This document shows positions 1-64,000 of a stretch of 64,000 nucleotides of DNA, one piece after another. A program made the position numbers and the translations under genes. The notes below the pieces were generated by a model that searched no databases, had not been told where the DNA came from, and saw only the letters and a list, made by a program, of their open reading frames with translations. Origin of the DNA: Nereocystis luetkeana (taxonomy: Eukaryota > Sar > Phaeophyceae > Laminariales > Laminariaceae); NCBI GenBank assembly GCA_031213475.1, contig JARUPZ010000030.1:2399871-2463870 (forward strand), written 5' to 3'. Position 1 is the stretch's first letter, and the number at the start of each line of letters is the position of its first letter.

Positions 1-624
1 ATTCCAAAGCTCCGGAAATATCACATCGACGTACATATCGTGTGCAGAAGTAGGAAAATTGTTAACTCCACATTTCCAGTACGAAATGCAGAAGAAGTTG
101 GGAATACTATTCGGTCCTTACGGTTTTATCGCTGGTCGATGGCGGGGTTGTGCATGGGGAATTGTGAACAATCTATCTATTATGCTGATCATTCGGTTTG
201 TGAGAATGAAGACCCTGTGGCTTTTACTATTCTTGTGTTCGCAGCATTCTTATTTGGTTTTCAGGTGAATGAATTCCTTGAACCTATAAAATCAACACCA
301 ATAAACCTTGAACCCTAAGAAAATTCCTTTCGCGTTTTCGTTCTCTCGTTTTCATTTTTTTTTGTTTTCGTGTTTTTCTCTTTTGTTTGTTCGTTTCTTG
401 TTTCCTACCTGGTGTATCATTTCTATAGTTTTCTCCTGCATGCAGCTGATGATCTGGTGTGCTGGCTTATCATCCCGACATGTATTACCGGGTCATTGGC
501 TGTGAGCTGTCCTTGGCGTATCCGTTATTTCGAAATGCCATGGCCTTGTATTTGTCTACTAATAACTCTCCTTATTACTGCAATATAATTTGGTATATAT
601 ATATTTCGTAGTTTCGTGTCCACG

Positions 625-700
625 CGGAGCTTCCATCTCTCTCGATAATAGGAAGAATCGGCACGGATGTACTGGATGTTGACGGGTAGGAATAAGACGT
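625..700 (-). mobile_element. TIR transposon (family A), small old fragment
   Basis: About 70 bp resembling the minus strand of the family (GAAGAATCGGCACGGA, GTTGACGGGTAGGAA). It could mirror the copy at 50764 across the inverted duplication, or be independent. Confidence 0.4.
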
Positions 701-1298
701 AATAGGATATACCTGGGAATGATATCATTGGAGGCTTATCACCAACCGGCGCAGAGAACAAACAGCAGTGTTATCGGGCACGCGTAGTACACGACAGACC
801 ATTGTTAATTCCACAGCAAGCAAGCAGAGAGAGGATACACATACATGCACATAATGTCAAGAGTGCGGCCCTGTGCTTCCGTCGAGTAGACCCATCATGT
901 ATGTATGTCCCTGACACAAACAGCGGATATATATATGCCACAAACAGTTTCTAATAAATTTCCCCTGAACCCCCTCGGCTCTCGCGCGTGAACTCAAACT
1001 GACCAACCAATGGTATGGAGAATTAGAACATAAATCACATTCATCCCTGGAAATATACATGTCGTTTTGCGCTTTCACCACTTACTTACTTGATGGCGAT
1101 GTCGGACAGGTTCAGTATACCGCGCATCTTGCCGACAGCCAGCTCCAACCACCCAACCATGATGTGCGCAAAATGGAACGCACACAGACCGCCCTCGTCT
1201 TTCGTAGACACCCCCCCCTTCCTACATCATCACAACAACAGCAAATAAATCACATAGCATCACACCTCCAGATCTGCCTTCTCCGTCACCGCCACCAC

Positions 1299-1412
1299 CT
1301 GCAAACCAGCGTGAACACGCGATGCTGGTCAGCGGCCATCACGGCTCTACTGTTTCTGGGGATCAAGGTGCAGAGCGGTATCATCACCGTCGGGCCAGAT
1401 GACGAGATTTAG
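1299..1412 (+). pseudogene. left-arm exon 1, start lost and TAG before donor
   Basis: Aligns with 50441-50328. The hydrophobic core SAAITALLFLGIKVQS and IITVGP are kept, but the start is CTG and the final codon is TAG (1410-1412) where the right arm has CAG. Confidence 0.75.
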
Positions 1413-1494
1413 GTGCGAGGGTGCAGGTGTATACAGTTCCTGGCAGTTGTTTTACCTGGGGGTACGTTTGAATAAACAAGTGTGAGCTGTCGTA

Positions 1495-1842
1495 GCCGGT
1501 CGCCCCGGTGGTTCAAGTGGTTAACCTCGAACTCTGCTTGTGTTGAATCCTGGGTTTGAGCCCCAGGTGGGTCGGACATTTGACTTTTTTTGGCAAAAAT
1601 AAAAAGATTCAATTGTTGAGAGCGCCTTGCAGCGTGGGTAGGCACAATTCGATGCGAGTCGACGAGGGAAGAAAAGGCTGAAATCTTCTCGCGATAAAAA
1701 TGAAGGCACGTACCGTAGCAGGAAGGGGGGGGGAAGAGCCTGCTACGTATGTGACCCCGGATCTGAGTTACGAGTTGGAAGGAGAGAGAGAAGAAGATGT
1801 GCGAAGATAATGAATGGGATGAGCAAAAATATATATATATAG
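1495..1842 (+). mobile_element. SINE family I, copy 1
   Basis: tRNA-derived SINE. The head has a Pol III box A (TGGTTCAAGTGG, 1509-1520) and a box-B-like GGTTTGAGCCC, then a conserved body and an AT-rich tail. It is more diverged than the other copies. It lies in intron 1 of the left pseudogene, in gene sense. Confidence 0.85.
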
Positions 1843-1849
1843 TGAGGGG

Positions 1850-4060
1850 TTTCAACTTTATGTTTCGATCTACGTAGAGTACACGAACGAAACATGCACA
1901 CGGGAGGAAATTTGAAAGTTTCTTCTTCTTTTAATTTTGTCGCCCTGTCTTTGCCGTTGCTGTATCCTGTATCGCGACTTGAATCTTCTCTGCATACACA
2001 CGAAATATATAATAATAGTACACACGGGACTTAGTAACGTTTGTGGATAACATGCAACACGTGCACGTGTAGCATGCCGTAATACTTCGCCACCGTGAGC
2101 CCTCTCACGACGCCGTAGGATTTTCGGGAGATAGTAGACACAAAAACATTGGTTGGCATCTCTCGCGGGACGTTCGATATTGTCCCGTTATCCGAGCACG
2201 CGATTCGTTGCTAGATAGATGTGGGATCACGCACATTTTACTTTTTTGGTTCGTTCGTGGCACTGCAGTTTACAGACACTGCATCCGAAGGTGTTGCGAC
2301 ACAGCACGCATATTGCGTGGGCGTTTCCACACGTACAGTTAGTTGTACGGTACACTTAAGGCGTGATGCTTGAAAGTGGTCGCGGATGAAATTCGCGGTG
2401 AGAAGAGTCCAAATATTTACAAGGAGAGCTCAGCATTATTAGGTTCATTCTTATCGGAGAGCGTGTTTATCCATCATTTCCAAAGTTTGGAAACAATTAG
2501 TTGGAGATATGTATCAATATACGGAGGCGTTCGGTCACTATTCGTGAAATTCTCCAAAAAAAGTAAAAAAAAACAAGTTCGTCAAATTTCACACCTACCT
2601 TTGGAAAAAAAACATCAGGAAAATACGGGAGATTGAAAAATTGCGCTAAACAAATGTTGAAGATTTGGAAAAAAGCTCTCCGATAATAATTAATAGGCTG
2701 ATCCGCGATACCAGGTATAGACTAATTTTTTTGTTTTTTTTGCGGACCCCACAAAAAGCAACCCACGGCCTTTTTCGATTTCCGCCCATACTTCGATAGC
2801 TCCGTTTTCGACTTATTTCGGCTCAATCAAGACAAAAACTTGGGATCCAAAATCGCGTTTCTTGGCTAAATCTGGCTCGTATTCTGAAAAATTGGCACAC
2901 GAAAAATATTTTGCTTTTCGTGAGATTTTGGCTCCACGCCGAAAACGTCGGCCAGAAAACAAAAAAACGATTAGCTCCGTTCGTTTTTCCCGCTGATTCG
3001 GCTTGGATTTTGAAGGATACAGCCTCGCTCACAAGGGAAATCGCCTCCATCACACGGACAAGAGACATATTATCCTGCGGGAGTTCCATCTCGTTTGTAT
3101 GCGTTACTATTTAGTAGGTTAAGATAAATCGGCACATTTACCAAACTTGGCCCCTAGGGGTAAAACTCGGCTCAACCCCCGAAATATCCGCTCCAACCCC
3201 CCCCCCCCGGTAATCTGCAACACCCCTTCGCAAAAGATTGGCTCCGAAAACCGAAAATAATCTGTTTTTTTCGCCCTTTTTTGGCTAATAATAGGCTTGT
3301 AGAGACTCAGCCTACAGTAGTAGAGCCCATTCTTCGTAGAATCGAAATAGGTGGGGGTGCAGCAAGGCGTAACGCGTAATGCATATATCTGCTCAACGGG
3401 CCTACAGTATTGCGAATCTGTGGGGAAGCAACGCTGAATACATACATACATACATACATACCATATCAATCGCATTGTACTTGCATCTTAATCTGCATGC
3501 CATTGTACCGTACCACTTGTTTTGACGATTGCAAAACAAAAACGTTATGTGCCTGGTACCACAGGTAAGGTATGTCGGAAAGTACGTACAGCAACACGAG
3601 GAGGGGTCTACAGTAGTAGAGCCACACACGAAGCAGGGTGCACCTAAATAAAGAGGAAACACTGTCCGCAGGTATGCCTCCAGCAACAAACGGAAGAAGG
3701 CATCGAACCCCGAATGAATAGTACCAGGTATCATAGTAGTACGTATGCAATACAAATAAATGCTGGGAAGTAAGTATCAAGGGTATGTGCGCTGACTACG
3801 ATGAACACGATGTATGTGCGAAAGGTTTGAGAGAGACGTCTTGGAGGGACTCTTGATTTTGTAACCGGACCTTCGCCTCGACCAAGAGCAACACGTGGCT
3901 CCAATATCCAGCATACATACCATGGGAGGGTATAGATAGATAGATGGATAGTAATGAGAAGGAAGGAGCAAATAAATACAGCAAATAAACAATAGAGTAG
4001 ACAAGCTGAAAGTTGGCACGGAAGGGAGGTAGACTTGGTGCATGGGTTTCCTTTTGTTTC
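1850..4060. other. left intron 1, no gene seen
   Basis: AT-rich, low-complexity sequence with short unsupported ORFs. CCTACAGTAGTAGAGCC occurs twice about 300 bp apart. No homology to the right arm is obvious until 4066. Confidence 0.5.
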
Positions 4061-4799
4061 CGAGTTTTTCTTCTTTCGGGAAAGTTATGAGTGATCCATG
4101 TTGAAGATCATGCTGCACATTGTCGGATGGCAAGAGAAATAATAATCATAATAATAATAGGTGTTTCGTCGTTTTGTCGCACGATAGACACACACATCCT
4201 TCGCGCGTCTACGTTTCTTCTGTTCGCCCCAAAGGTGACCTTCCGTTCCCCTGCGCCGCAAGCAGAACACTTTCCGCGCCGTACGCGTGGGTTTCGTTTT
4301 CGTTTTTGTCCGGCCTAAACGCGACCTTCCCTTCTCACCCTCTGGTACAGCATCCTTCTTCACGCATACATACCAGCATACTTCACGCATGGGATCTTCT
4401 ACGTACTACGTGTACACTGCTGTCAACCTTGCTGCACCAAGCAGTTCAAACAATGGTGCTGGCGGGAGACTAATTAATGTCGAGGCGGCGTGGGTAGGCC
4501 CAACACGCACGCTTCCTCAACTTGGCCCGATAAAGACCTCGTTACGAGTCACTGGAGAAAATGCTGCGACGGCAGGACACGAACGGATCGAGTATCGATC
4601 ATAGGATCGAGTATCGATCACACCCCATGGTACCATTTTCGCGTTTACTTCGATTGAAAATATGTTACTGTTATATTATATGTATATACCAAGTATCATA
4701 CCAGGTATTTATGATTTTCTGAGCGCGCGCCAAAAGAATGCCTACAGCGCATCAGAATCATTCAGTGGCATGTAGACCCATCTCTTACACGTGTACCTG

Positions 4800-5220
4800 G
4801 TAGATACTTTTTTAAAACTTCAGCTGTGACATCGAGGACCTGGTCAAAACTCATATTTGCCAGCTGGGGGATACTTCAATCGCGCGTACTGAGGGTTTTA
4901 GATGGTACCATGCAGAAAATAGTCAGTCCGCATATTCATATATATATGAGGAAGACCAGTCTGAAGCTGTAGAATTCAAGGAGTGGGTGTGACAATTTCT
5001 GGGAAATGAATTTCGAGGTTGCACGTACTCCTCGTAGCTTGTCACAAGTGGGCGTTTTTCTCCGGGGTGTGTTTCATGTGTTCCATACATACTTTGTGTT
5101 GATAATAATGCAAACAGTTTAGTATAAACTGATGTAAATATAATTTGGATACCATTATCATCGCTTCTACTTTCGAGCAGAATGGGGGGTGCGACTAGGA
5201 CCAATTTTTACATCATGATT
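4800..5220 (+). repeat. dispersed repeat, copy 1 (pairs with 46030-46440)
   Basis: Shares CTGAAGCTGTAGAATTCAAG and GAGTGGGTGTG, ATTTCGAGGTTG and ATACCATTATCATC with 46030-46440, in the same orientation although the surrounding arms are inverted. Confidence 0.75.
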
Positions 5221-5487
5221 ATCAATCAGTTCTGATGCCACACAACCTGGAGTGTAAACCAACTAAATAAATGGGCGAAACACCTACTATAATCGGGGCG
5301 TAAAACTCCTGTGGGGGAGGGGGGGCGGAGGGTAGAATAAATATTTTGACTTCGTGACGAGATATACTTTCCACGTCTTGCATCTAATACTCGAATTGTT
5401 CAATTGAAGTAGAACAAGCAAAGCAAAACGCTGACGTTCGGTAAAGTCAAGAATTTCTTGTTGGTGCTTCAATACTAGACTCTACTA

Positions 5488-5603
5488 TTACGGGGGACTA
5501 TAGTTAATAGGACCTATCTATGGTACACAAAAAAAACTACCAGGTATATATTAAACCATTTTTACTAACAAGGTTTGGCCCTATTAACTATGGTCCCCCG
5601 CAA
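5488..5603. mobile_element. TA-flanked MITE, copy 1
   Basis: Palindromic element: starts TTACGGGGGAC and ends GTCCCCCGCAA, with TA (5486-5487) before it. Terminal inverted repeats are about 27 bp with a short AT-rich middle. The right TA is mutated. Confidence 0.85.
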
Positions 5604-5941
5604 TGTCAACAATACTGTTTTTCCCGGGGCGACCCCTGGTACCTGGTGACCATACAACAAGAGCGAGCTTCGTCAACTCAGGACGAATTTGAACACGAGC
5701 AGAGGAGGATTGGGATGCCTTTTATTAATAGTGGTCTTCAGAGAACCGTCTGTTTCGAAATCCGTGTTGCCTTCTTCACGCATGGTGACAGAAGGCGACG
5801 TACGTACCATATAATACGATGCGGGCATCAGAGCGAGGCGCACGATGTACATGTTGCGGATACGTTCCTACACACGATAGATCCCCGGAATTATACCCAG
5901 CAACGCACGCAGGCGCCTTTTTGAAGACTACCTTGATCCCA

Positions 5942-5962
5942 CCCCCCCCCCCCCCCCCCCCC
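5942..5962 (+). repeat. poly(C) tract before left-arm exon 2
   Basis: About 21 C in a row, 16 bp before the acceptor of exon 2, where a polypyrimidine tract belongs. The right arm has only a short C run there. Confidence 0.9.
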
Positions 5963-8450
5963 ACCCCGCCGTGTACAGGTTGCCCTGAATGAAGTCTCCC
6001 CCGGGGACACAATCCGAATCGAGAGCGGCCACTACTGGGAAGACCTCGTCACCAAGGTGAGGGGGAACGTATGCCACAGAGGTATCGGGCATATGTCGAT
6101 AGCATGTCTGACCTTCTTCACTGTGACAGCCACGTTTTGGGGGCAAGCTGCAGTAGTACCGGTACATACATGTAGTGTAGTACTTAGAGTTCGAGCGGAA
6201 CATCGTGGGCAGCGGTGAAAGGGTTCTTACGTTGTTTCGTTGGTCCTCGAACTCGAATCATAGACGGCCGGGACCGTGTGGTATCTACCTCGCCTGTTTG
6301 TGGTTGAGGGACACGTGGGAATTTTAATCAACCGTCGACAGTGTGTGCCGTACCAAACAGAATGTGCTTCGAGATAGATCGCTCACGAGAACGCAAATCA
6401 CATGCATCGCGCAAATCTCGCTTTAAAGCCGATCGTACTTGAGTTGCCGCATGATTTGTTTAGGACTACGTAGCTTCGTGTCTGATGGCGTATCATAGTG
6501 TGGAGTGCTATATATATATGCTGGCAAGGCAAGAGGGATACATATTGGTGCTGTGTGAGATTTCTACTACTGGAGTACCTACGAGGCATGTAACATTTGG
6601 TCTCCACGACTAGGAAGAGATGCAGCTATCGTCGGAGCAGAGAGTCGCGCACAGCCATCCTTTCGTCCTGATTACAATGCTGCTGTGTCTAAATGCCTTG
6701 CTTTCATGTGAGGCTGGGTCTCTCGCGAGGATATTGCTAGGTTATTATTGCCTTCGCACGACGTGAGACCAATCCCAACAGCCGAGCTGCTGTATATTTC
6801 ACATGACTACAATAACACCAACAGCTGTCAGTCGCATATAACCAAGAGTGTGATATACTCGCTTCCGTGTGGGTATGTGTAACAGGTGGACGGTACTGAG
6901 GATGCGAGGATAACCATCGAAGGGGCCGGAGGAGCGAGCGGCAGGGACGGCGTCGTTATACGCGGCACAGACAAAAGCAGTAGGATGTTTCAAGTGATGC
7001 ACGACTATTACACTCTTCAGGTCAGGCTACTACTGTATTGACTAGCTGTATGCTACGATCGGGGTGCGCCCAACTTGTTGATGGGCTCCTTCCTCTAGTA
7101 GAGATATCTAAATAATCAATACGCCATCATCAGTAAGTTACACAAAAGCTGGCCTAGGGAATAAAAAAAGCGCACCTTGATGAACATGGCCATGGACTAC
7201 AGTACAGTAGGTATATGATTTATCGACTAATAATACGGGTAAGTAAACACACATTTCTGTGCGATTGAATCCTAGGCAAAACACCCTTTCAAGAATCAGT
7301 CGACATTCTACGATAGCTGCATTATAATTTAGATGAAAAGGATCCTTTATCATTTGATGAGCCCCGTCAGTCAACCATGTTCAGGCCACAAAGTGCTACA
7401 GTGTCCCGATCTTACCAGGCATCATTTTTACTTTTACAACGCCGATGTCACAGCCATCACATCGTTCATATCCGCCTCAACAATAACGCTGGACTCTGAG
7501 TCGCAAAAAACATAGCCGGGTATATAAATTGTGCGGCAAAATAGCGGGGATCTTCTCCTGTGAACCCGACGCCGAGAACATTGGCTCGCGTAAATTCACC
7601 TTTGCGTGGTATACACATGAACACAGCTAAAATTAGTGATGACGCTTTTCGATAGCCTGATTCGTCCCGCCACCGGGTGCTTATGAGCACTATCTCGAGA
7701 ACGGTCGTAGCGTTCTCGAAACGATATGCGGCCTTGCTAGAAGATACCTGTCAGTAAAACCACACCCGAGATCATATTAAAACAGAAAAAATGCATGTTT
7801 TGCGGCGGACTGAAGGCATGCAGCTCCCGATCTTGAAGAAAGACCCGAAACGTATATGTCGCAGGGTACCCTCTGTCACTGGTAGGTCCAGAAAATCCTC
7901 AGAGCGAATACACTATGACCAACTAAATTGGTCCGCACATTTCTCCGCCCTTGCAGGACTTTACAATCGACGGACTGGTTGTCGACGATAAGGAAGATGC
8001 GAACGAGAATAACTTCATGGACACCTACAGAGGCATTCCCCTCTACGTTACAGGTGAGCGGGTGGGTAGTGTTGTGCACTGCAGAAGGGGGTACGACAGG
8101 ATAAGGTATCCGTGCAAACTACAGTATCATAACTATGTTTTATACACCATACACGTTGTGTAATGCGCATACAGGATATATAATACAGCATATATATGTG
8201 TACCAACTGCGTCTAATCACGAACTACAACGCGTTGTGCATGGTGCCTAATGCGCAGCACATACATGTGCTCAGTTTGCCTCTGAATCGCAAACGACCAT
8301 CGATTGATCGGCTGTTTCTGTGTTGGTTCACATAGCAGTTTCTGTGTTGGCGCACCTATTGTCGGCGAGAATGTGTAACCACCTTGGAAATTCAAAAGCG
8401 CGATGAAGTTAAACGCGTAAACCTATATTTTCCTGTGATGTTCAATCAAG

Positions 8451-8624
8451 ACGGGGACACCCACGTTCCACGTAACCCACCTTTTGATGTTGGTTTCCTG
8501 CTGTGAAACCCAGCGGGTCGCGAACCGTCAAATCGGAGCGGGGGCTACTAGTCCGCCTTGGTCGGGCTGATTGTCCGCAGAATGCTCATTCGAAACGCCG
8601 GTGGCGAATGCATCCGCCTGCGCA
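8451..8624 (+). pseudogene. left-arm exon 5 with two stop codons
   Basis: Aligns base for base with 38282-38109. TGA at 8504-8506 replaces a Cys codon and TAG at 8549-8551 replaces a Lys codon. The splice sites are still present. Confidence 0.8.
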
Positions 8625-11457
8625 GTAAGTGTGCTCAAACTGAAATCTGCGCGATGATATCCAAGGACGGCGTACAGTAGTGTCCATACATAGATAGCAG
8701 TACGGCCTGACTGAGCAGTTCAGAGGTGAAGAGCTCACTACAGTTCAGGTGTTGTTGGGGTTCAAGCGGCACAGCGTAACGCGCAGCGGGCCTTCTAAAA
8801 ATACATATATATGCTACCTCAGGGGTGCACCTACATTACGCTTTTTCTGGGGCTCAAAGCACTTGAGGAGCTCCACGTGCATTATTGCCCCTCGCTCGAA
8901 ACCTGACTTTGAGAAAAAATGGAGGGGAAAGCCGGTGATTGTCTAGACTACGTGCATATGTTTATACAGCGGATATAATAACATGTAACAAACCTTATAA
9001 TAGTTGTGGTCTAACGACATTGGGTACTGTAGCGTTGTTCGGTTAATAAGGGTACTTCCGGCAGTCACAAACGAATTGTCCAAAAATTGCCTCGACGTAT
9101 GAGGTATGCCCTGTCGCAGCGAGCGTCAAAAAGAAACGGCCGACGCGAGCCGCCTGTTGGGTACTACAGGTGTACAGTACCGTGAGAACAAAGAAAATCA
9201 TACCCGACACGTTGCAACCCCTCCCCCCTCACCGACCCCCCGATCCTCCCTTCACTGGTATATGGCGCGCCTGTGCACTGTTGGATCGGTTCGATACGAG
9301 GATATGTTGATGCCGGAAGCAGCAACCTTTGCCTTCTTGCGATTAAAACCTGCTGTGCAGCCCTCGTTGGCGGCACGAACTGCGTGAAACAATTGCGGAG
9401 CAGAGCTGGATCAGCTTGAGGAAGGGTGTTTTGTAACAACGGTTGATATATCGTTGTACTACTACAAAGCAAACGTCATGCATAGTGGACGTCGGCCTTG
9501 AGCTTAGTATACTACAAGATACACGGCACACGAATGCCGAAACTTGAGTCCTACCCTGCCCCACCCCCGCTGCCGTACCCTCGCCGCCTCTGGTGCATCT
9601 TGTACTGTATCACCTCTAGACTTCGTTACGCACGCAGTTATTGACGGGAACACTATCATGAACTGCGGGGTGTACGACTTCGTTTTCGGAGATAAGGAAA
9701 AGAACAAGAACGGAGAGGGAATTTGTGAGTGCTACAGTTGTAAAGCGACGACGATGATTGTGTGCCGCTGTGCTATTGACCTTCACGCCCTCCACCACTA
9801 CGTGCTCCAACGAAATGTGCAGTCTGAGCTACTAATATGATAGCCACAACAGCGCAAGACCCGTACGTACGACGCGTATCGACGGAGAGGATTTATGCGG
9901 GTAGTATAGCGCACGCCTCTCAGTCCGAGCTCCTGTGGGCGCTACAGTACACAGCATACAACAGCGGTAGTATAGACCGGTGTTTACAGTATAATATAAC
10001 TCCTCTCTCAGACCGTGATTAGCACGGAACGCTATAGCACACAACACACGGCAACCATACACGTAGTGCACACCAGCATTCAGCTATGCTTACAGTAGAT
10101 TCGGGGAAAATGCAGCCTACGGAAACGAGTGTCGGGGCCGCTACCATGCTCTATCGAGGCGGTTGCGGCGACAACGGGTTCAAACGGTTGCCGCAGTACA
10201 ACGCATGACGCGTATATCGATAACCGAGCACACGGTAAACGCCGTGGGCTACTGGCAATTGCAATCGAGCCCGCAGATGCAGTACGTGTGGGGCGGGATT
10301 TCGACAGGCTCGAACTCAGCTGCGTTACCACCACGGCAATGGTCTTGAAAGACATACGTGGAACATAATGGTAGGCCTTGCCGATAGAAGTGAGAACGAG
10401 CTGAGTGTACTGTTGTACAGGACGCTTCCCTGCTTTATGGAGCACATACCGCGCGGTTATCTCTTTATGCTAGTATAGAACGAACCTCGCTGGTACAGTT
10501 GCAATGTGTCTTCCTCTCTTGCAACAACCTAACGACGTCACCTCGGGCATTGCTCCCTCCATTTGATTAGACTGCTGGCTTGTGGTTTTCCTTAGACATC
10601 GGAACCTCAAACAAGCAGTGGAAGGATGGGAAAAGCCACCCTGGCGTCCCCGACATGTGCCTCGGGATTGTCGTCAAGAACAACGTGATAGCCACCCACG
10701 TGAGGAGCTACCGTCGCCCCTGCGCACCAGACCACTAAACACTGTGTGGTGTAGGGCGTTTAATTTACGAGACAGCTTTTGGTTTGTCGGCGATTGTACA
10801 TCAGGCACAGCACACCAACGGTATACGATACTATGAGCTTCGAAGGCTTTTGTTGCTCGAGCTGCCGCCAGGGTGGTGAGCTTTGCTGTGATTCCTCGGC
10901 CCCGTAGCAGTTGGATGCCTTCCGAAGACAGGAGTACAACGTGTCCCAACTCCGTTCTCGTTTCCGTTCAACCGCTCCTGTATTGACAATGTTCCTGCAA
11001 CCAGGGAAACGAAGGCGTGGACGCGAAGCAAGGCTGTGTGGAAACACTAACTATGGGTAATAGAATTTCTATGCAGCTCGACGACGACGGAGGAGGTGTG
11101 TACATCCCCTGCGTGTGAAGTTGATCTCTCCTCTTGTTGAAGACATGTACCCAACGCGCTTACGTACCTATCTCCCCAAGCGGTGCTACGACATCGGATG
11201 GAACCGATTGCCCACGTCTTGTATCGCTCGTTGGTCGGGGGATCGCATTCGTATCCTTCTTGATAGCACGAACGGACCTCCATGCACCCCTTTCAGGGAT
11301 CTGCTGTTGCCGCCGCATTCGTTCGGTAGATATTCCACACACTGACGAACCGGTATGTCCATATTATCCCACGCGACGAGAATTACAGGAAGATGGCCAC
11401 TCAGTCATCTGCGGTATTGACACGAGTGTTGCATTTCCCCCCTCGTCGTCGTATATA

Positions 11458-11798
11458 GCCGGTCGCCCCGGTGGTTCAAGTAGTTAACCTCGAATTCTAC
11501 TTGTTTGAGTCCTGGGTTCGAGCCCCAGGTGGGTCGGACTTTGACTTTATTTGCAAAAATAAAAAAAGGATTCAATTGTTGAGAGCGCCTTGCAGCGTGG
11601 GTAGGCACAATTCGATGCGAGTCGACGAGGGAAGAAAAGGCTGAAATCTTCTCGCGATAAAAAATGAAGGCACGTACCGTAGCGGGAAGGGGGGAGAAGA
11701 GCCTGCTATGTGACCCCGGATCTGAGTTACGAGTAGGAAAGAGAGAGAGAAGAAGATGTGCGAAGATAATGAATGGGATGAGAATATATATATATATA
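11458..11798 (+). mobile_element. SINE family I, copy 2, in intron 8 of the left pseudogene
   Basis: Full length with box A TGGTTCAAGTAG and box B GGTTCGAGCCC, ending in a TA-rich tail. The right arm, at about 35265, has the uninterrupted target, so this insertion postdates the duplication or was cleanly absent from the right copy. TATATA flanks may be the target duplication. Confidence 0.9.
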
Positions 11799-12545
11799 TC
11801 GCGGACCCGGCAGCCATCGACAGTCGCGCAGACGGGACCCTAATCCTGAACAACTTTGTCGAGAACACCGAGGGAGCGTGTATACGCGTGGGGGGGAACA
11901 CAGTCGACGGTCGACAGTATGGCAAAAACAACCTGGTGGGCTTATGTTAGGGGAACTTCCCCCCCATTAGGGCATCATCCGAACAGAGCTTGCGTTGGTC
12001 TGCACCCATGTATGTGCTCTACCGCCTTTACCAGCACGTTTTGTTCGTGGCGTTATTATTGTATGGGGACTTGAGAGAGATGACCACGGGAAAAAAGACG
12101 ATTGGGGCATCAACCTAACGACTCGCACGCTGCTAGGTTTGGAGAATCGCTGTTTGTACGGCGGACCCCAATGCACGGATATGTCGCACAACACACGGGT
12201 AGCACAGATCATCGCACCACGCCAGTCCTGTATATGAGCTTACTTTTACTTATAGTGCTATTAATGCTCGGTTCTCCTTCTGAGAGCTTGCATGCCTGTA
12301 GCGTATACGTCTGTAGAGGCCCGATGAACATCGCGCCAAACAAGCACTACTACTGTAGATACATGACACGCGGCTTTCCGAACGGTACACAGCAGCGGTG
12401 ATGAGCTAAAAGCTTGCAGCCGACCGCGTTATCAACAGGGCAAGAGGTGCAAGCACCTTTCAAAGTAGTGCATATCTAGCGCCCAAAAGTACTGCTGTAC
12501 TAACGTCCATCCTACCGACCGACCAATGGACCAACCATTTCACAC

Positions 12546-12662
12546 GTGATTGGCAACACGTTGGAGAACTGCAGGGCCTCAGGCATCAAGATTATGGTGA
12601 CGCCACAAATGACCATGTGTGGAAACGACGTCGAGCTGCCGTCAGAAGAAGACCCTGATGAT
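12546..12662 (+). pseudogene. left-arm exon 10 with broken acceptor
   Basis: Encodes VIGNTLENCRASGIKIMVTP and is otherwise open. The base pair before it reads AC where the right arm has the acceptor AG. The donor GTGAGC is intact. Confidence 0.75.
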
Positions 12663-13437
12663 GTGAGCCCACATTCTGGCTTGACGGTAGTCTCGCGGGT
12701 CCAAAGGTGCAGTTCTGATGTGCTTACCGGTATATATTTACTCCTCCTGGTGAAGTGCAGGTTGAGATACTGGGGGATTCGAGGGGTGTCTATACCCGCG
12801 CAACGGAAGGGCTGGGCCCTTCATCCAAACAGCGCTTGCCTGTATAGGCCCCTACACGCTGCCCTCAAAGCACACGCTCCAAGAGATAGAGATATCCATG
12901 CAGCGGCACAGTAGAGGGCGTACGTTCGGACTCAGAGATATTTATGAGGGGTGTATTTCAACATATTTGCATCGCCATCAGAAATTCACCATGCAAATAG
13001 CGGTATGTATATGCCTGTGGTCAATGGAGAGTTAACAATGGGGTGTGTTTGCTTGAATAAGGCTCCTCTTGGAGGAAAAAAGAGCTACGGTAGAAACACA
13101 TGAGCATCTACCTCGTACATTTGATGAGGCGCCTCTCCTGGGAAGCTCCATACCCTTTTAAGAAGCAGTGTAAGCTTGTTCCCGCCCTCCGCAGTCGAAC
13201 AGGCTCGCTGGCGAGTAATAACTTGAAATATATACATCATACGCTAAAGGTTTGGGGTGGCCCTTTAATTCAGGTGCACGAGTCCGTGGGGATGTGTCAG
13301 GCGTCAAGCGTGTATTTGGCCTTGAACGTGCAAGCTCCTACAAGTAAAAGGGTTGAGAGAGTCTATTAGTAGGCACCCCCACCGTGGCATAACTATAACA
13401 CTAATGCAGCACATTCCAGGATATATATCCCGCTTTA

Positions 13438-13475
13438 GAACATTCTAGAAGGTTCCACTGTAGCACATTCTGGAA
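13438..13475. promoter_or_regulatory. heat-shock-element-like GAA/TTC cluster 1
   Basis: GAAcaTTCtaGAAggTTC is four alternating nGAAn units in perfect spacing, followed 12 bp later by TTCtgGAA. This matches the heat-shock factor site on sequence alone. No gene start is evident nearby. Confidence 0.3.
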
Positions 13476-14383
13476 GGGTATTGGTCGGTGTCAAAGATAC
13501 GGTGTTCTGTTCCCCCGAGGATATATGATATGTACAGGCTGGCTACAAACGAAACGCCTCAAATTGCGCTTGCTACGAATGCCGCATGCAGCAGTCACTC
13601 GTTTGTCACGTACTGTATCTGGTATCATACTGACTGTAATTAACTTCAGAAGAGGGTGGTATACTCGTAGTCTGTTGGTCTTTTGGTCGTGGCTTTGGGT
13701 TGGCACCAGCAACCCGAGCAGTATCCTGCCCAACCACAGGCCTTCAAATGGGTCAACAGTAGTAGCCAGACGCTTCCGTAGGAAAACACCACAAATAGGT
13801 TTAGCTTTGTTACTTGAACGGACCGGTTCTGCTGTAGGTATCCTAAGTAAGGCAGTCTGCTAAAGCAATGTACGCATACATTCGAAGATTGGACTGCGTA
13901 GGATTAGTATCACGTAATTTGTTTCGTAAAAACTGACTTACTGGTGCATACTGGAACCGAGGAAAAAACAAACTGCCGAAAATTACACAGTTTCGCCCCC
14001 AAAAGCTCAGACGCTTCCGCGTTTTTTTTGTCGAAAATAGACCCTGAAGCTCGGCGCGCATCTTCTGCTCCATTTTGGTAAGGCCATGACGGAGGGGGGT
14101 AGAAGCTTTGTTATGGATTGCCGAAATAAATTTGGCGTCCCAGTTAGCCCAACATTCAGAGCTATCTCACGAACTGGCATTCAACAAACCAAACTGCCTC
14201 CGCTCCATGAACCCCTCGGCATTCAAGTGCACTGAAAACCTGTGCGAAGTGTCAGGGTCTGGCTAAAACAAAAGCGTGTGAACTTCTGGAGTTTTTTTTT
14301 TTTTTTTTACATGATCCCTGAACCAGCTCGCATCATATACTGTAGGAGCAGATGCCCCCGCCTGATGGACCAAAGCAACTCAG

Positions 14384-14653
14384 ACTTGAAGCTTCCCTCC
14401 ACCCCAACCTCCTGGCCGCCTCTCTCCTGCCATGCTTCGTGCACACAATCGTTTACTGCTACTACTGCTGCAGTACAAGTACTCAGGGGGAGATTTTGGA
14501 AAGCAGTACGACCCGCTGGGAAAATGCAACGAAGAATCTCCCCACCCGGAAGATGTTGATAATGCGGTGTTGTACTACGGGGGCTTCAAAGATGTGTTTG
14601 GCGAGCGCGCCATGAACTTCGCGGACAAGAACAGAGAAACCCTGACCAACGAG
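14384..14653 (+). pseudogene. left-arm linker/WSC exon, frameshifted
   Basis: The second half is open: YKYSGGDFGKQYDPLGKC, then YYGGFKDVFGER and ETLTNE, the start of a WSC domain. Upstream, KLPSTP lies in another frame because about 2 bp are missing relative to the right arm. A WSC Cys is also changed (YGGF against FGCF). Confidence 0.65.
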
Positions 14654-14991
14654 GTAGTGAGCGTTGGGAATAGGGAGTCACTTACATTGTTATGGCGTTA
14701 CTCGTTTTCTGGGGTTGGGGAGAGGACGGAAAAGTCTCGAGCTGGGATAGATGCTACCGATAGGGTATACGTGTGGCCATGACTGTTCCTAAGAGGGTAG
14801 TCGTTACTGTTTCACTGAAGTATGTGTTTCAGCCCGTGGTTTGCTTGCGATGACGATGTCCTGGGTCCCGCTCTCCGCACTGACTTGCTAGTGAAGCAGT
14901 TCCGATATACCCCCTCCTGCTCGATACCACGGTTTTCTTGTTTGATGCGTCCTGTTGTCGGTGTGGCCTTTTTCTCGGCCTCTCGGTGCAG

Positions 14992-15056
14992 GCCTGTATC
15001 GCACGCTGCTAGAAGGACAGCAGAAACAAGTTCGCTGGAACGTACCACGGCAAAAC
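14992..15056 (+). pseudogene. left-arm WSC middle exon with TAG
   Basis: Encodes ACIARC, then TAG (15010-15012), then KDSRNKFAGTYHGK. It has the same length and donor (GTGAGT) as the right-arm exon at 31183-31119. Confidence 0.75.
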
Positions 15057-15869
15057 GTGAGTGTTTGGTTGTTTTATAGGCTCCCGCCGACATTTGTTGG
15101 GGAAAACCATACAATTAGGGTGGTCTCTGCCGTATTGCATGGCGAAATCACTTCGTTGTCTCTGGCCGGAACCATCTTCGTGCTAAAAAAAGACAAGGAG
15201 GGGGTAAGGGGCAAGGGCTGGAGAGGCCTGCTTATTTTTCCGTCTTCCAGTACTTGGAAACTGTCTGTCGACTCCTCAACGACCGGCGCCGACCTTTGTG
15301 TCATCCAAACTAAGTATTTTTTTGAGCTGTAGCCCCAACATATCGAAGAGGGCACATACGACGAAATAACGGGCCCGCTCCTGTAGTCGCAGAACCATTC
15401 ACGGGACAGACCGATTGCAATACGAAACATGAAACAGGGCGGACACCACCCTAATGCGTGTATCTGCACTTGGAAATGTTCGTGTGAGCTGTAGGAGGTG
15501 TTTGTATATGTGTCGGAAGTCATCCTAACTCTTCGTCATTCCAGCGTTCACACTGCCAGCCGCTGGTCGCAGACACATGCGCGCCAACCAGCCTGTGCCG
15601 GTCGAAGCTTGGCCGACACCCCTAGAGCACGGACAGCGTTACGTCAAACACCTGCCCCGGGCCGTTTTTTATCATTCGCGAAGCTGTATTCATAAACCGC
15701 TAAGTAGAAAGCCGCACGTACCGCACATATCTACTGTACCTCTCAACCGCCTGTTTGACGTGTGATGCTACTGCATGAACAATCTCGCATCGTGACTGCT
15801 AATAATAGTCACTCGTCTTCATGTGTGTTTTCCTGCTAACATATTCCCCCCGAACGACTTTGCAGATAG

Positions 15870-16002
15870 ATGCCGGTGTTCCAGGGTTGACTGGAAGGTG
15901 GAACGGCACGGAGAGAGCCACGACTGCACGTCCGAGTGCCCCGGCGATTCCTCGACGTTCTGCGGTGGGAAACTGGCTGTTTCATCGTGGCGGTTGGTGT
16001 AG
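15870..16002 (+). pseudogene. left-arm last WSC exon
   Basis: Open to the terminal TAG. Encodes CRCSRVDWKVERHGES, DCTSECPGDSSTFCGG and KLAVSSWRLV. The acceptor is probably GATAG at 15865-15869, since the nearer CAG would shift the frame. Confidence 0.7.
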
Positions 16003-16309
16003 TTGGTTGATGATGTGAAACAAGGACAGCACGCACTGATGAACAAGAGAGAGGCCCCAGAGAGAGGGAGGGCGGGGGCGGGCATACATAGATATAAGAG
16101 GAGAGAGAGGAGGATGACCAATGCAGTTCCTGGGGCCAAGGGTCGAGTGCACGTAGCGTTCTTTGCACGTGGTCGTCGATATTTTGTCGCGGGTGTGTTA
16201 CGCCACTTACTTGCAGTAGCTTGTGCCTTTAGCAGATATTGTGACGCCGGTTGTCGTTGTACTGCACCCGTGTCGTGTCACGAGACCACGGGCAATATCA
16301 CAATAATAG

Positions 16310-17080
16310 GGGAATGAGGGACAACTTAAGGCGTTAATTCGAAACATCAGGTAGTTTTCTAATAGAAGAGTGTGTGTGTAGTCTACTCATATTTGACGCG
16401 GGGATGACCTCGGCCACACTCAACATCAAGAACCGTGTGTAAGGGTTCGCGTGCTAGCTGTACAAAGGATGCATTTTTTTTAAAGAAGACAATCATGTGA
16501 TACCGGGCATCATTGGAATAATAACATGGGGTACGGGAGCAATGAACCCATACACTATTTTGAGTAGTTATATATTTGGATTGCAGTAGTAGCGGACGGT
16601 CTAGAGCTGGGTAGCTGGCCAAAACGTTCACCCGGATGGGTGGTTTCTGCGAACGGGGCATATCGGGCACCTTGTTCGCACTGAGATTAGTTGCTCCCAT
16701 TTATCACGAGCTCGTGCCCCAACTTGTTCCAGTTGTTAGACTACAATATTATTCGTTTTGGACGCGAGGTGAGAGGCAGAAACCCATACGTTTTATTTAA
16801 GGTTGACAGCGTGTCGCTATCGCGTTTTGCTGTGGACCGTGTTTTCAGTTCGAGCTCGTCGTATTTTTGATAGATAGGTGCACTGGCGGGTTGACCATAT
16901 GTATTGTACTGTTGTCGTAGAATCTTCAAGAGGTTTCATTTTCTTTCTGTTCATTGTGTTCGGTGAATGTAGCACGCTGAGATCCGCTCATAGGCTTGTG
17001 CTCGCTTCCTGCTCAAGCGATGTGTTTTCTCTGCCTTAACATGTTTTAGTTGTGTACGCAATATGTATACGTGTCCTCTG
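16310..17080. other. no feature recognised between the left pseudogene and the gypsy relic
   Basis: No ORF with family resemblance, no repeat and no RNA gene is visible in this stretch. Confidence 0.5.
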
Positions 17081-17089
17081 TGATTAAGC

Positions 17090-17800
17090 CACCGTGTGTG
17101 GCGTGAAGGCTAACGCCCGAGGGGGGGGACGTGGTTAGACCCAGGAAAGTGGTGCCGGTTCGAGCCGAGTTTGGCCTTGTTGACAGGGGAAGATTGAAAC
17201 TATTTCGGAAGAGCTTGAAGACAGCCCGGACGTTGTCAAAGTGCGTAGGAGGTCGAAGTAGGGATTAGAGACGACGACGTCGTCGAGGTACGCGGCAACC
17301 TGGTTCCAGGTATATTATTGGCCCATGCATGACATCGACAAAGCAAACCGATACCTTCGGCACAAACTACCCGCTCGAAGACGAAGGCCCATCGTCGAGA
17401 GCAACAGACCGACCTGTGTCCAGTCTCAAGAAAAGTTAGGATTGTGTTCATCGTATATCCGTTCTTGGTTTTCAAGCGCGATTTGGACAGCTGTGAAGTG
17501 AACTTTGTCAGTTTGGTCGACACCTGTATGTCGGATCAGCAAAAGCAAAAGGCCCCATAATCGTGTTGTCATGACGTCAGAAGATACCGTTCTGCGACGG
17601 TGGTGGTAATCTTCTTCGGGCTTCTTGTTTGAAACACTTGGGGGGGACATTTCGCGGTGGCTCTCGGCGTGTCCAGCGGCACTAAAAGCCAGTGCACTAG
17701 GTGCCAACCTTTGTTTTTTGCTGTCGCAGTTGCTGCCATCGCGGCTTTCCGTTCAAGCCCTCCCAGTCAAGACCTACTGTAGTAGTAAGCGGTATCACGG
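17090..17800 (-). pseudogene. Ty3/gypsy reverse transcriptase fragment (left arm)
   Basis: On the minus strand, WNQVAAYLDDVVV (YLDD codons at 17290-17279) is followed, after a frame change, by HFDNVRAVFKLF and TFLGL, the usual order past the RT active site. An upstream segment reads VHFTAVQIALENQERIYDEH. It mirrors the fragment at 28150-28762. Confidence 0.75.
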
Positions 17801-17809
17801 AAGGAAGGC

Positions 17810-19560
17810 CACGAGTGTACTGACGTTCTGCTTCAACTAATGCCCGATGCACAGCGCGAATGACCCCGAAAAACATCGCCCTTCGATTTAAAACGTGGCA
17901 TACAGACGTATGACGTGCCAGTATTCAAAGCCATACAGCGAGAAGAAGACACACCTCCGCGGTGCACTCCTTGAACGCATCTCCTCGGTTTGTTTCACTA
18001 TTTCATAACAGCACGGCATTGAGAGGGAAATCTCTGCGGCAGGCATACGAGGCGTGCACCTCTTGATAATATCTACGGCACGACGTGAACAAGAGACGTG
18101 ATGCGGAAGTTGCTGTTACCTGCCTGCTGGAGTCGCCGCAGGCGAAACACTATCGCCATTATTATTATCTCAGTGAATCCAGCGGGAAGGGGCTTAGACT
18201 GGAAGTTGTTCATTCCGCACGTTCGTATCGACGCATGCTGCATACGCTACAGGTAACACCTACTGCTGTACTGCATGTATATACTCGTCGTATATGCCAG
18301 GTGTTTGGTGTGAGGCTCTGCTCTAGAGTACCTCCATACCTCTCTCCCGCCTGCCCACTTCGATAAAATTAGTAACCAATAACCCCGATGCAGGAGAGAT
18401 CGAAGGAATAATCACATTGGACAACCTACACCAATATCCGAATGTTCTGGGTAGCTCCTAGACGAAACCCTTAAAAACAAACGGTCAGCATCCTAGCTAT
18501 ATTAATGTAAAAACCCCCACGGATAAAGAATACTACCTGGTACACAGCTGTAGATGTGCGCATTGGAATTAAAACATGTTCCTGGGTCGTATTGGTCGAA
18601 GAGCCCCGTCACTGATAAATCGATGTATTCAAAAGTTCCGCCGCAACTATACACCCGTAATACCAAGGGGTACCTGTCTGGTAAGCTTAGTTCTGGCATG
18701 CAGGGCTATCAGTCATGCCCTTTGTCTGGGGGTTGTGCTTCCAAATTTTGAGCCAAAACAATCATCACCGACCTGGTCCCTTGCCCACCGAGAAGCCCCC
18801 AAACATATCTCTGAATCCGATCCGTATTTTGCTCCAGCAATCATTTGCAGATACCGCGCCTGGATATCGCCTGCACGATATCATTAATATATATATGCAC
18901 ATTTTATAGACGTCGGTCGTTGGAGTGAAGTACACGTACCCGAGGACGTTCAACTTTGAGGGGCCTCAGCAACCAAAAGTACTACCCCTCGCCAACTTCG
19001 AAAAAACGGCGTATTTACCTCCCTGTGTCTCCATATACACATTTCTTTTAAGGAGACGCTAGAACCCTCAGGGATGCGTCGCCAAGTACCGGCGCGTAGG
19101 CGTTTCGGCAACATTACATACCAGGTGGGATATGAGTATGTGATTAGCAACCCAGATCCGTATTTCGTGGTTGTAGCATAGTCGATGCAAATAGTCGGTA
19201 GTCCTTTTAGCCCTTTTTGGCACAAGTTTGGGCCCAATAACTTTCTACCCATCATAGAAACGTATGTTTTCCTCCCTTAGAATCTTCGACGGGCTCCCTA
19301 AGAGATACCAGGTATGCCCTCTAACTGGAGAACAGCAGTCTTATTGTCTTATAGTGAAGGGGTTTTCCTCGTCGGGGATGTAGCCTATCGGGGATGCGCA
19401 TCACGTGCATGCGTATCAGCAGAAGCATCATGTGGAGCATTCCCTCTGTGTTCGATTTCAGTAACACAGCAAGATTGCACGTGCATGTATGTGCGCTCAT
19501 GACATGCATGTGTTGAGATATAGCGCAGTATGCTATAGGATACGTCTAGTAGACGTACAT
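17810..19560. other. spacer sequence, no supported gene
   Basis: Short ORFs only. A segment near 18390-18460 encodes GEIEGIITLDNLHQYPNVLG before a stop and could be a lone exon, but no splice partner is identifiable. Confidence 0.4.
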
Positions 19561-19593
19561 ACTGTTCTCTAGTCCGTTTAAGTAGAAAAACGT

Positions 19594-19677
19594 TTCTAGA
19601 ACTTTCTAGAATCGGTGGAATAGTTCCAGAAGCTCTAAAACTTGTGGAATATATTTCCAGAAGCGGCAGTCGCTTAG
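19594..19677. promoter_or_regulatory. heat-shock-element-like GAA/TTC cluster 2
   Basis: TTCtaGAActTTCtaGAA is a perfect four-unit array, then TTCcaGAA twice. It lies about 320-400 bp before the putative copia primer-binding site, where an LTR promoter could be. Confidence 0.35.
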
Positions 19678-19993
19678 GCAAAGGAGTATATTTGGTTATG
19701 GAACGTTTCCAGACTAGTCTTGAGGTGTTCTAGACGTCTTCATTGGAAAGGTGGGCAGTGCGCACCCTCGCCCCCCCTTTGAGCTCACTCCACTTATACA
19801 CCATCAAACCGGACTTGGGAGTCAGCCAGTAATCAAGTTCCTTTTTTTGTTTCTTCGTTCCGAGGCACACACCAATTTGTGACCACACTCGTAGCGTGAC
19901 CTCTGCGTGTAGGCTGCGGTACCGAGCACAGTCTACGAAGCGACCGCAGCACACAGCGCACACTCGCTGCTGTTGAGACGCTTTTTTTCGACA

Positions 19994-20008
19994 GGTTATG
20001 AGCCTCGG
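19994..20008 (+). other. possible primer-binding site of the copia element
   Basis: GGTTATGAGCCTCGG follows a TTCGACA end and loosely resembles the copia GGTATCAGAGCC site. If so, a 5' LTR would end at about 19993. No second LTR is visible, so this is weak. Confidence 0.25.
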
Positions 20009-20328
20009 ATAAACGCGTTTACATCGACTTCTGGTCAAGACGACGGATTCAGCTACTGGACCTCCCAGCTACACCGAAATTTGTGCTTTTCAAGAGCGGA
20101 GGAGAGACGGGCGGAGGATCGAGTTTCGGCTAGGAGATCTTCAAGAACATACGGTCGAAGCCAGGACAGACGAGTTCGACTATGGAAGGCACAAGTAGGC
20201 GGAGTGAGGTCTACAGGCCTTTCACACCTCACACCGAGTTGGATAGTGGAAGGATTGGGGCTGAATTTACCAACACTTTCACGGGCGCGGGCATCGAGAA
20301 AAGAACTGCTGCTGTATACACAGCAGGG

Positions 20329-20668
20329 ACGGTCCACACCGTAGTCCTTTATACCCAACCGCGAGGAAAGGGTAGCAGGAGAGGGGGCTGGAAAAGACGA
20401 GTTACAACCGTAGTCGTTTTTGAACAGGGAGCGAGGTCGAGACTGTCTGCACCGTAGTCCTATGTACCTGTCCGCGAGGAGAGGGTATACAGGAGCGGGG
20501 CCGGGGAAAGACGACCTACAACCGTAGCCCTTTCGAGCAGGAGCGGGGTCGAGACGGTCTGCACCGTAGTCCTACACACCCGTCCGCGAGAAGCGGGTAA
20601 ACAGGAGCGGGGCCGGGAAGATACGACGTACAACCGTAATCCTTTTGAGCCGGAGCGGGGTCGGGAAG
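20329..20668 (+). repeat. tandem repeat, three units of about 112-120 bp, in the copia leader
   Basis: Each unit carries CACCGTAGTCCT, then CGCGAGGA or CGCGAGAA, GGAGCGGGGCCGGG or a relative, and ACAACCGTAG. Units are roughly 20329-20448, 20449-20560 and 20561-20668. Confidence 0.85.
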
Positions 20669-20694
20669 CCTCGAGTTTACACCACGAGCAAAGG

Positions 20695-20881
20695 ACTTCT
20701 GCGACAGGAAGGACTGCTGCGACAGCAGGGAACATCAACAACATCAGCATCGTCTCGTACATCATACGGTAACGGGAGTGCATCGGAGGTCTTGGGGTAA
20801 CACCTCAAGCTAGTAACCCCTGCGACAGGAGGGACTGCTGCGACAGCAGGGAACACCACCTGCATCGTCCTGTACACCACA
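20695..20881 (+). repeat. duplicated CTGCGACAGGA block upstream of gag
   Basis: TGCGACAGGAAGGACTGCTG...GGGAACATC recurs as TGCGACAGGAGGGACTGCTG...GGGAACACC about 118 bp later. Confidence 0.8.
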
Positions 20882-20921
20882 AGGCAAGAGGAGCGCATCA
20901 CGACAAGAAATACACTTCAAA

Positions 20922-22845
20922 ATGGTTGATCACTCTCCCGGCGACAACGCCACCAACCTCGCCAACACCGTTCGAGGACTGAAGAAGTTCGACGGAAGGA
21001 ACCCAGCCGAGTTCAAAGGTTGGATGAAGACGTTTTGCGTCGTTCTGGGGGTTACGCGCAGAGACATTCTCCCGCTGCTTAAGGATTAACGTACGCCTGC
21101 TTAGGACAGCGATACTTACGCCGCCCACTGTAAGTCGAACGAGGACTTGTACGCCATACCATACCTACTAGTGGAACTAACGGCGGCTCTTTCGGTCCAA
21201 AAGCACGAGCACGACAACGAGCTCAGCGGAGACGGACAGGCGGCCGTCAGGGAACTGGATCTCGCCTACAACAAGGTGACGGATGAGATTATTCGAGCCA
21301 CCATGAAGGAGCTGGTCAGCACACCCATATAGCCTGGACAGAACCCGGACGACTACTTCAACCAGAAGCACCTCCTCCGACACAAGGCCGAGAAGATGGG
21401 GGAGACTCGGGCCGCTACTTCAAGGACATATCCGTCACGGGATTCACCGACGAGTACAAGGACGTGAAGATGATCATGTACCACGATCAAGACTTCCACG
21501 TCGACCAGATGCAGACCACGATGCGACACATGCTCCTGGACGAACAATCCCGCAAAGGATCCAAACGCGGTATCGCCGGCAAGGTCTTCGCCATGGCTAC
21601 AAGCACACAAGTGACCTGCTTCGAATGCGGCGAGAGCGGACACATCCGAAGGAACTGCCCCCGGAAGAAAAGCAAGGAGAGGACACAAAAGGCCAAGCCA
21701 GAAGGAGCTAGAAAGTGGTGTTCAGTCCACTTCACGACCAAACACTCCGACGAAGAATGCTACCAATACAGAGCGAAGCGGCCTGACAAATCTAACGGCA
21801 CGGGCAAGGCCTTCTCGGCGTGCGCGCACTGCACACACTGCTCTTCAGCCCGCGACAAGAAGGAGTCGGCCGCGGCGAAAAGAGCGAGCAGCACGAAAGC
21901 CGTTATCGATTACAGTGCGGACGGCGACGATTCAGACGAAGGATTCATGTACACCACCATTCACACCGGAACGAATGCCAAGGCCACCTCTGCGGGAACC
22001 ACTCTACCCGAAGACACCGGAGCAACGGAGACCATGCTCGACAACCGCTTCATCCCAGGCCTGAAGGCGATCATGCAGGAGTACAGGGACCTCGCGAAAC
22101 CGGAGGCCATAATGGTCGGCGGCAACCACGATCTGAAAGGGACAACCACCGGACTCGTCCACTGCACCGTCAAAGACAGCTGCGGAAAACAACAGACCGT
22201 GCACCTTCGAGGGTTAATCGTCCCCGGTTTGGGACGGCACGTTTTCTCGCCTACCTCGAAGATAAAAAGGGGGTCAGGCTTGTCATCGAGGGCGGCATCC
22301 CACACCTGGCGGCAGGTGACCACATCATACCGCTGGAGCAAAACCCGCGCCACTCAGGCATGTGCTCGTTGGACATCGAATTTCAAGCCTTCCCCAGGGA
22401 AAAGGGAGAACCCACGACAACAGCACTTCGCGCCTGCTCGGAGTACCGGGCATTCGGCAAGCCAGACATCGCACCGTGAGCCGATAGCCCAGATGTCGCA
22501 TTCGCCGCCACGATCGACGCGAACACCTGGCACGGGCGACTTGGACATCTCAACGTCCGGAGCTTGGACTTGTTGCGCAAGAAGGAGGGCAACGGAGTAG
22601 ACTTCACGGACCCAATGTCGCCTTGCGACGTTTGCGCCATCAGCAAGAACAGGCAGCATGCGCACCCGAAGAACACCACGCGCCAGACCACAGCACCCAT
22701 GCACATGGTACACACCGACAACATGGGGCAGGTCACTCCAACTGCAAAAGGGGGATTCCAGTACGTCGACAAGTTCACCGACACCTTCTCGCGGATGAAG
22801 GAAATCCACCTGGTCACGAGACCGTCCTTCTCGAAATTCGAATAG
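20922..22845 (+). pseudogene. Ty1/copia-type gag-protease-integrase remnant, 3'-truncated
   Basis: The gag frame starts at ATG 20922 (KFDGRNPAEFKGWMKTF), is broken by TAA (21087-21089) and TAG (21330-21332), then changes frame near 21400. A CCHC zinc knuckle (CFECGESGHIRRNC, 21617-21658) follows, then a protease-like DTGATE (about 22015). After another frame change comes a GAG-pre-integrase segment (WHGRLGHLN near 22535, CDVC near 22625) and the first integrase residues (HTDNMG). It ends at 22845; no reverse transcriptase or RNase H is present. Domain order PR-INT with no RT before it marks the copia group. Too broken to be active. Confidence 0.85.
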
Positions 22846-22847
22846 TT

Positions 22848-23436
22848 TGAAGACGCACCTTACACATTTTGTCCAACAGAAAGAGCTTCTCGTAGCAGGT
22901 GCCACCACTGCTACTGATGTACGACCTCTACAGAAGCAGAGCTTCTCAAGCAGCTAAACCGCAGCAGCAGTAGCAGTAGGACACACGAGGCCAGGGTTAG
23001 CGCCGCACCCTTGAACCCTTTCTACAATGGCTCGGTCTTGTCGTGTGTTTCCTGGTTCGGAACTCGAAATTCGGCGTAATTTGAAACAAACAATCTGCAC
23101 CTGACATGTTTTGTCCCACAGAGAGAGCTTCTCGTAGCAGGTGCCACCACTACTACTGATGTACAACACCTACAGCTGAGCTTTTCCAGCAGCAGACCGC
23201 AGCAGTAGTAGCAGTAGGGCCCTTGAACCCTTAGTAAGTGTATTCGATTTGGTGTTGTGTTTCCTGGTTCCGGACTACAACTAGTGATGATTTGAAGACG
23301 AACAATCTACAACCTCATGTGTAACCACTACTACTGCTTCTCGTAGGTAGGTGTCACCACTACTACTTACGGCTGTACAACATCTATAGTTGACCTTCTC
23401 CTGCTTCTCGGTTCCCTCGTCAGTAGGAGGGTGGGC
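22848..23436 (+). repeat. tandem repeat, 2.5-3 units of about 150-235 bp
   Basis: Units at about 22848-23082, 23083-23291 and 23292-23436 share GCTTCTCGTAG, GGTGCCACCACT, CAGCAGTAG and GTGTTTCCTGGTTC. They directly abut the broken 3' end of the copia remnant. Confidence 0.85.
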
Positions 23437-23439
23437 CTA

Positions 23440-24480
23440 ACAGCACCACCTGCAGCATGTCTTGGGGGCATGGCCCCAACGTTGCTGTGGACAGGCACAG
23501 TCTAGCTACGAGTACTCGTAGAGTTGGCGTTCGTTAAGTAGAAGTTCGAAGACGAAAACCGCTCTGATATTTTACCGTCATTGGTTCTGCTTTTTTTAAA
23601 CCTTGGCCCAGCCATATGCCTACACGCTTTGCCACACCGAGCTTGACCAAATGTGACCACCGGACCAGCGCGAAAATGCTTCGTTTGTGTGTGTGTGCGT
23701 GTACAGAGCACACCGGGACTGGAATTGGTGAGGTGTGCGTTGAGCGCGGGCGACAAACGTGGCCGAAACAAATGGTGAATCATGATGGCACACGCCCACA
23801 CACAAACACACAGACGCACACACAGAAACACTCAACACAAAGGCACCCTACTCTCGCATGCGAGCCGTTATGAAGAGGCTTTTTTCCCGAGAATAAAAAA
23901 GGCTCGTGCTTCCTGATCACGCGCCTTACTACAATAGCCGACCCCTGTTGGGCTTGTCGTCTGTACGGCCTCAAAAACAATCTCTACGTGCTTGTGGCGG
24001 AAGGCCAACGCAACGAGATCAACAGCAGCCCCCTCCCCCGCGGAATATATGCTACTTCCGCCGAAGCATACCTTGCTCGTTTTGCACGCCCCTGGTTGAA
24101 GAAGCGAAGATTTCGCCCAACCATGCCACAAACACACTATCACAACGCGAGATGTACCCCCATAACTCGGCGGCCCAGGCCCCATGAAAAAACCCAGGCC
24201 GTGTCCCCCCAATCCTTGCCCTTTGAATTACCAGGTATGACGGCGAGTTTAAACATTGGGGTACCCGCAGCAGCGTGTGACACCCTTCAGCACCCGTTAA
24301 GCCAACGGCGAAGGTACCAGCAACTCAATGCGCAAGCCGACTCGGTGAAACGTAACACGGAGGCTAGTTTACTGTTAGTAGCACCGACTTGGTGCCTTCA
24401 CCCTAACTATTTCGCCACAATCATTCGGTCGGGTCTGCATCTTGGATCTTCGATCAATATTTCCAAGGTTAGGTTCTGTA
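23440..24480. other. spacer with two overlapping unassigned ORFs
   Basis: A 176-codon frame (23988-24518, +) and a 114-codon frame (23868-24212, -) overlap. Neither resembles a known family and neither shows start context or splice support. Confidence 0.35.
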
Positions 24481-24499
24481 GGGTTTGTAGATTTAGGGT

Positions 24500-24815
24500 T
24501 AGGGTATGGGTGTCTTAAAGAACTTACAGAAGTTCCGGGTTAGGGTATAAAACCCTTACAGAACTCACAGACGTTCCGGGTATTGTGGCCCAGGCGTACA
24601 GAACTCACAGAAATTCCGTTCAGGTGTAAAAACGTTGTACCGGTACCCCGGGTATTGTGAAACCGGGCGTACAGAACTTACAGAACTTCCGGGTACGGGT
24701 GTAAAACCCTTACAGAACTCACAGAAGTTCCGGGTATTGTGGCACGGGCGTACGGAACTCACAGAAGTTCCAGGCCGGTATAAAATTGGTGAACCGGTAC
24801 CCCGGGTAAAATCTA
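24500..24815 (+). repeat. minisatellite, CAGAACTTACAGAAGTTCCGGGTA type, array 1
   Basis: About six degenerate units of 40-60 bp built from ACAGAACT(C/T)ACAG, AAGTTCCGGGTA and TTGTGGC(A/C)CGGGCGTAC. TTAGGGTTAGGGTATGGG precedes the array. Confidence 0.85.
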
Positions 24816-24949
24816 ATTTTACAAACAGCGGCATTGAGTCCCACCATCTAGGTTGTCGAATAAGAACAGGCTGATACTAATCTACAGCAGTAGCGCAGCT
24901 GCAGCAAGAACAGCAGCCCCCCCCCCACCCAGACTTCGTGGGCCCTCGT

Positions 24950-25260
24950 CCATGCCCATATCTTGAGTGGTTGATGCCGCAGGATTGTTTAGCACGTCAA
25001 AGGCGGCTTCGGCCGCCACCAAGTCAGCGTCCCTCCCGGTGAACCGCGTTGGGAGTCATGCCCGAATATCCTTCCCAGCCATCATGGGGATGGCCCCGTA
25101 ATCGGCGATGTGCTCGAAGTTGGCCTAGAGGAACATCACCATTTCCACCCAGTACGTGTAGATGCGACACCGGTTTGGAACGAGGAGGTTACCGCAAGCA
25201 CTGAAATCGCGCTCAACCGTCGGTGTATCAGCGTGCGTTGCTGCTTCAGATTTTTTGTAT
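24950..25260 (-). pseudogene. hAT transposase C-terminal dimerisation domain remnant
   Basis: VERDFSACGNLLVPNRCRIY then WVEMVMFL, stop, ANFEHI. The pattern ERxFSxxGxL...R...VE...FL..N is the hAT dimerisation domain. Two in-frame stops follow. It lies between two related minisatellite arrays. Confidence 0.7.
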
Positions 25261-25794
25261 AGACGAAAACAAATTGACATAAAAATCGGTTTTGAACTAT
25301 CCCCCCCCCCCCCGACTAGGGCCATGCGTGAAATGAGTACGGGTACGGTACATCCCACTACTATTGAATACAAAATAATACCTGGTATAATAGTGTACGA
25401 GTGAAAAAACGAATCCTCTACGAAGGTACGTGCGTGCATAAGTTGCGCCCTTTGTGATATTATTGTATTCTTCCTATACGCATCAAACCAGGTATATACT
25501 ATTTATATATACCTGGTATGTATACGACGTATATACGAGCTGCAATTTCGACATTTCGTTTTTATTGTGTGTCACTGATGATACATGACGTCAGAATGGA
25601 TAGCATCACTCCTCAACAAAGATGTCGGGAGATATGTTAAGCAAGGCAACACATGCGCTGTCAAGGGTGTATATAGGGCAGAAATGTTCCACACTAAAAC
25701 CTAGTAGTTTGGTGTCAGTCACGGCATGTCAAGACAAAGCCGCTATCTGTCAAGGGTTGAAAGTCCTGCCTCCCGACATATTTGCTCCTCAACG

Positions 25795-26190
25795 TCATCC
25801 TCATATGTACCGGCACCCCGGGTATTGTGTCGAGGGTATACCCTGACCCCGGGTATGGTGTCGAAGGTCTTGCAGAACTTACAGAAGTTCAGGGTACGGA
25901 TATAAAACCCTTACAGAACACACAGAAGTTCCGGGTATTGTGGCACGGGCGTACAAAACTCACAGAACTTCCGGGCAGGTACAATAACGTTCTACCGGCA
26001 CCCCGGGTATTATTGTGAAACGGGGCGTACAGAACATACAGAAGTTCCAGGTACGGGTATGAAGGTCGTACATAACTTACAGAAGTTCCGGGTACGGGTA
26101 TAAAGGTCTTACAGAACTTACAGAAGCTCTCTGTAGGGTATTGCCGGGTAAATACCTCGGGTATGGTTCTGTAGGTACCCTACAGAACAT
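25795..26190 (+). repeat. minisatellite, same family, array 2
   Basis: Same units and orientation as array 1, including CCGGCACCCCGGGTATTGTG spacers. It lies on the other side of the hAT remnant. Confidence 0.85.
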
Positions 26191-26260
26191 AACCTAGAAT
26201 ATTTCGGCTGCCCACCAACAGTTCTGGTTGGTGTATATGACATATTTTGGCAGATACACA

Positions 26261-26520
26261 GCCGGCGTCCCCGATGGCATAGCAGGTGGTCCGCGTGCCT
26301 GCTAAAATCAACCTCGTGGGTTCAAGCCTCACCGAGTGCTTACTCGTAAGGACTTTTTTTTTCTTGCGAAACAGTTGATTCGCAGAAAGCACGAAAGCCT
26401 GAGTTAGCTGCTTTCGATGAAAATCGACCAGTAGTGGGAATACGGAATGAACCCTATCTATGCGCGATGAAAAAAATTAGGGCACGTATCGAGGGGGGGG
26501 GGGGGGGGTACGACACCTGT
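26261..26520 (+). mobile_element. SINE family II, copy 1
   Basis: tRNA-like head with a perfect box A (TGGCATAGCAGG, 26275-26286) and box B (GGTTCAAGCC, 26319-26328), followed by a T run. The 3' body contains GGGCACGTATCG and a long G run, as in family II copy 2 and similar to family I. Confidence 0.65.
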
Positions 26521-26566
26521 GGCAACGGCGTGTCGAGAAGAAGGTCGCAGAGGGTAAAACCTCCTA

Positions 26567-26671
26567 TTACGGGGGACCATAGTTAATAGGACCAAATATT
26601 GTTAGTAAAAACGGTTTAATATATAGGTTTTTATGTATACCATAGGTCCTATTAACTATGGTCCCCCGTAA
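26567..26671. mobile_element. TA-flanked MITE, copy 2
   Basis: 105 bp, near-perfect inverted ends TTACGGGGGACCATAG...CTATGGTCCCCCGTAA, flanked by TA on both sides. Confidence 0.9.
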
Positions 26672-26806
26672 TACGAGTTAAGCTTGAAAGTGAAGGAAGT
26701 GGTGATAGAAGAGAAAAAACGTATGGTGGCCGTGCTCTAACTCAGCGGCCACCAAAACCACCATGCTGGTGGTGTAGAGAACACTTTCTACCTCAAAGGA
26801 GAATCA

Positions 26807-27560
26807 CCTGTATGTGGCTCGGCGTTCTGAAAAGCTGGTCCTGGCCTCGGCGTCGTCATTCTGTAAGCTTTCGGCAATGTCTTTCGGCCGGTATGCATCT
26901 TGAACCACGGAATATTATCATGTCTTCCCATCAACTGGGGTGGCGGAAAAAAATGGGTTGTTTCAGGCGCGCGCCGTATAACGGTCAAGCGCTCTACCTC
27001 AGCGGCCACTGTACTGTATTGTGCTTTACTGCCAATGTTGTTGCAGCGAGCGCTATCGATTTGATCGTTGCATAACCTGCAGTATTCCTGTACGTAGCTC
27101 TACAAACGAGGAGCAAAGCTTGCCCCGCGCTCGGTCTGCATCTTGGATCTTGGAGCAATATCCCATCTTCCCATCATCAACAGCAGCGGTGGCGGTTGGC
27201 GGGTATCATGTCGTTTCTCGGGTACAGCGTACAACGCTCGAGCGCTCTTGACTGAACGGCCACTACAATATTTTATCAATGTTGCCGCAGCGATCGCCTT
27301 CTATTTCATTGATAAATCGCATGTATGTAGCTCGGCGCTCAGCAAACAAACAGCGAAGCTGGCCCATGGGACCGGTGTCGTCGTCCCATGTCGTTCCGCC
27401 AGAATCATTCTGTCGGTTCTTGGATTTTACAGCACTATTTTCAATCCCCCTCAACAGTAGTAGTGGTGGGCAGCGTATTTTCGCAGGTGCAGCGTTTAAC
27501 TGCAGAGAGCTTTGACTCAACGGATGAACACAACGAAATGCTGCCGTCGCGATAACTTCC
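26807..27560 (+). repeat. tandem repeat, three units of about 230-280 bp
   Basis: Units start at about 26807, 27087 and 27319 with TGTA(T/C)GTAGCTC-like sequence and share TGCATCTTG, CATCTTCCCATCA, ACTG(T/A)ACGGCCACT-like and CGATCG-type segments. An inverted partial unit may lie near 27700. Confidence 0.7.
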
Positions 27561-28149
27561 TACCCCATTGGGTAATCTTTTATGCTTCGTATGTACTCTA
27601 GGTCGGCCTAAACAAAGCTGGCTCTGAGAACCTTACCGGCAGGATGTCAGTCCCTGAATCGGATCGATAGGAGGACGGTACCGAGCCCAGGCCCACCTTT
27701 GCTGAACGCCGAGCTACATGCAGGTGTTTCCCCGATGCGGCAGTGGGTTATCGCTGCAGTATTGGTCATGTAGTGGTCGCTGGGGTAGAAAGCACCCAAT
27801 ATCCATCACCAACACCGTTGATGGGAAACCTGTTTTTCTTGCATGTCGTAAATCTTGTCGGGGGGTGCACATCAAGTACGCTGCAGCAAATGCCCTTGCC
27901 GTGCTGCTAGTGGAATTCGTAGTGTTTGTGGCCTCAACGAGAGTACCGCATATATCGCTTTTTTATGTACGTATTATAAGGTTGAGTGTAATATACGTAC
28001 GTCTGTATGCCACGCCATCAAAAAGCGACGTTTGTTCAATCAATAGCGCTGTACAGGAGGAATGAGTTGAAGCAGAAAGCCCAGTGTGCTCGTCGCCTCC
28101 TTTCGGGGATTCACCACACCACACACCCCTAACAGACTTGGAGAGTGGA

Positions 28150-28762
28150 ATCGGAAAGCATTGGCGACAGTAACGATGATAGCACAGCAGCTCGAGGCGC
28201 GCCGAGGGCCACAACAAATAAAAACAAGCGCGAAGAACACCACCGCCGTCGCAGAACGACATCCGAACTGAGGATATCAAAAATGAAACTGAGTTACTTA
28301 GGATTGCACCACCAGAGAGGTCTCGACCTCACTGCCACAGTACGCTTCACGGCTTACTTGAGCGCTCTTGACACCCACGCACGTATACACGATGAACACG
28401 ATGTTTACTTCATTTGGAGACTAGAACACAGATGAGTCTACAGAACTGCACTCGATGATGGGCCTTCACCAGCGGGTAGCCATTTCGGGTAGAAGGCGCC
28501 CGATGAGTTCGTCAAGGGCACGAACGAGGGAATCTAAATATTCTAACATGCGTTGCCGCCTACCTCGACGACGACACCGTCTCCGATGCAGACCCCGACC
28601 TCGCTTCCCACATCGACAACATTAAGTCCTTCTTGAAACGCCTCCGAAACAGCAACCTCAAAAACTTCCCCGCCAACAAGGCCAAACTTGACCCCACCGA
28701 CGCCAGTTTCCGGGGGCACATCACCTACTCTCGCTTCAGCCCTAACGCCGACAAGGCCACTT
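28150..28762 (+). pseudogene. Ty3/gypsy reverse transcriptase fragment (right arm)
   Basis: VAAYLDDDTVSDADPDLASH (YLDD at 28561-28572) leads to IKSFLKRLRNSNLK, then FRGHITYSRFSPNADKA, matching the gypsy pattern YLDD...H...L...F.RL...L...FLGH. Upstream, VRFTAYLSALDTHARIHDEH pairs with the left-arm fragment. Stops between the parts show it is dead. Confidence 0.8.
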
Positions 28763-29863
28763 CATCACAGAAGACATAACACATATATGTGCGTACACAA
28801 CAAAACTGATTGAGGGGGAGGAAGCACCGTTTGACCAAGAAACGAGCACAAGGCTATATAGGCAGATTCGGGCGGAATACACTCAACACAAAACTCCAAC
28901 ACAAACAAGATAAAACAGAAAATGAAGTGGCTATGTCATACATTCTATTAAATACAGTGCAAATTTTGCCGTGAACCCGCCAGTGCACCCTCCACAAAAA
29001 ACACGACGACCACGAACTGAGAACAGCCTTCAATGTTAGGAAACTACGACCTACAGCAATACGCAAGAACGTCACGCTATCAAAGGCAAAACGTGCGGTT
29101 TTCCACCTCTCTTCTCGAGTTCACAAATTATTGAACGAGAATATAACTCGCCAACGTTGGAGGACGAAGATCTATGGATTGCGTACAGGCAGCAAAAATA
29201 GATCAAAGAAACGAGGTAAGCCCCGTTAGCACCGGCCGCTAACCCGATCGATCATAAGGTCAGCTATCCAGCTCTACACCATCCACTACCTATAGACTCA
29301 CTAAACTATAACTACTTCGAAATACCGTAACGATTCAATATTGTTGTCACTCGTGCTATGACCCAATGATGCCCTGTATAACTTTATCGCCCCCCACAGC
29401 AAAGATATTTCAAGCACAAACTAACTGCTATACACGGTTGTTGGTGTTGAGGTGGCGGGGGTCGTTCCCGCATCTACCCATAGATATACTTGTGCACTCT
29501 TAGAAAGCTACCTGATGTACCAAGCTAGCTGCATGACTAACGCTATCCCTCATCCCCTGGTTATCGCGTGAGTGCCCGTCGTCTCGTGGAACGACACGAT
29601 TTAGTATAGCGAACTCTATCGTCGCTATGTCAGCTAACTTCACAAAAGTGCGTATATAGCGTTACACATGCGGAAAAACATATCGACCACCACGTGCATA
29701 TATATAGTGTTATTTCTCACCCGAGCCCGGAGCCCACGCACTATTATTATGGTTTGCTCGTACGACACATTTCCCGTTGTTCCACCTATGCCTCCCGCCC
29801 CCTCTCGTCTCTCTGGGTCGTCTCTCCCATTTATCAGTAGATATATTTTTTGTTCCGGATCAA

Positions 29864-29996
29864 CTACAGCAATTTCCACGATGAAACCGCCAGTTTCCCG
29901 CCGCAAATCGTCGAGGAATCGCCAGGGCACTCCTTCGTGCATTCGGTGCTCTCTCCGTGTCGGTCCACCCTCCAGTCAACGCTGGAGCACCGGCAT
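29864..29996 (-). CDS. last exon: WSC domain C-terminus and stop
   Basis: Encodes CRCSSVDWRVDRHGES, TECTKECPGDSSTICGG, KLAVSSWKLL and TAG (29866-29864). C-R-C, then C-x3-C-PGD-x3-xCGG, is the C-terminal signature of WSC domains. The acceptor TGTACAG gives the phase left by the previous exon. Confidence 0.8.
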
Positions 29997-32900
29997 CTGT
30001 ACAGTCGTATGGTCCGTTAAGGCAGTTAGGCATCTGACATATTTACAAAAATGACACACTAAAGGACGCGTGATTAATATTACCAGTTACTATGTGGAAT
30101 GTTCGACACAGGGGTGGAAATAAAACGCCAGACAAACGTGGAGAGCTATCCTACACAATATATGCACGTTAAATACGAATGGATTAGCAGTTCCTGAAAG
30201 TGGTTTTCCTGGGAAAGACAAACGAACCGAGATGCCCAGGTATTGTTTTGGTGATGCCCGTGCTCTCGGCGCGTCGGACAAGCACCCAACGGTTATTGCG
30301 GAGGCGTCTGTGACTAGCGGCTGGCGGTGCTGACGCGGAGATCTGAAAGAGGTACTGTAGGAGAAAGTTGACGCACATACAAACACCTTGTCTGCCGTCT
30401 CTGTCCAGCGTTCGTCAACCATGCCCGGCCCCTCGGCGTCAGACCATACTAAACAAGCAAAGACTCGTCATCCTCGACTCCTTTCATAAGGCATATCAAT
30501 CAAAGGAAGGAGGAGAAAGAAATACAATGAAAATCACAAGAGGATCAATAAGCCCGCATCGCAAGAAAGAAAAAAGGAAGACAAAGGAAGACCACGTTCG
30601 CACCATCTGCACCAGTTGATGGTACGAGTAGTACAGACATGTTCTACTTCCTAGTCGGCCTGATGCATTGCTACCCTGTCTGTCATCTCCTTCCTACTGT
30701 CATCCACCGCTGTTTCCCTTCTACTCCTCCTGTTCCCCACTCTCTCCGCATTCCCTTGGTCGGCTTTCCTGCCACTCCTCCTGTTGCTCCCACGAGCAAC
30801 TCACACAAGCATCTCCCAAAGAGCATACTTGTGTATGGGTGATGTCCGCCCTGTTTAATGCCTTGCACTGCCATCGACTTTACACCGCGCATTCTTCTGA
30901 AGCTATAGGAACTACAACACGCTGTATGACAGGGACGGGGGGGGGGGGATCGGTGGTGCATTGTTCGCACCATCTGCTCGAGCTCGATGTAGTAGCGGTG
31001 CTACGGCCGAAATATTCCCGTTGGGACAACAATGCGATTGCATCCGGTAGAGACCGCCTCAATTGTATGCGGTTTGCAAAAATGTTGACGGGAGCCGACA
31101 CAACCACGACGTACTCACGATTTGCCGTTGTACGTTCCGGCGTACAGGTTGGTGTCGTTCTCTTTGCAGCGTGCGACACAGGCCTGCATCGAGAGATCGA
31201 AGAAAGGAAAAAGGGAAAGGCCACACCGACAACCGGATCAGGACAATTATTTGTAAAGGATACTGCAACATGGGCAAGGAAGGGGCAGGTCAGCACTGCG
31301 CACTGTATTGGGTAGCCAGTGTAGGAATGCAGGAGCCAGAAGATCGCCATCAGAAGCAAACCGCGGGCCGATGCGTATACTTGAGTTTAGAATAGCAAAA
31401 CCTCCCAGGCATAATCATGGGTCATGGGCCATACGTAGACCAGATCGGCACCGTCTACCCAGTTTGTGACTTTTCCGCCCCCCAATTCGGGCCAATCATG
31501 GAAACCAAGCGCCAAAACGAAGTACGTAGGACATAATAATAGTGTATGCGGAAATCTTCTGCCGGCACGTTTCACCTCGTTGGTCAGGTTTTCCTTGTCC
31601 TTGTACTTGAAGCCCATCGTGCGCTCGCCGAACACATCTTCGAAGCACCCAAAGTACGCCGCATCCGCTACCGGCGAAGGCGTAGGCGGCGGGATATTTG
31701 CCGGGCCGTTGTTGCATGCACCCAGAGGGTTGTAGATATCCCCGAATTTCCCCCCAGATTTGTCGTACTGCAGAGATAGTAGATAATGGTGCGCAACGGG
31801 TATGGCAGGAGAGGGGGTGCGACCAGAACGTGGAGGGGAGGGAAGCTTCACTTTTGAGCTCTTCCGGACGATATAGCAAAGTTAAAAGGGAATATGCTGT
31901 TGCAAGAGGGAGGCGCTCTGTACATTTTATACGGGCTGGTTCAAGGATCCCGTCGAAGATATTTCTAACACCAGGAGTTTACACCTTTAATTTTAGTTAG
32001 ACTCTGAACCTTCGCACATACTTTCCGTGCCCTTAATGTCAAGGGGTGTACGGAAGGGGTGCATAACGTTTTGTTTTTTACTATTACGGGAGACCATATT
32101 AAATAGGACCTGGCGGTACACACAGAAACAAAACAAAATCCCCTACTTGTATCGACGGCATTTTCCCCTATTAATTAGGGCCCCCCGTAATAGTTATCTG
32201 GGGTCTTGAAATAGTTTAGAATGTAGGGCGTTCTGGGACCCCAGAGATGAAGCCAAACTAAAAAAACACATTCCACGTCCTGAGAATCTATCTATATTAG
32301 TTGAACAAGTCATGGGTCCGTCCATGGCGGAAGCCATGGTCGACCACGTGTCGATCATGGCTTTGTCCATGCACGGGCTCATGACCTCGTTCAAGGCGGC
32401 GTTCACGGGTCCGTCCATGGACTAATCCATGCTCGACCATGTGCCGATCATGGCGTCGTCCATGCACAGGGCCATGGCCTCATCCATGGCGGCCTTCATG
32501 GGCCCGTGCATGGATGAGCCCATGGCCGATCATGTGTCGACCATGCCTTCGGCCGTCGACGGGTCAATGGCCTCAGCTTAAGCGTCAAGGTTAGGGCTAG
32601 GGTTAAGCCTCGGGGGTGAGGCCATGGTTGCGGCCATGGGTTATTCCATGAACGGGCCTTGAACGCCGCCATGAATGAGGCCACAGACCTGTCTAAGAAC
32701 GAAGCCATGATCGACACATGGCCGATCATGGACTCGTCCATGGACTGGCTCATGAACACCGCCCACCGACGAGGCCATGGACCCGTCCATGGGCGATTCT
32801 GGTTTCTACACATACATAGCCGATCATGGCCGGGCCCATGGACGAGCCCATGAACGACGGCATGGATACGGTCATGGGCCCGTCCATGGACTCATCCATG

Positions 32901-35900
32901 GCCGAGCCCATGATCAACCATGGTCATGGAATGATCCATGGACGGGCCCATGGCCTACTGCATGACGGGGTCCATATGACATGTCATGGTCGACCACGGG
33001 CCCCGCCCTGATCGGCTATGGACTCGACCAAGGATGGGCCCATGGCCGGTCCAAGAGTCAAACCCTCGGCATAATAGCACGGAAGGTGTGGTCATTTTTT
33101 CAAGGTCTAGTTGGAGCAATCAATGCGTGGACATCTGCGATTTTGGGGGTAAAGTCGTGTAATTTTTCCGTATATATGGCTACAGTACAGAAGTCAGCCT
33201 TTGGCGATAAATTAAACCCAGAAACCTGATGCGAGTATTATTTCGATGCAGTCCATTCTACGATATTTGGCAAACTCATTTTGAAAATGTGCCTTGGAGT
33301 ACCTACCACGGTAGAACCGGTGCGTTCAAAAAAACAAGATAAAAAAAGAACTAGCTTCTTCCTACGGAAACGCCTGGCTGCTGGTGACCATTTCAAAGGT
33401 CTGTGGTTATTCGGGATGAAGTTCTGGCATTTAGCGCCAGCCCTAAACCCTCAACTAACTTGCTGTAAACAGGATATGGCATCCTCTTCTGGACTTCATT
33501 ACAGTCAGCATGATACAAAATATAGATGTGAAAATCCAGTTGCGAATTGCATGCAGCATGCGTGGCGAAGGCAATTTAGTGCGTTTGTGCTTGGAACCAG
33601 CCACCCTATATAGCATATGCTCGGGGGGACAACATCTCGTATATTTGGCATCGACCAGTACCCTTCTATAGTGTTCTACAGTTTTAGTTATGCCACGGTA
33701 GAGGAAGCGCCTATTTACAGACTCTCTCAGCCCTTTTGCGGTAGGACTTGCACACTCAAGGCCCAATACACGATCAAGGCCAAGCCCATGTTTCAAGACC
33801 TAATACATAGCTTAATGCCGGACGTATCCCCACGGACGGGCGCACCTGAAGTGAAGAGCTACCCCAATAACTTTACATAAAATACGCATATTTCAAGTTA
33901 CTATTCGCCAGCCAGCCTGTCTGATTGTGGAGGTCGGGCGTACGTTTAGAGTGTTTCTCCAAAGGGTATGGGACTCCCTGCGTGAGGAGCCTCATTAAAT
34001 GTACCAGGGTAGGTTCTGCTGTACTCCTACCGTAGCTCTGTTCTTCTTTTCGCGCAAACACACCCCATTTCCAACTCTCCATTGGTCTCTGGCATATGTA
34101 CCGCCATTCGCATGATACACTTCCGATGGCAAGGCAAATATGTTGGACAACAGTCTTCAGAAATATGTGAACGAGTACAAACGTACGCCCTCTCCTGTAC
34201 CGCTTCATGAGTATCTCCCGTCTCTTGGAGTGTATGCTTTGAGGGCAGCGGGTAGGGGCCCCAACAGGAAAGCGCAGTTTTCAGAAAGAACCCAAGTCTT
34301 CCATTGCGCGGGTATACACGCCTCTCAGACCCCCGAGAATCTCAACCTGCACTTCCGCCAGCAGTAAATAAATACCTGGTTGGCTCATCAGAACTGCACC
34401 TCTGGATCAGCGAAACTAACATTAAGCTAGTCCGTGGACTCACATCATCCGTGCCTTCTCCTTCCGGCAGCTCAACGTCGTTTCCACACATGGTCATTTG
34501 TGGCGTCACCATAATCTTGATGCCTGAGGCCCTGCAGTTCTCCAACGTGTTGTCAATCACCTGTAAAATGGTTGGTCCATTGGTCGGTCGGTAGGATGGA
34601 CGTTAGTACAGCAGTACTATTGGTCGTTTTATATACTCCAATTTGTATGGTGCTTACACCTCTCGCTCTGTTGATAATGCGGTCGGCTCGCAAAATTTCA
34701 GCTCACCACCGCTGCGGTATGCCCATCGGAGTACCGCGCGTCAAGTAGTTACTCCTTAGTTGGAGCGGTGGTTATCGGGTTGCTACAGAAGCAAACGACA
34801 GTGGTTTGCAAGCTCTCAGGAGGAAAACCAAGTATTCATAACAATATCAGTACAACTAAGTCAATATACAGTACGAGCGTGGTGCGAAGGTTCGTGCTGC
34901 GCGTGTGTTGTGCTATATGTCCTTGCTTTGCAGTCCGCCATAAAACACGGTGCGCGTCGTCTCGTGTGGCTGATGCTCCAATCGCCATTGTTTTCGTGTT
35001 CGTCCCTCTCAAGTCCCCATATAGGATTAAGGCCACAAACTAAACGTGCTGATCAACGTAAGCTCCGTTCGGATGATGCTCTGTCTAATAGGGAGAAAGT
35101 TCCTGTAACACAACTCGCCTGGTTGTTCTTGCCGTACTGTCGACCGTCGACTGTGTTCCCCCCCACGCGTATACACGCTCCTTCGGTGTTTTCGACAAAG
35201 TTGTCTTTGATGATGGTCCCGTCTGCGCGACTGTCGATGGCTGTCGAGTCCGTTTGTGATACATACGACGGCGGGCGGCAAAGCGCAACACTCGTGTTAA
35301 CGCCGCAGATGACTCAGTAACCACCTTCCGCTTTGTTTTGTCACGTGGGGTAATATGGACATACCGGTCCGTCCGTATGTATGTGAAATACCTACTGAAA
35401 GGGCGTGGTGAAAGCAACAGCAGGCGATTCCTTCAGGGATGCATCGAGGTCCTTCCGTGCTATTGGCAATGAGGCGAATGCGATCCCCCAACCAACGAGC
35501 GATACAAGGCGTGGGCAATCGGTTTCATCCGATGGCATAGCACCGCCTGGCGAGATAGGTACGTAGGTTCTTTAAATGCATGTTTTTTCCTAAGGGACAG
35601 ATCAACATCACACGCAGGGGGTGTACACACCTCCTCCGTCGTCGTCGAGCTGCATAGAAATTCTATTACCCATAATCATTGTTTCCACACAGCCTTCCTT
35701 CACGTCCACGCCTTCGTTTCCCTGATTGCAGTAACATTGTCAACGCAGGAGCGGTTGAACGGAAACGAGAACGGAGTTGGGACACGTTGTACCCCTGCCT
35801 TCGGAAGGCACCCGACCGCTACGGTACCGAGGAACCACAACAAAGCTCACCGCCCTGGCGGCAGCTCGAGCAACAAAGCTGTTGAAAGTTAGCAAAGTAT

Positions 35901-38900
35901 CGTGTACCAGGTCCTAGACCCTAAGGCGGAACAACCGTTGGTTTGCTGCGCCTGATATACAATCAGTGACGAACCAAATGCTGTCTCGTAAGATAAACGC
36001 CGTATACCATACAGTTGTTCAGCGTGTTCGTGCGCAGGGGCAACATCAGCTCCTCACGTGGGTGGCTATCACGTTGTTCTTGACGACAATCCCGAGGCAC
36101 ATGTCGGGGGCGTCGGAGTAGTTTTTCCCATCGTCCCATTGTTTGCTTGAGGTTCCGATGTCTAAGAAGAAATACAAGACAGCAGTCGAAACAGATGGAG
36201 GGAGCAATGTCCGATATGACGTCGTTAGGTTGTAGCAAGAGACGAAAACACACTGGAAGAGCACCAGCGAGCTTCGTTTTTTACACACCTATATAGAGAA
36301 CCGTGCGTTGTGTGCTGCATAAATCGAGGTAGAGATATCGAGCCAGCAGCTGCAAGGCCGACCCTACTGCACAACGTTGTAGTATCGAAGTCTAGCCCTC
36401 GCATCGTTTCCGGAAGGGTCCACAACAATCGTGATGCACAACAGTACTCCCAGCTCGAAAACTCATCTCCCGGCAAGGCCGACATTTTTTTTCCACGTTG
36501 TTATTTCATGATCATTGCCGTGGCGAAATATCAGTATGCGTGGAAGCTGTCAAAATCCCGCCCCGTATCTGCTGCATCTACGGGCTTGAGTGCAATCAGC
36601 AGTAACCCACGGTGTTTGCCGTGTGCTCAGTTGTCGATGCACGCGTCATGCGTTGTACTGCGGCAACCATTCGAAGCCGTTATTGTCACCGCAACCACCT
36701 TAATAAGACATGTTAGCGTCCACGACACTCGTTTTCCACGAGGCTCCAGCAGACATCGCTCTATAATACTGCTGTGCTCTACGAGTACGGCTGCCGTGTG
36801 TTGTGTACTGTAGCATTCGCTGTTAAGCACGGTCTGAGAGAGGAGTTATGTTATACAGTTGGCATCGCTCTATACTACGGCTGTTGTATGATGTGTACTG
36901 TAGCTTTCGGCTACGCACGGACTGAGAGGTGTGCGCGATACTACCCGCATAAATCGTCTCCGCCGATACGCGTCGTACGTACGGGTCTTGCGCTGTTTGT
37001 TGTGATTATATTATTAATAGCTCAGACTGCACATTTCGTTGGAGCACGTAGTGGTGGAGGGCGTGAAGGTCAATAACACAGCGGCACACAATCATCGTCG
37101 TCGCTCTACAACTGTAGCACTCACAAATTCCCTCTCCGTTCTTGTTCTTTTCCTTATCTCCGAAAACGAAGTCGTACACCCCGCAGTTCATGATAGTGTT
37201 CCCGTCAATAACTGCGTGCGTAACGAAGTCTAGAGGCGATACAGCACAGATGCACCAGAGGCGGCAAGGGTGTGGCAGCGGGGGTGGAGCAGGTTAGAAC
37301 TCAAGTTTCGGTTCTCGTGTGTCGTGGATCTTGTAGTATACTAAGCTCAAGGCCGACGTCCACTATGCATGACGTTTGTTTTGTAGTACAACGATATATC
37401 AACCGTTACAAAACACCCTTCCTCAAGTTGATCCAGCTCTGCTCCGCAGTTGTTTCACGCAGTAGTTCGTGCCCCCAACGAGGGCTGCACAATAGGTTTT
37501 AATCGCAAGAAGGCAAAGGTTGTTGCTTCCGGCTTCAACATATGCTCGTATCGAACCGATCCAAGAGTGCACGGTACTGTACTGCTGTAGTGCCCGATAG
37601 GCGGCTCGCGTTGACCTATTAATAGAGGGGTATGTATGCCTTATACGTCGTAGCATATTCAGGATACATCATTTATTTGTGACTGCGGGGGCGCTTCTTA
37701 ACCGAAGAACGCCACAGTGCCCAATGGCGTTGGACCACAACTATTATAAGGTTTGTTACATGCTATTATATCCGTTGTACAATCATATGTACGCAGTATA
37801 GACAATCAGCTTTCACCTTAATGTTTTCACAAAGTCAGGTTTCGAGCGAGGGGCAATAATGCACGTGGAGTTCCTCAAGTGCTTTGAGCCCCAGAAAAAG
37901 CGTAATGTAGGTGCACCCCTGAGGTAGCATACATACGCCTTTTTAGAAGGCCCGCTGCGCGTTACGATGTGCCGCTTGAACCCCAACAACACCTGAACTG
38001 TAATGAGCTCTTCACCTCTGAACTGCTCAGTCAGGCCGTACTGTTATGGACACTACTGTACGCCGTCCTTGGATATCATCGCTCAGATTTCAGTTTGAGC
38101 ACACTTACCGCGCAGGCGGATGCATTCGCCACCGGCGTTTTGAATGAGCATTCCACGGACAATCAACCCGTCCAAGGCGGACTTGTAGCCCCCGCTCCGC
38201 TCTGAAGGTTCGCGACCCGCTGGATTGCACAGCAGGAAACCAACATCAAAAGGTGGGTTACGTGGAGCGTGGGTGTCCCCGTCTTGATCGAATATCACAG
38301 GAAAATCACAGTTTACGCGTTTAGCTTCATCACCCATTCGAATTTCCAATATTGTAATAAATTCTCGCCGGCAATCGGTGCGCAAACTAACTGCTATGTA
38401 AACCAACACACAAACAGGGGGTCAAATCGATCGTCGTTTGCGATTCAGAGGCAAACGGAGCAACAATGCTGTGCTTTAGGCACAATATACAACGCGGCGT
38501 TGTTTGTGATAAGACGCAATTGACGCACATACGCTGTATATACAGCAGGTGCATTACACAACGCGTATGGAGTATAAACCGTAGCTATGATACTGTAGTT
38601 TGCACGGTTACATACCTATTTGATACTGTCGTACCACCTACTACTGCGGTGCACGGAACAACCCGCCCGCTCACCAGTAACGTAGAGGGGAATGTCTCTG
38701 TAGGCGTCCATGAAGTTATTCTCGTTCGCATCTTCCTTATCGTCTATAACCAGTCCGTCGATAGTAAAGTCCTGCAAGGGCGGAGAAATGTGCGGACCAA
38801 TTTAGTTGGTCATAGTGTATTCGCTCTGCGGATTTTCTGGGACTAGCAGTGACGGAGGGTACCGTGAGATATATACGTTTCGGGTCTTCTTCAAGATCAC

Positions 38901-41900
38901 GATCTGCATGTCTTCAGTCAGCTGCAAAAACATGTCTTTTTTTCCTGTTGTTGTTCCAAGATGATTTCGGGTACGGTTTAATGACAGGTATCTATCTGCA
39001 ATCACGGCCGTTAACCGTCTCGAGAACGCTGCGACCGGTCTCGAGATAGTGTTCATAAGCACCCGGTGGCGGGACGAGTCGGACAATCGAAAAACATCAT
39101 CACGTTATTTAGTTGCTTCCATGAGCATACCACGGAAATACGATTTTACGCGAGCCAACGTTGTCGACGTCGCGTCCACAGCTAAAGAACCCCGCTACCT
39201 TGCCGTGCAATTTTGATACCCGGATAATATGACATTTATTTGCGATTCTTAGCGCAGCGCTACTGTTGAAACGGATATGAACGATGTCGTGGCTTTGGCA
39301 TCGGCGTTGTAAAAAGTGTAACAATAACGCCTAGTAGTAGTGCGACAGGGATCCCGCTGTAGTAACGTAACGTGACCTGAATAGTTTTGACTGACGGGGC
39401 TCCTCAAACGAAAAACGAAAAATAAATGATGAGGTTCATATAATGTAGTTTTTAGTTATTGTAGAATGTCGATCGGTGCGTTTTAGCCTATTGATAGGAT
39501 CCAATGTGGAGCAGTCATGTGTACACTGTGTGTTTATGTAAACACTTTGGTCCACGTAAACTGTGCCGACTGTAGTGTAGTCCGTGGCCATGTTATTCGA
39601 GGCGCACTTTCATTAAGCCTGAGTCCTCTCCCTGTGTACGCAGATGCCCCCAAGTAGTGGGGAAGGAGCCTCTGAATAAATTAGGCGCAAACCTATGTAT
39701 CGTAGCATGAGGTAAGTCAATACAGCAGTAGCCTGACCTGAAGAGTGTAATAGTCGTGCTTCACTTGAAATATCCTTGCGCCGGTGCCTGCGCCACGTAG
39801 AACTACGCCGTCTCTGCCGCTTGCTCCTCCGGCCCCTTCGATGGTGATCCTCGCATTTTCAGTACCGTCCCTCTGTTTCATGTACACACAGGAGCAACAA
39901 GCATATCATACTCTTGGTTATCTAAAGCTGACAAATTGTTGGTGATGTTGTCGCGTAGTTGGCGTTGCTCTCACGTCGTTTAGTCGATAACATAGCATAC
40001 CCTAGCAATGGCCTCACCAGAGGCCCAGCACACATGAATGAAAGGAAATGAGCAAGTAAGACATACATGGCGAATCTGATCTTAGGACGCAGGGATGGCT
40101 ATGGACCACTCTTTGGTAACGGAGTATCTGTATCTCTTCCTCAACTCTTTTTCACAAAACCATTTAGTATCCCGCATGCCCATACCAGCGTAGAGCACTC
40201 CAACAAAAAAGCGATGCAGTCACAAAACGAAATTATGCGGCAACCAAAATAACAGCGTCCCCTAATAAAATTACGGTATAACCCCGAGGTGAGTAAGCGA
40301 ATGCAGAATCTGGTCCATGCACTTTTTTTCTCGTGTTTTTTCCAGGTACTACTGTACATTTTTCTCTTGATTGATAGTAGAATGACCGACTGACTGGAAT
40401 TTCGAAAACACCTTCAAATCACTCTATTCTCGTGCGGAGATGCTCCTTGGTTCTGTGTGTGTTTCTCGTGTGTTGTTTGGCTCCAGATCTTTCAAACACA
40501 CAAGAAATGGGGAGATCGATGGGCCGGGAGGTAGACTTTTCAGTACCATATAACTCTTTTAAGACCACGTATTTCGACGGTACTGGGAATTTCCCCGGGG
40601 CACTGTCTTTCGTACGCGTTGGAAACAAAACGAGGCGCAGCAATGGGCAAACTACCTGGCCCAGGAAATCACAAAACAAAAGTTCGGAACGACCTCTTTC
40701 AGGTCATCCACAGAGGTCCACATGCGGCGTGTTCATTTTTTATGGGAACGGAAATTCGCAAGATATTCGTGGTTTCGAGAAATAAGCCGACCTTGACCCT
40801 CGACAAGCTGTTACTTACTTGATTATAATGTTGACGAAAACAACAACGGGTCAAACCAACGGGTCAAACCAGTACCAGGCATTTGTTTGCTCGGCCTTGG
40901 TGGTCGCGGCTGGGGAAATACTATCGTCCAATTCGTCGTATCTAAAAACGATATTACCCGAAACGTTACACGGAAAATTGTCTTTCACGGACCATCTGAG
41001 TTCGCACTTACTTACTTGTGTACACGATCTGCCTGCAGAAGGCTTCGTTTGGTGTGGCATGCACACACTGCAATTGAAGGTTGGTCATACTTCATTTTTT
41101 TTGGCAACCTCGTATGACGGACGTGCTTCTTGACGCTAAACAGGCAAGGGTTCATACGCTCCCGCTTGACTCAAGGATTCCGGTTCGAGGGCAAATCCAC
41201 CAACACGATATATATGTCCCTTCACGGCTGCCCACGACATTCTGCTCAAACTGTAAGTAACTACTACCCGGTACCGCACAAGCACCGGTGCTGCAGTTTG
41301 CACCCCAGAACGCGTCTGTAGCTGTCAAATACAGGCGTGTGATAGTAATATGCCCTATACATACGTATTTAGCGTACGTATATATATGTTCCCGCTCACC
41401 ATGGTGAAAAGATCTTCCCAGTAGTCGCCGCTCTCGATTCGGATCGTGTCCCCGGGTAAGACGGCATTGAGGGCATCCTGTACGCAGGGCGGGGAGGGGG
41501 GGTCAAGACGTGTTCAAAGCCACCTGCGTGCGTTCCCGAATAGGTTTGCGGGGGCCTACTACTGTGTGTTGAAACGTCTCCGAAACGGGTGCATCGTGCA
41601 CCTTAGAGAGCTTGCCGTTATTTCGACGAGAGCTGGGGGTCGTCAAAATTATGTAGGCAGCGATACATCTCTTGTACGAGTCCGATCATGTTCATTCGTG
41701 CACAGAGTCAGTGGCGGCGACATATATACGGCGTATTGCTTCGCTCTCGCCTAGGTGATGCACACGAGCAACCCTAGCGGACAACATATTTGCAACACAA
41801 TGATTATGGCATAAATGCATCTGTTCTACACCGTAACCAGAAGATACTACCTCCCGGTTTAATGAGTTATATCGTCATATTTACTGTGAAGGTGTTGCCT

Positions 41901-44900
41901 ATTGAGCAATGAGCTATAGGGGTAAACGATCGATTGGTTACCCACCCCAGGGTAATCCTTACGATACCTTCCCCCCCTCTGAACGGCAGTGTTCAAGGTA
42001 AGGCACCCAAGAGGCAGTTACATATTATTACTCCCAATGCTGTCTCTGGAAAAAAATGCCTACACCGGAAATTCAATTAACTCATTGAAGCTGTCATCCA
42101 TATGCAAGTCCGCCTCACAAGCGGTTCTTAGTAGGATGCAGCTCACCCTTCATGCGACTTGCCAGACACCTCACGGCGCTTCGCGCTTGGTGCAAGCAAT
42201 GTCTGCCTGGTCGGTGAAAACCCGACATGCTCCGTCCCGGCATTGTAGGGATGCGAGGGTCTATGGTCATACGACTACGGCCATGCATGAGATCGAGTAC
42301 ATCTCTCCTATCATCGAGTACACCCCCTCTGAACGGCGGAATACTTGGGGCGTCGGTGCCGTTTACAACCGTACGTTGACCTATACCCGCTCTGTTTCAG
42401 TACATACATGGGGTGCCGGGGAGATACGTGTTTAGGGACGCACGCGTAAGCGTGTCTATAAATGGCTTGCTCGAAGTGAGGATCGAACACGTTTCCTCTC
42501 AACGCCGCAAAATAAATGTGAAGGTGCTCTGTACCTACTGAGCTGTAGGAGTAAAACATCGATCGAATGCCCTAGACCAGGGTATTGCTCGTAACACTAC
42601 CGTCCGACCATGTCCAGCGCTTGTTCCAATGATACCATCCGCCTATAAACGGAAAACCTCAATGTGTGTCTGTCTGTGTTGTCTTCTACACATCTAACCG
42701 TTAACTCTACCCAGCACAACCAGTGTCTGTCTGAGCCGATTCTTCAATCCTAGAGAGATAGCAGGTACAAGTTACGTGGTCACAAAGCTATGCCACGGAG
42801 ATATTACATCATTAAGACGTCAGCAGAGTAGACAATGCAATGGCATGTCATCATGGATACGAGAGGCCGGGAGAGACAGAGAAGAACAGAGTGTCGTGAC
42901 CCCGCCGCAGGGAATGTGTCAGACACTATAGAGCGAGGAGCTCAAGAAACGACACCACTACATAAAAATAAACAGAGTAAAACTGAGAACCAAGGAAAAT
43001 AACAGGATAACCGAAAAACAAAAAAGAAAGCATTCCCCAGGTAGCCACAACCGTTTGTCATATAATCCCACACCCTGGGCAGTCTATTTCAATAGTCTAT
43101 TGTGTCTACAAATAGTTCAGGAGGCTGTGCGTTAATTGGATTGGTCTTGACAATTGGTTTTGGCGACTGCCTGTCTATTAATTGGAATCGTCTATACAGT
43201 TGATTTCGGCGATTGCCCATTAATTAATTGAGATTGGCCAGACAAATATTTTCGGCGATTGTCTATGAATTGGAATTGTCTAGGCAATATATTTCGAAGG
43301 CCATCTATTAATTGGAAATGTGCGAGCAACCGATTTCGAGCCTATGAATTGGAATTGTTGAGACAATTGATTGCGGAGACTGGTAATTAATTGGAATTAT
43401 CCAGCAGATCGATTTCGGGTGCTGGCGCAATAAGTGGAATTGTCCGGACAATTGATTTCGGGAGCTATCTCTCAATTGGATTTTTTGTGTCTTAACATTT
43501 GATTTAGGATGCTGCTTTTTAAATGGAATTTTCCAAATAAATGATTTCGGGTGCCGTGAATTAAATGGAATGGTCCAAACGGACTTCGGCGACTGGAAAG
43601 TAGTTGGAACTGTCCGCACAACGCATTTCAGATGCCGCGCAAGAAAACAATTGCTCGAGATAAATAAAATGTCATGGCCGTGTACCGAATAATTGTGCTA
43701 CAATAGACACTCGCCATTGAATTGACTCTACTCGTAATTTGCCACAATAAATCACCTTTCCAATGATTGGGTACAGAGGGACCGATCCGGTTGTAGAGGC
43801 AATACTATTGCGGGGGACCATAGTTAACAGGACCTACGGTATACATAAAAACCTATATGTTTAACAATTTTTACTAACAATATTTGGTCCTGTTAACTAT
43901 GGTCCCCCGTAATAGCATGGTATTTATTGTTGTGGGCTGGCCAAATCAACTGCAGTTCTACAAGTAGTAGTAGCTGCCGGCTTTCAAATAACATGACCCT
44001 CTCTCTTAAACTCGATAATCATGACAATTCCAATTAATGGACGGTCTCTCAAAGCAGTTGCCCCGACAAGTCCAGTTCATGTAAACCACCCGAAAGCAAT
44101 TAATTGTTAGATAGATCAATTCCAATCAATAGACAGCCTGTGAAATCGTTTGTCAGCACAATTTCAATCAATAGGCAGTCTCCGAGATCATTTGTCTGGA
44201 CGATTCTAATTATTTAGAAGCACCAAACACCAATTGTTCAGACCATTCCAATTAGTGGGCAGTCTCTGAAAAAAATCGCCAGGGCAATTTCAATCGATAG
44301 AGTGTCTCCAAGATTATTCATCCGGACAATTCCAATTGTTGGACTGCACCAGATAGACCAATTTATAGACAGTATCCAAGCTCAATCGTCTAAACAACTT
44401 CAATAATTGGAGGACCTTTAACAATCTGGGAGAAGGGATCTTTAGGTTGGTAGGCTGTTCGGGTGTTTTGGTTCCTGTTGGGATCAAGGTACGGGCGAAG
44501 ACCCCACCCAACCCCTGACTCTAACCCTAACCCTAACCCTAACCCTAACCCTGACCCCAAACCGCAGCCAAAACGGGCCAAAACTCGCAATAAACGCGGC
44601 TACGCCGAGTTTGCATCGAACCAGGAAATTTCTCCGACGATTCCGAAGTGCAGACCACGCTACGCATATTTCAAGTAAAAAACATCCCTAAAGATCCCTT
44701 CTCCCAAACTGCTAAACCTACTCATTAATTGCTAGACAGGCTTGGACATCACTTACTTGCCCGAACAATTCCAATTAACAGACAACTTCGTGACTCTGCT
44801 GTAGGGGCAATATAATAAAAAAGGGTTTATTGCCCGAGGTATAAGCAGAAAAGGGCGGGCACTTCAACCTGAACTTTGTGTTTTATGTCCGCACTTCGTA

Positions 44901-47900
44901 GGATTACCGCCTATATTGCCCATATGGGCTCAGATGTAAATCATTAAAAAACGTTTCACGAAACAAAATAATCCGTATGCACTGATATTTTGAAAAGTAC
45001 GGGAAATTGATTCTGTCTGGAGCCTGTCTACCAATAATGGCGTTGTCTGAATATGTCATTTTGGAGAGTTTGTATTACTAGTCGAAATTGTCCGGATAAT
45101 TGAGTTTGTACGCTGTCTATTAATTGGAAATGCCCAGACAATTGATTTAGAAGGCACTGTGCTATTTGAAGTAATCCGGGCAATTGATTTTGGGGTCTGT
45201 CTGTATATTAATTGGAATTGTCGGGGCAATTGATCTGGGAGACTGTCTATTAATCGGAATTGTCGGGACAAGAAAGTTTGGCGGCAATTTATTAATTGGA
45301 ATTGTCCGGGCAACTAATTCGGGGGGGCGTGTGTCAATTGGAGTTGTCGGGACAATTGACTCAGGAGGTGGTCTGCCAATTAATTGGAAGTGGCCGGACA
45401 ATTAATATAGGAGAAGGTCCATCAATTGGAATTGTCCGGACCATTGATCACGGGTTCTACCTATAAAATGGCGCGCTGTCTGGGCAATAGGGCCAGGTAG
45501 GGGTCATCCAATAGAAATTGCAAGGATAATAGAGCTCGACGCCTTTCAATTAACTGGAATTGGGGACCACACTAGACAGCCAATTTGCAAGGGGAAGCTA
45601 TATTAATAGGCACTTGGACTATTGTATATTGTCTACGATGTGATTATAATACAACGACTTCAAGCTCGGAAGGTGGCTTCAATCCGATCTGATTACTCAA
45701 AATAATGATGCCCCCCTTGGAAATGGCTCTACTATTATTGACTCCTAACCCAGGTTTCACCAATCAAATCTAGCCAAGCGGCGAGTTCGTCCAAGTACTT
45801 AGTTGTGTTTCCCCTCATGATAATCTCGATGCACCTATTATCAGATAGATATGTTCAATAATAATGACATAATATCGTATCCTTCGTAGCCGCCAGGTAT
45901 TTTGACATTGATTGTTGGGTGTCCGCCACAACGCCGTACAAATATTTAATGCAACACTTCGTGCGACAATACGGTAGGTTGAGTTTGAGTCTTTGACCGT
46001 GTGCTATTATTGAGCAATATTTAGTTACAAAATTTAATACCAACAACAGCTGTGAGACCGAGAGGGTTTGGTCGAAACTCAAACTTTCATGCTGTGAATG
46101 ATACGTCGATCGCGGGCACTACGTGCTAGAGGGTCTTCTGTGGTCCCATGCAGGGAGTATACAAACCGCACGTGAGACAGACAACATCTATCTGAAGCTG
46201 CAGAACTCAAGGAGTGGGTGTGTCTAGTCTATATTTAGGGGGGAAACAAATTAAATTTCGAGGTTGTATATATATATTTGGATATATATACCATTATCAT
46301 CACTGCTACTACTACTTACTACCGAACAGCAGCATTAAATTATAAGGAAGGATGGATATATATATGTATCTCAATTTTGTAGAGAAGAAAATAACTGGGG
46401 CGTGCGAGGACCAAATTTCACTGACGGGTCAGGTGAAGACATACTACATACATGTCATTACTTATAAAAGTAAAATCGATTATTTCGTCGAAGCCCGCAT
46501 TCCCAAGCCGTGATAAAAAACTCGTGCGCATTGCGGATTATACTTACTTACGAGTTTGGTAAGGCTTAGCACACTCACAACGTTCTTGGAGGACGGGGCA
46601 ATATCGAACGTTCCAAGCTGTACTCGCCGAAGTTGCTTTTTTTATTTTGTCGAGTATCCTCCGACAAACCCTACTACTACAGCAGCACGCGACATGTACG
46701 TGTTACAAGAAGTTGGTAGATTAGAGTTAGTTCCAGACTGTTTTTCTGTTGATCTAAGAATTCACAGCAAGGCACTTTTTTAATTCTGCTCAGCGAGGAC
46801 GCTACTTAAAAAAATACCAGGTATACTATTATTTCTCTTCACATCCATCCGACAATGTGCAGCATGATCTTGAACTTTGATCACTCAGAACTTTCCCGAA
46901 AGAAGAATATATAGTAAGTATTTATAGTAGCATTCGAGAGCCTGCGCTCAACTAACTGTTTGACAATAATATCAGTAATAAGCCGCGAGCCTCACAGCCA
47001 AATAATAATAATAGGGGATTTTGAGCTGCTGCACCGTACGAGCTGGGCCAGCCAAGACCCTGTCGATTCATGAAGTCGGTTATGCAGCGCCCAATTAAAG
47101 TTTTACGCAGTTAGTTGGAAGACACGAAATTTTGACACGGTGTTGTCCATGCACCAATATTGAATGCCGGTCGCCCCGCCCGGTGGTTCAAGTGGTTAAC
47201 CTCGAATTCTACGTGTTTGTTGTGTTTGAGTCCTAGGTTCGAGCCCCAGGTGGGTCGGACATTTGACTTTATTTGCAAAAATAAAAATAAAAAAGGATTC
47301 AATTGTTGAGAGCGCCTTGCAGCGTGGGTAGGCACAATTCGATGCAAGCCGACGAGGGAAGAAAATGCTGAAATCTTCTCGCGATAAAAATGAAGGCACG
47401 TACCGTAGCGGGAATGGGGTAGAAGAGCCTGCTAAGTGACCCCGGATCTGAGTCACGAGTTGGAAGGAGAGAGAGAAGAAGATGTGCGAAGATAATAAAT
47501 GGCATGAATGAGCAAAAATAAAAAATAAAATAAAACGGGACATCTTTCCCAGTCTTTTCTTTCTTGTTTTGTTTCGATCGAGATAATATACGACCGAAAA
47601 AAAAAAAAAACGAAAAGAAACACGACTGAAACTTCTCTGCAAAAAAAGCGGAAAAAAAAAAAAAAACGGAACCAGTTAATTTCGCACGGGCGTCATAACT
47701 ACGGTCTTCGCAACTTCAGATCAAAAGTCGCTAAAGAAAAATGAGCGCTGCATCGCAGAAAATACCATTTTTCTCGGTACACCTGATTAGTCTTGGATAC
47801 TTCTTTTGTGTCATATTATCTTGAGATGGGCAAGGAATTTAATTGGCCTATCTATGAAACAATGAAACTGACGCCGGTCTTCTCCTAGAAAGTAACGTCT

Positions 47901-48194
47901 CCACCAAATTTCGCCTTGATAGGCAACGACAATTTTACTACGGAATTTACTGTAGTAGTGTTAAAACTTTTGTTTTTCGTTTCTTCGCCGATATATCTCA
48001 TCAAGTTTTGAGTCAAATTATGAACATGTATTTCATATTTTTTTAGGTACTTTTGTTTTTTGCACATGGACTGATATGCCAGGGTCAGTGCCTACAAATT
48101 CCAAGTCCAATAGTTCACAGTGGTTCTCGAGACACGACTCTATAATTGATTGTACGCTTCATGGCTTGCCCACTCTGTGTACGCCATCATACCA

Positions 48195-48226
<32 letters not shown>

Positions 48227-49756
48227 TCTTCACATTAAACCGTTCTTTCTACCCGTCGACATCCAGCACAACCAGTGTCCGTGCCGATTCTTCCATCCTA
48301 GAAGAGATACAAGTTCTGTGGTCACAAAGCTACGCCACAGAGATACTACGTTGCCACGTGTGCAGTGTGAACTGCAGTGGGCAATGCAAAGCCATGTCAT
48401 CATACTAGATACGACAGGCACGACATACGCAATCTATGAAATAGTGAAATATGGGAGCACGGTGGTGGTGATGTCCTTACATCATATATATATGCTACAC
48501 CCCACTGGCTACATGTGACGCACTCGGTGTATCTTATACCCATAAAATAAATGCATTGTCAAGCCCCCCACGTACTACTCTTCGTGTTGATCGAGTTTTA
48601 ACCCCTTTAGCACCGCACTCCCATATATATGTGGGGACAAAACACTCAAATTCTAAGTAATTTGCCCCCAAAACGGGACTGGGGTCCTACAAGGGTTAAG
48701 TCGCGCCGTTTACAGGAGGAGGGGTCGACTCGCAGGATCAGATAGAGCGAAAGCAGAGACAACAACAGGCAGGGCGAAAATACGGACACATTCAAATTTC
48801 CTCGCTATCGATGCATACTTCGTACCGACATCAATACATACGTATCTCTGAAAAAAAAACGTTTCTCACTCGCTCAACCAAACGTCTACACGAGAAAATG
48901 ATCCCTAGGTACTACAGGGCAAACGGGACAGCTCACGAGGACTTTGATTGCGCGCCGCGCAATGTATACAAAACCCCTGTTGTTCTGGCAAGCACTGGAG
49001 CAGCGTATGTTGTCATTCCCATTGACAAAAGACAACTTTTATGATAATCCTCGGCAAAACCAACGACACCATCATGAAATCTGAACGGAACGCGCTGGTT
49101 AAGGTCTCCGAGCCACCCTAGTGTCACGGTGCTCACACCTCGCTCGGTGATATGTGGCGTGGGGTGACCAGGCGTCTGATTAAAAACCTTTTTGGCGCTG
49201 GTTTGTAGAAGACAGACGACAAGAAATCTCGACACCTCTCCGATGCCAAGAAATCGACCATTTGTCAGGTTTGTCATCGATCGACAAACCCAACGATTAC
49301 GTCACAAACTCTGAATGAAGCGAGCTGATTAGAGGCAGGCTCCGACCCACACTAGTATCACAGTTCTCACACTTCGGTGGATGATATGTGGCGTGGGTGG
49401 GCCAAGTGTCTACTAAAAACATATTTGGTGGCTAGTGTCTTGAAAACAGACGACAAAAACTCTCGATTCCTCTCCGTTGGCACTAAACAGAACATTTTGA
49501 AAGTTTTGACGAATAATAGCGTATGACGCCGCAGCCAACCTCTCGCCCCCTAGACTACGGAAACCAATGATACCTCCGAGGCCATCATTTTCACTCATTG
49601 GCCTAGCCCGGTACGAAACTCGTTGACCATGGGTTGATTACAAGTCGAGATCGAAGGTCAATCGTCGCGTGGCTGTGGGTGTGCGAGCTGCGAGCTGTGT
49701 TTTTTTTCTTCCTGTTTGTGTGCGGCGTGATTTCGCGTGGTTCCCGTGGTTCCCGT

Positions 49757-49795
<39 letters not shown>

Positions 49796-50441
49796 CCATC
49801 CCATTCATTATCTTCTCACATCTTCTTCTCTCTCTCCTTCCAACTCGTAACTCAGATCCGGGGTCACATAGCAGGCTCTTCTACCCCCTTCCCGCTGCGG
49901 TACGTGCCTTCATTTTTATCGCGAGAAGATTTCAGCCTTTTCTTCCCTCGTCGACTCGCATCGAATTGTGCCTACCCACGCTGCAAGGCGCTCTCAACAA
50001 TTGAATCCCTTTTTTTTATTTTTGCAAATAAAGTCAAAGTCCGACCCTCCTGGGGCTCGAACCCAGGACTCAAACAAGTAGAATTCGAGGTTAACCACTT
50101 GAACCACCGGGGCGACCGTACAGCTATGTTATTGGAAGATGGCTCCCGTCCTTCGCGTTGTTTCAGCCCTATGGTTGGAAGATAGCTGGCGTCAACTGCC
50201 CCGTGTTATTTTACACTTGCCGTGCCGGGCAATTGTTTAACGTCACGGGACAGCTCACGAGGAACTTAATTGTACAGTAGTACTACATACAGCAGTATAC
50301 AGAGTAGTGTTTCGTATAATATCGCACCTGAATCTTGCCGTTGGGCCCGACAGTGATGATCTTGCTCTGCACCTTGATCCCCAGAAAGAGTAGAGCCGTG
50401 GTGGCCGCTGACCAGCATCGCGTGTCCACTCTATTTTGCAT
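29864..50441 (-). CDS. secreted parallel beta-helix protein with C-terminal WSC domain (right-arm copy, intact)
   Basis: Multi-exon gene on the minus strand. Exons in transcript order: 50441-50328, 41477-41400, 39872-39738, 38771-38675, 38282-38109, 37211-37125, 36161-36058, 35721-35631, 35240-35119, 34560-34444, about 31860-31576, 31183-31119, 29996-29864. The phases chain through the first ten exons and the last three. The junction before the linker exon needs one more base of phase, perhaps a tiny exon near 34355. The product begins with a hydrophobic signal-like stretch, then GPNGKIQ-DALNAV and PGDTIRIESG, the usual entry into a right-handed beta-helix. Coils follow with DGTENARITIEG, GEGIYIGTS, VDVKEGC and NTLENCRASG. 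A Pro-rich linker leads into a WSC domain (YFGCF, LTNEACVARC, SCRCS, ECPGDSSTICGG). WSC domains bind wall carbohydrate in fungi and algae; beta-helix folds are typical of polysaccharide lyases and epimerases. I see no DPHD motif of mannuronan C5-epimerases, so the activity is not assigned. No stops occur in any exon. Confidence 0.8.
30385..30825 (+). mobile_element. TIR transposon (family A), interior fragment in the last intron of the right gene
   Basis: Matches the interior of the long copies (CGTTCGTCAACCATGCCCGGCC, TTCCTAGTCGGCC, CTCCGCATTCCCTTGGTCGG). The left-arm intron lacks it. Confidence 0.7.
31119..31183 (-). CDS. exon: WSC domain, middle
   Basis: Encodes ACVARCKENDTNLYAGTYNG and KS. 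Acceptor ATGCAG, donor GTGAGT. The two Cys and the AG-x-YNG segment match the central WSC region. It joins LTNE upstream to give LTNEACVARC. Confidence 0.75.
31576..31860 (-). CDS. exon: Pro-rich linker and start of WSC domain
   Basis: Encodes KLPSPPRSGRTPSPAIP, a Tyr/Gly segment ending YNPLGAC, IPPPTPSP, then AYFGCFEDVFGERTMGF and LTNE, the first third of a WSC domain (pattern YxGCFxD...R...LTNE). The donor is GAG|GTGAAA. The acceptor (AAAAG at about 31861) is approximate. A Pro-rich spacer between a catalytic-type fold and a WSC module fits an extracellular wall protein. Confidence 0.65.
32084..32190. mobile_element. TA-flanked MITE, copy 3
   Basis: 107 bp, TTACGGGAGACC...GGCCCCCCGTAA, TA on both sides. 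It lies in the intron before the linker exon of the right gene, next to the CATG array. Confidence 0.85.
32310..33052. repeat. CATG array with 12-bp period
   Basis: CATG recurs every 12 bp (sometimes 10-11), mostly as CCATGG with GTC or GCC before it. Because CATG is palindromic the pattern reads on both strands. A TTAGGGCTAGGGTTAA segment interrupts it at about 32588. It lies in an intron of the right gene. Confidence 0.9.
34444..34560 (-). CDS. exon 10: last beta-helix coil
   Basis: Encodes VIDNTLENCRASGIKIMVTP, then MTMCGNDVELP and an acidic tail. Acceptor TTTTACAG, donor GTGAGT. It is the best preserved coil between the arms. Confidence 0.8.
35119..35240 (-). CDS. exon 9: beta-helix coils, GC donor
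   Basis: Encodes AIDSRADGTIIKDNFVENTE then GACIRVGG and GRQYGKNNQ. The acceptor is ACAG. The donor reads CAG|GCGAGT, a GC-AG intron; the left arm has CTG|GTGGGC at the same point. The frame runs on into exon 10 in phase 0. Confidence 0.75.
35631..35721 (-). CDS. exon 8: beta-helix coil with VDVKEGC
   Basis: Encodes GNEGVDVKEGCVETMIMGNR and an acidic DDDGG end. The VDVKEG turn recurs in secreted beta-helix proteins. Acceptor ATCAG, donor GTGTGT, phase 1 out. Confidence 0.75.
36058..36161 (-). CDS. exon 7: beta-helix coil
   Basis: Encodes YIGTSSKQWDDG, then PDMCLGIVVKNNVIATH. Acceptor CTTAG, donor GTGAGG, ends in phase 0. It is 104 bp in both arms. Confidence 0.8.
37125..37211 (-). CDS. exon 6: beta-helix coil
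   Basis: Encodes VIDGNTIMNCGVYDFVFGDK and KNGEGI. The next exon completes GEGIYIGTS, a motif common in beta-helix families. Acceptor CGCAG, donor GTGAGT. The flanking intron is almost identical to the left arm. Confidence 0.8.
38109..38282 (-). CDS. exon 5: beta-helix coils with Cys-rich loop
   Basis: Encodes DGDTHAPRNPPFDVGFLLCN, then SALDGLIVRGMLIQNAGGEC. Acceptor CAAG, donor GTAAGT. It is open throughout; the left-arm exon has two stops (the TGC of the LLC motif became TGA, and AAG of YKS became TAG). Confidence 0.8.
38675..38771 (-). CDS. exon 4: beta-helix coil
   Basis: Encodes DFTIDGLVIDDKEDANENNF and on to IPLYVT. It follows YYTLQ of exon 3 without a gap, giving a natural TLQDFTIDG coil. 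Acceptor TTGCAG, donor GTGAGC; ends in phase 1. Confidence 0.8.
39738..39872 (-). CDS. exon 3: beta-helix coils
   Basis: Encodes RDGTENARITIEGAGGASGR and continues to KHDYYTLQ, 45 codons in phase 0. Acceptor ACAG, donor GTCAGG. The Gly-rich turn after TIEG resembles the usual second coil of pectin-lyase-like folds. Confidence 0.8.
40432..40785 (+). CDS. hypothetical ORF with signal peptide, antisense in intron 2 of the right gene
   Basis: A 117-codon ORF opens with MRR and the hydrophobic run CSLVLCVFLVCCLAPDL, a convincing secretory signal, followed by a polar, aromatic-rich region. The left-arm intron is about 700 bp shorter and lacks it, so the segment was inserted or lost after duplication. 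I do not recognise the protein. It may be the first exon of a captured gene; frames past about 40640 are ambiguous. Confidence 0.3.
   Translation: MRRCSLVLCVFLVCCLAPDLSNTQEMGRSMGREVDFSVPYNSFKTTYFDGTGNFPGALSFVRVGNKTRRSNGQTTWPRKSQNKSSERPLSGHPQRSTCGVFIFYGNGNSQDIRGFEK
41400..41477 (-). CDS. exon 2: beta-helix entry strand
   Basis: Encodes DALNAVLPGDTIRIESGDYW and a few more residues, a classic first coil of right-handed beta-helix proteins. Acceptor TACAG, donor GTGAGC. It is 78 bp, the same as the left-arm exon at 5979-6056. Confidence 0.8.
42690..43065 (+). mobile_element. TIR transposon (family A), old copy
   Basis: Recognisable but diverged: AACCGTTAACTCTACCCAGCAC, GTCACAAAGCTATGCCACGGAG, ACAGAGTAAAACTGAGAACC, then CCAGGTAGCC. 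It lies in intron 1 of the right gene. Confidence 0.6.
43808..43912. mobile_element. TA-flanked MITE, copy 4
   Basis: 105 bp, TTGCGGGGGACC...GGTCCCCCGTAA, flanked by TA. It is inserted in the degenerate AATTGGAATTG repeat field in intron 1 of the right gene. Confidence 0.9.
44402..44735. repeat. inverted repeat around a CCCTAA core
   Basis: GGGAGAAGGGATCTTTAGG (44426 onward) is mirrored by CCTAAAGATCCCTTCTCCC (about 44691-44709). The 230-bp loop carries the CCCTAA run. Confidence 0.8.
44521..44552 (+). repeat. interstitial telomere-like (CCCTAA)5
   Basis: Five exact CTAACC units in a row. CCCTAA/TTAGGG is the telomere repeat of many eukaryotes, brown algae among them. Confidence 0.9.
46030..46440 (+). 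repeat. dispersed repeat, copy 2
   Basis: Direct copy of 4800-5220, with an extra TA-rich insertion near 46340-46370. It lies in intron 1 of the right gene. Confidence 0.75.
47166..47536 (+). mobile_element. SINE family I, copy 3
   Basis: Full-length copy with a CG duplication before box A. It carries box B GGTTCGAGCCC and ends in (AAAAATAAA)-type sequence. It lies in intron 1 of the right gene, antisense to it. Confidence 0.9.
48201..48449 (+). mobile_element. TIR transposon (family A), 5' fragment preceded by (GT)n
   Basis: A (GT)13 run leads into GTGTTCTTCACATTAAACC and about 225 bp nearly identical to 50774-51000, then stops. It lies in intron 1 of the right gene. Confidence 0.8.
49050..49515 (+). 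repeat. tandem duplication, two units of about 235 bp
   Basis: GGTGATATGTGGCGTGGG, ACAGACGACAA and CTCTCGA/CCTCTCCG-type segments recur at a spacing of about 235-240 bp. Confidence 0.8.
49759..50119 (-). mobile_element. SINE family I, copy 4
   Basis: Full-length minus-strand copy with a 37-nt poly(A) (read as T at 49759-49795). It lies in intron 1 of the right gene, in gene sense, at roughly the mirror position of copy 1; the flanks do not clearly match. Confidence 0.9.
50328..50441 (-). CDS. exon 1: signal-peptide-like N-terminus
   Basis: The ATG at 50441-50439 opens a short polar segment, then the hydrophobic run SAATTALLFLGI and the beta-helix entry IITVGPNGKIQ. The exon ends CAG before the donor GTGCGA. 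I chose this ATG because the left arm shows CTG at the same place and a signal-length N-terminus results; an in-frame ATG at 50624 is the alternative. Secretion is inferred from hydrophobicity only. Confidence 0.7.
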
Positions 50442-50763
50442 GATGGAACGGCAACGAAAGGTAGATCTGGAGGTGTGATGTTGTGGGGCCGTGGTGTTGT
50501 GAGGCAGGAGGGTGGGGCCGTGTGAGGTGAAGACGGTGCGTTGCATGTTAATTAAGTTGTTCATATATCTTTGTTGGGCGGTTTTTGGCGTGTGGGTGTG
50601 GGTGTCGGCAAGAAGCTGCATCATTTATCTGAAGTTTCGATATTGTTTTCTTGTTCTGATGCCAGCTTCAGTCCAAGCGCGACGGGCACGAAACGCGGGT
50701 GATTGCAATTCATTCATTTAGAGTGGTGTGTGCAGCATATATATTGCTATCAATGGATCTACG

Positions 50764-51250
50764 TGTGTGTGTGTGTGTGTGTTCTTCACATTAAACCGTT
50801 CTTTCTACCCGTCGACATCCAGCACAACCAGTGTCCGTGCCGATTCTTCCATCCTAGAAGAGATACAAGTTCTGTGGTCACAAAGCTACGCCACAGAGAT
50901 ACTACGTTGCCACGTGTGCAGTGTGAACTGCAGTGGGCAATGCAAAGCCATGTCATCATACTAGATACGACAGGCACGACATACGCAATCTATGAAATAG
51001 TGAAACGAAAAGAAACAATCAAAGAGAAAACAAAAACAAGGTAGACAAGTCGAAAAAGAAAAAGAAGAAAAATGAAAGCAAAATCTAAGAGAAACCATCT
51101 GTCGTGCCCCCCCCCCCGCAGGCGAGGTGGCCTACACTTGAAAAAGAACGAGCTGGAAAAAAGAAGAAATAACAAAAGACACCACTGCTTGTGAACAGAG
51201 TAAGACAAAGAACCAAGGAGAAAGTAACAAGGAAAAATACGTACAGCAGC
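50764..51250 (+). mobile_element. TIR transposon (family A), 5' part
   Basis: Begins in a GT run with GTGTGTTCTTCACATTAAAC and carries about 480 bp of the family interior, including the C-run/GGCGAGGTGGCC segment. It lies just upstream of the right gene. Confidence 0.75.
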
Positions 51251-51314
51251 TAGCTAGCTGCCGTTTCTTCGGGCCACCGTGCTGTCTGTCTGTCCTCTGA
51301 TACCATGATACTCG

Positions 51315-52300
51315 TTGCCGCTCGCTGTGGTTCGAACGTGGTCTTGCTTTTCTTCTTTTTTTTTCATTTTTTTTTTTTCATTTTTCCTCATCACTTTTTT
51401 ATGCGTTTTCTTTCGGGGGTGTTACCCTCACAGCGATCTTCTTGACACAAGCCGTGGTCACGGGTGGGTGTCGTGTATTCTTCCCCCCCCCGATGCGTGC
51501 CTTCATTTTGATCGCCCATAGGCTTCAGCGTCCCGGCTGCTCGACGATTGCCATCGAACGGATATTATTGCCATTTCACGCTCTTCTCGCGCTTTGCGCT
51601 TTCCGCTAATATTCAATTTAGTTGCCAGAAAAAATCTTGAGAGTATGCCCCTGGTGAGATGACTCGAACCCACGATTCCGAGCTTTAGGTAGGCACGCGG
51701 ACGACCTGCCAAGCCACCGGGTATGCCAGCTACTTTGATCCTCGGTGTGAATTTCTTATTGCTCCATACCTGGCATATTACTTCTTATTTATTTCTCGTC
51801 TTCATGACAGGAGTCTTGTGGCGTGAGCAGATGATGACGAGCCTGTTTTGCTTGTTTCGTGCTGTCTGAAGCATCCTGGGGCATAGTTGATGAACGCAGA
51901 ACGGAGACGGCAGACAGAGAGTGGCAAGGTATCAGACCGAAAGATAGGTAGAATCTGGCTACGCTATTCGCAAGACACAAACTGCTGTGGTGGCTGCCTG
52001 ATGGGAGTTTTTTTTTAATGCTTCGATTTGCCTGCCATTTCCCTTGGTTGTTGTTACGTGATACGAAGTCATACTCTGTTAAAGTTAGTCGTACTGCTGT
52101 TTATTTAGCTCGTTCTTGGTGTCTGCCATACGGGTACGACCGTTTCTTAAATACTAGTTTTCTCTTTCGCATTGATTGTTGTGTTTGTTAGTCGTTCATA
52201 TGGTTTTTTCGAACATTTTGCGTTGCCTTTTTTGTTTTCTCTCTTTCATGGTGTATACCTGGGATATGTATCCTGTGCCTGTCATTTCCGGTACATACAT
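51315..52300 (-). mobile_element. TIR transposon (family A), decayed copy
   Basis: Diverged minus-strand interior (GAACGTGGTCTTGC, GCATAGTTGATGAACGCAGAACGG, CTCGTTCTTGG), interrupted by SINE family II at 51480-51735. Confidence 0.6.
51480..51735 (-). mobile_element. SINE family II, copy 2
   Basis: Minus-strand copy with box A TGGCTTGGCAGG (51705-51716) and a box B GGTTCGAGTC. The head shares GTCCGCGTGCC with the copy at 26261. The body has AAATGAAGGCACG then a G run. It sits inside a decayed TIR-element copy. Confidence 0.65.
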
Positions 52301-52800
52301 GTGTGTGTGTTCTTCACATTAAACCATTCTTTCTACCGGTCGACATCCAGCACAACCAGTGTCCATGCCGATTCTTCAATCCTAGAAGAGATACACGTTA
52401 TGTGGTCACGAAGCTACGCCACAGCCGGTCGCCCCGGTGGTTCAAGTGGTTAACCTCGAATTCTACTTGTTTGAGTCCTGGGTTCGAGCCCTAGGAGGGT
52501 CGGACTTTGACTTTATTTGCAAAAATAAAAAAAGGGATTCAATTGTTGAGAGCGCCTTGCAGCGTGGGTAGGCACAATTCGATGCGAGTCGACGAGGGAA
52601 GAAAAGGCTGAAATCTTCTCGCGATAAAAATGAAGGCACGTACCGTAGCGGGAAGGGAGGAGAAGAGCCTGCTATGTGACCCCGGATCTGAGTTACGAGT
52701 TGGAAGGAGAGAGAGAAGAAGATGTGCGAAGATAATGAATGGGATAGAAAAAAAAAAAAAAAAAAAAAAAAAAAACAGAGATACCACGTTCATTACATTG
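52301..52800 (+). mobile_element. TIR transposon (family A), 5' fragment split by a SINE
   Basis: TIR and about 120 bp of interior, interrupted at 52424-52775 by SINE copy 5, then a further 25 bp (AGAGATACCACG). Confidence 0.75.
52424..52775 (+). mobile_element. SINE family I, copy 5, nested in a TIR element
   Basis: Full-length copy with a 29-nt poly(A). It interrupts a TIR-element sequence that elsewhere reads GCCACAGAGATAC. Here GCCACAG precedes the SINE and ACAGAGATAC follows its tail, so ACAG is the likely target duplication. Confidence 0.9.
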
Positions 52801-52865
52801 TCTGCTCTGTTTCAATGTACAGCATATTTTATCTCTCTCTGTGGCGTATTGTTGTGATCACATGA

Positions 52866-52871
<6 letters not shown>

Positions 52872-52907
<36 letters not shown>

Positions 52908-52982
52908 CCATCCCATTCATTATCTTCGCACATCTTCTTCTCTCTCTCCTTCCAACTCGTAACTCAGATCCGGGGTCACATG
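52872..52982 (-). mobile_element. SINE family I, 5'-truncated copy
   Basis: Only the 3' end of the SINE is present: poly(A) read as T at 52872-52907, then about 75 bp of body. Truncation at the 5' side fits aborted reverse transcription. Confidence 0.85.
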
Positions 52983-52993
52983 TATACCTCGTA

Positions 52994-53342
52994 CCGGTCG
53001 CCCCGGTGGTTCAAGTGGTTAACCTCGAATTGTACTTGTTTGAGTCCTGGGTTCGAGCCCCAGGTGGGTCGGACTTTGACTTTATTTGCAAAAATAAAAA
53101 TAAATAAATAAAAAATGGATTCAATTGTTGAGAGCGCCTTGCAGCGTGTGGGTAGGCACAATTCGATGCGAGTCGACGACGGAAGAAAATGCTGAAATCT
53201 TCTCGCGATAAAAATGAAGGCACGTACCGTAGCGGGAAGGGGGTAGAAGAGCCTGCTATGTGACCCCGGATCTGAGTTACGAGTTGGAAGGAGAGAGAGA
53301 AGATGTGCGAAGATAATGAATGGGATGATTAAAAAAAAAAAA
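52994..53342 (+). mobile_element. SINE family I, copy 7
   Basis: Full-length copy with both Pol III boxes and a 12-nt A tail, starting 12 bp after the truncated copy in the opposite orientation. Confidence 0.9.
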
Positions 53343-53380
53343 CTATCATAGGATTGAAGAATCGGCACGGACACTGGTTG

Positions 53381-54306
53381 TGTGTGTGTTCTTCACATTA
53401 AACAGTTCTTTCTACCCGTCGGCATCCAGCACAACCAGTGTCCGTGCCGATTCTTCAAACCCTAGAAGAGATACAAGAACGTGGTCTTCCTTTGTCTCCT
53501 CTTTTTGTTTTGTTTTTTTCTTTCTTGCGCTGATTTTCCGTGATTTTCAGTTTATCTCTTTCCCTTCTTTTTCTGATGATTGATACTGGATAAGCCATGC
53601 TGAAGGAATCGTGTGGCGTGGTTAGATGACGAACCTGCTCTGCTCGTTTCGGATTGTCTGACGCCAAGGGGCTGGGAATAGTTGACGAACGCAGGGCGGA
53701 GACGGCAGTCTGGGTAGCAAGGTATCGGTGGATTAGCAGGGAGGACCTGTCTATACTACTCGTACCACAAACTGCTGCCTTTTGTCTGCCTGTTATTTTC
53801 CCTTTGTTATGTTTTCCTTGATTATTTGTCTTACTCTGTTTACAAGCAGTGGGTGGTGTTTTTGTTATGTTATTCGGGTTTTTTTTTTTGCCAGCTCGTT
53901 CTTTTTCAAGTGTTGGTCACCTCGCCTGCGGGGGGGGGGGCACGACAGATTGTTTCTTCTAGTTTTTGCTTTCATTTTTTTCCTTTTTCTCTTTCGATTG
54001 GTCTTCTTTGTTTTTGATTTCTCTTTGCTTGTTTTTTTTTGTTTCTCTATTTCATAGAATGTGTATGTCGTGCCTGTCGTACCAGGTACCAGGGTATATA
54101 TTAATCGTATGATGGCATGGCATTGCATTGCCCACTGCTGTGCTTACTGGATACATACCTAGTACGTGGCAACGTCGTATCTCTGTGGCGTAGCTTTGTG
54201 AGCACAGAACTTGTATCTCTTTCTAGGATTGAAGAATCGGCACGGACACTGCTTGTGCTGGGTGTCGACGGGTAGAAAGAACGGTTTAATGTGAAGAACA
54301 CACACA
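53381..54306 (-). mobile_element. TIR transposon (family A), copy with both ends
   Basis: About 925 bp. Both ends begin GTGTGTGTTCTTCACATTAA when read inward, and the similarity continues for about 100 bp (CCCGTCG, GTGTCCGTGCCGATTCTTC, AGAAGAGATACAAG). A polypurine/polypyrimidine interior follows. No transposase is recognised, so this is a non-autonomous DNA element. Confidence 0.75.
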
Positions 54307-54309
54307 GAG

Positions 54310-55548
54310 AGATAGTACAACTTCCGTTCCCCTCGCTGCCTCGGCAAGGAATGCTGCGAGGCATGCCCTATCAGGCTTATAGCGAGTGGGGTAGGTCTTT
54401 CTGGCGGGTGTAAGGCCGGACTCACCCTCAAGGAGTGATACCTTCTTGCTGCTGCCTGTGGCCGCGAGGCTCAGGCGGCAGTCGAGTTGGGTCGTACGTG
54501 GTGCGTCAGGCACGGAGACCTACGATTCGCGCGTCTTTTTAGGCAGCTGCGGCAGAGCAGCAATGCTCAATCAGGGTGTCCATGCGCGGAGGCAGGCGCC
54601 ACCACAGGCCACACTACGGCACAGTCTATTGCGCCGGTAGGAGGCTGGATTCGACGACGAGGGAGGAGGGAGACTGAGCGTCGACGTGCGGAGAAGAGAC
54701 GGATTGACCTCCCCCTGCGCGAGAATTTTTATTTCCCAGATCAGAACCGCAAGTGCGAGGAGCATTTTGTTTTTCAGGATGACGGAGAAAGGGAAACGAC
54801 TGGAAGGGAATGGCAACGAGTGCACGCGCAAAGGAGCGGGTGGATTGGGCCAAGGCGATGATGCGGCCATGAAGAGCGGCAGGAAGACGGTGCATGGAGA
54901 CCCATGATTTGCGCGCACACTATCATCACGAGAGAAGCAGTCATAGTTTGTTTTTTCCTGGTTTTGTTTTTCACGAGGCAGAATAGTATCTACCGGTACT
55001 CGTCACTGGTTTTTGTAGTTTAACGAGTTGTATACCCTTCATCATGGGGAATAACCTACGCAATTATCAGGGACGTGGTATCATAACTGTGCTGCACCTT
55101 TTTGTGTCAGACAGTCCAGGAGGAAGAGATGGCGATCGTTGATATTCGTGTGGCAGTAAGGTTCGATTGCTCCTTTTTTCACTGCATATCCGCGAGTCTT
55201 CACTCTGACAGCACTCCAGATAGCAGGCAGGTGTGTTCCTCTTTCGTTTTCACGACTACCGTGCGTTTCGTACGGTGCAGGCAGCACTTCAGACAGCATC
55301 CGCTGTAGTCAGCAGCCACGAGTTGGTTAGTGGTGGGAACGGGGGTACTCTTCTATATTATAGTTGAGAGGATATACCCGCGGCCATGTTAGTTCAGTTT
55401 TGCACATTGGTTTTATCTTGTGTGCGCTTTTTCCGTCTCGTGTATTTTGAGGCAGCCGAATTTTCGATTTTTTTTGTTTCTCGGATCTTCCTAGGGCTCC
55501 AGCACCTTTGTGTGACCACGGACTCCTTCGTCAGAGAGTTAATGTGAG

Positions 55549-55550
<2 letters not shown>
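54310..55550. other. GC-richer stretch, no supported gene
   Basis: Several overlapping ORFs of 60-125 codons on both strands (54487-54861 the longest). None has a recognisable domain. It is flanked by TIR-element copies on both sides. Confidence 0.35.

Positions 55551-55583
<33 letters not shown>
55551..55583 (+). repeat. (CAA)11 microsatellite
   Basis: Eleven CAA units at the broken 5' edge of a TIR-element copy. Confidence 0.95.
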
Positions 55584-56870
55584 CTACGTTGCCACGTATG
55601 CAGTAAGCACAGCAGAGGGCAATGCATTGCCGTGTCATCGTACTGGATACGACAGACACGACATACACATTCTATGAAATAGAGAAACGAAAGGAAACAA
55701 AGAAGACAAAATTTAATCGAAAGAGAACAAGAAAAAAATAACAGGAAAAAAACAAAAATGTAATCAACAAACCGTCGTCCCCCCCCCTCGCGCAGACGAT
55801 GTGGCAAACACTTGAAAAAAACGAGCCGGGAAAAAAAGATGAATAAAAGTTAAAACATTAATACTTGTAAACAGAGTATGACAAAGAACCAAAGGGAACT
55901 AACAAAGGAAACATAACAGGCAAACCAAAACACAAAGCACCCTCCAGGTAGCGGCAGCAGTTTGTGGTACGAGTAGCATATGTATGTAGCCAGCCAGGTT
56001 ATCCCTGCTAGTAGCCCGCCTGGTACCTTGCTACCCTGGCGTCTCCATCCTGCGTTCGTCAGCTGTCCCCAGCCCCTTGGCGTCAGAAAAAAAACAAAAC
56101 GAAAAGAAGAGAAGACAAAGGAAGACGACGTTCGAACTAGCTGGACCAGTTGGTGGCGCTATTACGGGGAACCATAGTTATTAGGACCTGTGGTATACAT
56201 AAAAACCTATATAATCAACCTTTTCTACTAACAATATTTGGTCCTATTACCTATGACCCCGCGTAATAGTAGTATAGTCATGTTCTACTTCCTAGTCGGA
56301 CTGGTACCTTGCTACCTTGTCGGCCATCTCCTTCCTACTTTCGTCCACCGCAGTTTCCCTCATAGGACCTGTGTCCCCCCCCCTCTCCGCATTCCCTTGG
56401 TCGGGTTTTCTGCCACACTCCTCCTGCCCCCCCCCACCCCCATTCATTCCCTTGAGCAACACCCACGGTGGATGCGCGGCGCTGCCTACTCAGCCCAGCC
56501 TCAGTCTCGTGCCACCCCACCAGGAACCGTTCGGCTGCTTCAAAGATCCCCCGGTACCACTACCCAGCCTTTTTTGCTGCCGCAGTGGACCACAGCGCGG
56601 TCTCAACCCAAAACACAAAGGGGGCAAGTTCCGTTGACCCTTCGGTGGCTCGGAACTCCCTAAGGTCTTCGACTACGCATCTATCTATGTCAAGTCTCAA
56701 AAACTGTCTGCCTGGTCTCGGGTTCTCCCCACGAGGTATCGTCCCGAACATCACCCGACTGGGTAATCGTTCGTTGCTTTTTTCCGTACCACGGCCTCCT
56801 CAAATAAATTGTGGTGGGTGTCGACGGGTAGAAAGAACGGCTTGATGTGAAGAGCACACACTGCTACGTA
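55584..56870 (+). mobile_element. TIR transposon (family A), long copy split by a MITE
   Basis: The 5' end is cut at a (CAA)n tract; the body matches the other copies; the 3' end (56818-56870) is the inverted TIR, ending GAAGAGCACACAC. MITE copy 5 lies at 56162-56266. Confidence 0.7.
56162..56266. mobile_element. TA-flanked MITE, copy 5, with an empty site in this window
   Basis: 105 bp, TTACGGGGAACC...GACCCCGCGTAA, TA at both edges. It splits a TIR-element copy. The homologous spot in another copy (about 59735, minus strand) reads with a single TA and no MITE, giving direct proof of insertion with TA duplication. Confidence 0.92.
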
Positions 56871-56995
56871 TCAATACATTGTAGAATTACCAATGGTCTG
56901 CGACTACTACGTGTGTGTACACGGTCGATGACACTGCTGTTTGTTGGTGATGAGTCTCGAGGAATAGTACGTAGGTGTAATAAATTAATACCGGT

Positions 56996-57112
56996 GTGTG
57001 TGTTCTTCACATTAAACCGTTCTTTCTACCCGTCGACATCCAGCACAACCAGACAGTGTCCGTGCCGATTCTCCAATCCTAGAAGAGACATAAGTTCTGT
57101 GGTCACAAACAC
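56996..57112 (+). mobile_element. TIR transposon (family A), terminal fragment
   Basis: GTGTGTGTTCTTCACATTAA followed by about 95 bp of family sequence, ending after GTGGTCACAAACAC. Confidence 0.75.
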
Positions 57113-57119
57113 ATAAAGT

Positions 57120-59320
57120 ATGAAGGATTTCCTCCTAACAAAAATGTGTGACATACCGGAAAAAAATATCGAAAGAATGATATAATTATTGTAGTGAAAC
57201 AATGGAATCCCGGGTGAATGGAACGTAACATTCATCCGTCTTGTTTGGGCTAGATCAGAAATCATGTACACCTGTTCCGTTTGAAGCCAAAACCAAGTAG
57301 GAAGAGCACCCTCCCACGATCAGTGTTTTGGGATTGACAAATTTCAAACCATAACTACATTGTACCTGAACGTTGAGCGTGTGGCCTCCAAAATCTAAAG
57401 TGTTAGGTTTTCATGGGGATATATATATATGGAAAAAGCACCACGAGCTCTACTCGGGACATGCGCGGGGACACCAGGCGCGTGTTTCGTTTCGCCACGG
57501 CGGACGCGCCAAGAGTATTTCGTCTGCCCCCGCTGAGGGGACAACTCGTGCACCGGGTGTGGCGCCGCTCGACCTTGCCATGAGGCGCGGGAGCGAAAGA
57601 AGAGATGTATGTGGTGTTTTGAAGTCTCAATTATTATTGTCGTCGACGAGTTGTGTTGTTGTACCTACTACTGAGGTCAAGGGGGCCTCTCATCCCTGTT
57701 CCCCGTGACCCTGAAAAATCATCCGAATATATTTTTATGCAACCCATTCGGGAAAGCACAAAATTTAAAATCCCACCGCATATATATGCCCGTTGGACAA
57801 TTCGCACAGCTAGCTGCATGAATCACATCGATCAACCAATCAGAGAATACATCAGCCATCTGCGCGACTAGTCACTGTGAAAAACTGCTATCTATGTCTT
57901 ACAGCCTCCCCCCATTCGAGGCAAACTGTCATGATCATAGTGTCAATGCCGTACTACCGTCCAAGGTTTACAGCAATCCAATACATACATAGGTAGGTGC
58001 TGTTGGCTTGGCATAACAAGTAGTATAGGCCCACCAATTCAAACACAGAAATTCCAAAAACCCATAAAACACTGCCTCCCTGCTTAGAAATCGCCAAACT
58101 CATCCAGAATCCAAACAAACTCAAATAAATACAATGCAAATTTCCAAAGCATACTACTGTTTATTATGCGTAAGTTTCAACAATCTCCCAAATAAATACT
58201 GAACTGCCGTAACTACAGGCCTCGGCCCGCGATATTCAAACGGTCATCAGTTCAAAAACTACTACACACGCACAGCGACGAAACACTCGACTGCCGTAGC
58301 TACGGACCTTTGTTCGCGGTATATTCAAACGGTCGTCAGTTGGAAACTTATTACACACGCACAACCGCCTCTCGGCTGTGCACACATCGCCCTTCGAATT
58401 CCAAAAAACCAATAAAATCCTTAATATCCTACTCCCCCAAGTCAGTATACTCAATAAAACTCCAAAACATCCTACTCCTCCAATGCAGTAGAATACCACC
58501 CGAATATTTGGACGGTTTAGTCTACCAACAATGTTATGTCTTCCTTATGAACCAACTACTAAAAATACCCATTCATTGCATACCACTGGAATTTTTAAAA
58601 GAGAAATAAACAATCCATATATTCGTGCACGAAAAGTAGTATCATAGTCAGTCTCATAGCTCCTCCTCCGTACGTACGTGACCGTACACTATGCCGTAAC
58701 ATCAAAAATGTATCCCGTATTCATCCGCCAGCTAGCTGTTAAGTGTCGGGCGGGGGGCGGTTACCTACCGAACATGTGACCCAGTGAACACAAAGAAAAA
58801 TCAAACATTTTCCAATTTCCCGACCAAATAAATGGGAAATATCCGAGCAAGCCAATATTATTGTTGCATACCGCACACACACGCACGCGCGCGCGGGGGA
58901 GGGGGGTATGCAATCCAGTTGCGATGCTACGCAAACAAAATCAAAACAAGTTTATGAGTCTCGACTCCAAGCACGTACGTACGTAAACGCATGCATCATC
59001 TCCCTCCTTGCTACCAATCTGGGGCGGATGCCTTCTGCTCCGCGACCTTCGTTCTCCAATCTGATCTCCGGCCGCGGCTGAGGTAGGCCATCTTGTCCAC
59101 CTGGGTAATAGCACTGTCGCTCCCGAAGGATTGAACTCAACGAAAAAATATGGGGCACATACCGTTGGGACAAGTGAGAGCAATATAGACTCGTTTTTTT
59201 CTGGTCCAGTATAACAATAGCAAGATATCCGCTGATTTTCGAGTATATTATGCTACAGCAATAAATATTACTATCCTATACGTCGTATACATACCGCTGC
59301 TGTCCTTCCTCCCTACTCGG
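57120..59320. other. no supported gene
   Basis: Apart from the 85-bp duplication at 58202-58370 and a CG/CA-rich run near 58870-58905, I see only short, unsupported ORFs. Confidence 0.4.
58202..58370 (+). repeat. tandem duplication, two units of about 85 bp
   Basis: CTGCCGTA(A/G)CTAC, TATTCAAACGGTC and TTACACACGCACA-like sequence occur twice, starting at about 58202 and 58290. Confidence 0.75.
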
Positions 59321-59329
59321 CATAGATGC

Positions 59330-60945
59330 ATAGTCGAAGACCTTAGGGAGTTCCGAGCCACCGAAGGTTCAACGGAAGTTGCCCCCTTCTTGGTGTTTCG
59401 AGTTGAGACCGCGTTGTGGTCCACTGCAGCCAAAACGGCGGGGAAGTGGTACCGGGGGATCCTTGACGCAGCCGAACGATTCATGGTGAGGTGGCACGTG
59501 GCTGAGGCTGAGATGAGTAGGCAGCGCCGCGCATCCGCCGTGGATGGTGTCCAAGGGAACGGGGGTGGAGGGGGCAACAGGAGAAGTGGCAGAAAGCCCG
59601 ACCAAGGGAATGCGGAGAGGGGGGGGAACAGGAGGGGTAGAAGGGAAACGGCGGTAAGGTAGACGAAAGTAGGAAGGAGATGGCAGACAGGGTAGCAAGG
59701 CACCAAGTCGACTACGAAGTAAAACATGACCATACTACTAGTGCTGCCAACTGGTGCAGTTGGTTCGAACGTGGTCTCCCCTTGTCTTCTCTTTTTGTTT
59801 TGTTTTTTTTCTTTCTTGCGCTGACTCTCCGTGATTTTCATTATATTTTTTTCTCTTCCTTTTCTGATTGACAAGCCGTACTGAAGGAGCCGTGTGGCGT
59901 GGTTGGATGACGAAGCTGCTCTGCTCGTTTCGTATTGTCTGACGCCAAGGGGCTGGGCATAGTTGACGAACGCAGGGCGGAGACGGCAGTCTGGGTAGCA
60001 AGGTACCAGGCGGACTAGGAGGGAGAACCTGGCTATACTACTCGTACCACAAACTGCTGCCGCCACCTGGAAGGTGCTTTGGGCTTTTGTCTGCCTGTTA
60101 TTTCCCCTTTGTTATTTTTCCTTGTTAATTTTTTCATTGGTTCTTCGTCTTACTCTGTTTACAAGCAGTAGTGTTTTTTCTTATTTTTTTATATTTTTTT
60201 TTTTCCAGCTCGTTCTTTTTCAAGTGTTGGCCACCTCGCCTGCGGGAGGGGGGCACGACAGATTGTTTCTCCTAGATTTTGCATTCATTTTTTTCTTTTT
60301 TCTATTTCGATTTGTCTACCTTGTTTTTGTTTTCTCTTTGATTGTTTCTTTTCGTTTCACTATTTCATAGATTGCGTATGTCGTGCCTGTCGTATCTAAT
60401 ATGATGACATGGCTTTGTATTGCCCACTGCAGGGCATACTGCACACGTGGCAACGTGGAATCTCTGAGGCGTAGCTTTGTGACCACAGAACTTGTATCTC
60501 TCCTAGGATTTTTTTTTTTTTTTTTTTTTTTCATCCCATTCATTATCTTCGCACATCTTCTTCTCTCTCTCCTTCCAACTCGTAACTCAGATCCGGGGTC
60601 ACATAGCAGGCTCTTCTCCCCCCTTCCCGCTACGGTACGTGCCTTCATTTTTCATCGCGAGAAGATTTCAGCCTTTTCTTCCCTCGTCGACTCGCATCGA
60701 ATTGTGCCTACCCACGCTGCAAGGCGCTCTCAACAATTGAATCCCTTTTTATTTTTATTTTTGCAAATAAAGTCAAAGTCCGACCCTCCTGGGGCTCGAA
60801 CCCAGGACTCAAACAAGTAGAATTCGAGGTTAACCACTTGAACCACCGGGGCGACCGGCTTGGAGAATCGGCACGGATACTGGTTGTGCTGGATGTCGAC
60901 GGGTAGAAAGAACGGTTTAATGTTAAGAACACACACACACTCTAC
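59330..60945 (-). mobile_element. TIR transposon (family A), long copy split by a SINE
   Basis: The TIR end is at 60945, the SINE at 60509-60859 interrupts it, and the interior continues to about 59330, where similarity stops. It is longer than the 925-bp copy and holds a 272-codon open frame (minus strand) and an overlapping plus-strand frame (59390-59662) that is partly kept in the copy at 56335-56754. Neither resembles a transposase I know. Confidence 0.7.
60509..60859 (-). mobile_element. SINE family I, copy 8, nested in a TIR element
   Basis: Full-length minus-strand copy with 23-nt poly(A) at 60509-60531. It splits a TIR-element copy whose uninterrupted form reads CTAGGATTGGAGAATC; CTAGGATT and TTGGAGAATC flank the SINE. 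Confidence 0.9.
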
Positions 60946-60949
60946 ATCA

Positions 60950-61980
60950 GCGTGCAAGCTCTTGCTTACAGCAGAAGTATATATATATATATATAATTCC
61001 CACTCAAAAACCTGTATACAAAAAAAAAGAAAACTATACCAAAGGTGGGTTGTACGGAATTTCCACTGGAATAATCTACGCGCATTTAATCCAGCCAGAG
61101 ATAGTGGGTACGTGTAACACATGTGGTACGTGCATCCATTGTTGGTGGATTGAGCACCAAAACAAAACAAAACAAACATGAACACGAGTATGTCGATGTC
61201 TACCAAACGGAGATGCTTTTCAGTAATTCATAATCATCCATCTGCCACAACATTAATTTGGAAAAAAAAAAAAACTCAAACAATCACGGTCGACATTAAC
61301 GCGTGGTACCATTTATAGCCAGGTACAAAAACCGTGATGCTGAAACTCAAATTCGCCATCCATTGGCCATCACCAACCAACTAAAAATTTCTCCATCCAG
61401 CCTGCCAGACAGAATAGCTTGTACGTGGTACAATCGAGTCTATATACGAGGGTAGTAGTGAAACGAAGAATGACTGGAGTTGCTCCTACCACTGTACCAT
61501 TCAATAACAAATACTCCAACATAAAAATCAGATCAGGGAAAAATGAAGAATACATTCCTTACTCTAACTTGTAGACGATGATCTGGTCTTTCTCTGCGGA
61601 CCAACGCCCAGACGGGTAGGGTGACTCGTGTACTGAGCCAAGCTGGGGAGACTATGAGGGGTTTTAGTGGGTTCGAATCCCACACTACCTGATCAGTGAG
61701 TCGGGAGAGATAATATCTAGACTCAGGTGCCTACATCCTCGGAGTAAACCACACTTTAATGGCGGCCACAGGCAGGCCCGACCAAGGTGGAAGAAAAGAA
61801 CCGGGTTCGAACCGGTACACGAAAACTTGAGAAATAAGTGTGGACAGGGGTTTCCTCTCGCTCTCCGGGGCAGAAAAAAAAAAAAATGGTCCTTCTCGCG
61901 TGCCCGCGCCCTCCTCGGCCGCGCAAGATGCCGACGTCCCGGCTCCGTCCCCCAGCTCACGAAGCTGTTGAAAAAAACAA
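60950..61980. other. no supported gene
   Basis: AT-rich with short ORFs. A GGGTTCGAATCCCAC segment at about 61669 resembles a T-arm, but the rest does not fold as a tRNA. Confidence 0.4.
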
Positions 61981-61984
61981 ATCC

Positions 61985-62410
61985 GCTCACACGTTGCTCG
62001 TCCTTGCGCTCATCGGGCAAGGGGGGGGGGCATGGCGCCGGAGACGTCGACGCTGGTGGCTCCTCCTGACGTCGTTGTTGCTGCTGCTGCGGCTGGCTCA
62101 CACCTTGTTCGTCCTCGCGCTCATCGGGCAATGGGGGTGCCCATGGCGCGGGGGAAGCCATAGCTCCTCCTGACGTTGTTGCTGCTGCTTCAGCCCGACG
62201 TCGGGCATCTTGCCCACCGTCAACCCCCGAAGGCCCAAACCCTCGTCCTCCAGACCTTGCTTTCCCTCGCGCTCAGCTGGCATTGGCGGCGGCCACGGCG
62301 CGGGGGAAGTCGAAGCTGTTGGGTTCCTCCCGACGCCGTTGTTGCTGCTGCGGCTGGGTGTGTTCCTGCATCGTCTTCTGCCCATGCTCCTCGCCGCCAA
62401 TCAGCTCCTC
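61985..62410 (-). repeat. coding-type minisatellite, three units of about 105-140 bp
   Basis: Three units encode variants of QQQQ-RRxEEP, then PAPWPPPLP and DEREDEQ when each is read in its own frame. Small indels between units break any continuous frame. They lie directly after the Q-rich frame. Confidence 0.65.
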
Positions 62411-63391
62411 CTCACGTCCCACCAGGTCCCCATCGCTCACCTGCAATATTTCTCCCTGCATGCACTCCTCCTCTCCCTGCTTAAAACAACCGTCATAAAC
62501 TGGTGGCCTGCTACTAGTATCGCTGATGTGAAACGTACCTGCCTGTGTGGTAGACGTAGCGTGGTGCGGGGGGGATGCTGTCGGGACCTCCAGTGGGATG
62601 GCTTGGGATGGGTTCTTGCTGCTCCTGGGCTCCATGCCCTGGGCTTGCGCACCCTCCTTCGTGCCTTCTTCCTCCTCTGAGGTCGCGGTCGCATACTCCC
62701 TTGCGGCTGCGCGCTCTTCTCTAGGTTCACGTATCGCCTTCATGAAGCAGTATTCAATCGCTTGACGGTCTTCCACAGACAGCTTCGGGAATGCAGATAA
62801 AAAATCCATTGCATACCCTTCGCCCGATCGTTCGCTCGACGAAGTCGCGATCAAGGATGTTGCGCTTGATGGTGGGGCGTTGCTCTCCTGGGCTGGTACT
62901 CATCTCGCATCTGCTCTGACTTCTACGTGTTGTGCGTAACTGGCGTCGGTCGGGTCTCGCTGAATGGCATGTTGTTGCTGCTGCTCCTGCTGCTGCTGCT
63001 CCTGCTGGAAGCGATCTTGCGGGTAGTAGTAGTGGTCACTGTACTGCTGTTGCTGGTGGTACTGCTGCTGCTGGTGCTGCTGGTGCTGCTGGTATTGCTG
63101 CGGGTAGTAATTTGTCGAGTAGTAAGGGTCGCTGTGCTGCTCTTGCTGGTGCTGCTGATTCTGCGAGTAGTAATATGTCGAGTAGTAGGGGTTGCTGTGC
63201 TGCTCTTGCTGGTGCTGGTGCTGTTGCGGGTAGTAATCTGTCGAGTAGTAGGGGTTGCTGTACTGCTCTGGCCACACACCTACGAGTAGGAGTTCAAAGG
63301 TTGCCCTGGACGGACTACCAGGTACCAGGTACCAGGTATGTAGGATATCATGATGAATTACATAACTACCAAGTGATAATACAAGGTACAA
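62273..63391 (-). CDS. Q/Y/S-rich low-complexity protein frame, split by one TGA
   Basis: One minus-strand frame is open from 63391 to 62273 except for TGA at 62902-62900. The first part has three to four repeats of the type HSNPYYSTDYYPQQ with long Gln runs, a prion-like composition. The second part begins after the stop and contains MDFLSAFPKLSVEDRQAIEY, a likely folded or helical segment, then acidic and Gln-rich tracts. No family is recognised. The start is uncertain, since the first 40 residues look non-coding. Either a pseudogene, an unseen intron, stop readthrough or a sequence error explains the TGA. Confidence 0.4.
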
Positions 63392-63399
63392 ACATTCGG

Positions 63400-64000
63400 C
63401 AAACGCGTGCGAAGAAACACTGCAGGGTTGGTGGGCGTCTAGCGGTTTCTAGATCGGTTTGGTTTGAAGAAGACACTGCGGTAACTAACTCGTGTCATGT
63501 AGGCCCCATACGGTACCCAAGCACTAGGTGAAGCCTGGGTTGTGCTAGAACGAATCTGGCCTGCAGGTCAAGGTTGTATGCTTACGAGAGTGGGGTAGAC
63601 ACATACTGTAGTTCGTGTGATGTTTTCGCACTATCAACATTAATAGAACACATTCCGAACTCCGGCCACTATTATTAATTAGGCTGTAACTAAAATGCAT
63701 CTCGATTGAAGAAAACAAACGAGTACCAGGCACTAACTAAATGGTGCAGTACCAGTACTAGGGAGAAACGGTACCACCGAGTTATCCTATATGGGATACC
63801 ATCCCGTATCAATGACAACCATATGACACCTTGAATGTATCCATGCTGTATTCAGGACAGCGCTTACGAGGGTCCACCGACAAGGACCGCAAGCTGCGTG
63901 GTACATTGGTCAGTCGGGGCATGAACTGGGGCAGAGTGTGAACGTGGCATGTATGCCCAGCATAGAGCATAGAGCATAGAGCGGGCTACTGTAGGACTCC
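63400..64000. other. no supported gene at the window edge
   Basis: Contains short palindromic TACCAGGTA-like words and a CATAGAG triplication at the very end; no coding signal. Confidence 0.4.

Follow-up and report, generated by a model that had tools for sequence, protein, structure and literature searches.

Does the window analysed here, a stretch of 64,000 nucleotides of Nereocystis luetkeana DNA, carry one gene twice in opposite orientation, and what has become of the two copies? According to a preliminary description, it contains a very large interrupted inverted duplication, both arms of which hold a complete gene of 13 exons. When the window was compared with itself (self-BLAST and colinear chain), we found one colinear inverted homology, which joins arm A (+, ~596-17910) to arm B (-, ~50901-27998). 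With the blocks of SINE and MITE counted in, the chain involves 13 blocks and 12,452 aligned columns; its core has an E-value of 0, and the outermost paired blocks are A 596-695/B 50901-50799 and A 17794-17910/B 28110-27998. In direct orientation, self-BLAST found nothing in common between the arms except a SINE, a MITE-like element and a single match of 32 bp. The spacer of about 10.1 kb agrees with the 10 kb originally given, but the arms (~17.3 and ~22.9 kb) are longer than the suggested 16 and 22 kb.

596..17910, + strand: arm A from the colinear chain; its left end is close to the window edge and uncertain
27998..50901, - strand: arm B from the colinear chain
17911..27997, no strand: spacer between the chain ends, ~10.1 kb
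4068..4144, + strand: the only intron-1 patch, mobile elements aside, that A and B share; 88.9% identity to its mirror 46907-46827

Common to both arms are the 13 exons, introns 2-12 and, beyond the gene, ~1.9 kb of 3' flank. For all introns and both flanks, the best local alignment between A and B scored above every shuffle (35-542 vs. shuffle maxima of 11-18; 20 shuffles per intron or flank, 5 for intron 1). This test does not establish homology of intron 1, because the best alignment there is a SINE-SINE match; outside mobile elements this intron contains the single two-arm patch listed above (81 columns), which is located about 15 bp from the pairing first proposed for it. Of the mirrored intron positions, 9638 corresponds to 37211 as claimed. 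The region 10130-10330 is also mirrored, but 10330 pairs with 36524 (not 36540) and 10130 with 36727 (not 36690). Self-BLAST, colinear chain and the shuffle scores of introns and flank rule out chance similarity as well as the exon-sized-only matches that had been named beforehand as counter-evidence, and the large interrupted inverted duplication is borne out with introns 2-12 and the 3' flank included. Colinear homology of this kind, in opposite orientation and comprising introns and flank, characterizes an inverted (tail-to-tail) segmental gene duplication. It fades at ~596/50901 on the outer and at ~17910/27998 on the inner side; the inner junction lies within a spacer holding mobile DNA, the outer flank of arm B is repeat-rich and the outer end of arm A is at the window edge.

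Automatic exon chaining yielded 29 pieces, many of which are not real exons, and the final exons were placed manually according to phase and splice sites. Their order and phase agree across the arms for all 13 exons, as had been stated for the order. Equal length applies to 12 of the 13 (exon 10 put in register), the exception being exon 11 with 180 nt in A vs. 192 nt in B. In arm B the exons are as follows:

50328..50441, - strand: exon 1, exon model; contains the start codon and a probable signal peptide
41400..41477, - strand: exon 2, exon model
39738..39872, - strand: exon 3, exon model
38675..38771, - strand: exon 4, exon model
38109..38201, - strand: exon 5, exon model
37125..37229, - strand: exon 6, exon model; identical in A and B
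36058..36161, - strand: exon 7, exon model
35631..35721, - strand: exon 8, exon model
35119..35240, - strand: exon 9, exon model; followed by a GC donor
34444..34560, - strand: exon 10, exon model
31576..31767, - strand: exon 11, exon model; WSC domain begins
31119..31183, - strand: exon 12, exon model; WSC domain
29864..29996, - strand: exon 13, exon model; WSC domain, stop codon

These exons form an unbroken frame of 481 codons that ends on TAG and encodes a 481-amino acid protein with a probable signal peptide, a right-handed beta-helix and a WSC domain. The WSC profile (PF01822) is matched over its full length (1-82) with an E-value of 1.2e-14 and 54.7 bits (cut-off 27.8), and four Kremen sequences match the protein at E 4e-4 to 6e-4. 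Beta_helix (PF13229) reaches E 1e-8 and 35.4 bits against a curated cut-off of 25.9, and Pfam NosD (PF05048) likewise attains its cut-off (23.6 bits); the sole NCBIfam match is also NosD, far below its cut-off. No mannuronan C5-epimerase model is among the Pfam and NCBIfam matches, libraries that may not contain a model of the algal enzyme. A literature search for a WSC domain together with a parallel beta-helix found no paper. Arm B is likely a working gene, and its product presumably acts on or binds cell-wall polysaccharide outside the cell. When viral contigs were scanned once for relatives, two pattern matches and no confirmed locus were obtained.

In arm A the corresponding exons are:

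1299..1412, + strand: exon 1; ATG missing at 1299-1301, in-frame TAG at 1410-1412
5979..6056, + strand: exon 2, exon model
6886..7020, + strand: exon 3, exon model
7957..8053, + strand: exon 4, exon model
8532..8624, + strand: exon 5; acceptor dinucleotide 8530-8531 not AG, in-frame TAG at 8549-8551
9620..9724, + strand: exon 6, exon model
10596..10699, + strand: exon 7, exon model
11005..11095, + strand: exon 8, exon model
11814..11935, + strand: exon 9, exon model
12546..12662, + strand: exon 10; start placed to match the register of B, acceptor 12544-12545 not AG
14474..14653, + strand: exon 11; in-frame indels relative to B
14992..15056, + strand: exon 12; in-frame TAG at 15010-15012
15870..16002, + strand: exon 13, exon model

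It can be seen that this copy carries five firm lesions, namely three in-frame TAG codons (exons 1, 5 and 12) and two lost splice acceptors (exons 5 and 10). A sixth lesion, the missing ATG where B starts, is only presumptive because an in-frame ATG exists upstream of exon 1. Thus, 13 exons are found in each arm, but the gene is whole in B only, and the idea of a whole gene in both arms was rejected on account of the stops and lost acceptors. Since arm A keeps its 12 introns and its reading frame is disrupted, it is, as judged from the sequence, an unprocessed (duplicated) pseudogene. Over 1431 exon columns we counted no frameshift, whereas 15.2 would be expected if both copies were neutral (~7.6 for A alone), an expectation derived from the indels of introns 3-9. 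Arm A therefore probably lost its function late. The overall dN/dS of about 0.6 between the arms would also fit an arm A that was neutral since early on.

Outside the exons, identity between the arms is uneven. Three tracts of 94-99% surround exons 4-6 within a plateau of about 80%, and towards both ends identity declines to about 70%. These identities were computed with strict gaps; under cheap gaps, shuffled controls reached 77-83%. The heterogeneity (47 blocks of 200 columns, chi2 346, df 46) was reached in none of 2000 permutations, and the uneven pattern was reproduced with three further alignments. A hidden Markov model (HMM) delimited the tracts:

7888..8062, + strand: high-identity tract 1, 98.7% of 78 non-exon columns (69 of them preceding exon 4); mirror 38840-38666
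8445..8911, + strand: high-identity tract 2, 96.2% of 366 non-exon columns; mirror 38288-37830
9172..9927, + strand: high-identity tract 3, 93.9% of 553 non-exon columns; mirror 37582-36918

With exons counted, the longest identical run within 6886-12662 comprises 130 columns (9613-9742), compared with a maximum of 85 in 2000 permutations; the longest intron-only run (66) is less extreme and was reached in 6 of 2000. The exons follow a similar trend, with a dS of 0.137 for exons 3-9 vs. 0.26 for exons 1-2 and 0.32 for exons 10-13 (synonymous changes at 21/171 vs. 39/158 sites, Fisher p 0.004, with counts rounded and exon groups set by hand). Single exons depart from it, since dS is 0.26 and 0.24 for the core exons 3 and 9 and 0.085 for exon 10 outside the core. 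Discrete tracts of high identity that cross exon/intron borders within otherwise diverged copies are the mark of interlocus gene conversion, the borders having been picked on the same data.

Mobile elements were considered separately. Among 20 open reading frames from spacer, flanks and arms, Pfam matched two, both within a copia-type remnant, which is the only spacer element that can be named. One further insertion is confined to arm A.

21287..22842, + strand: Ty1/copia-type remnant in the spacer; PF00098 (CCHC knuckle) E 2.1e-5, PF13976 (gag_pre-integrase) E 5.1e-8
11457..11801, + strand: tRNA-like SINE in intron 8, arm A only; empty site in B at ~35252-35260

Both 3' flanks contain mirrored YLDD frames (17138-17314 on the minus and 28507-28776 on the plus strand). 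The relic described there as gypsy maps exactly (17279/17290 to 28572/28561), but neither YLDD frame matched any Pfam domain at E up to 1, the reverse transcriptase and integrase of Ty3/gypsy included, and gypsy was dropped as a tested label; by eye, a resemblance to gypsy reverse transcriptase is plausible. The arm A frame 17239-17535, which is not that of the YLDD motif, had no Pfam match either. The mirrored SINEs near exon 1 (1494-1829/49768-50118) are 96.3% identical to each other, and 97.0% and 98.8% identical to a copy at 60509. Each being closer to that copy, they are probably independent insertions, and we rejected them as part of the duplication. The same holds for the MITE-like copies at 5470 and 43803 (86.5% mutual identity vs. 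91.7% between 5470 and a spacer copy), so that the mirrored SINE and MITE-like matches of intron 1 probably arose independently. A pair of 243-bp sequences (48207-48449/50763-51005) is 100% identical, and a minisatellite was reported in arm B, not in arm A. A tRNA scan led nowhere.

Instead of conversion, the mosaic might reflect purifying selection that acts within introns 3-6 on regulatory elements, splicing elements or an intronic RNA; duplication and pseudogene would remain unchanged. Every one of the three tracts includes an exon, and identity is likewise high (93% and 97%) over the 60 bp preceding exons 8 and 10, a pattern that splice-related constraint could mimic. However, exon 6 has no synonymous change over ~21 sites, tract 3 begins ~450 bp before this exon, exons 3, 7, 9 and 11-13 lack a halo of high identity and Rfam gave no match in 7400-13500 at E<=1. 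Moreover, constraint on arm A is hard to justify because this arm is a pseudogene, and we regard selection as an unlikely cause. Far less credible is that the pair serves as a source of hairpin RNA and that the dead arm is for this reason kept similar, in part, to the live gene. Transcription continuing from B over the spacer into A would then give a fold-back RNA, and the 94-99% tracts (exons 4-6, with the 130-column run) would feed small RNAs tuning arm B or its relatives; if this were true, the mosaic would be a selected duplex and not a by-product of conversion.

An assembly artefact, in which a pair of haplotypes or a chimera was joined head on, is highly improbable. The identical 243-bp pair is a local oddity in its favor, but the end introns differ by ~30% or more, far beyond allelic divergence, and the one-arm SINE with its empty site, the B-only minisatellite and the many indels also exceed allelic differences; thus, the sequence does not look like the misassembled haplotype that had been raised as a caveat. 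It is unlikely that two old paralogues formed a direct tandem pair that was later inverted. The orientation at birth is unreadable from the sequence and the junctions are invisible, but colinearity of the arms extends without internal breakpoint through the entire gene and its 3' flank, and no sign of an inversion was seen. Arm A might also live on via an alternative transcript that skips its lesions, for which the frameshift-free exons and the upstream in-frame ATG could be quoted. We consider this very unlikely, as three TAGs and two lost acceptors are spread over exons 1, 5, 10 and 12, and TAG is the terminal stop of the arm B frame and therefore not read as sense there.

Compared with known inverted pairs, the hsp16-48 genes of Caenorhabditis are much shorter than the gene described here, and the arms of Y/W chromosome palindromes are nearly identical over their full length, whereas here only patches are. 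In these palindromes, as probably at our locus, inverted copies exchange sequence by arm-to-arm conversion (PMC3403216). Adjacent inverted Caenorhabditis paralogues, such as the hsp16-48 modules, are likewise described as undergoing gene conversion with diverged flanks, and tracts of other pairs enter introns; the hsp16-48 spacer measures 416 bp vs. ~10.1 kb here (PMC3966223). The combination of inverted duplicates, conversion and decay of one copy is already documented for GSTT2/GSTT2B of African great apes, a tandem inverted gene duplication whose silenced copy has a mutated splice site as well as a premature stop (PMC3375281). Both systems consist of adjacent inverted duplicates with one disabled copy and, probably also in our case, inter-copy conversion, but the dying human duplicates are 99.4% alike (PMC3375281), whereas the Nereocystis arms are much older, ~70% alike outside the presumably converted middle and ~10 kb apart.

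An old tail-to-tail duplication with partial re-homogenization by gene conversion and one dying copy is the best explanation and, in our judgment, quite a probable one. A segment comprising ~1.9 kb of 3' flank and the 13-exon gene, whose beta-helix/WSC product is probably secreted, would have been copied in inverted, tail-to-tail orientation, and both copies would then have diverged and taken up mobile elements. Arm-to-arm conversion may have overwritten introns 3-9 repeatedly, with the latest events in the vicinity of exons 4-6, and introns 10-12 as well as both ends would have retained their older divergence. Arm A would have kept an open frame for much of that time before point lesions inactivated it. 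The locus would thus present the ageing of an inverted gene pair in one place, with diverged ends, a re-copied middle and one copy failing without frameshifts. It is a warning that gene predictors could call arm A a gene. It also cautions against dating duplicates by coding sequence alone, because dS of exons 3-9 is under half that of exons 10-13.

Matching the window against its own opposite strand, we found a single colinear inverted chain, which begins with the pair 596-695/50901-50799 and ends with 17794-17910/28110-27998. Taken intron by intron and for the two flanks, the top local alignments between the arms scored 35 to 542, whereas the shuffled maxima were 11 to 18 (20 shuffles per intron or flank, 5 for intron 1). 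These data bear out the interrupted inverted duplication proposed in the preliminary description. Its spacer of about 10 kb is also confirmed (about 10.1 kb), but its arms of 16 and 22 kb were too short (about 17.3 and 22.9 kb). On the direct strand, similarity between the arms was limited to mobile elements and a single match of 32 bp.

596-17910, plus strand: arm A, first gene copy
17138-17314, minus strand: YLDD frame, 3' flank of arm A
17911-27997: spacer, containing a copia remnant
27998-50901, minus strand: arm B, second gene copy, tail-to-tail with the first
28507-28776, plus strand: YLDD frame, 3' flank of arm B

Intron 1 (4.6 kb in arm A, 8.9 kb in arm B) differs in kind from the other introns, its top-scoring match being a SINE. 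Mobile elements aside, the patch already suspected there was recovered as the one common stretch (4068-4144/46907-46827; 81 columns, 88.9%). Arm B intron 1 also contains a short CCCTAA-like telomeric-type array (44513-44557).

The YLDD frames are mirrored in both 3' flanks, with 17290 pairing exactly with 28561 as originally described. Since they are common to both arms, these frames, whatever their nature, are older than the duplication. By eye, the frame at 28507-28776 is reminiscent of a segment of a gypsy-type reverse transcriptase. Neither of the two frames matched Pfam at E up to 1, and the label "gypsy relic" was not retained as a tested one. Intron 8 carries a tRNA-like SINE (about 340 bp) in arm A alone, arm B having the empty site, and therefore its insertion most likely followed the duplication. 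Owing to an (AT)n stretch, the insertion site shows no clean target duplication.

The SINE family, which has a tRNA-like B-box, numbers seven copies of about 340 bp that are 93.6-99.4% alike (1494-1829, 11457-11784, 47179-47535, 49768-50118, 52426-52775, 52994-53342, 60509-60860); those at 50-61 kb sit amid another repeat family. A palindromic MITE-like element (about 117 bp) occurs four times (5470-5604, 26555-26677, 43803-43929, 56159-56269), the copies being 82.6-91.7% alike. A 243-bp direct repeat, 100% identical, lies on either side of arm B exon 1 (48207-48449, 50763-51005), and a related match from its second copy runs on to about 51239; a recent insertion, a duplication or a local assembly issue are the alternatives. 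Arm B intron 10 carries a minisatellite with a 93-bp unit (32310-32575), and Tandem Repeats Finder reported no array in arm A at a score threshold of 50. At 62976-63269 there are CTG/TGC-rich tandem arrays, one with a 63-bp unit, as well as long low-complexity open frames, and the ORFs tried had no Pfam match.

Exons were assigned manually, with conserved phase and splice sites as the guide; an automatic exon chain was dropped as too permissive. Arm B comprises 13 exons with a 481-codon open frame ending in TAG. Its intron 9 starts with GC (donor 35117-35118), where arm A has GT; GC donors are rare but known. The encoded protein matched WSC (PF01822, E 1.2e-14) and right-handed beta-helix (PF13229, E 1e-8) models, with NosD (PF05048) just at the cut-off, and its WSC part weakly matched Kremen sequences in the PDB. 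The N-terminus, read by eye, looks like a signal peptide, and we think that the product is a putative cell-wall polysaccharide protein. The review PMC8307928 lists WSC proteins in its account of the cell-wall proteins of brown algae, and also mentions large mannuronan C5-epimerase families. Pfam and NCBIfam profile searches, however, gave no epimerase match for the arm B protein, and the brown-alga host is presumed.

The preliminary description assigned a whole 13-exon gene to each arm, which does not hold for arm A. Exon-by-exon alignment to arm B revealed TAG codons in frame within exons 1, 5 and 12. The acceptors preceding exons 5 and 10 are not AG, and the position matching the arm B start lacks an ATG. 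Because an in-frame ATG is present upstream, the start loss is presumptive. With these lesions and its introns kept, arm A is a predicted unprocessed pseudogene. There were no exon frameshifts between the arms in 1431 aligned columns, the 8- and 7-nt exon gaps in these columns being read as the one 15-nt in-frame gap that the codon alignment shows in exon 11. Introns 3-9 contained 68 indels in 4326 columns (46 not multiples of three), from which about 15 exon frameshifts would be expected if both copies had always been neutral, and about half for arm A alone. This shortfall suggests that arm A was probably selected, or held in frame by conversion, during much of its life. The overall dN/dS of about 0.6 (0.127/0.213) points another way: it speaks against a very recent death of arm A, and a longer neutral phase would fit.

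Non-exon identity is a mosaic, with three high-identity tracts around exons 4, 5 and 6.

Non-exon identity between the arms (three-state HMM; 9446 aligned columns, intron 2 to 3' flank; arm A coordinates, plus strand). Exact tract identities are post hoc, since borders were picked from the same data.
6057-7427: 72.5%
7428-7887: 82.1%
7888-8062, tract 1: 98.7%; 69 columns before exon 4, 9 after
Between tracts 1 and 2: 82.4%
8445-8911, tract 2: 96.2%; 87 columns before exon 5, 279 after
Between tracts 2 and 3: 80.0%
9172-9927, tract 3: 93.9%; 350 columns before exon 6, 203 after
9928-13501: 79.3%
13502-17629: 69.9%

A uniform rate was rejected (chi2 346, df 46; reached by 0 of 2000 permutations), and heterogeneity held on three further alignments (chi2 333, 431 and 790; the highest values among 1000 permutations were 72, 84 and 79). 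Identity at the low ends varied with the aligner (59-74% and 62-72%). For 9928-13501, the two blastn alignments among these gave 2884 and 3000 columns vs 2650 in the HMM alignment, and they probably include some off-diagonal SINE columns. The longest identical run within 6886-12662, exons included, was 130 columns (permutation maximum 85, n=2000); for introns alone it was 66 columns, reached in 6 of 2000 permutations. Grouped synonymous changes parallel this pattern, with dS of 0.137 for exons 3-9, 0.26 for exons 1-2 and 0.32 for exons 10-13 (Fisher p 0.004 on rounded counts); single-exon values are noisier (exon 3, 0.26; exon 9, 0.24; exon 10, 0.085).

Gene conversion typically leaves discrete tracts that run across the borders of exons and introns. 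The main rival is that constraint on the introns produced the mosaic, and it draws on the position of exons 4, 5 and 6 inside the tracts and on short stretches preceding exons 8 and 10 that are also high in identity. One scan of viral contigs gave no confirmed relative. Gene conversion between inverted neighbours is documented in PMC3966223, with tracts in introns for other pairs. A further documented case is GSTT2 (PMC3375281), an inverted pair whose silenced copy has a splice-site and a nonsense lesion. Taken together, we consider it quite probable, our confidence being slightly lowered because tract 1 is based on few columns and dS varies from exon to exon, that the locus represents an old inverted duplication, its middle partly overwritten by gene conversion and one copy dying.
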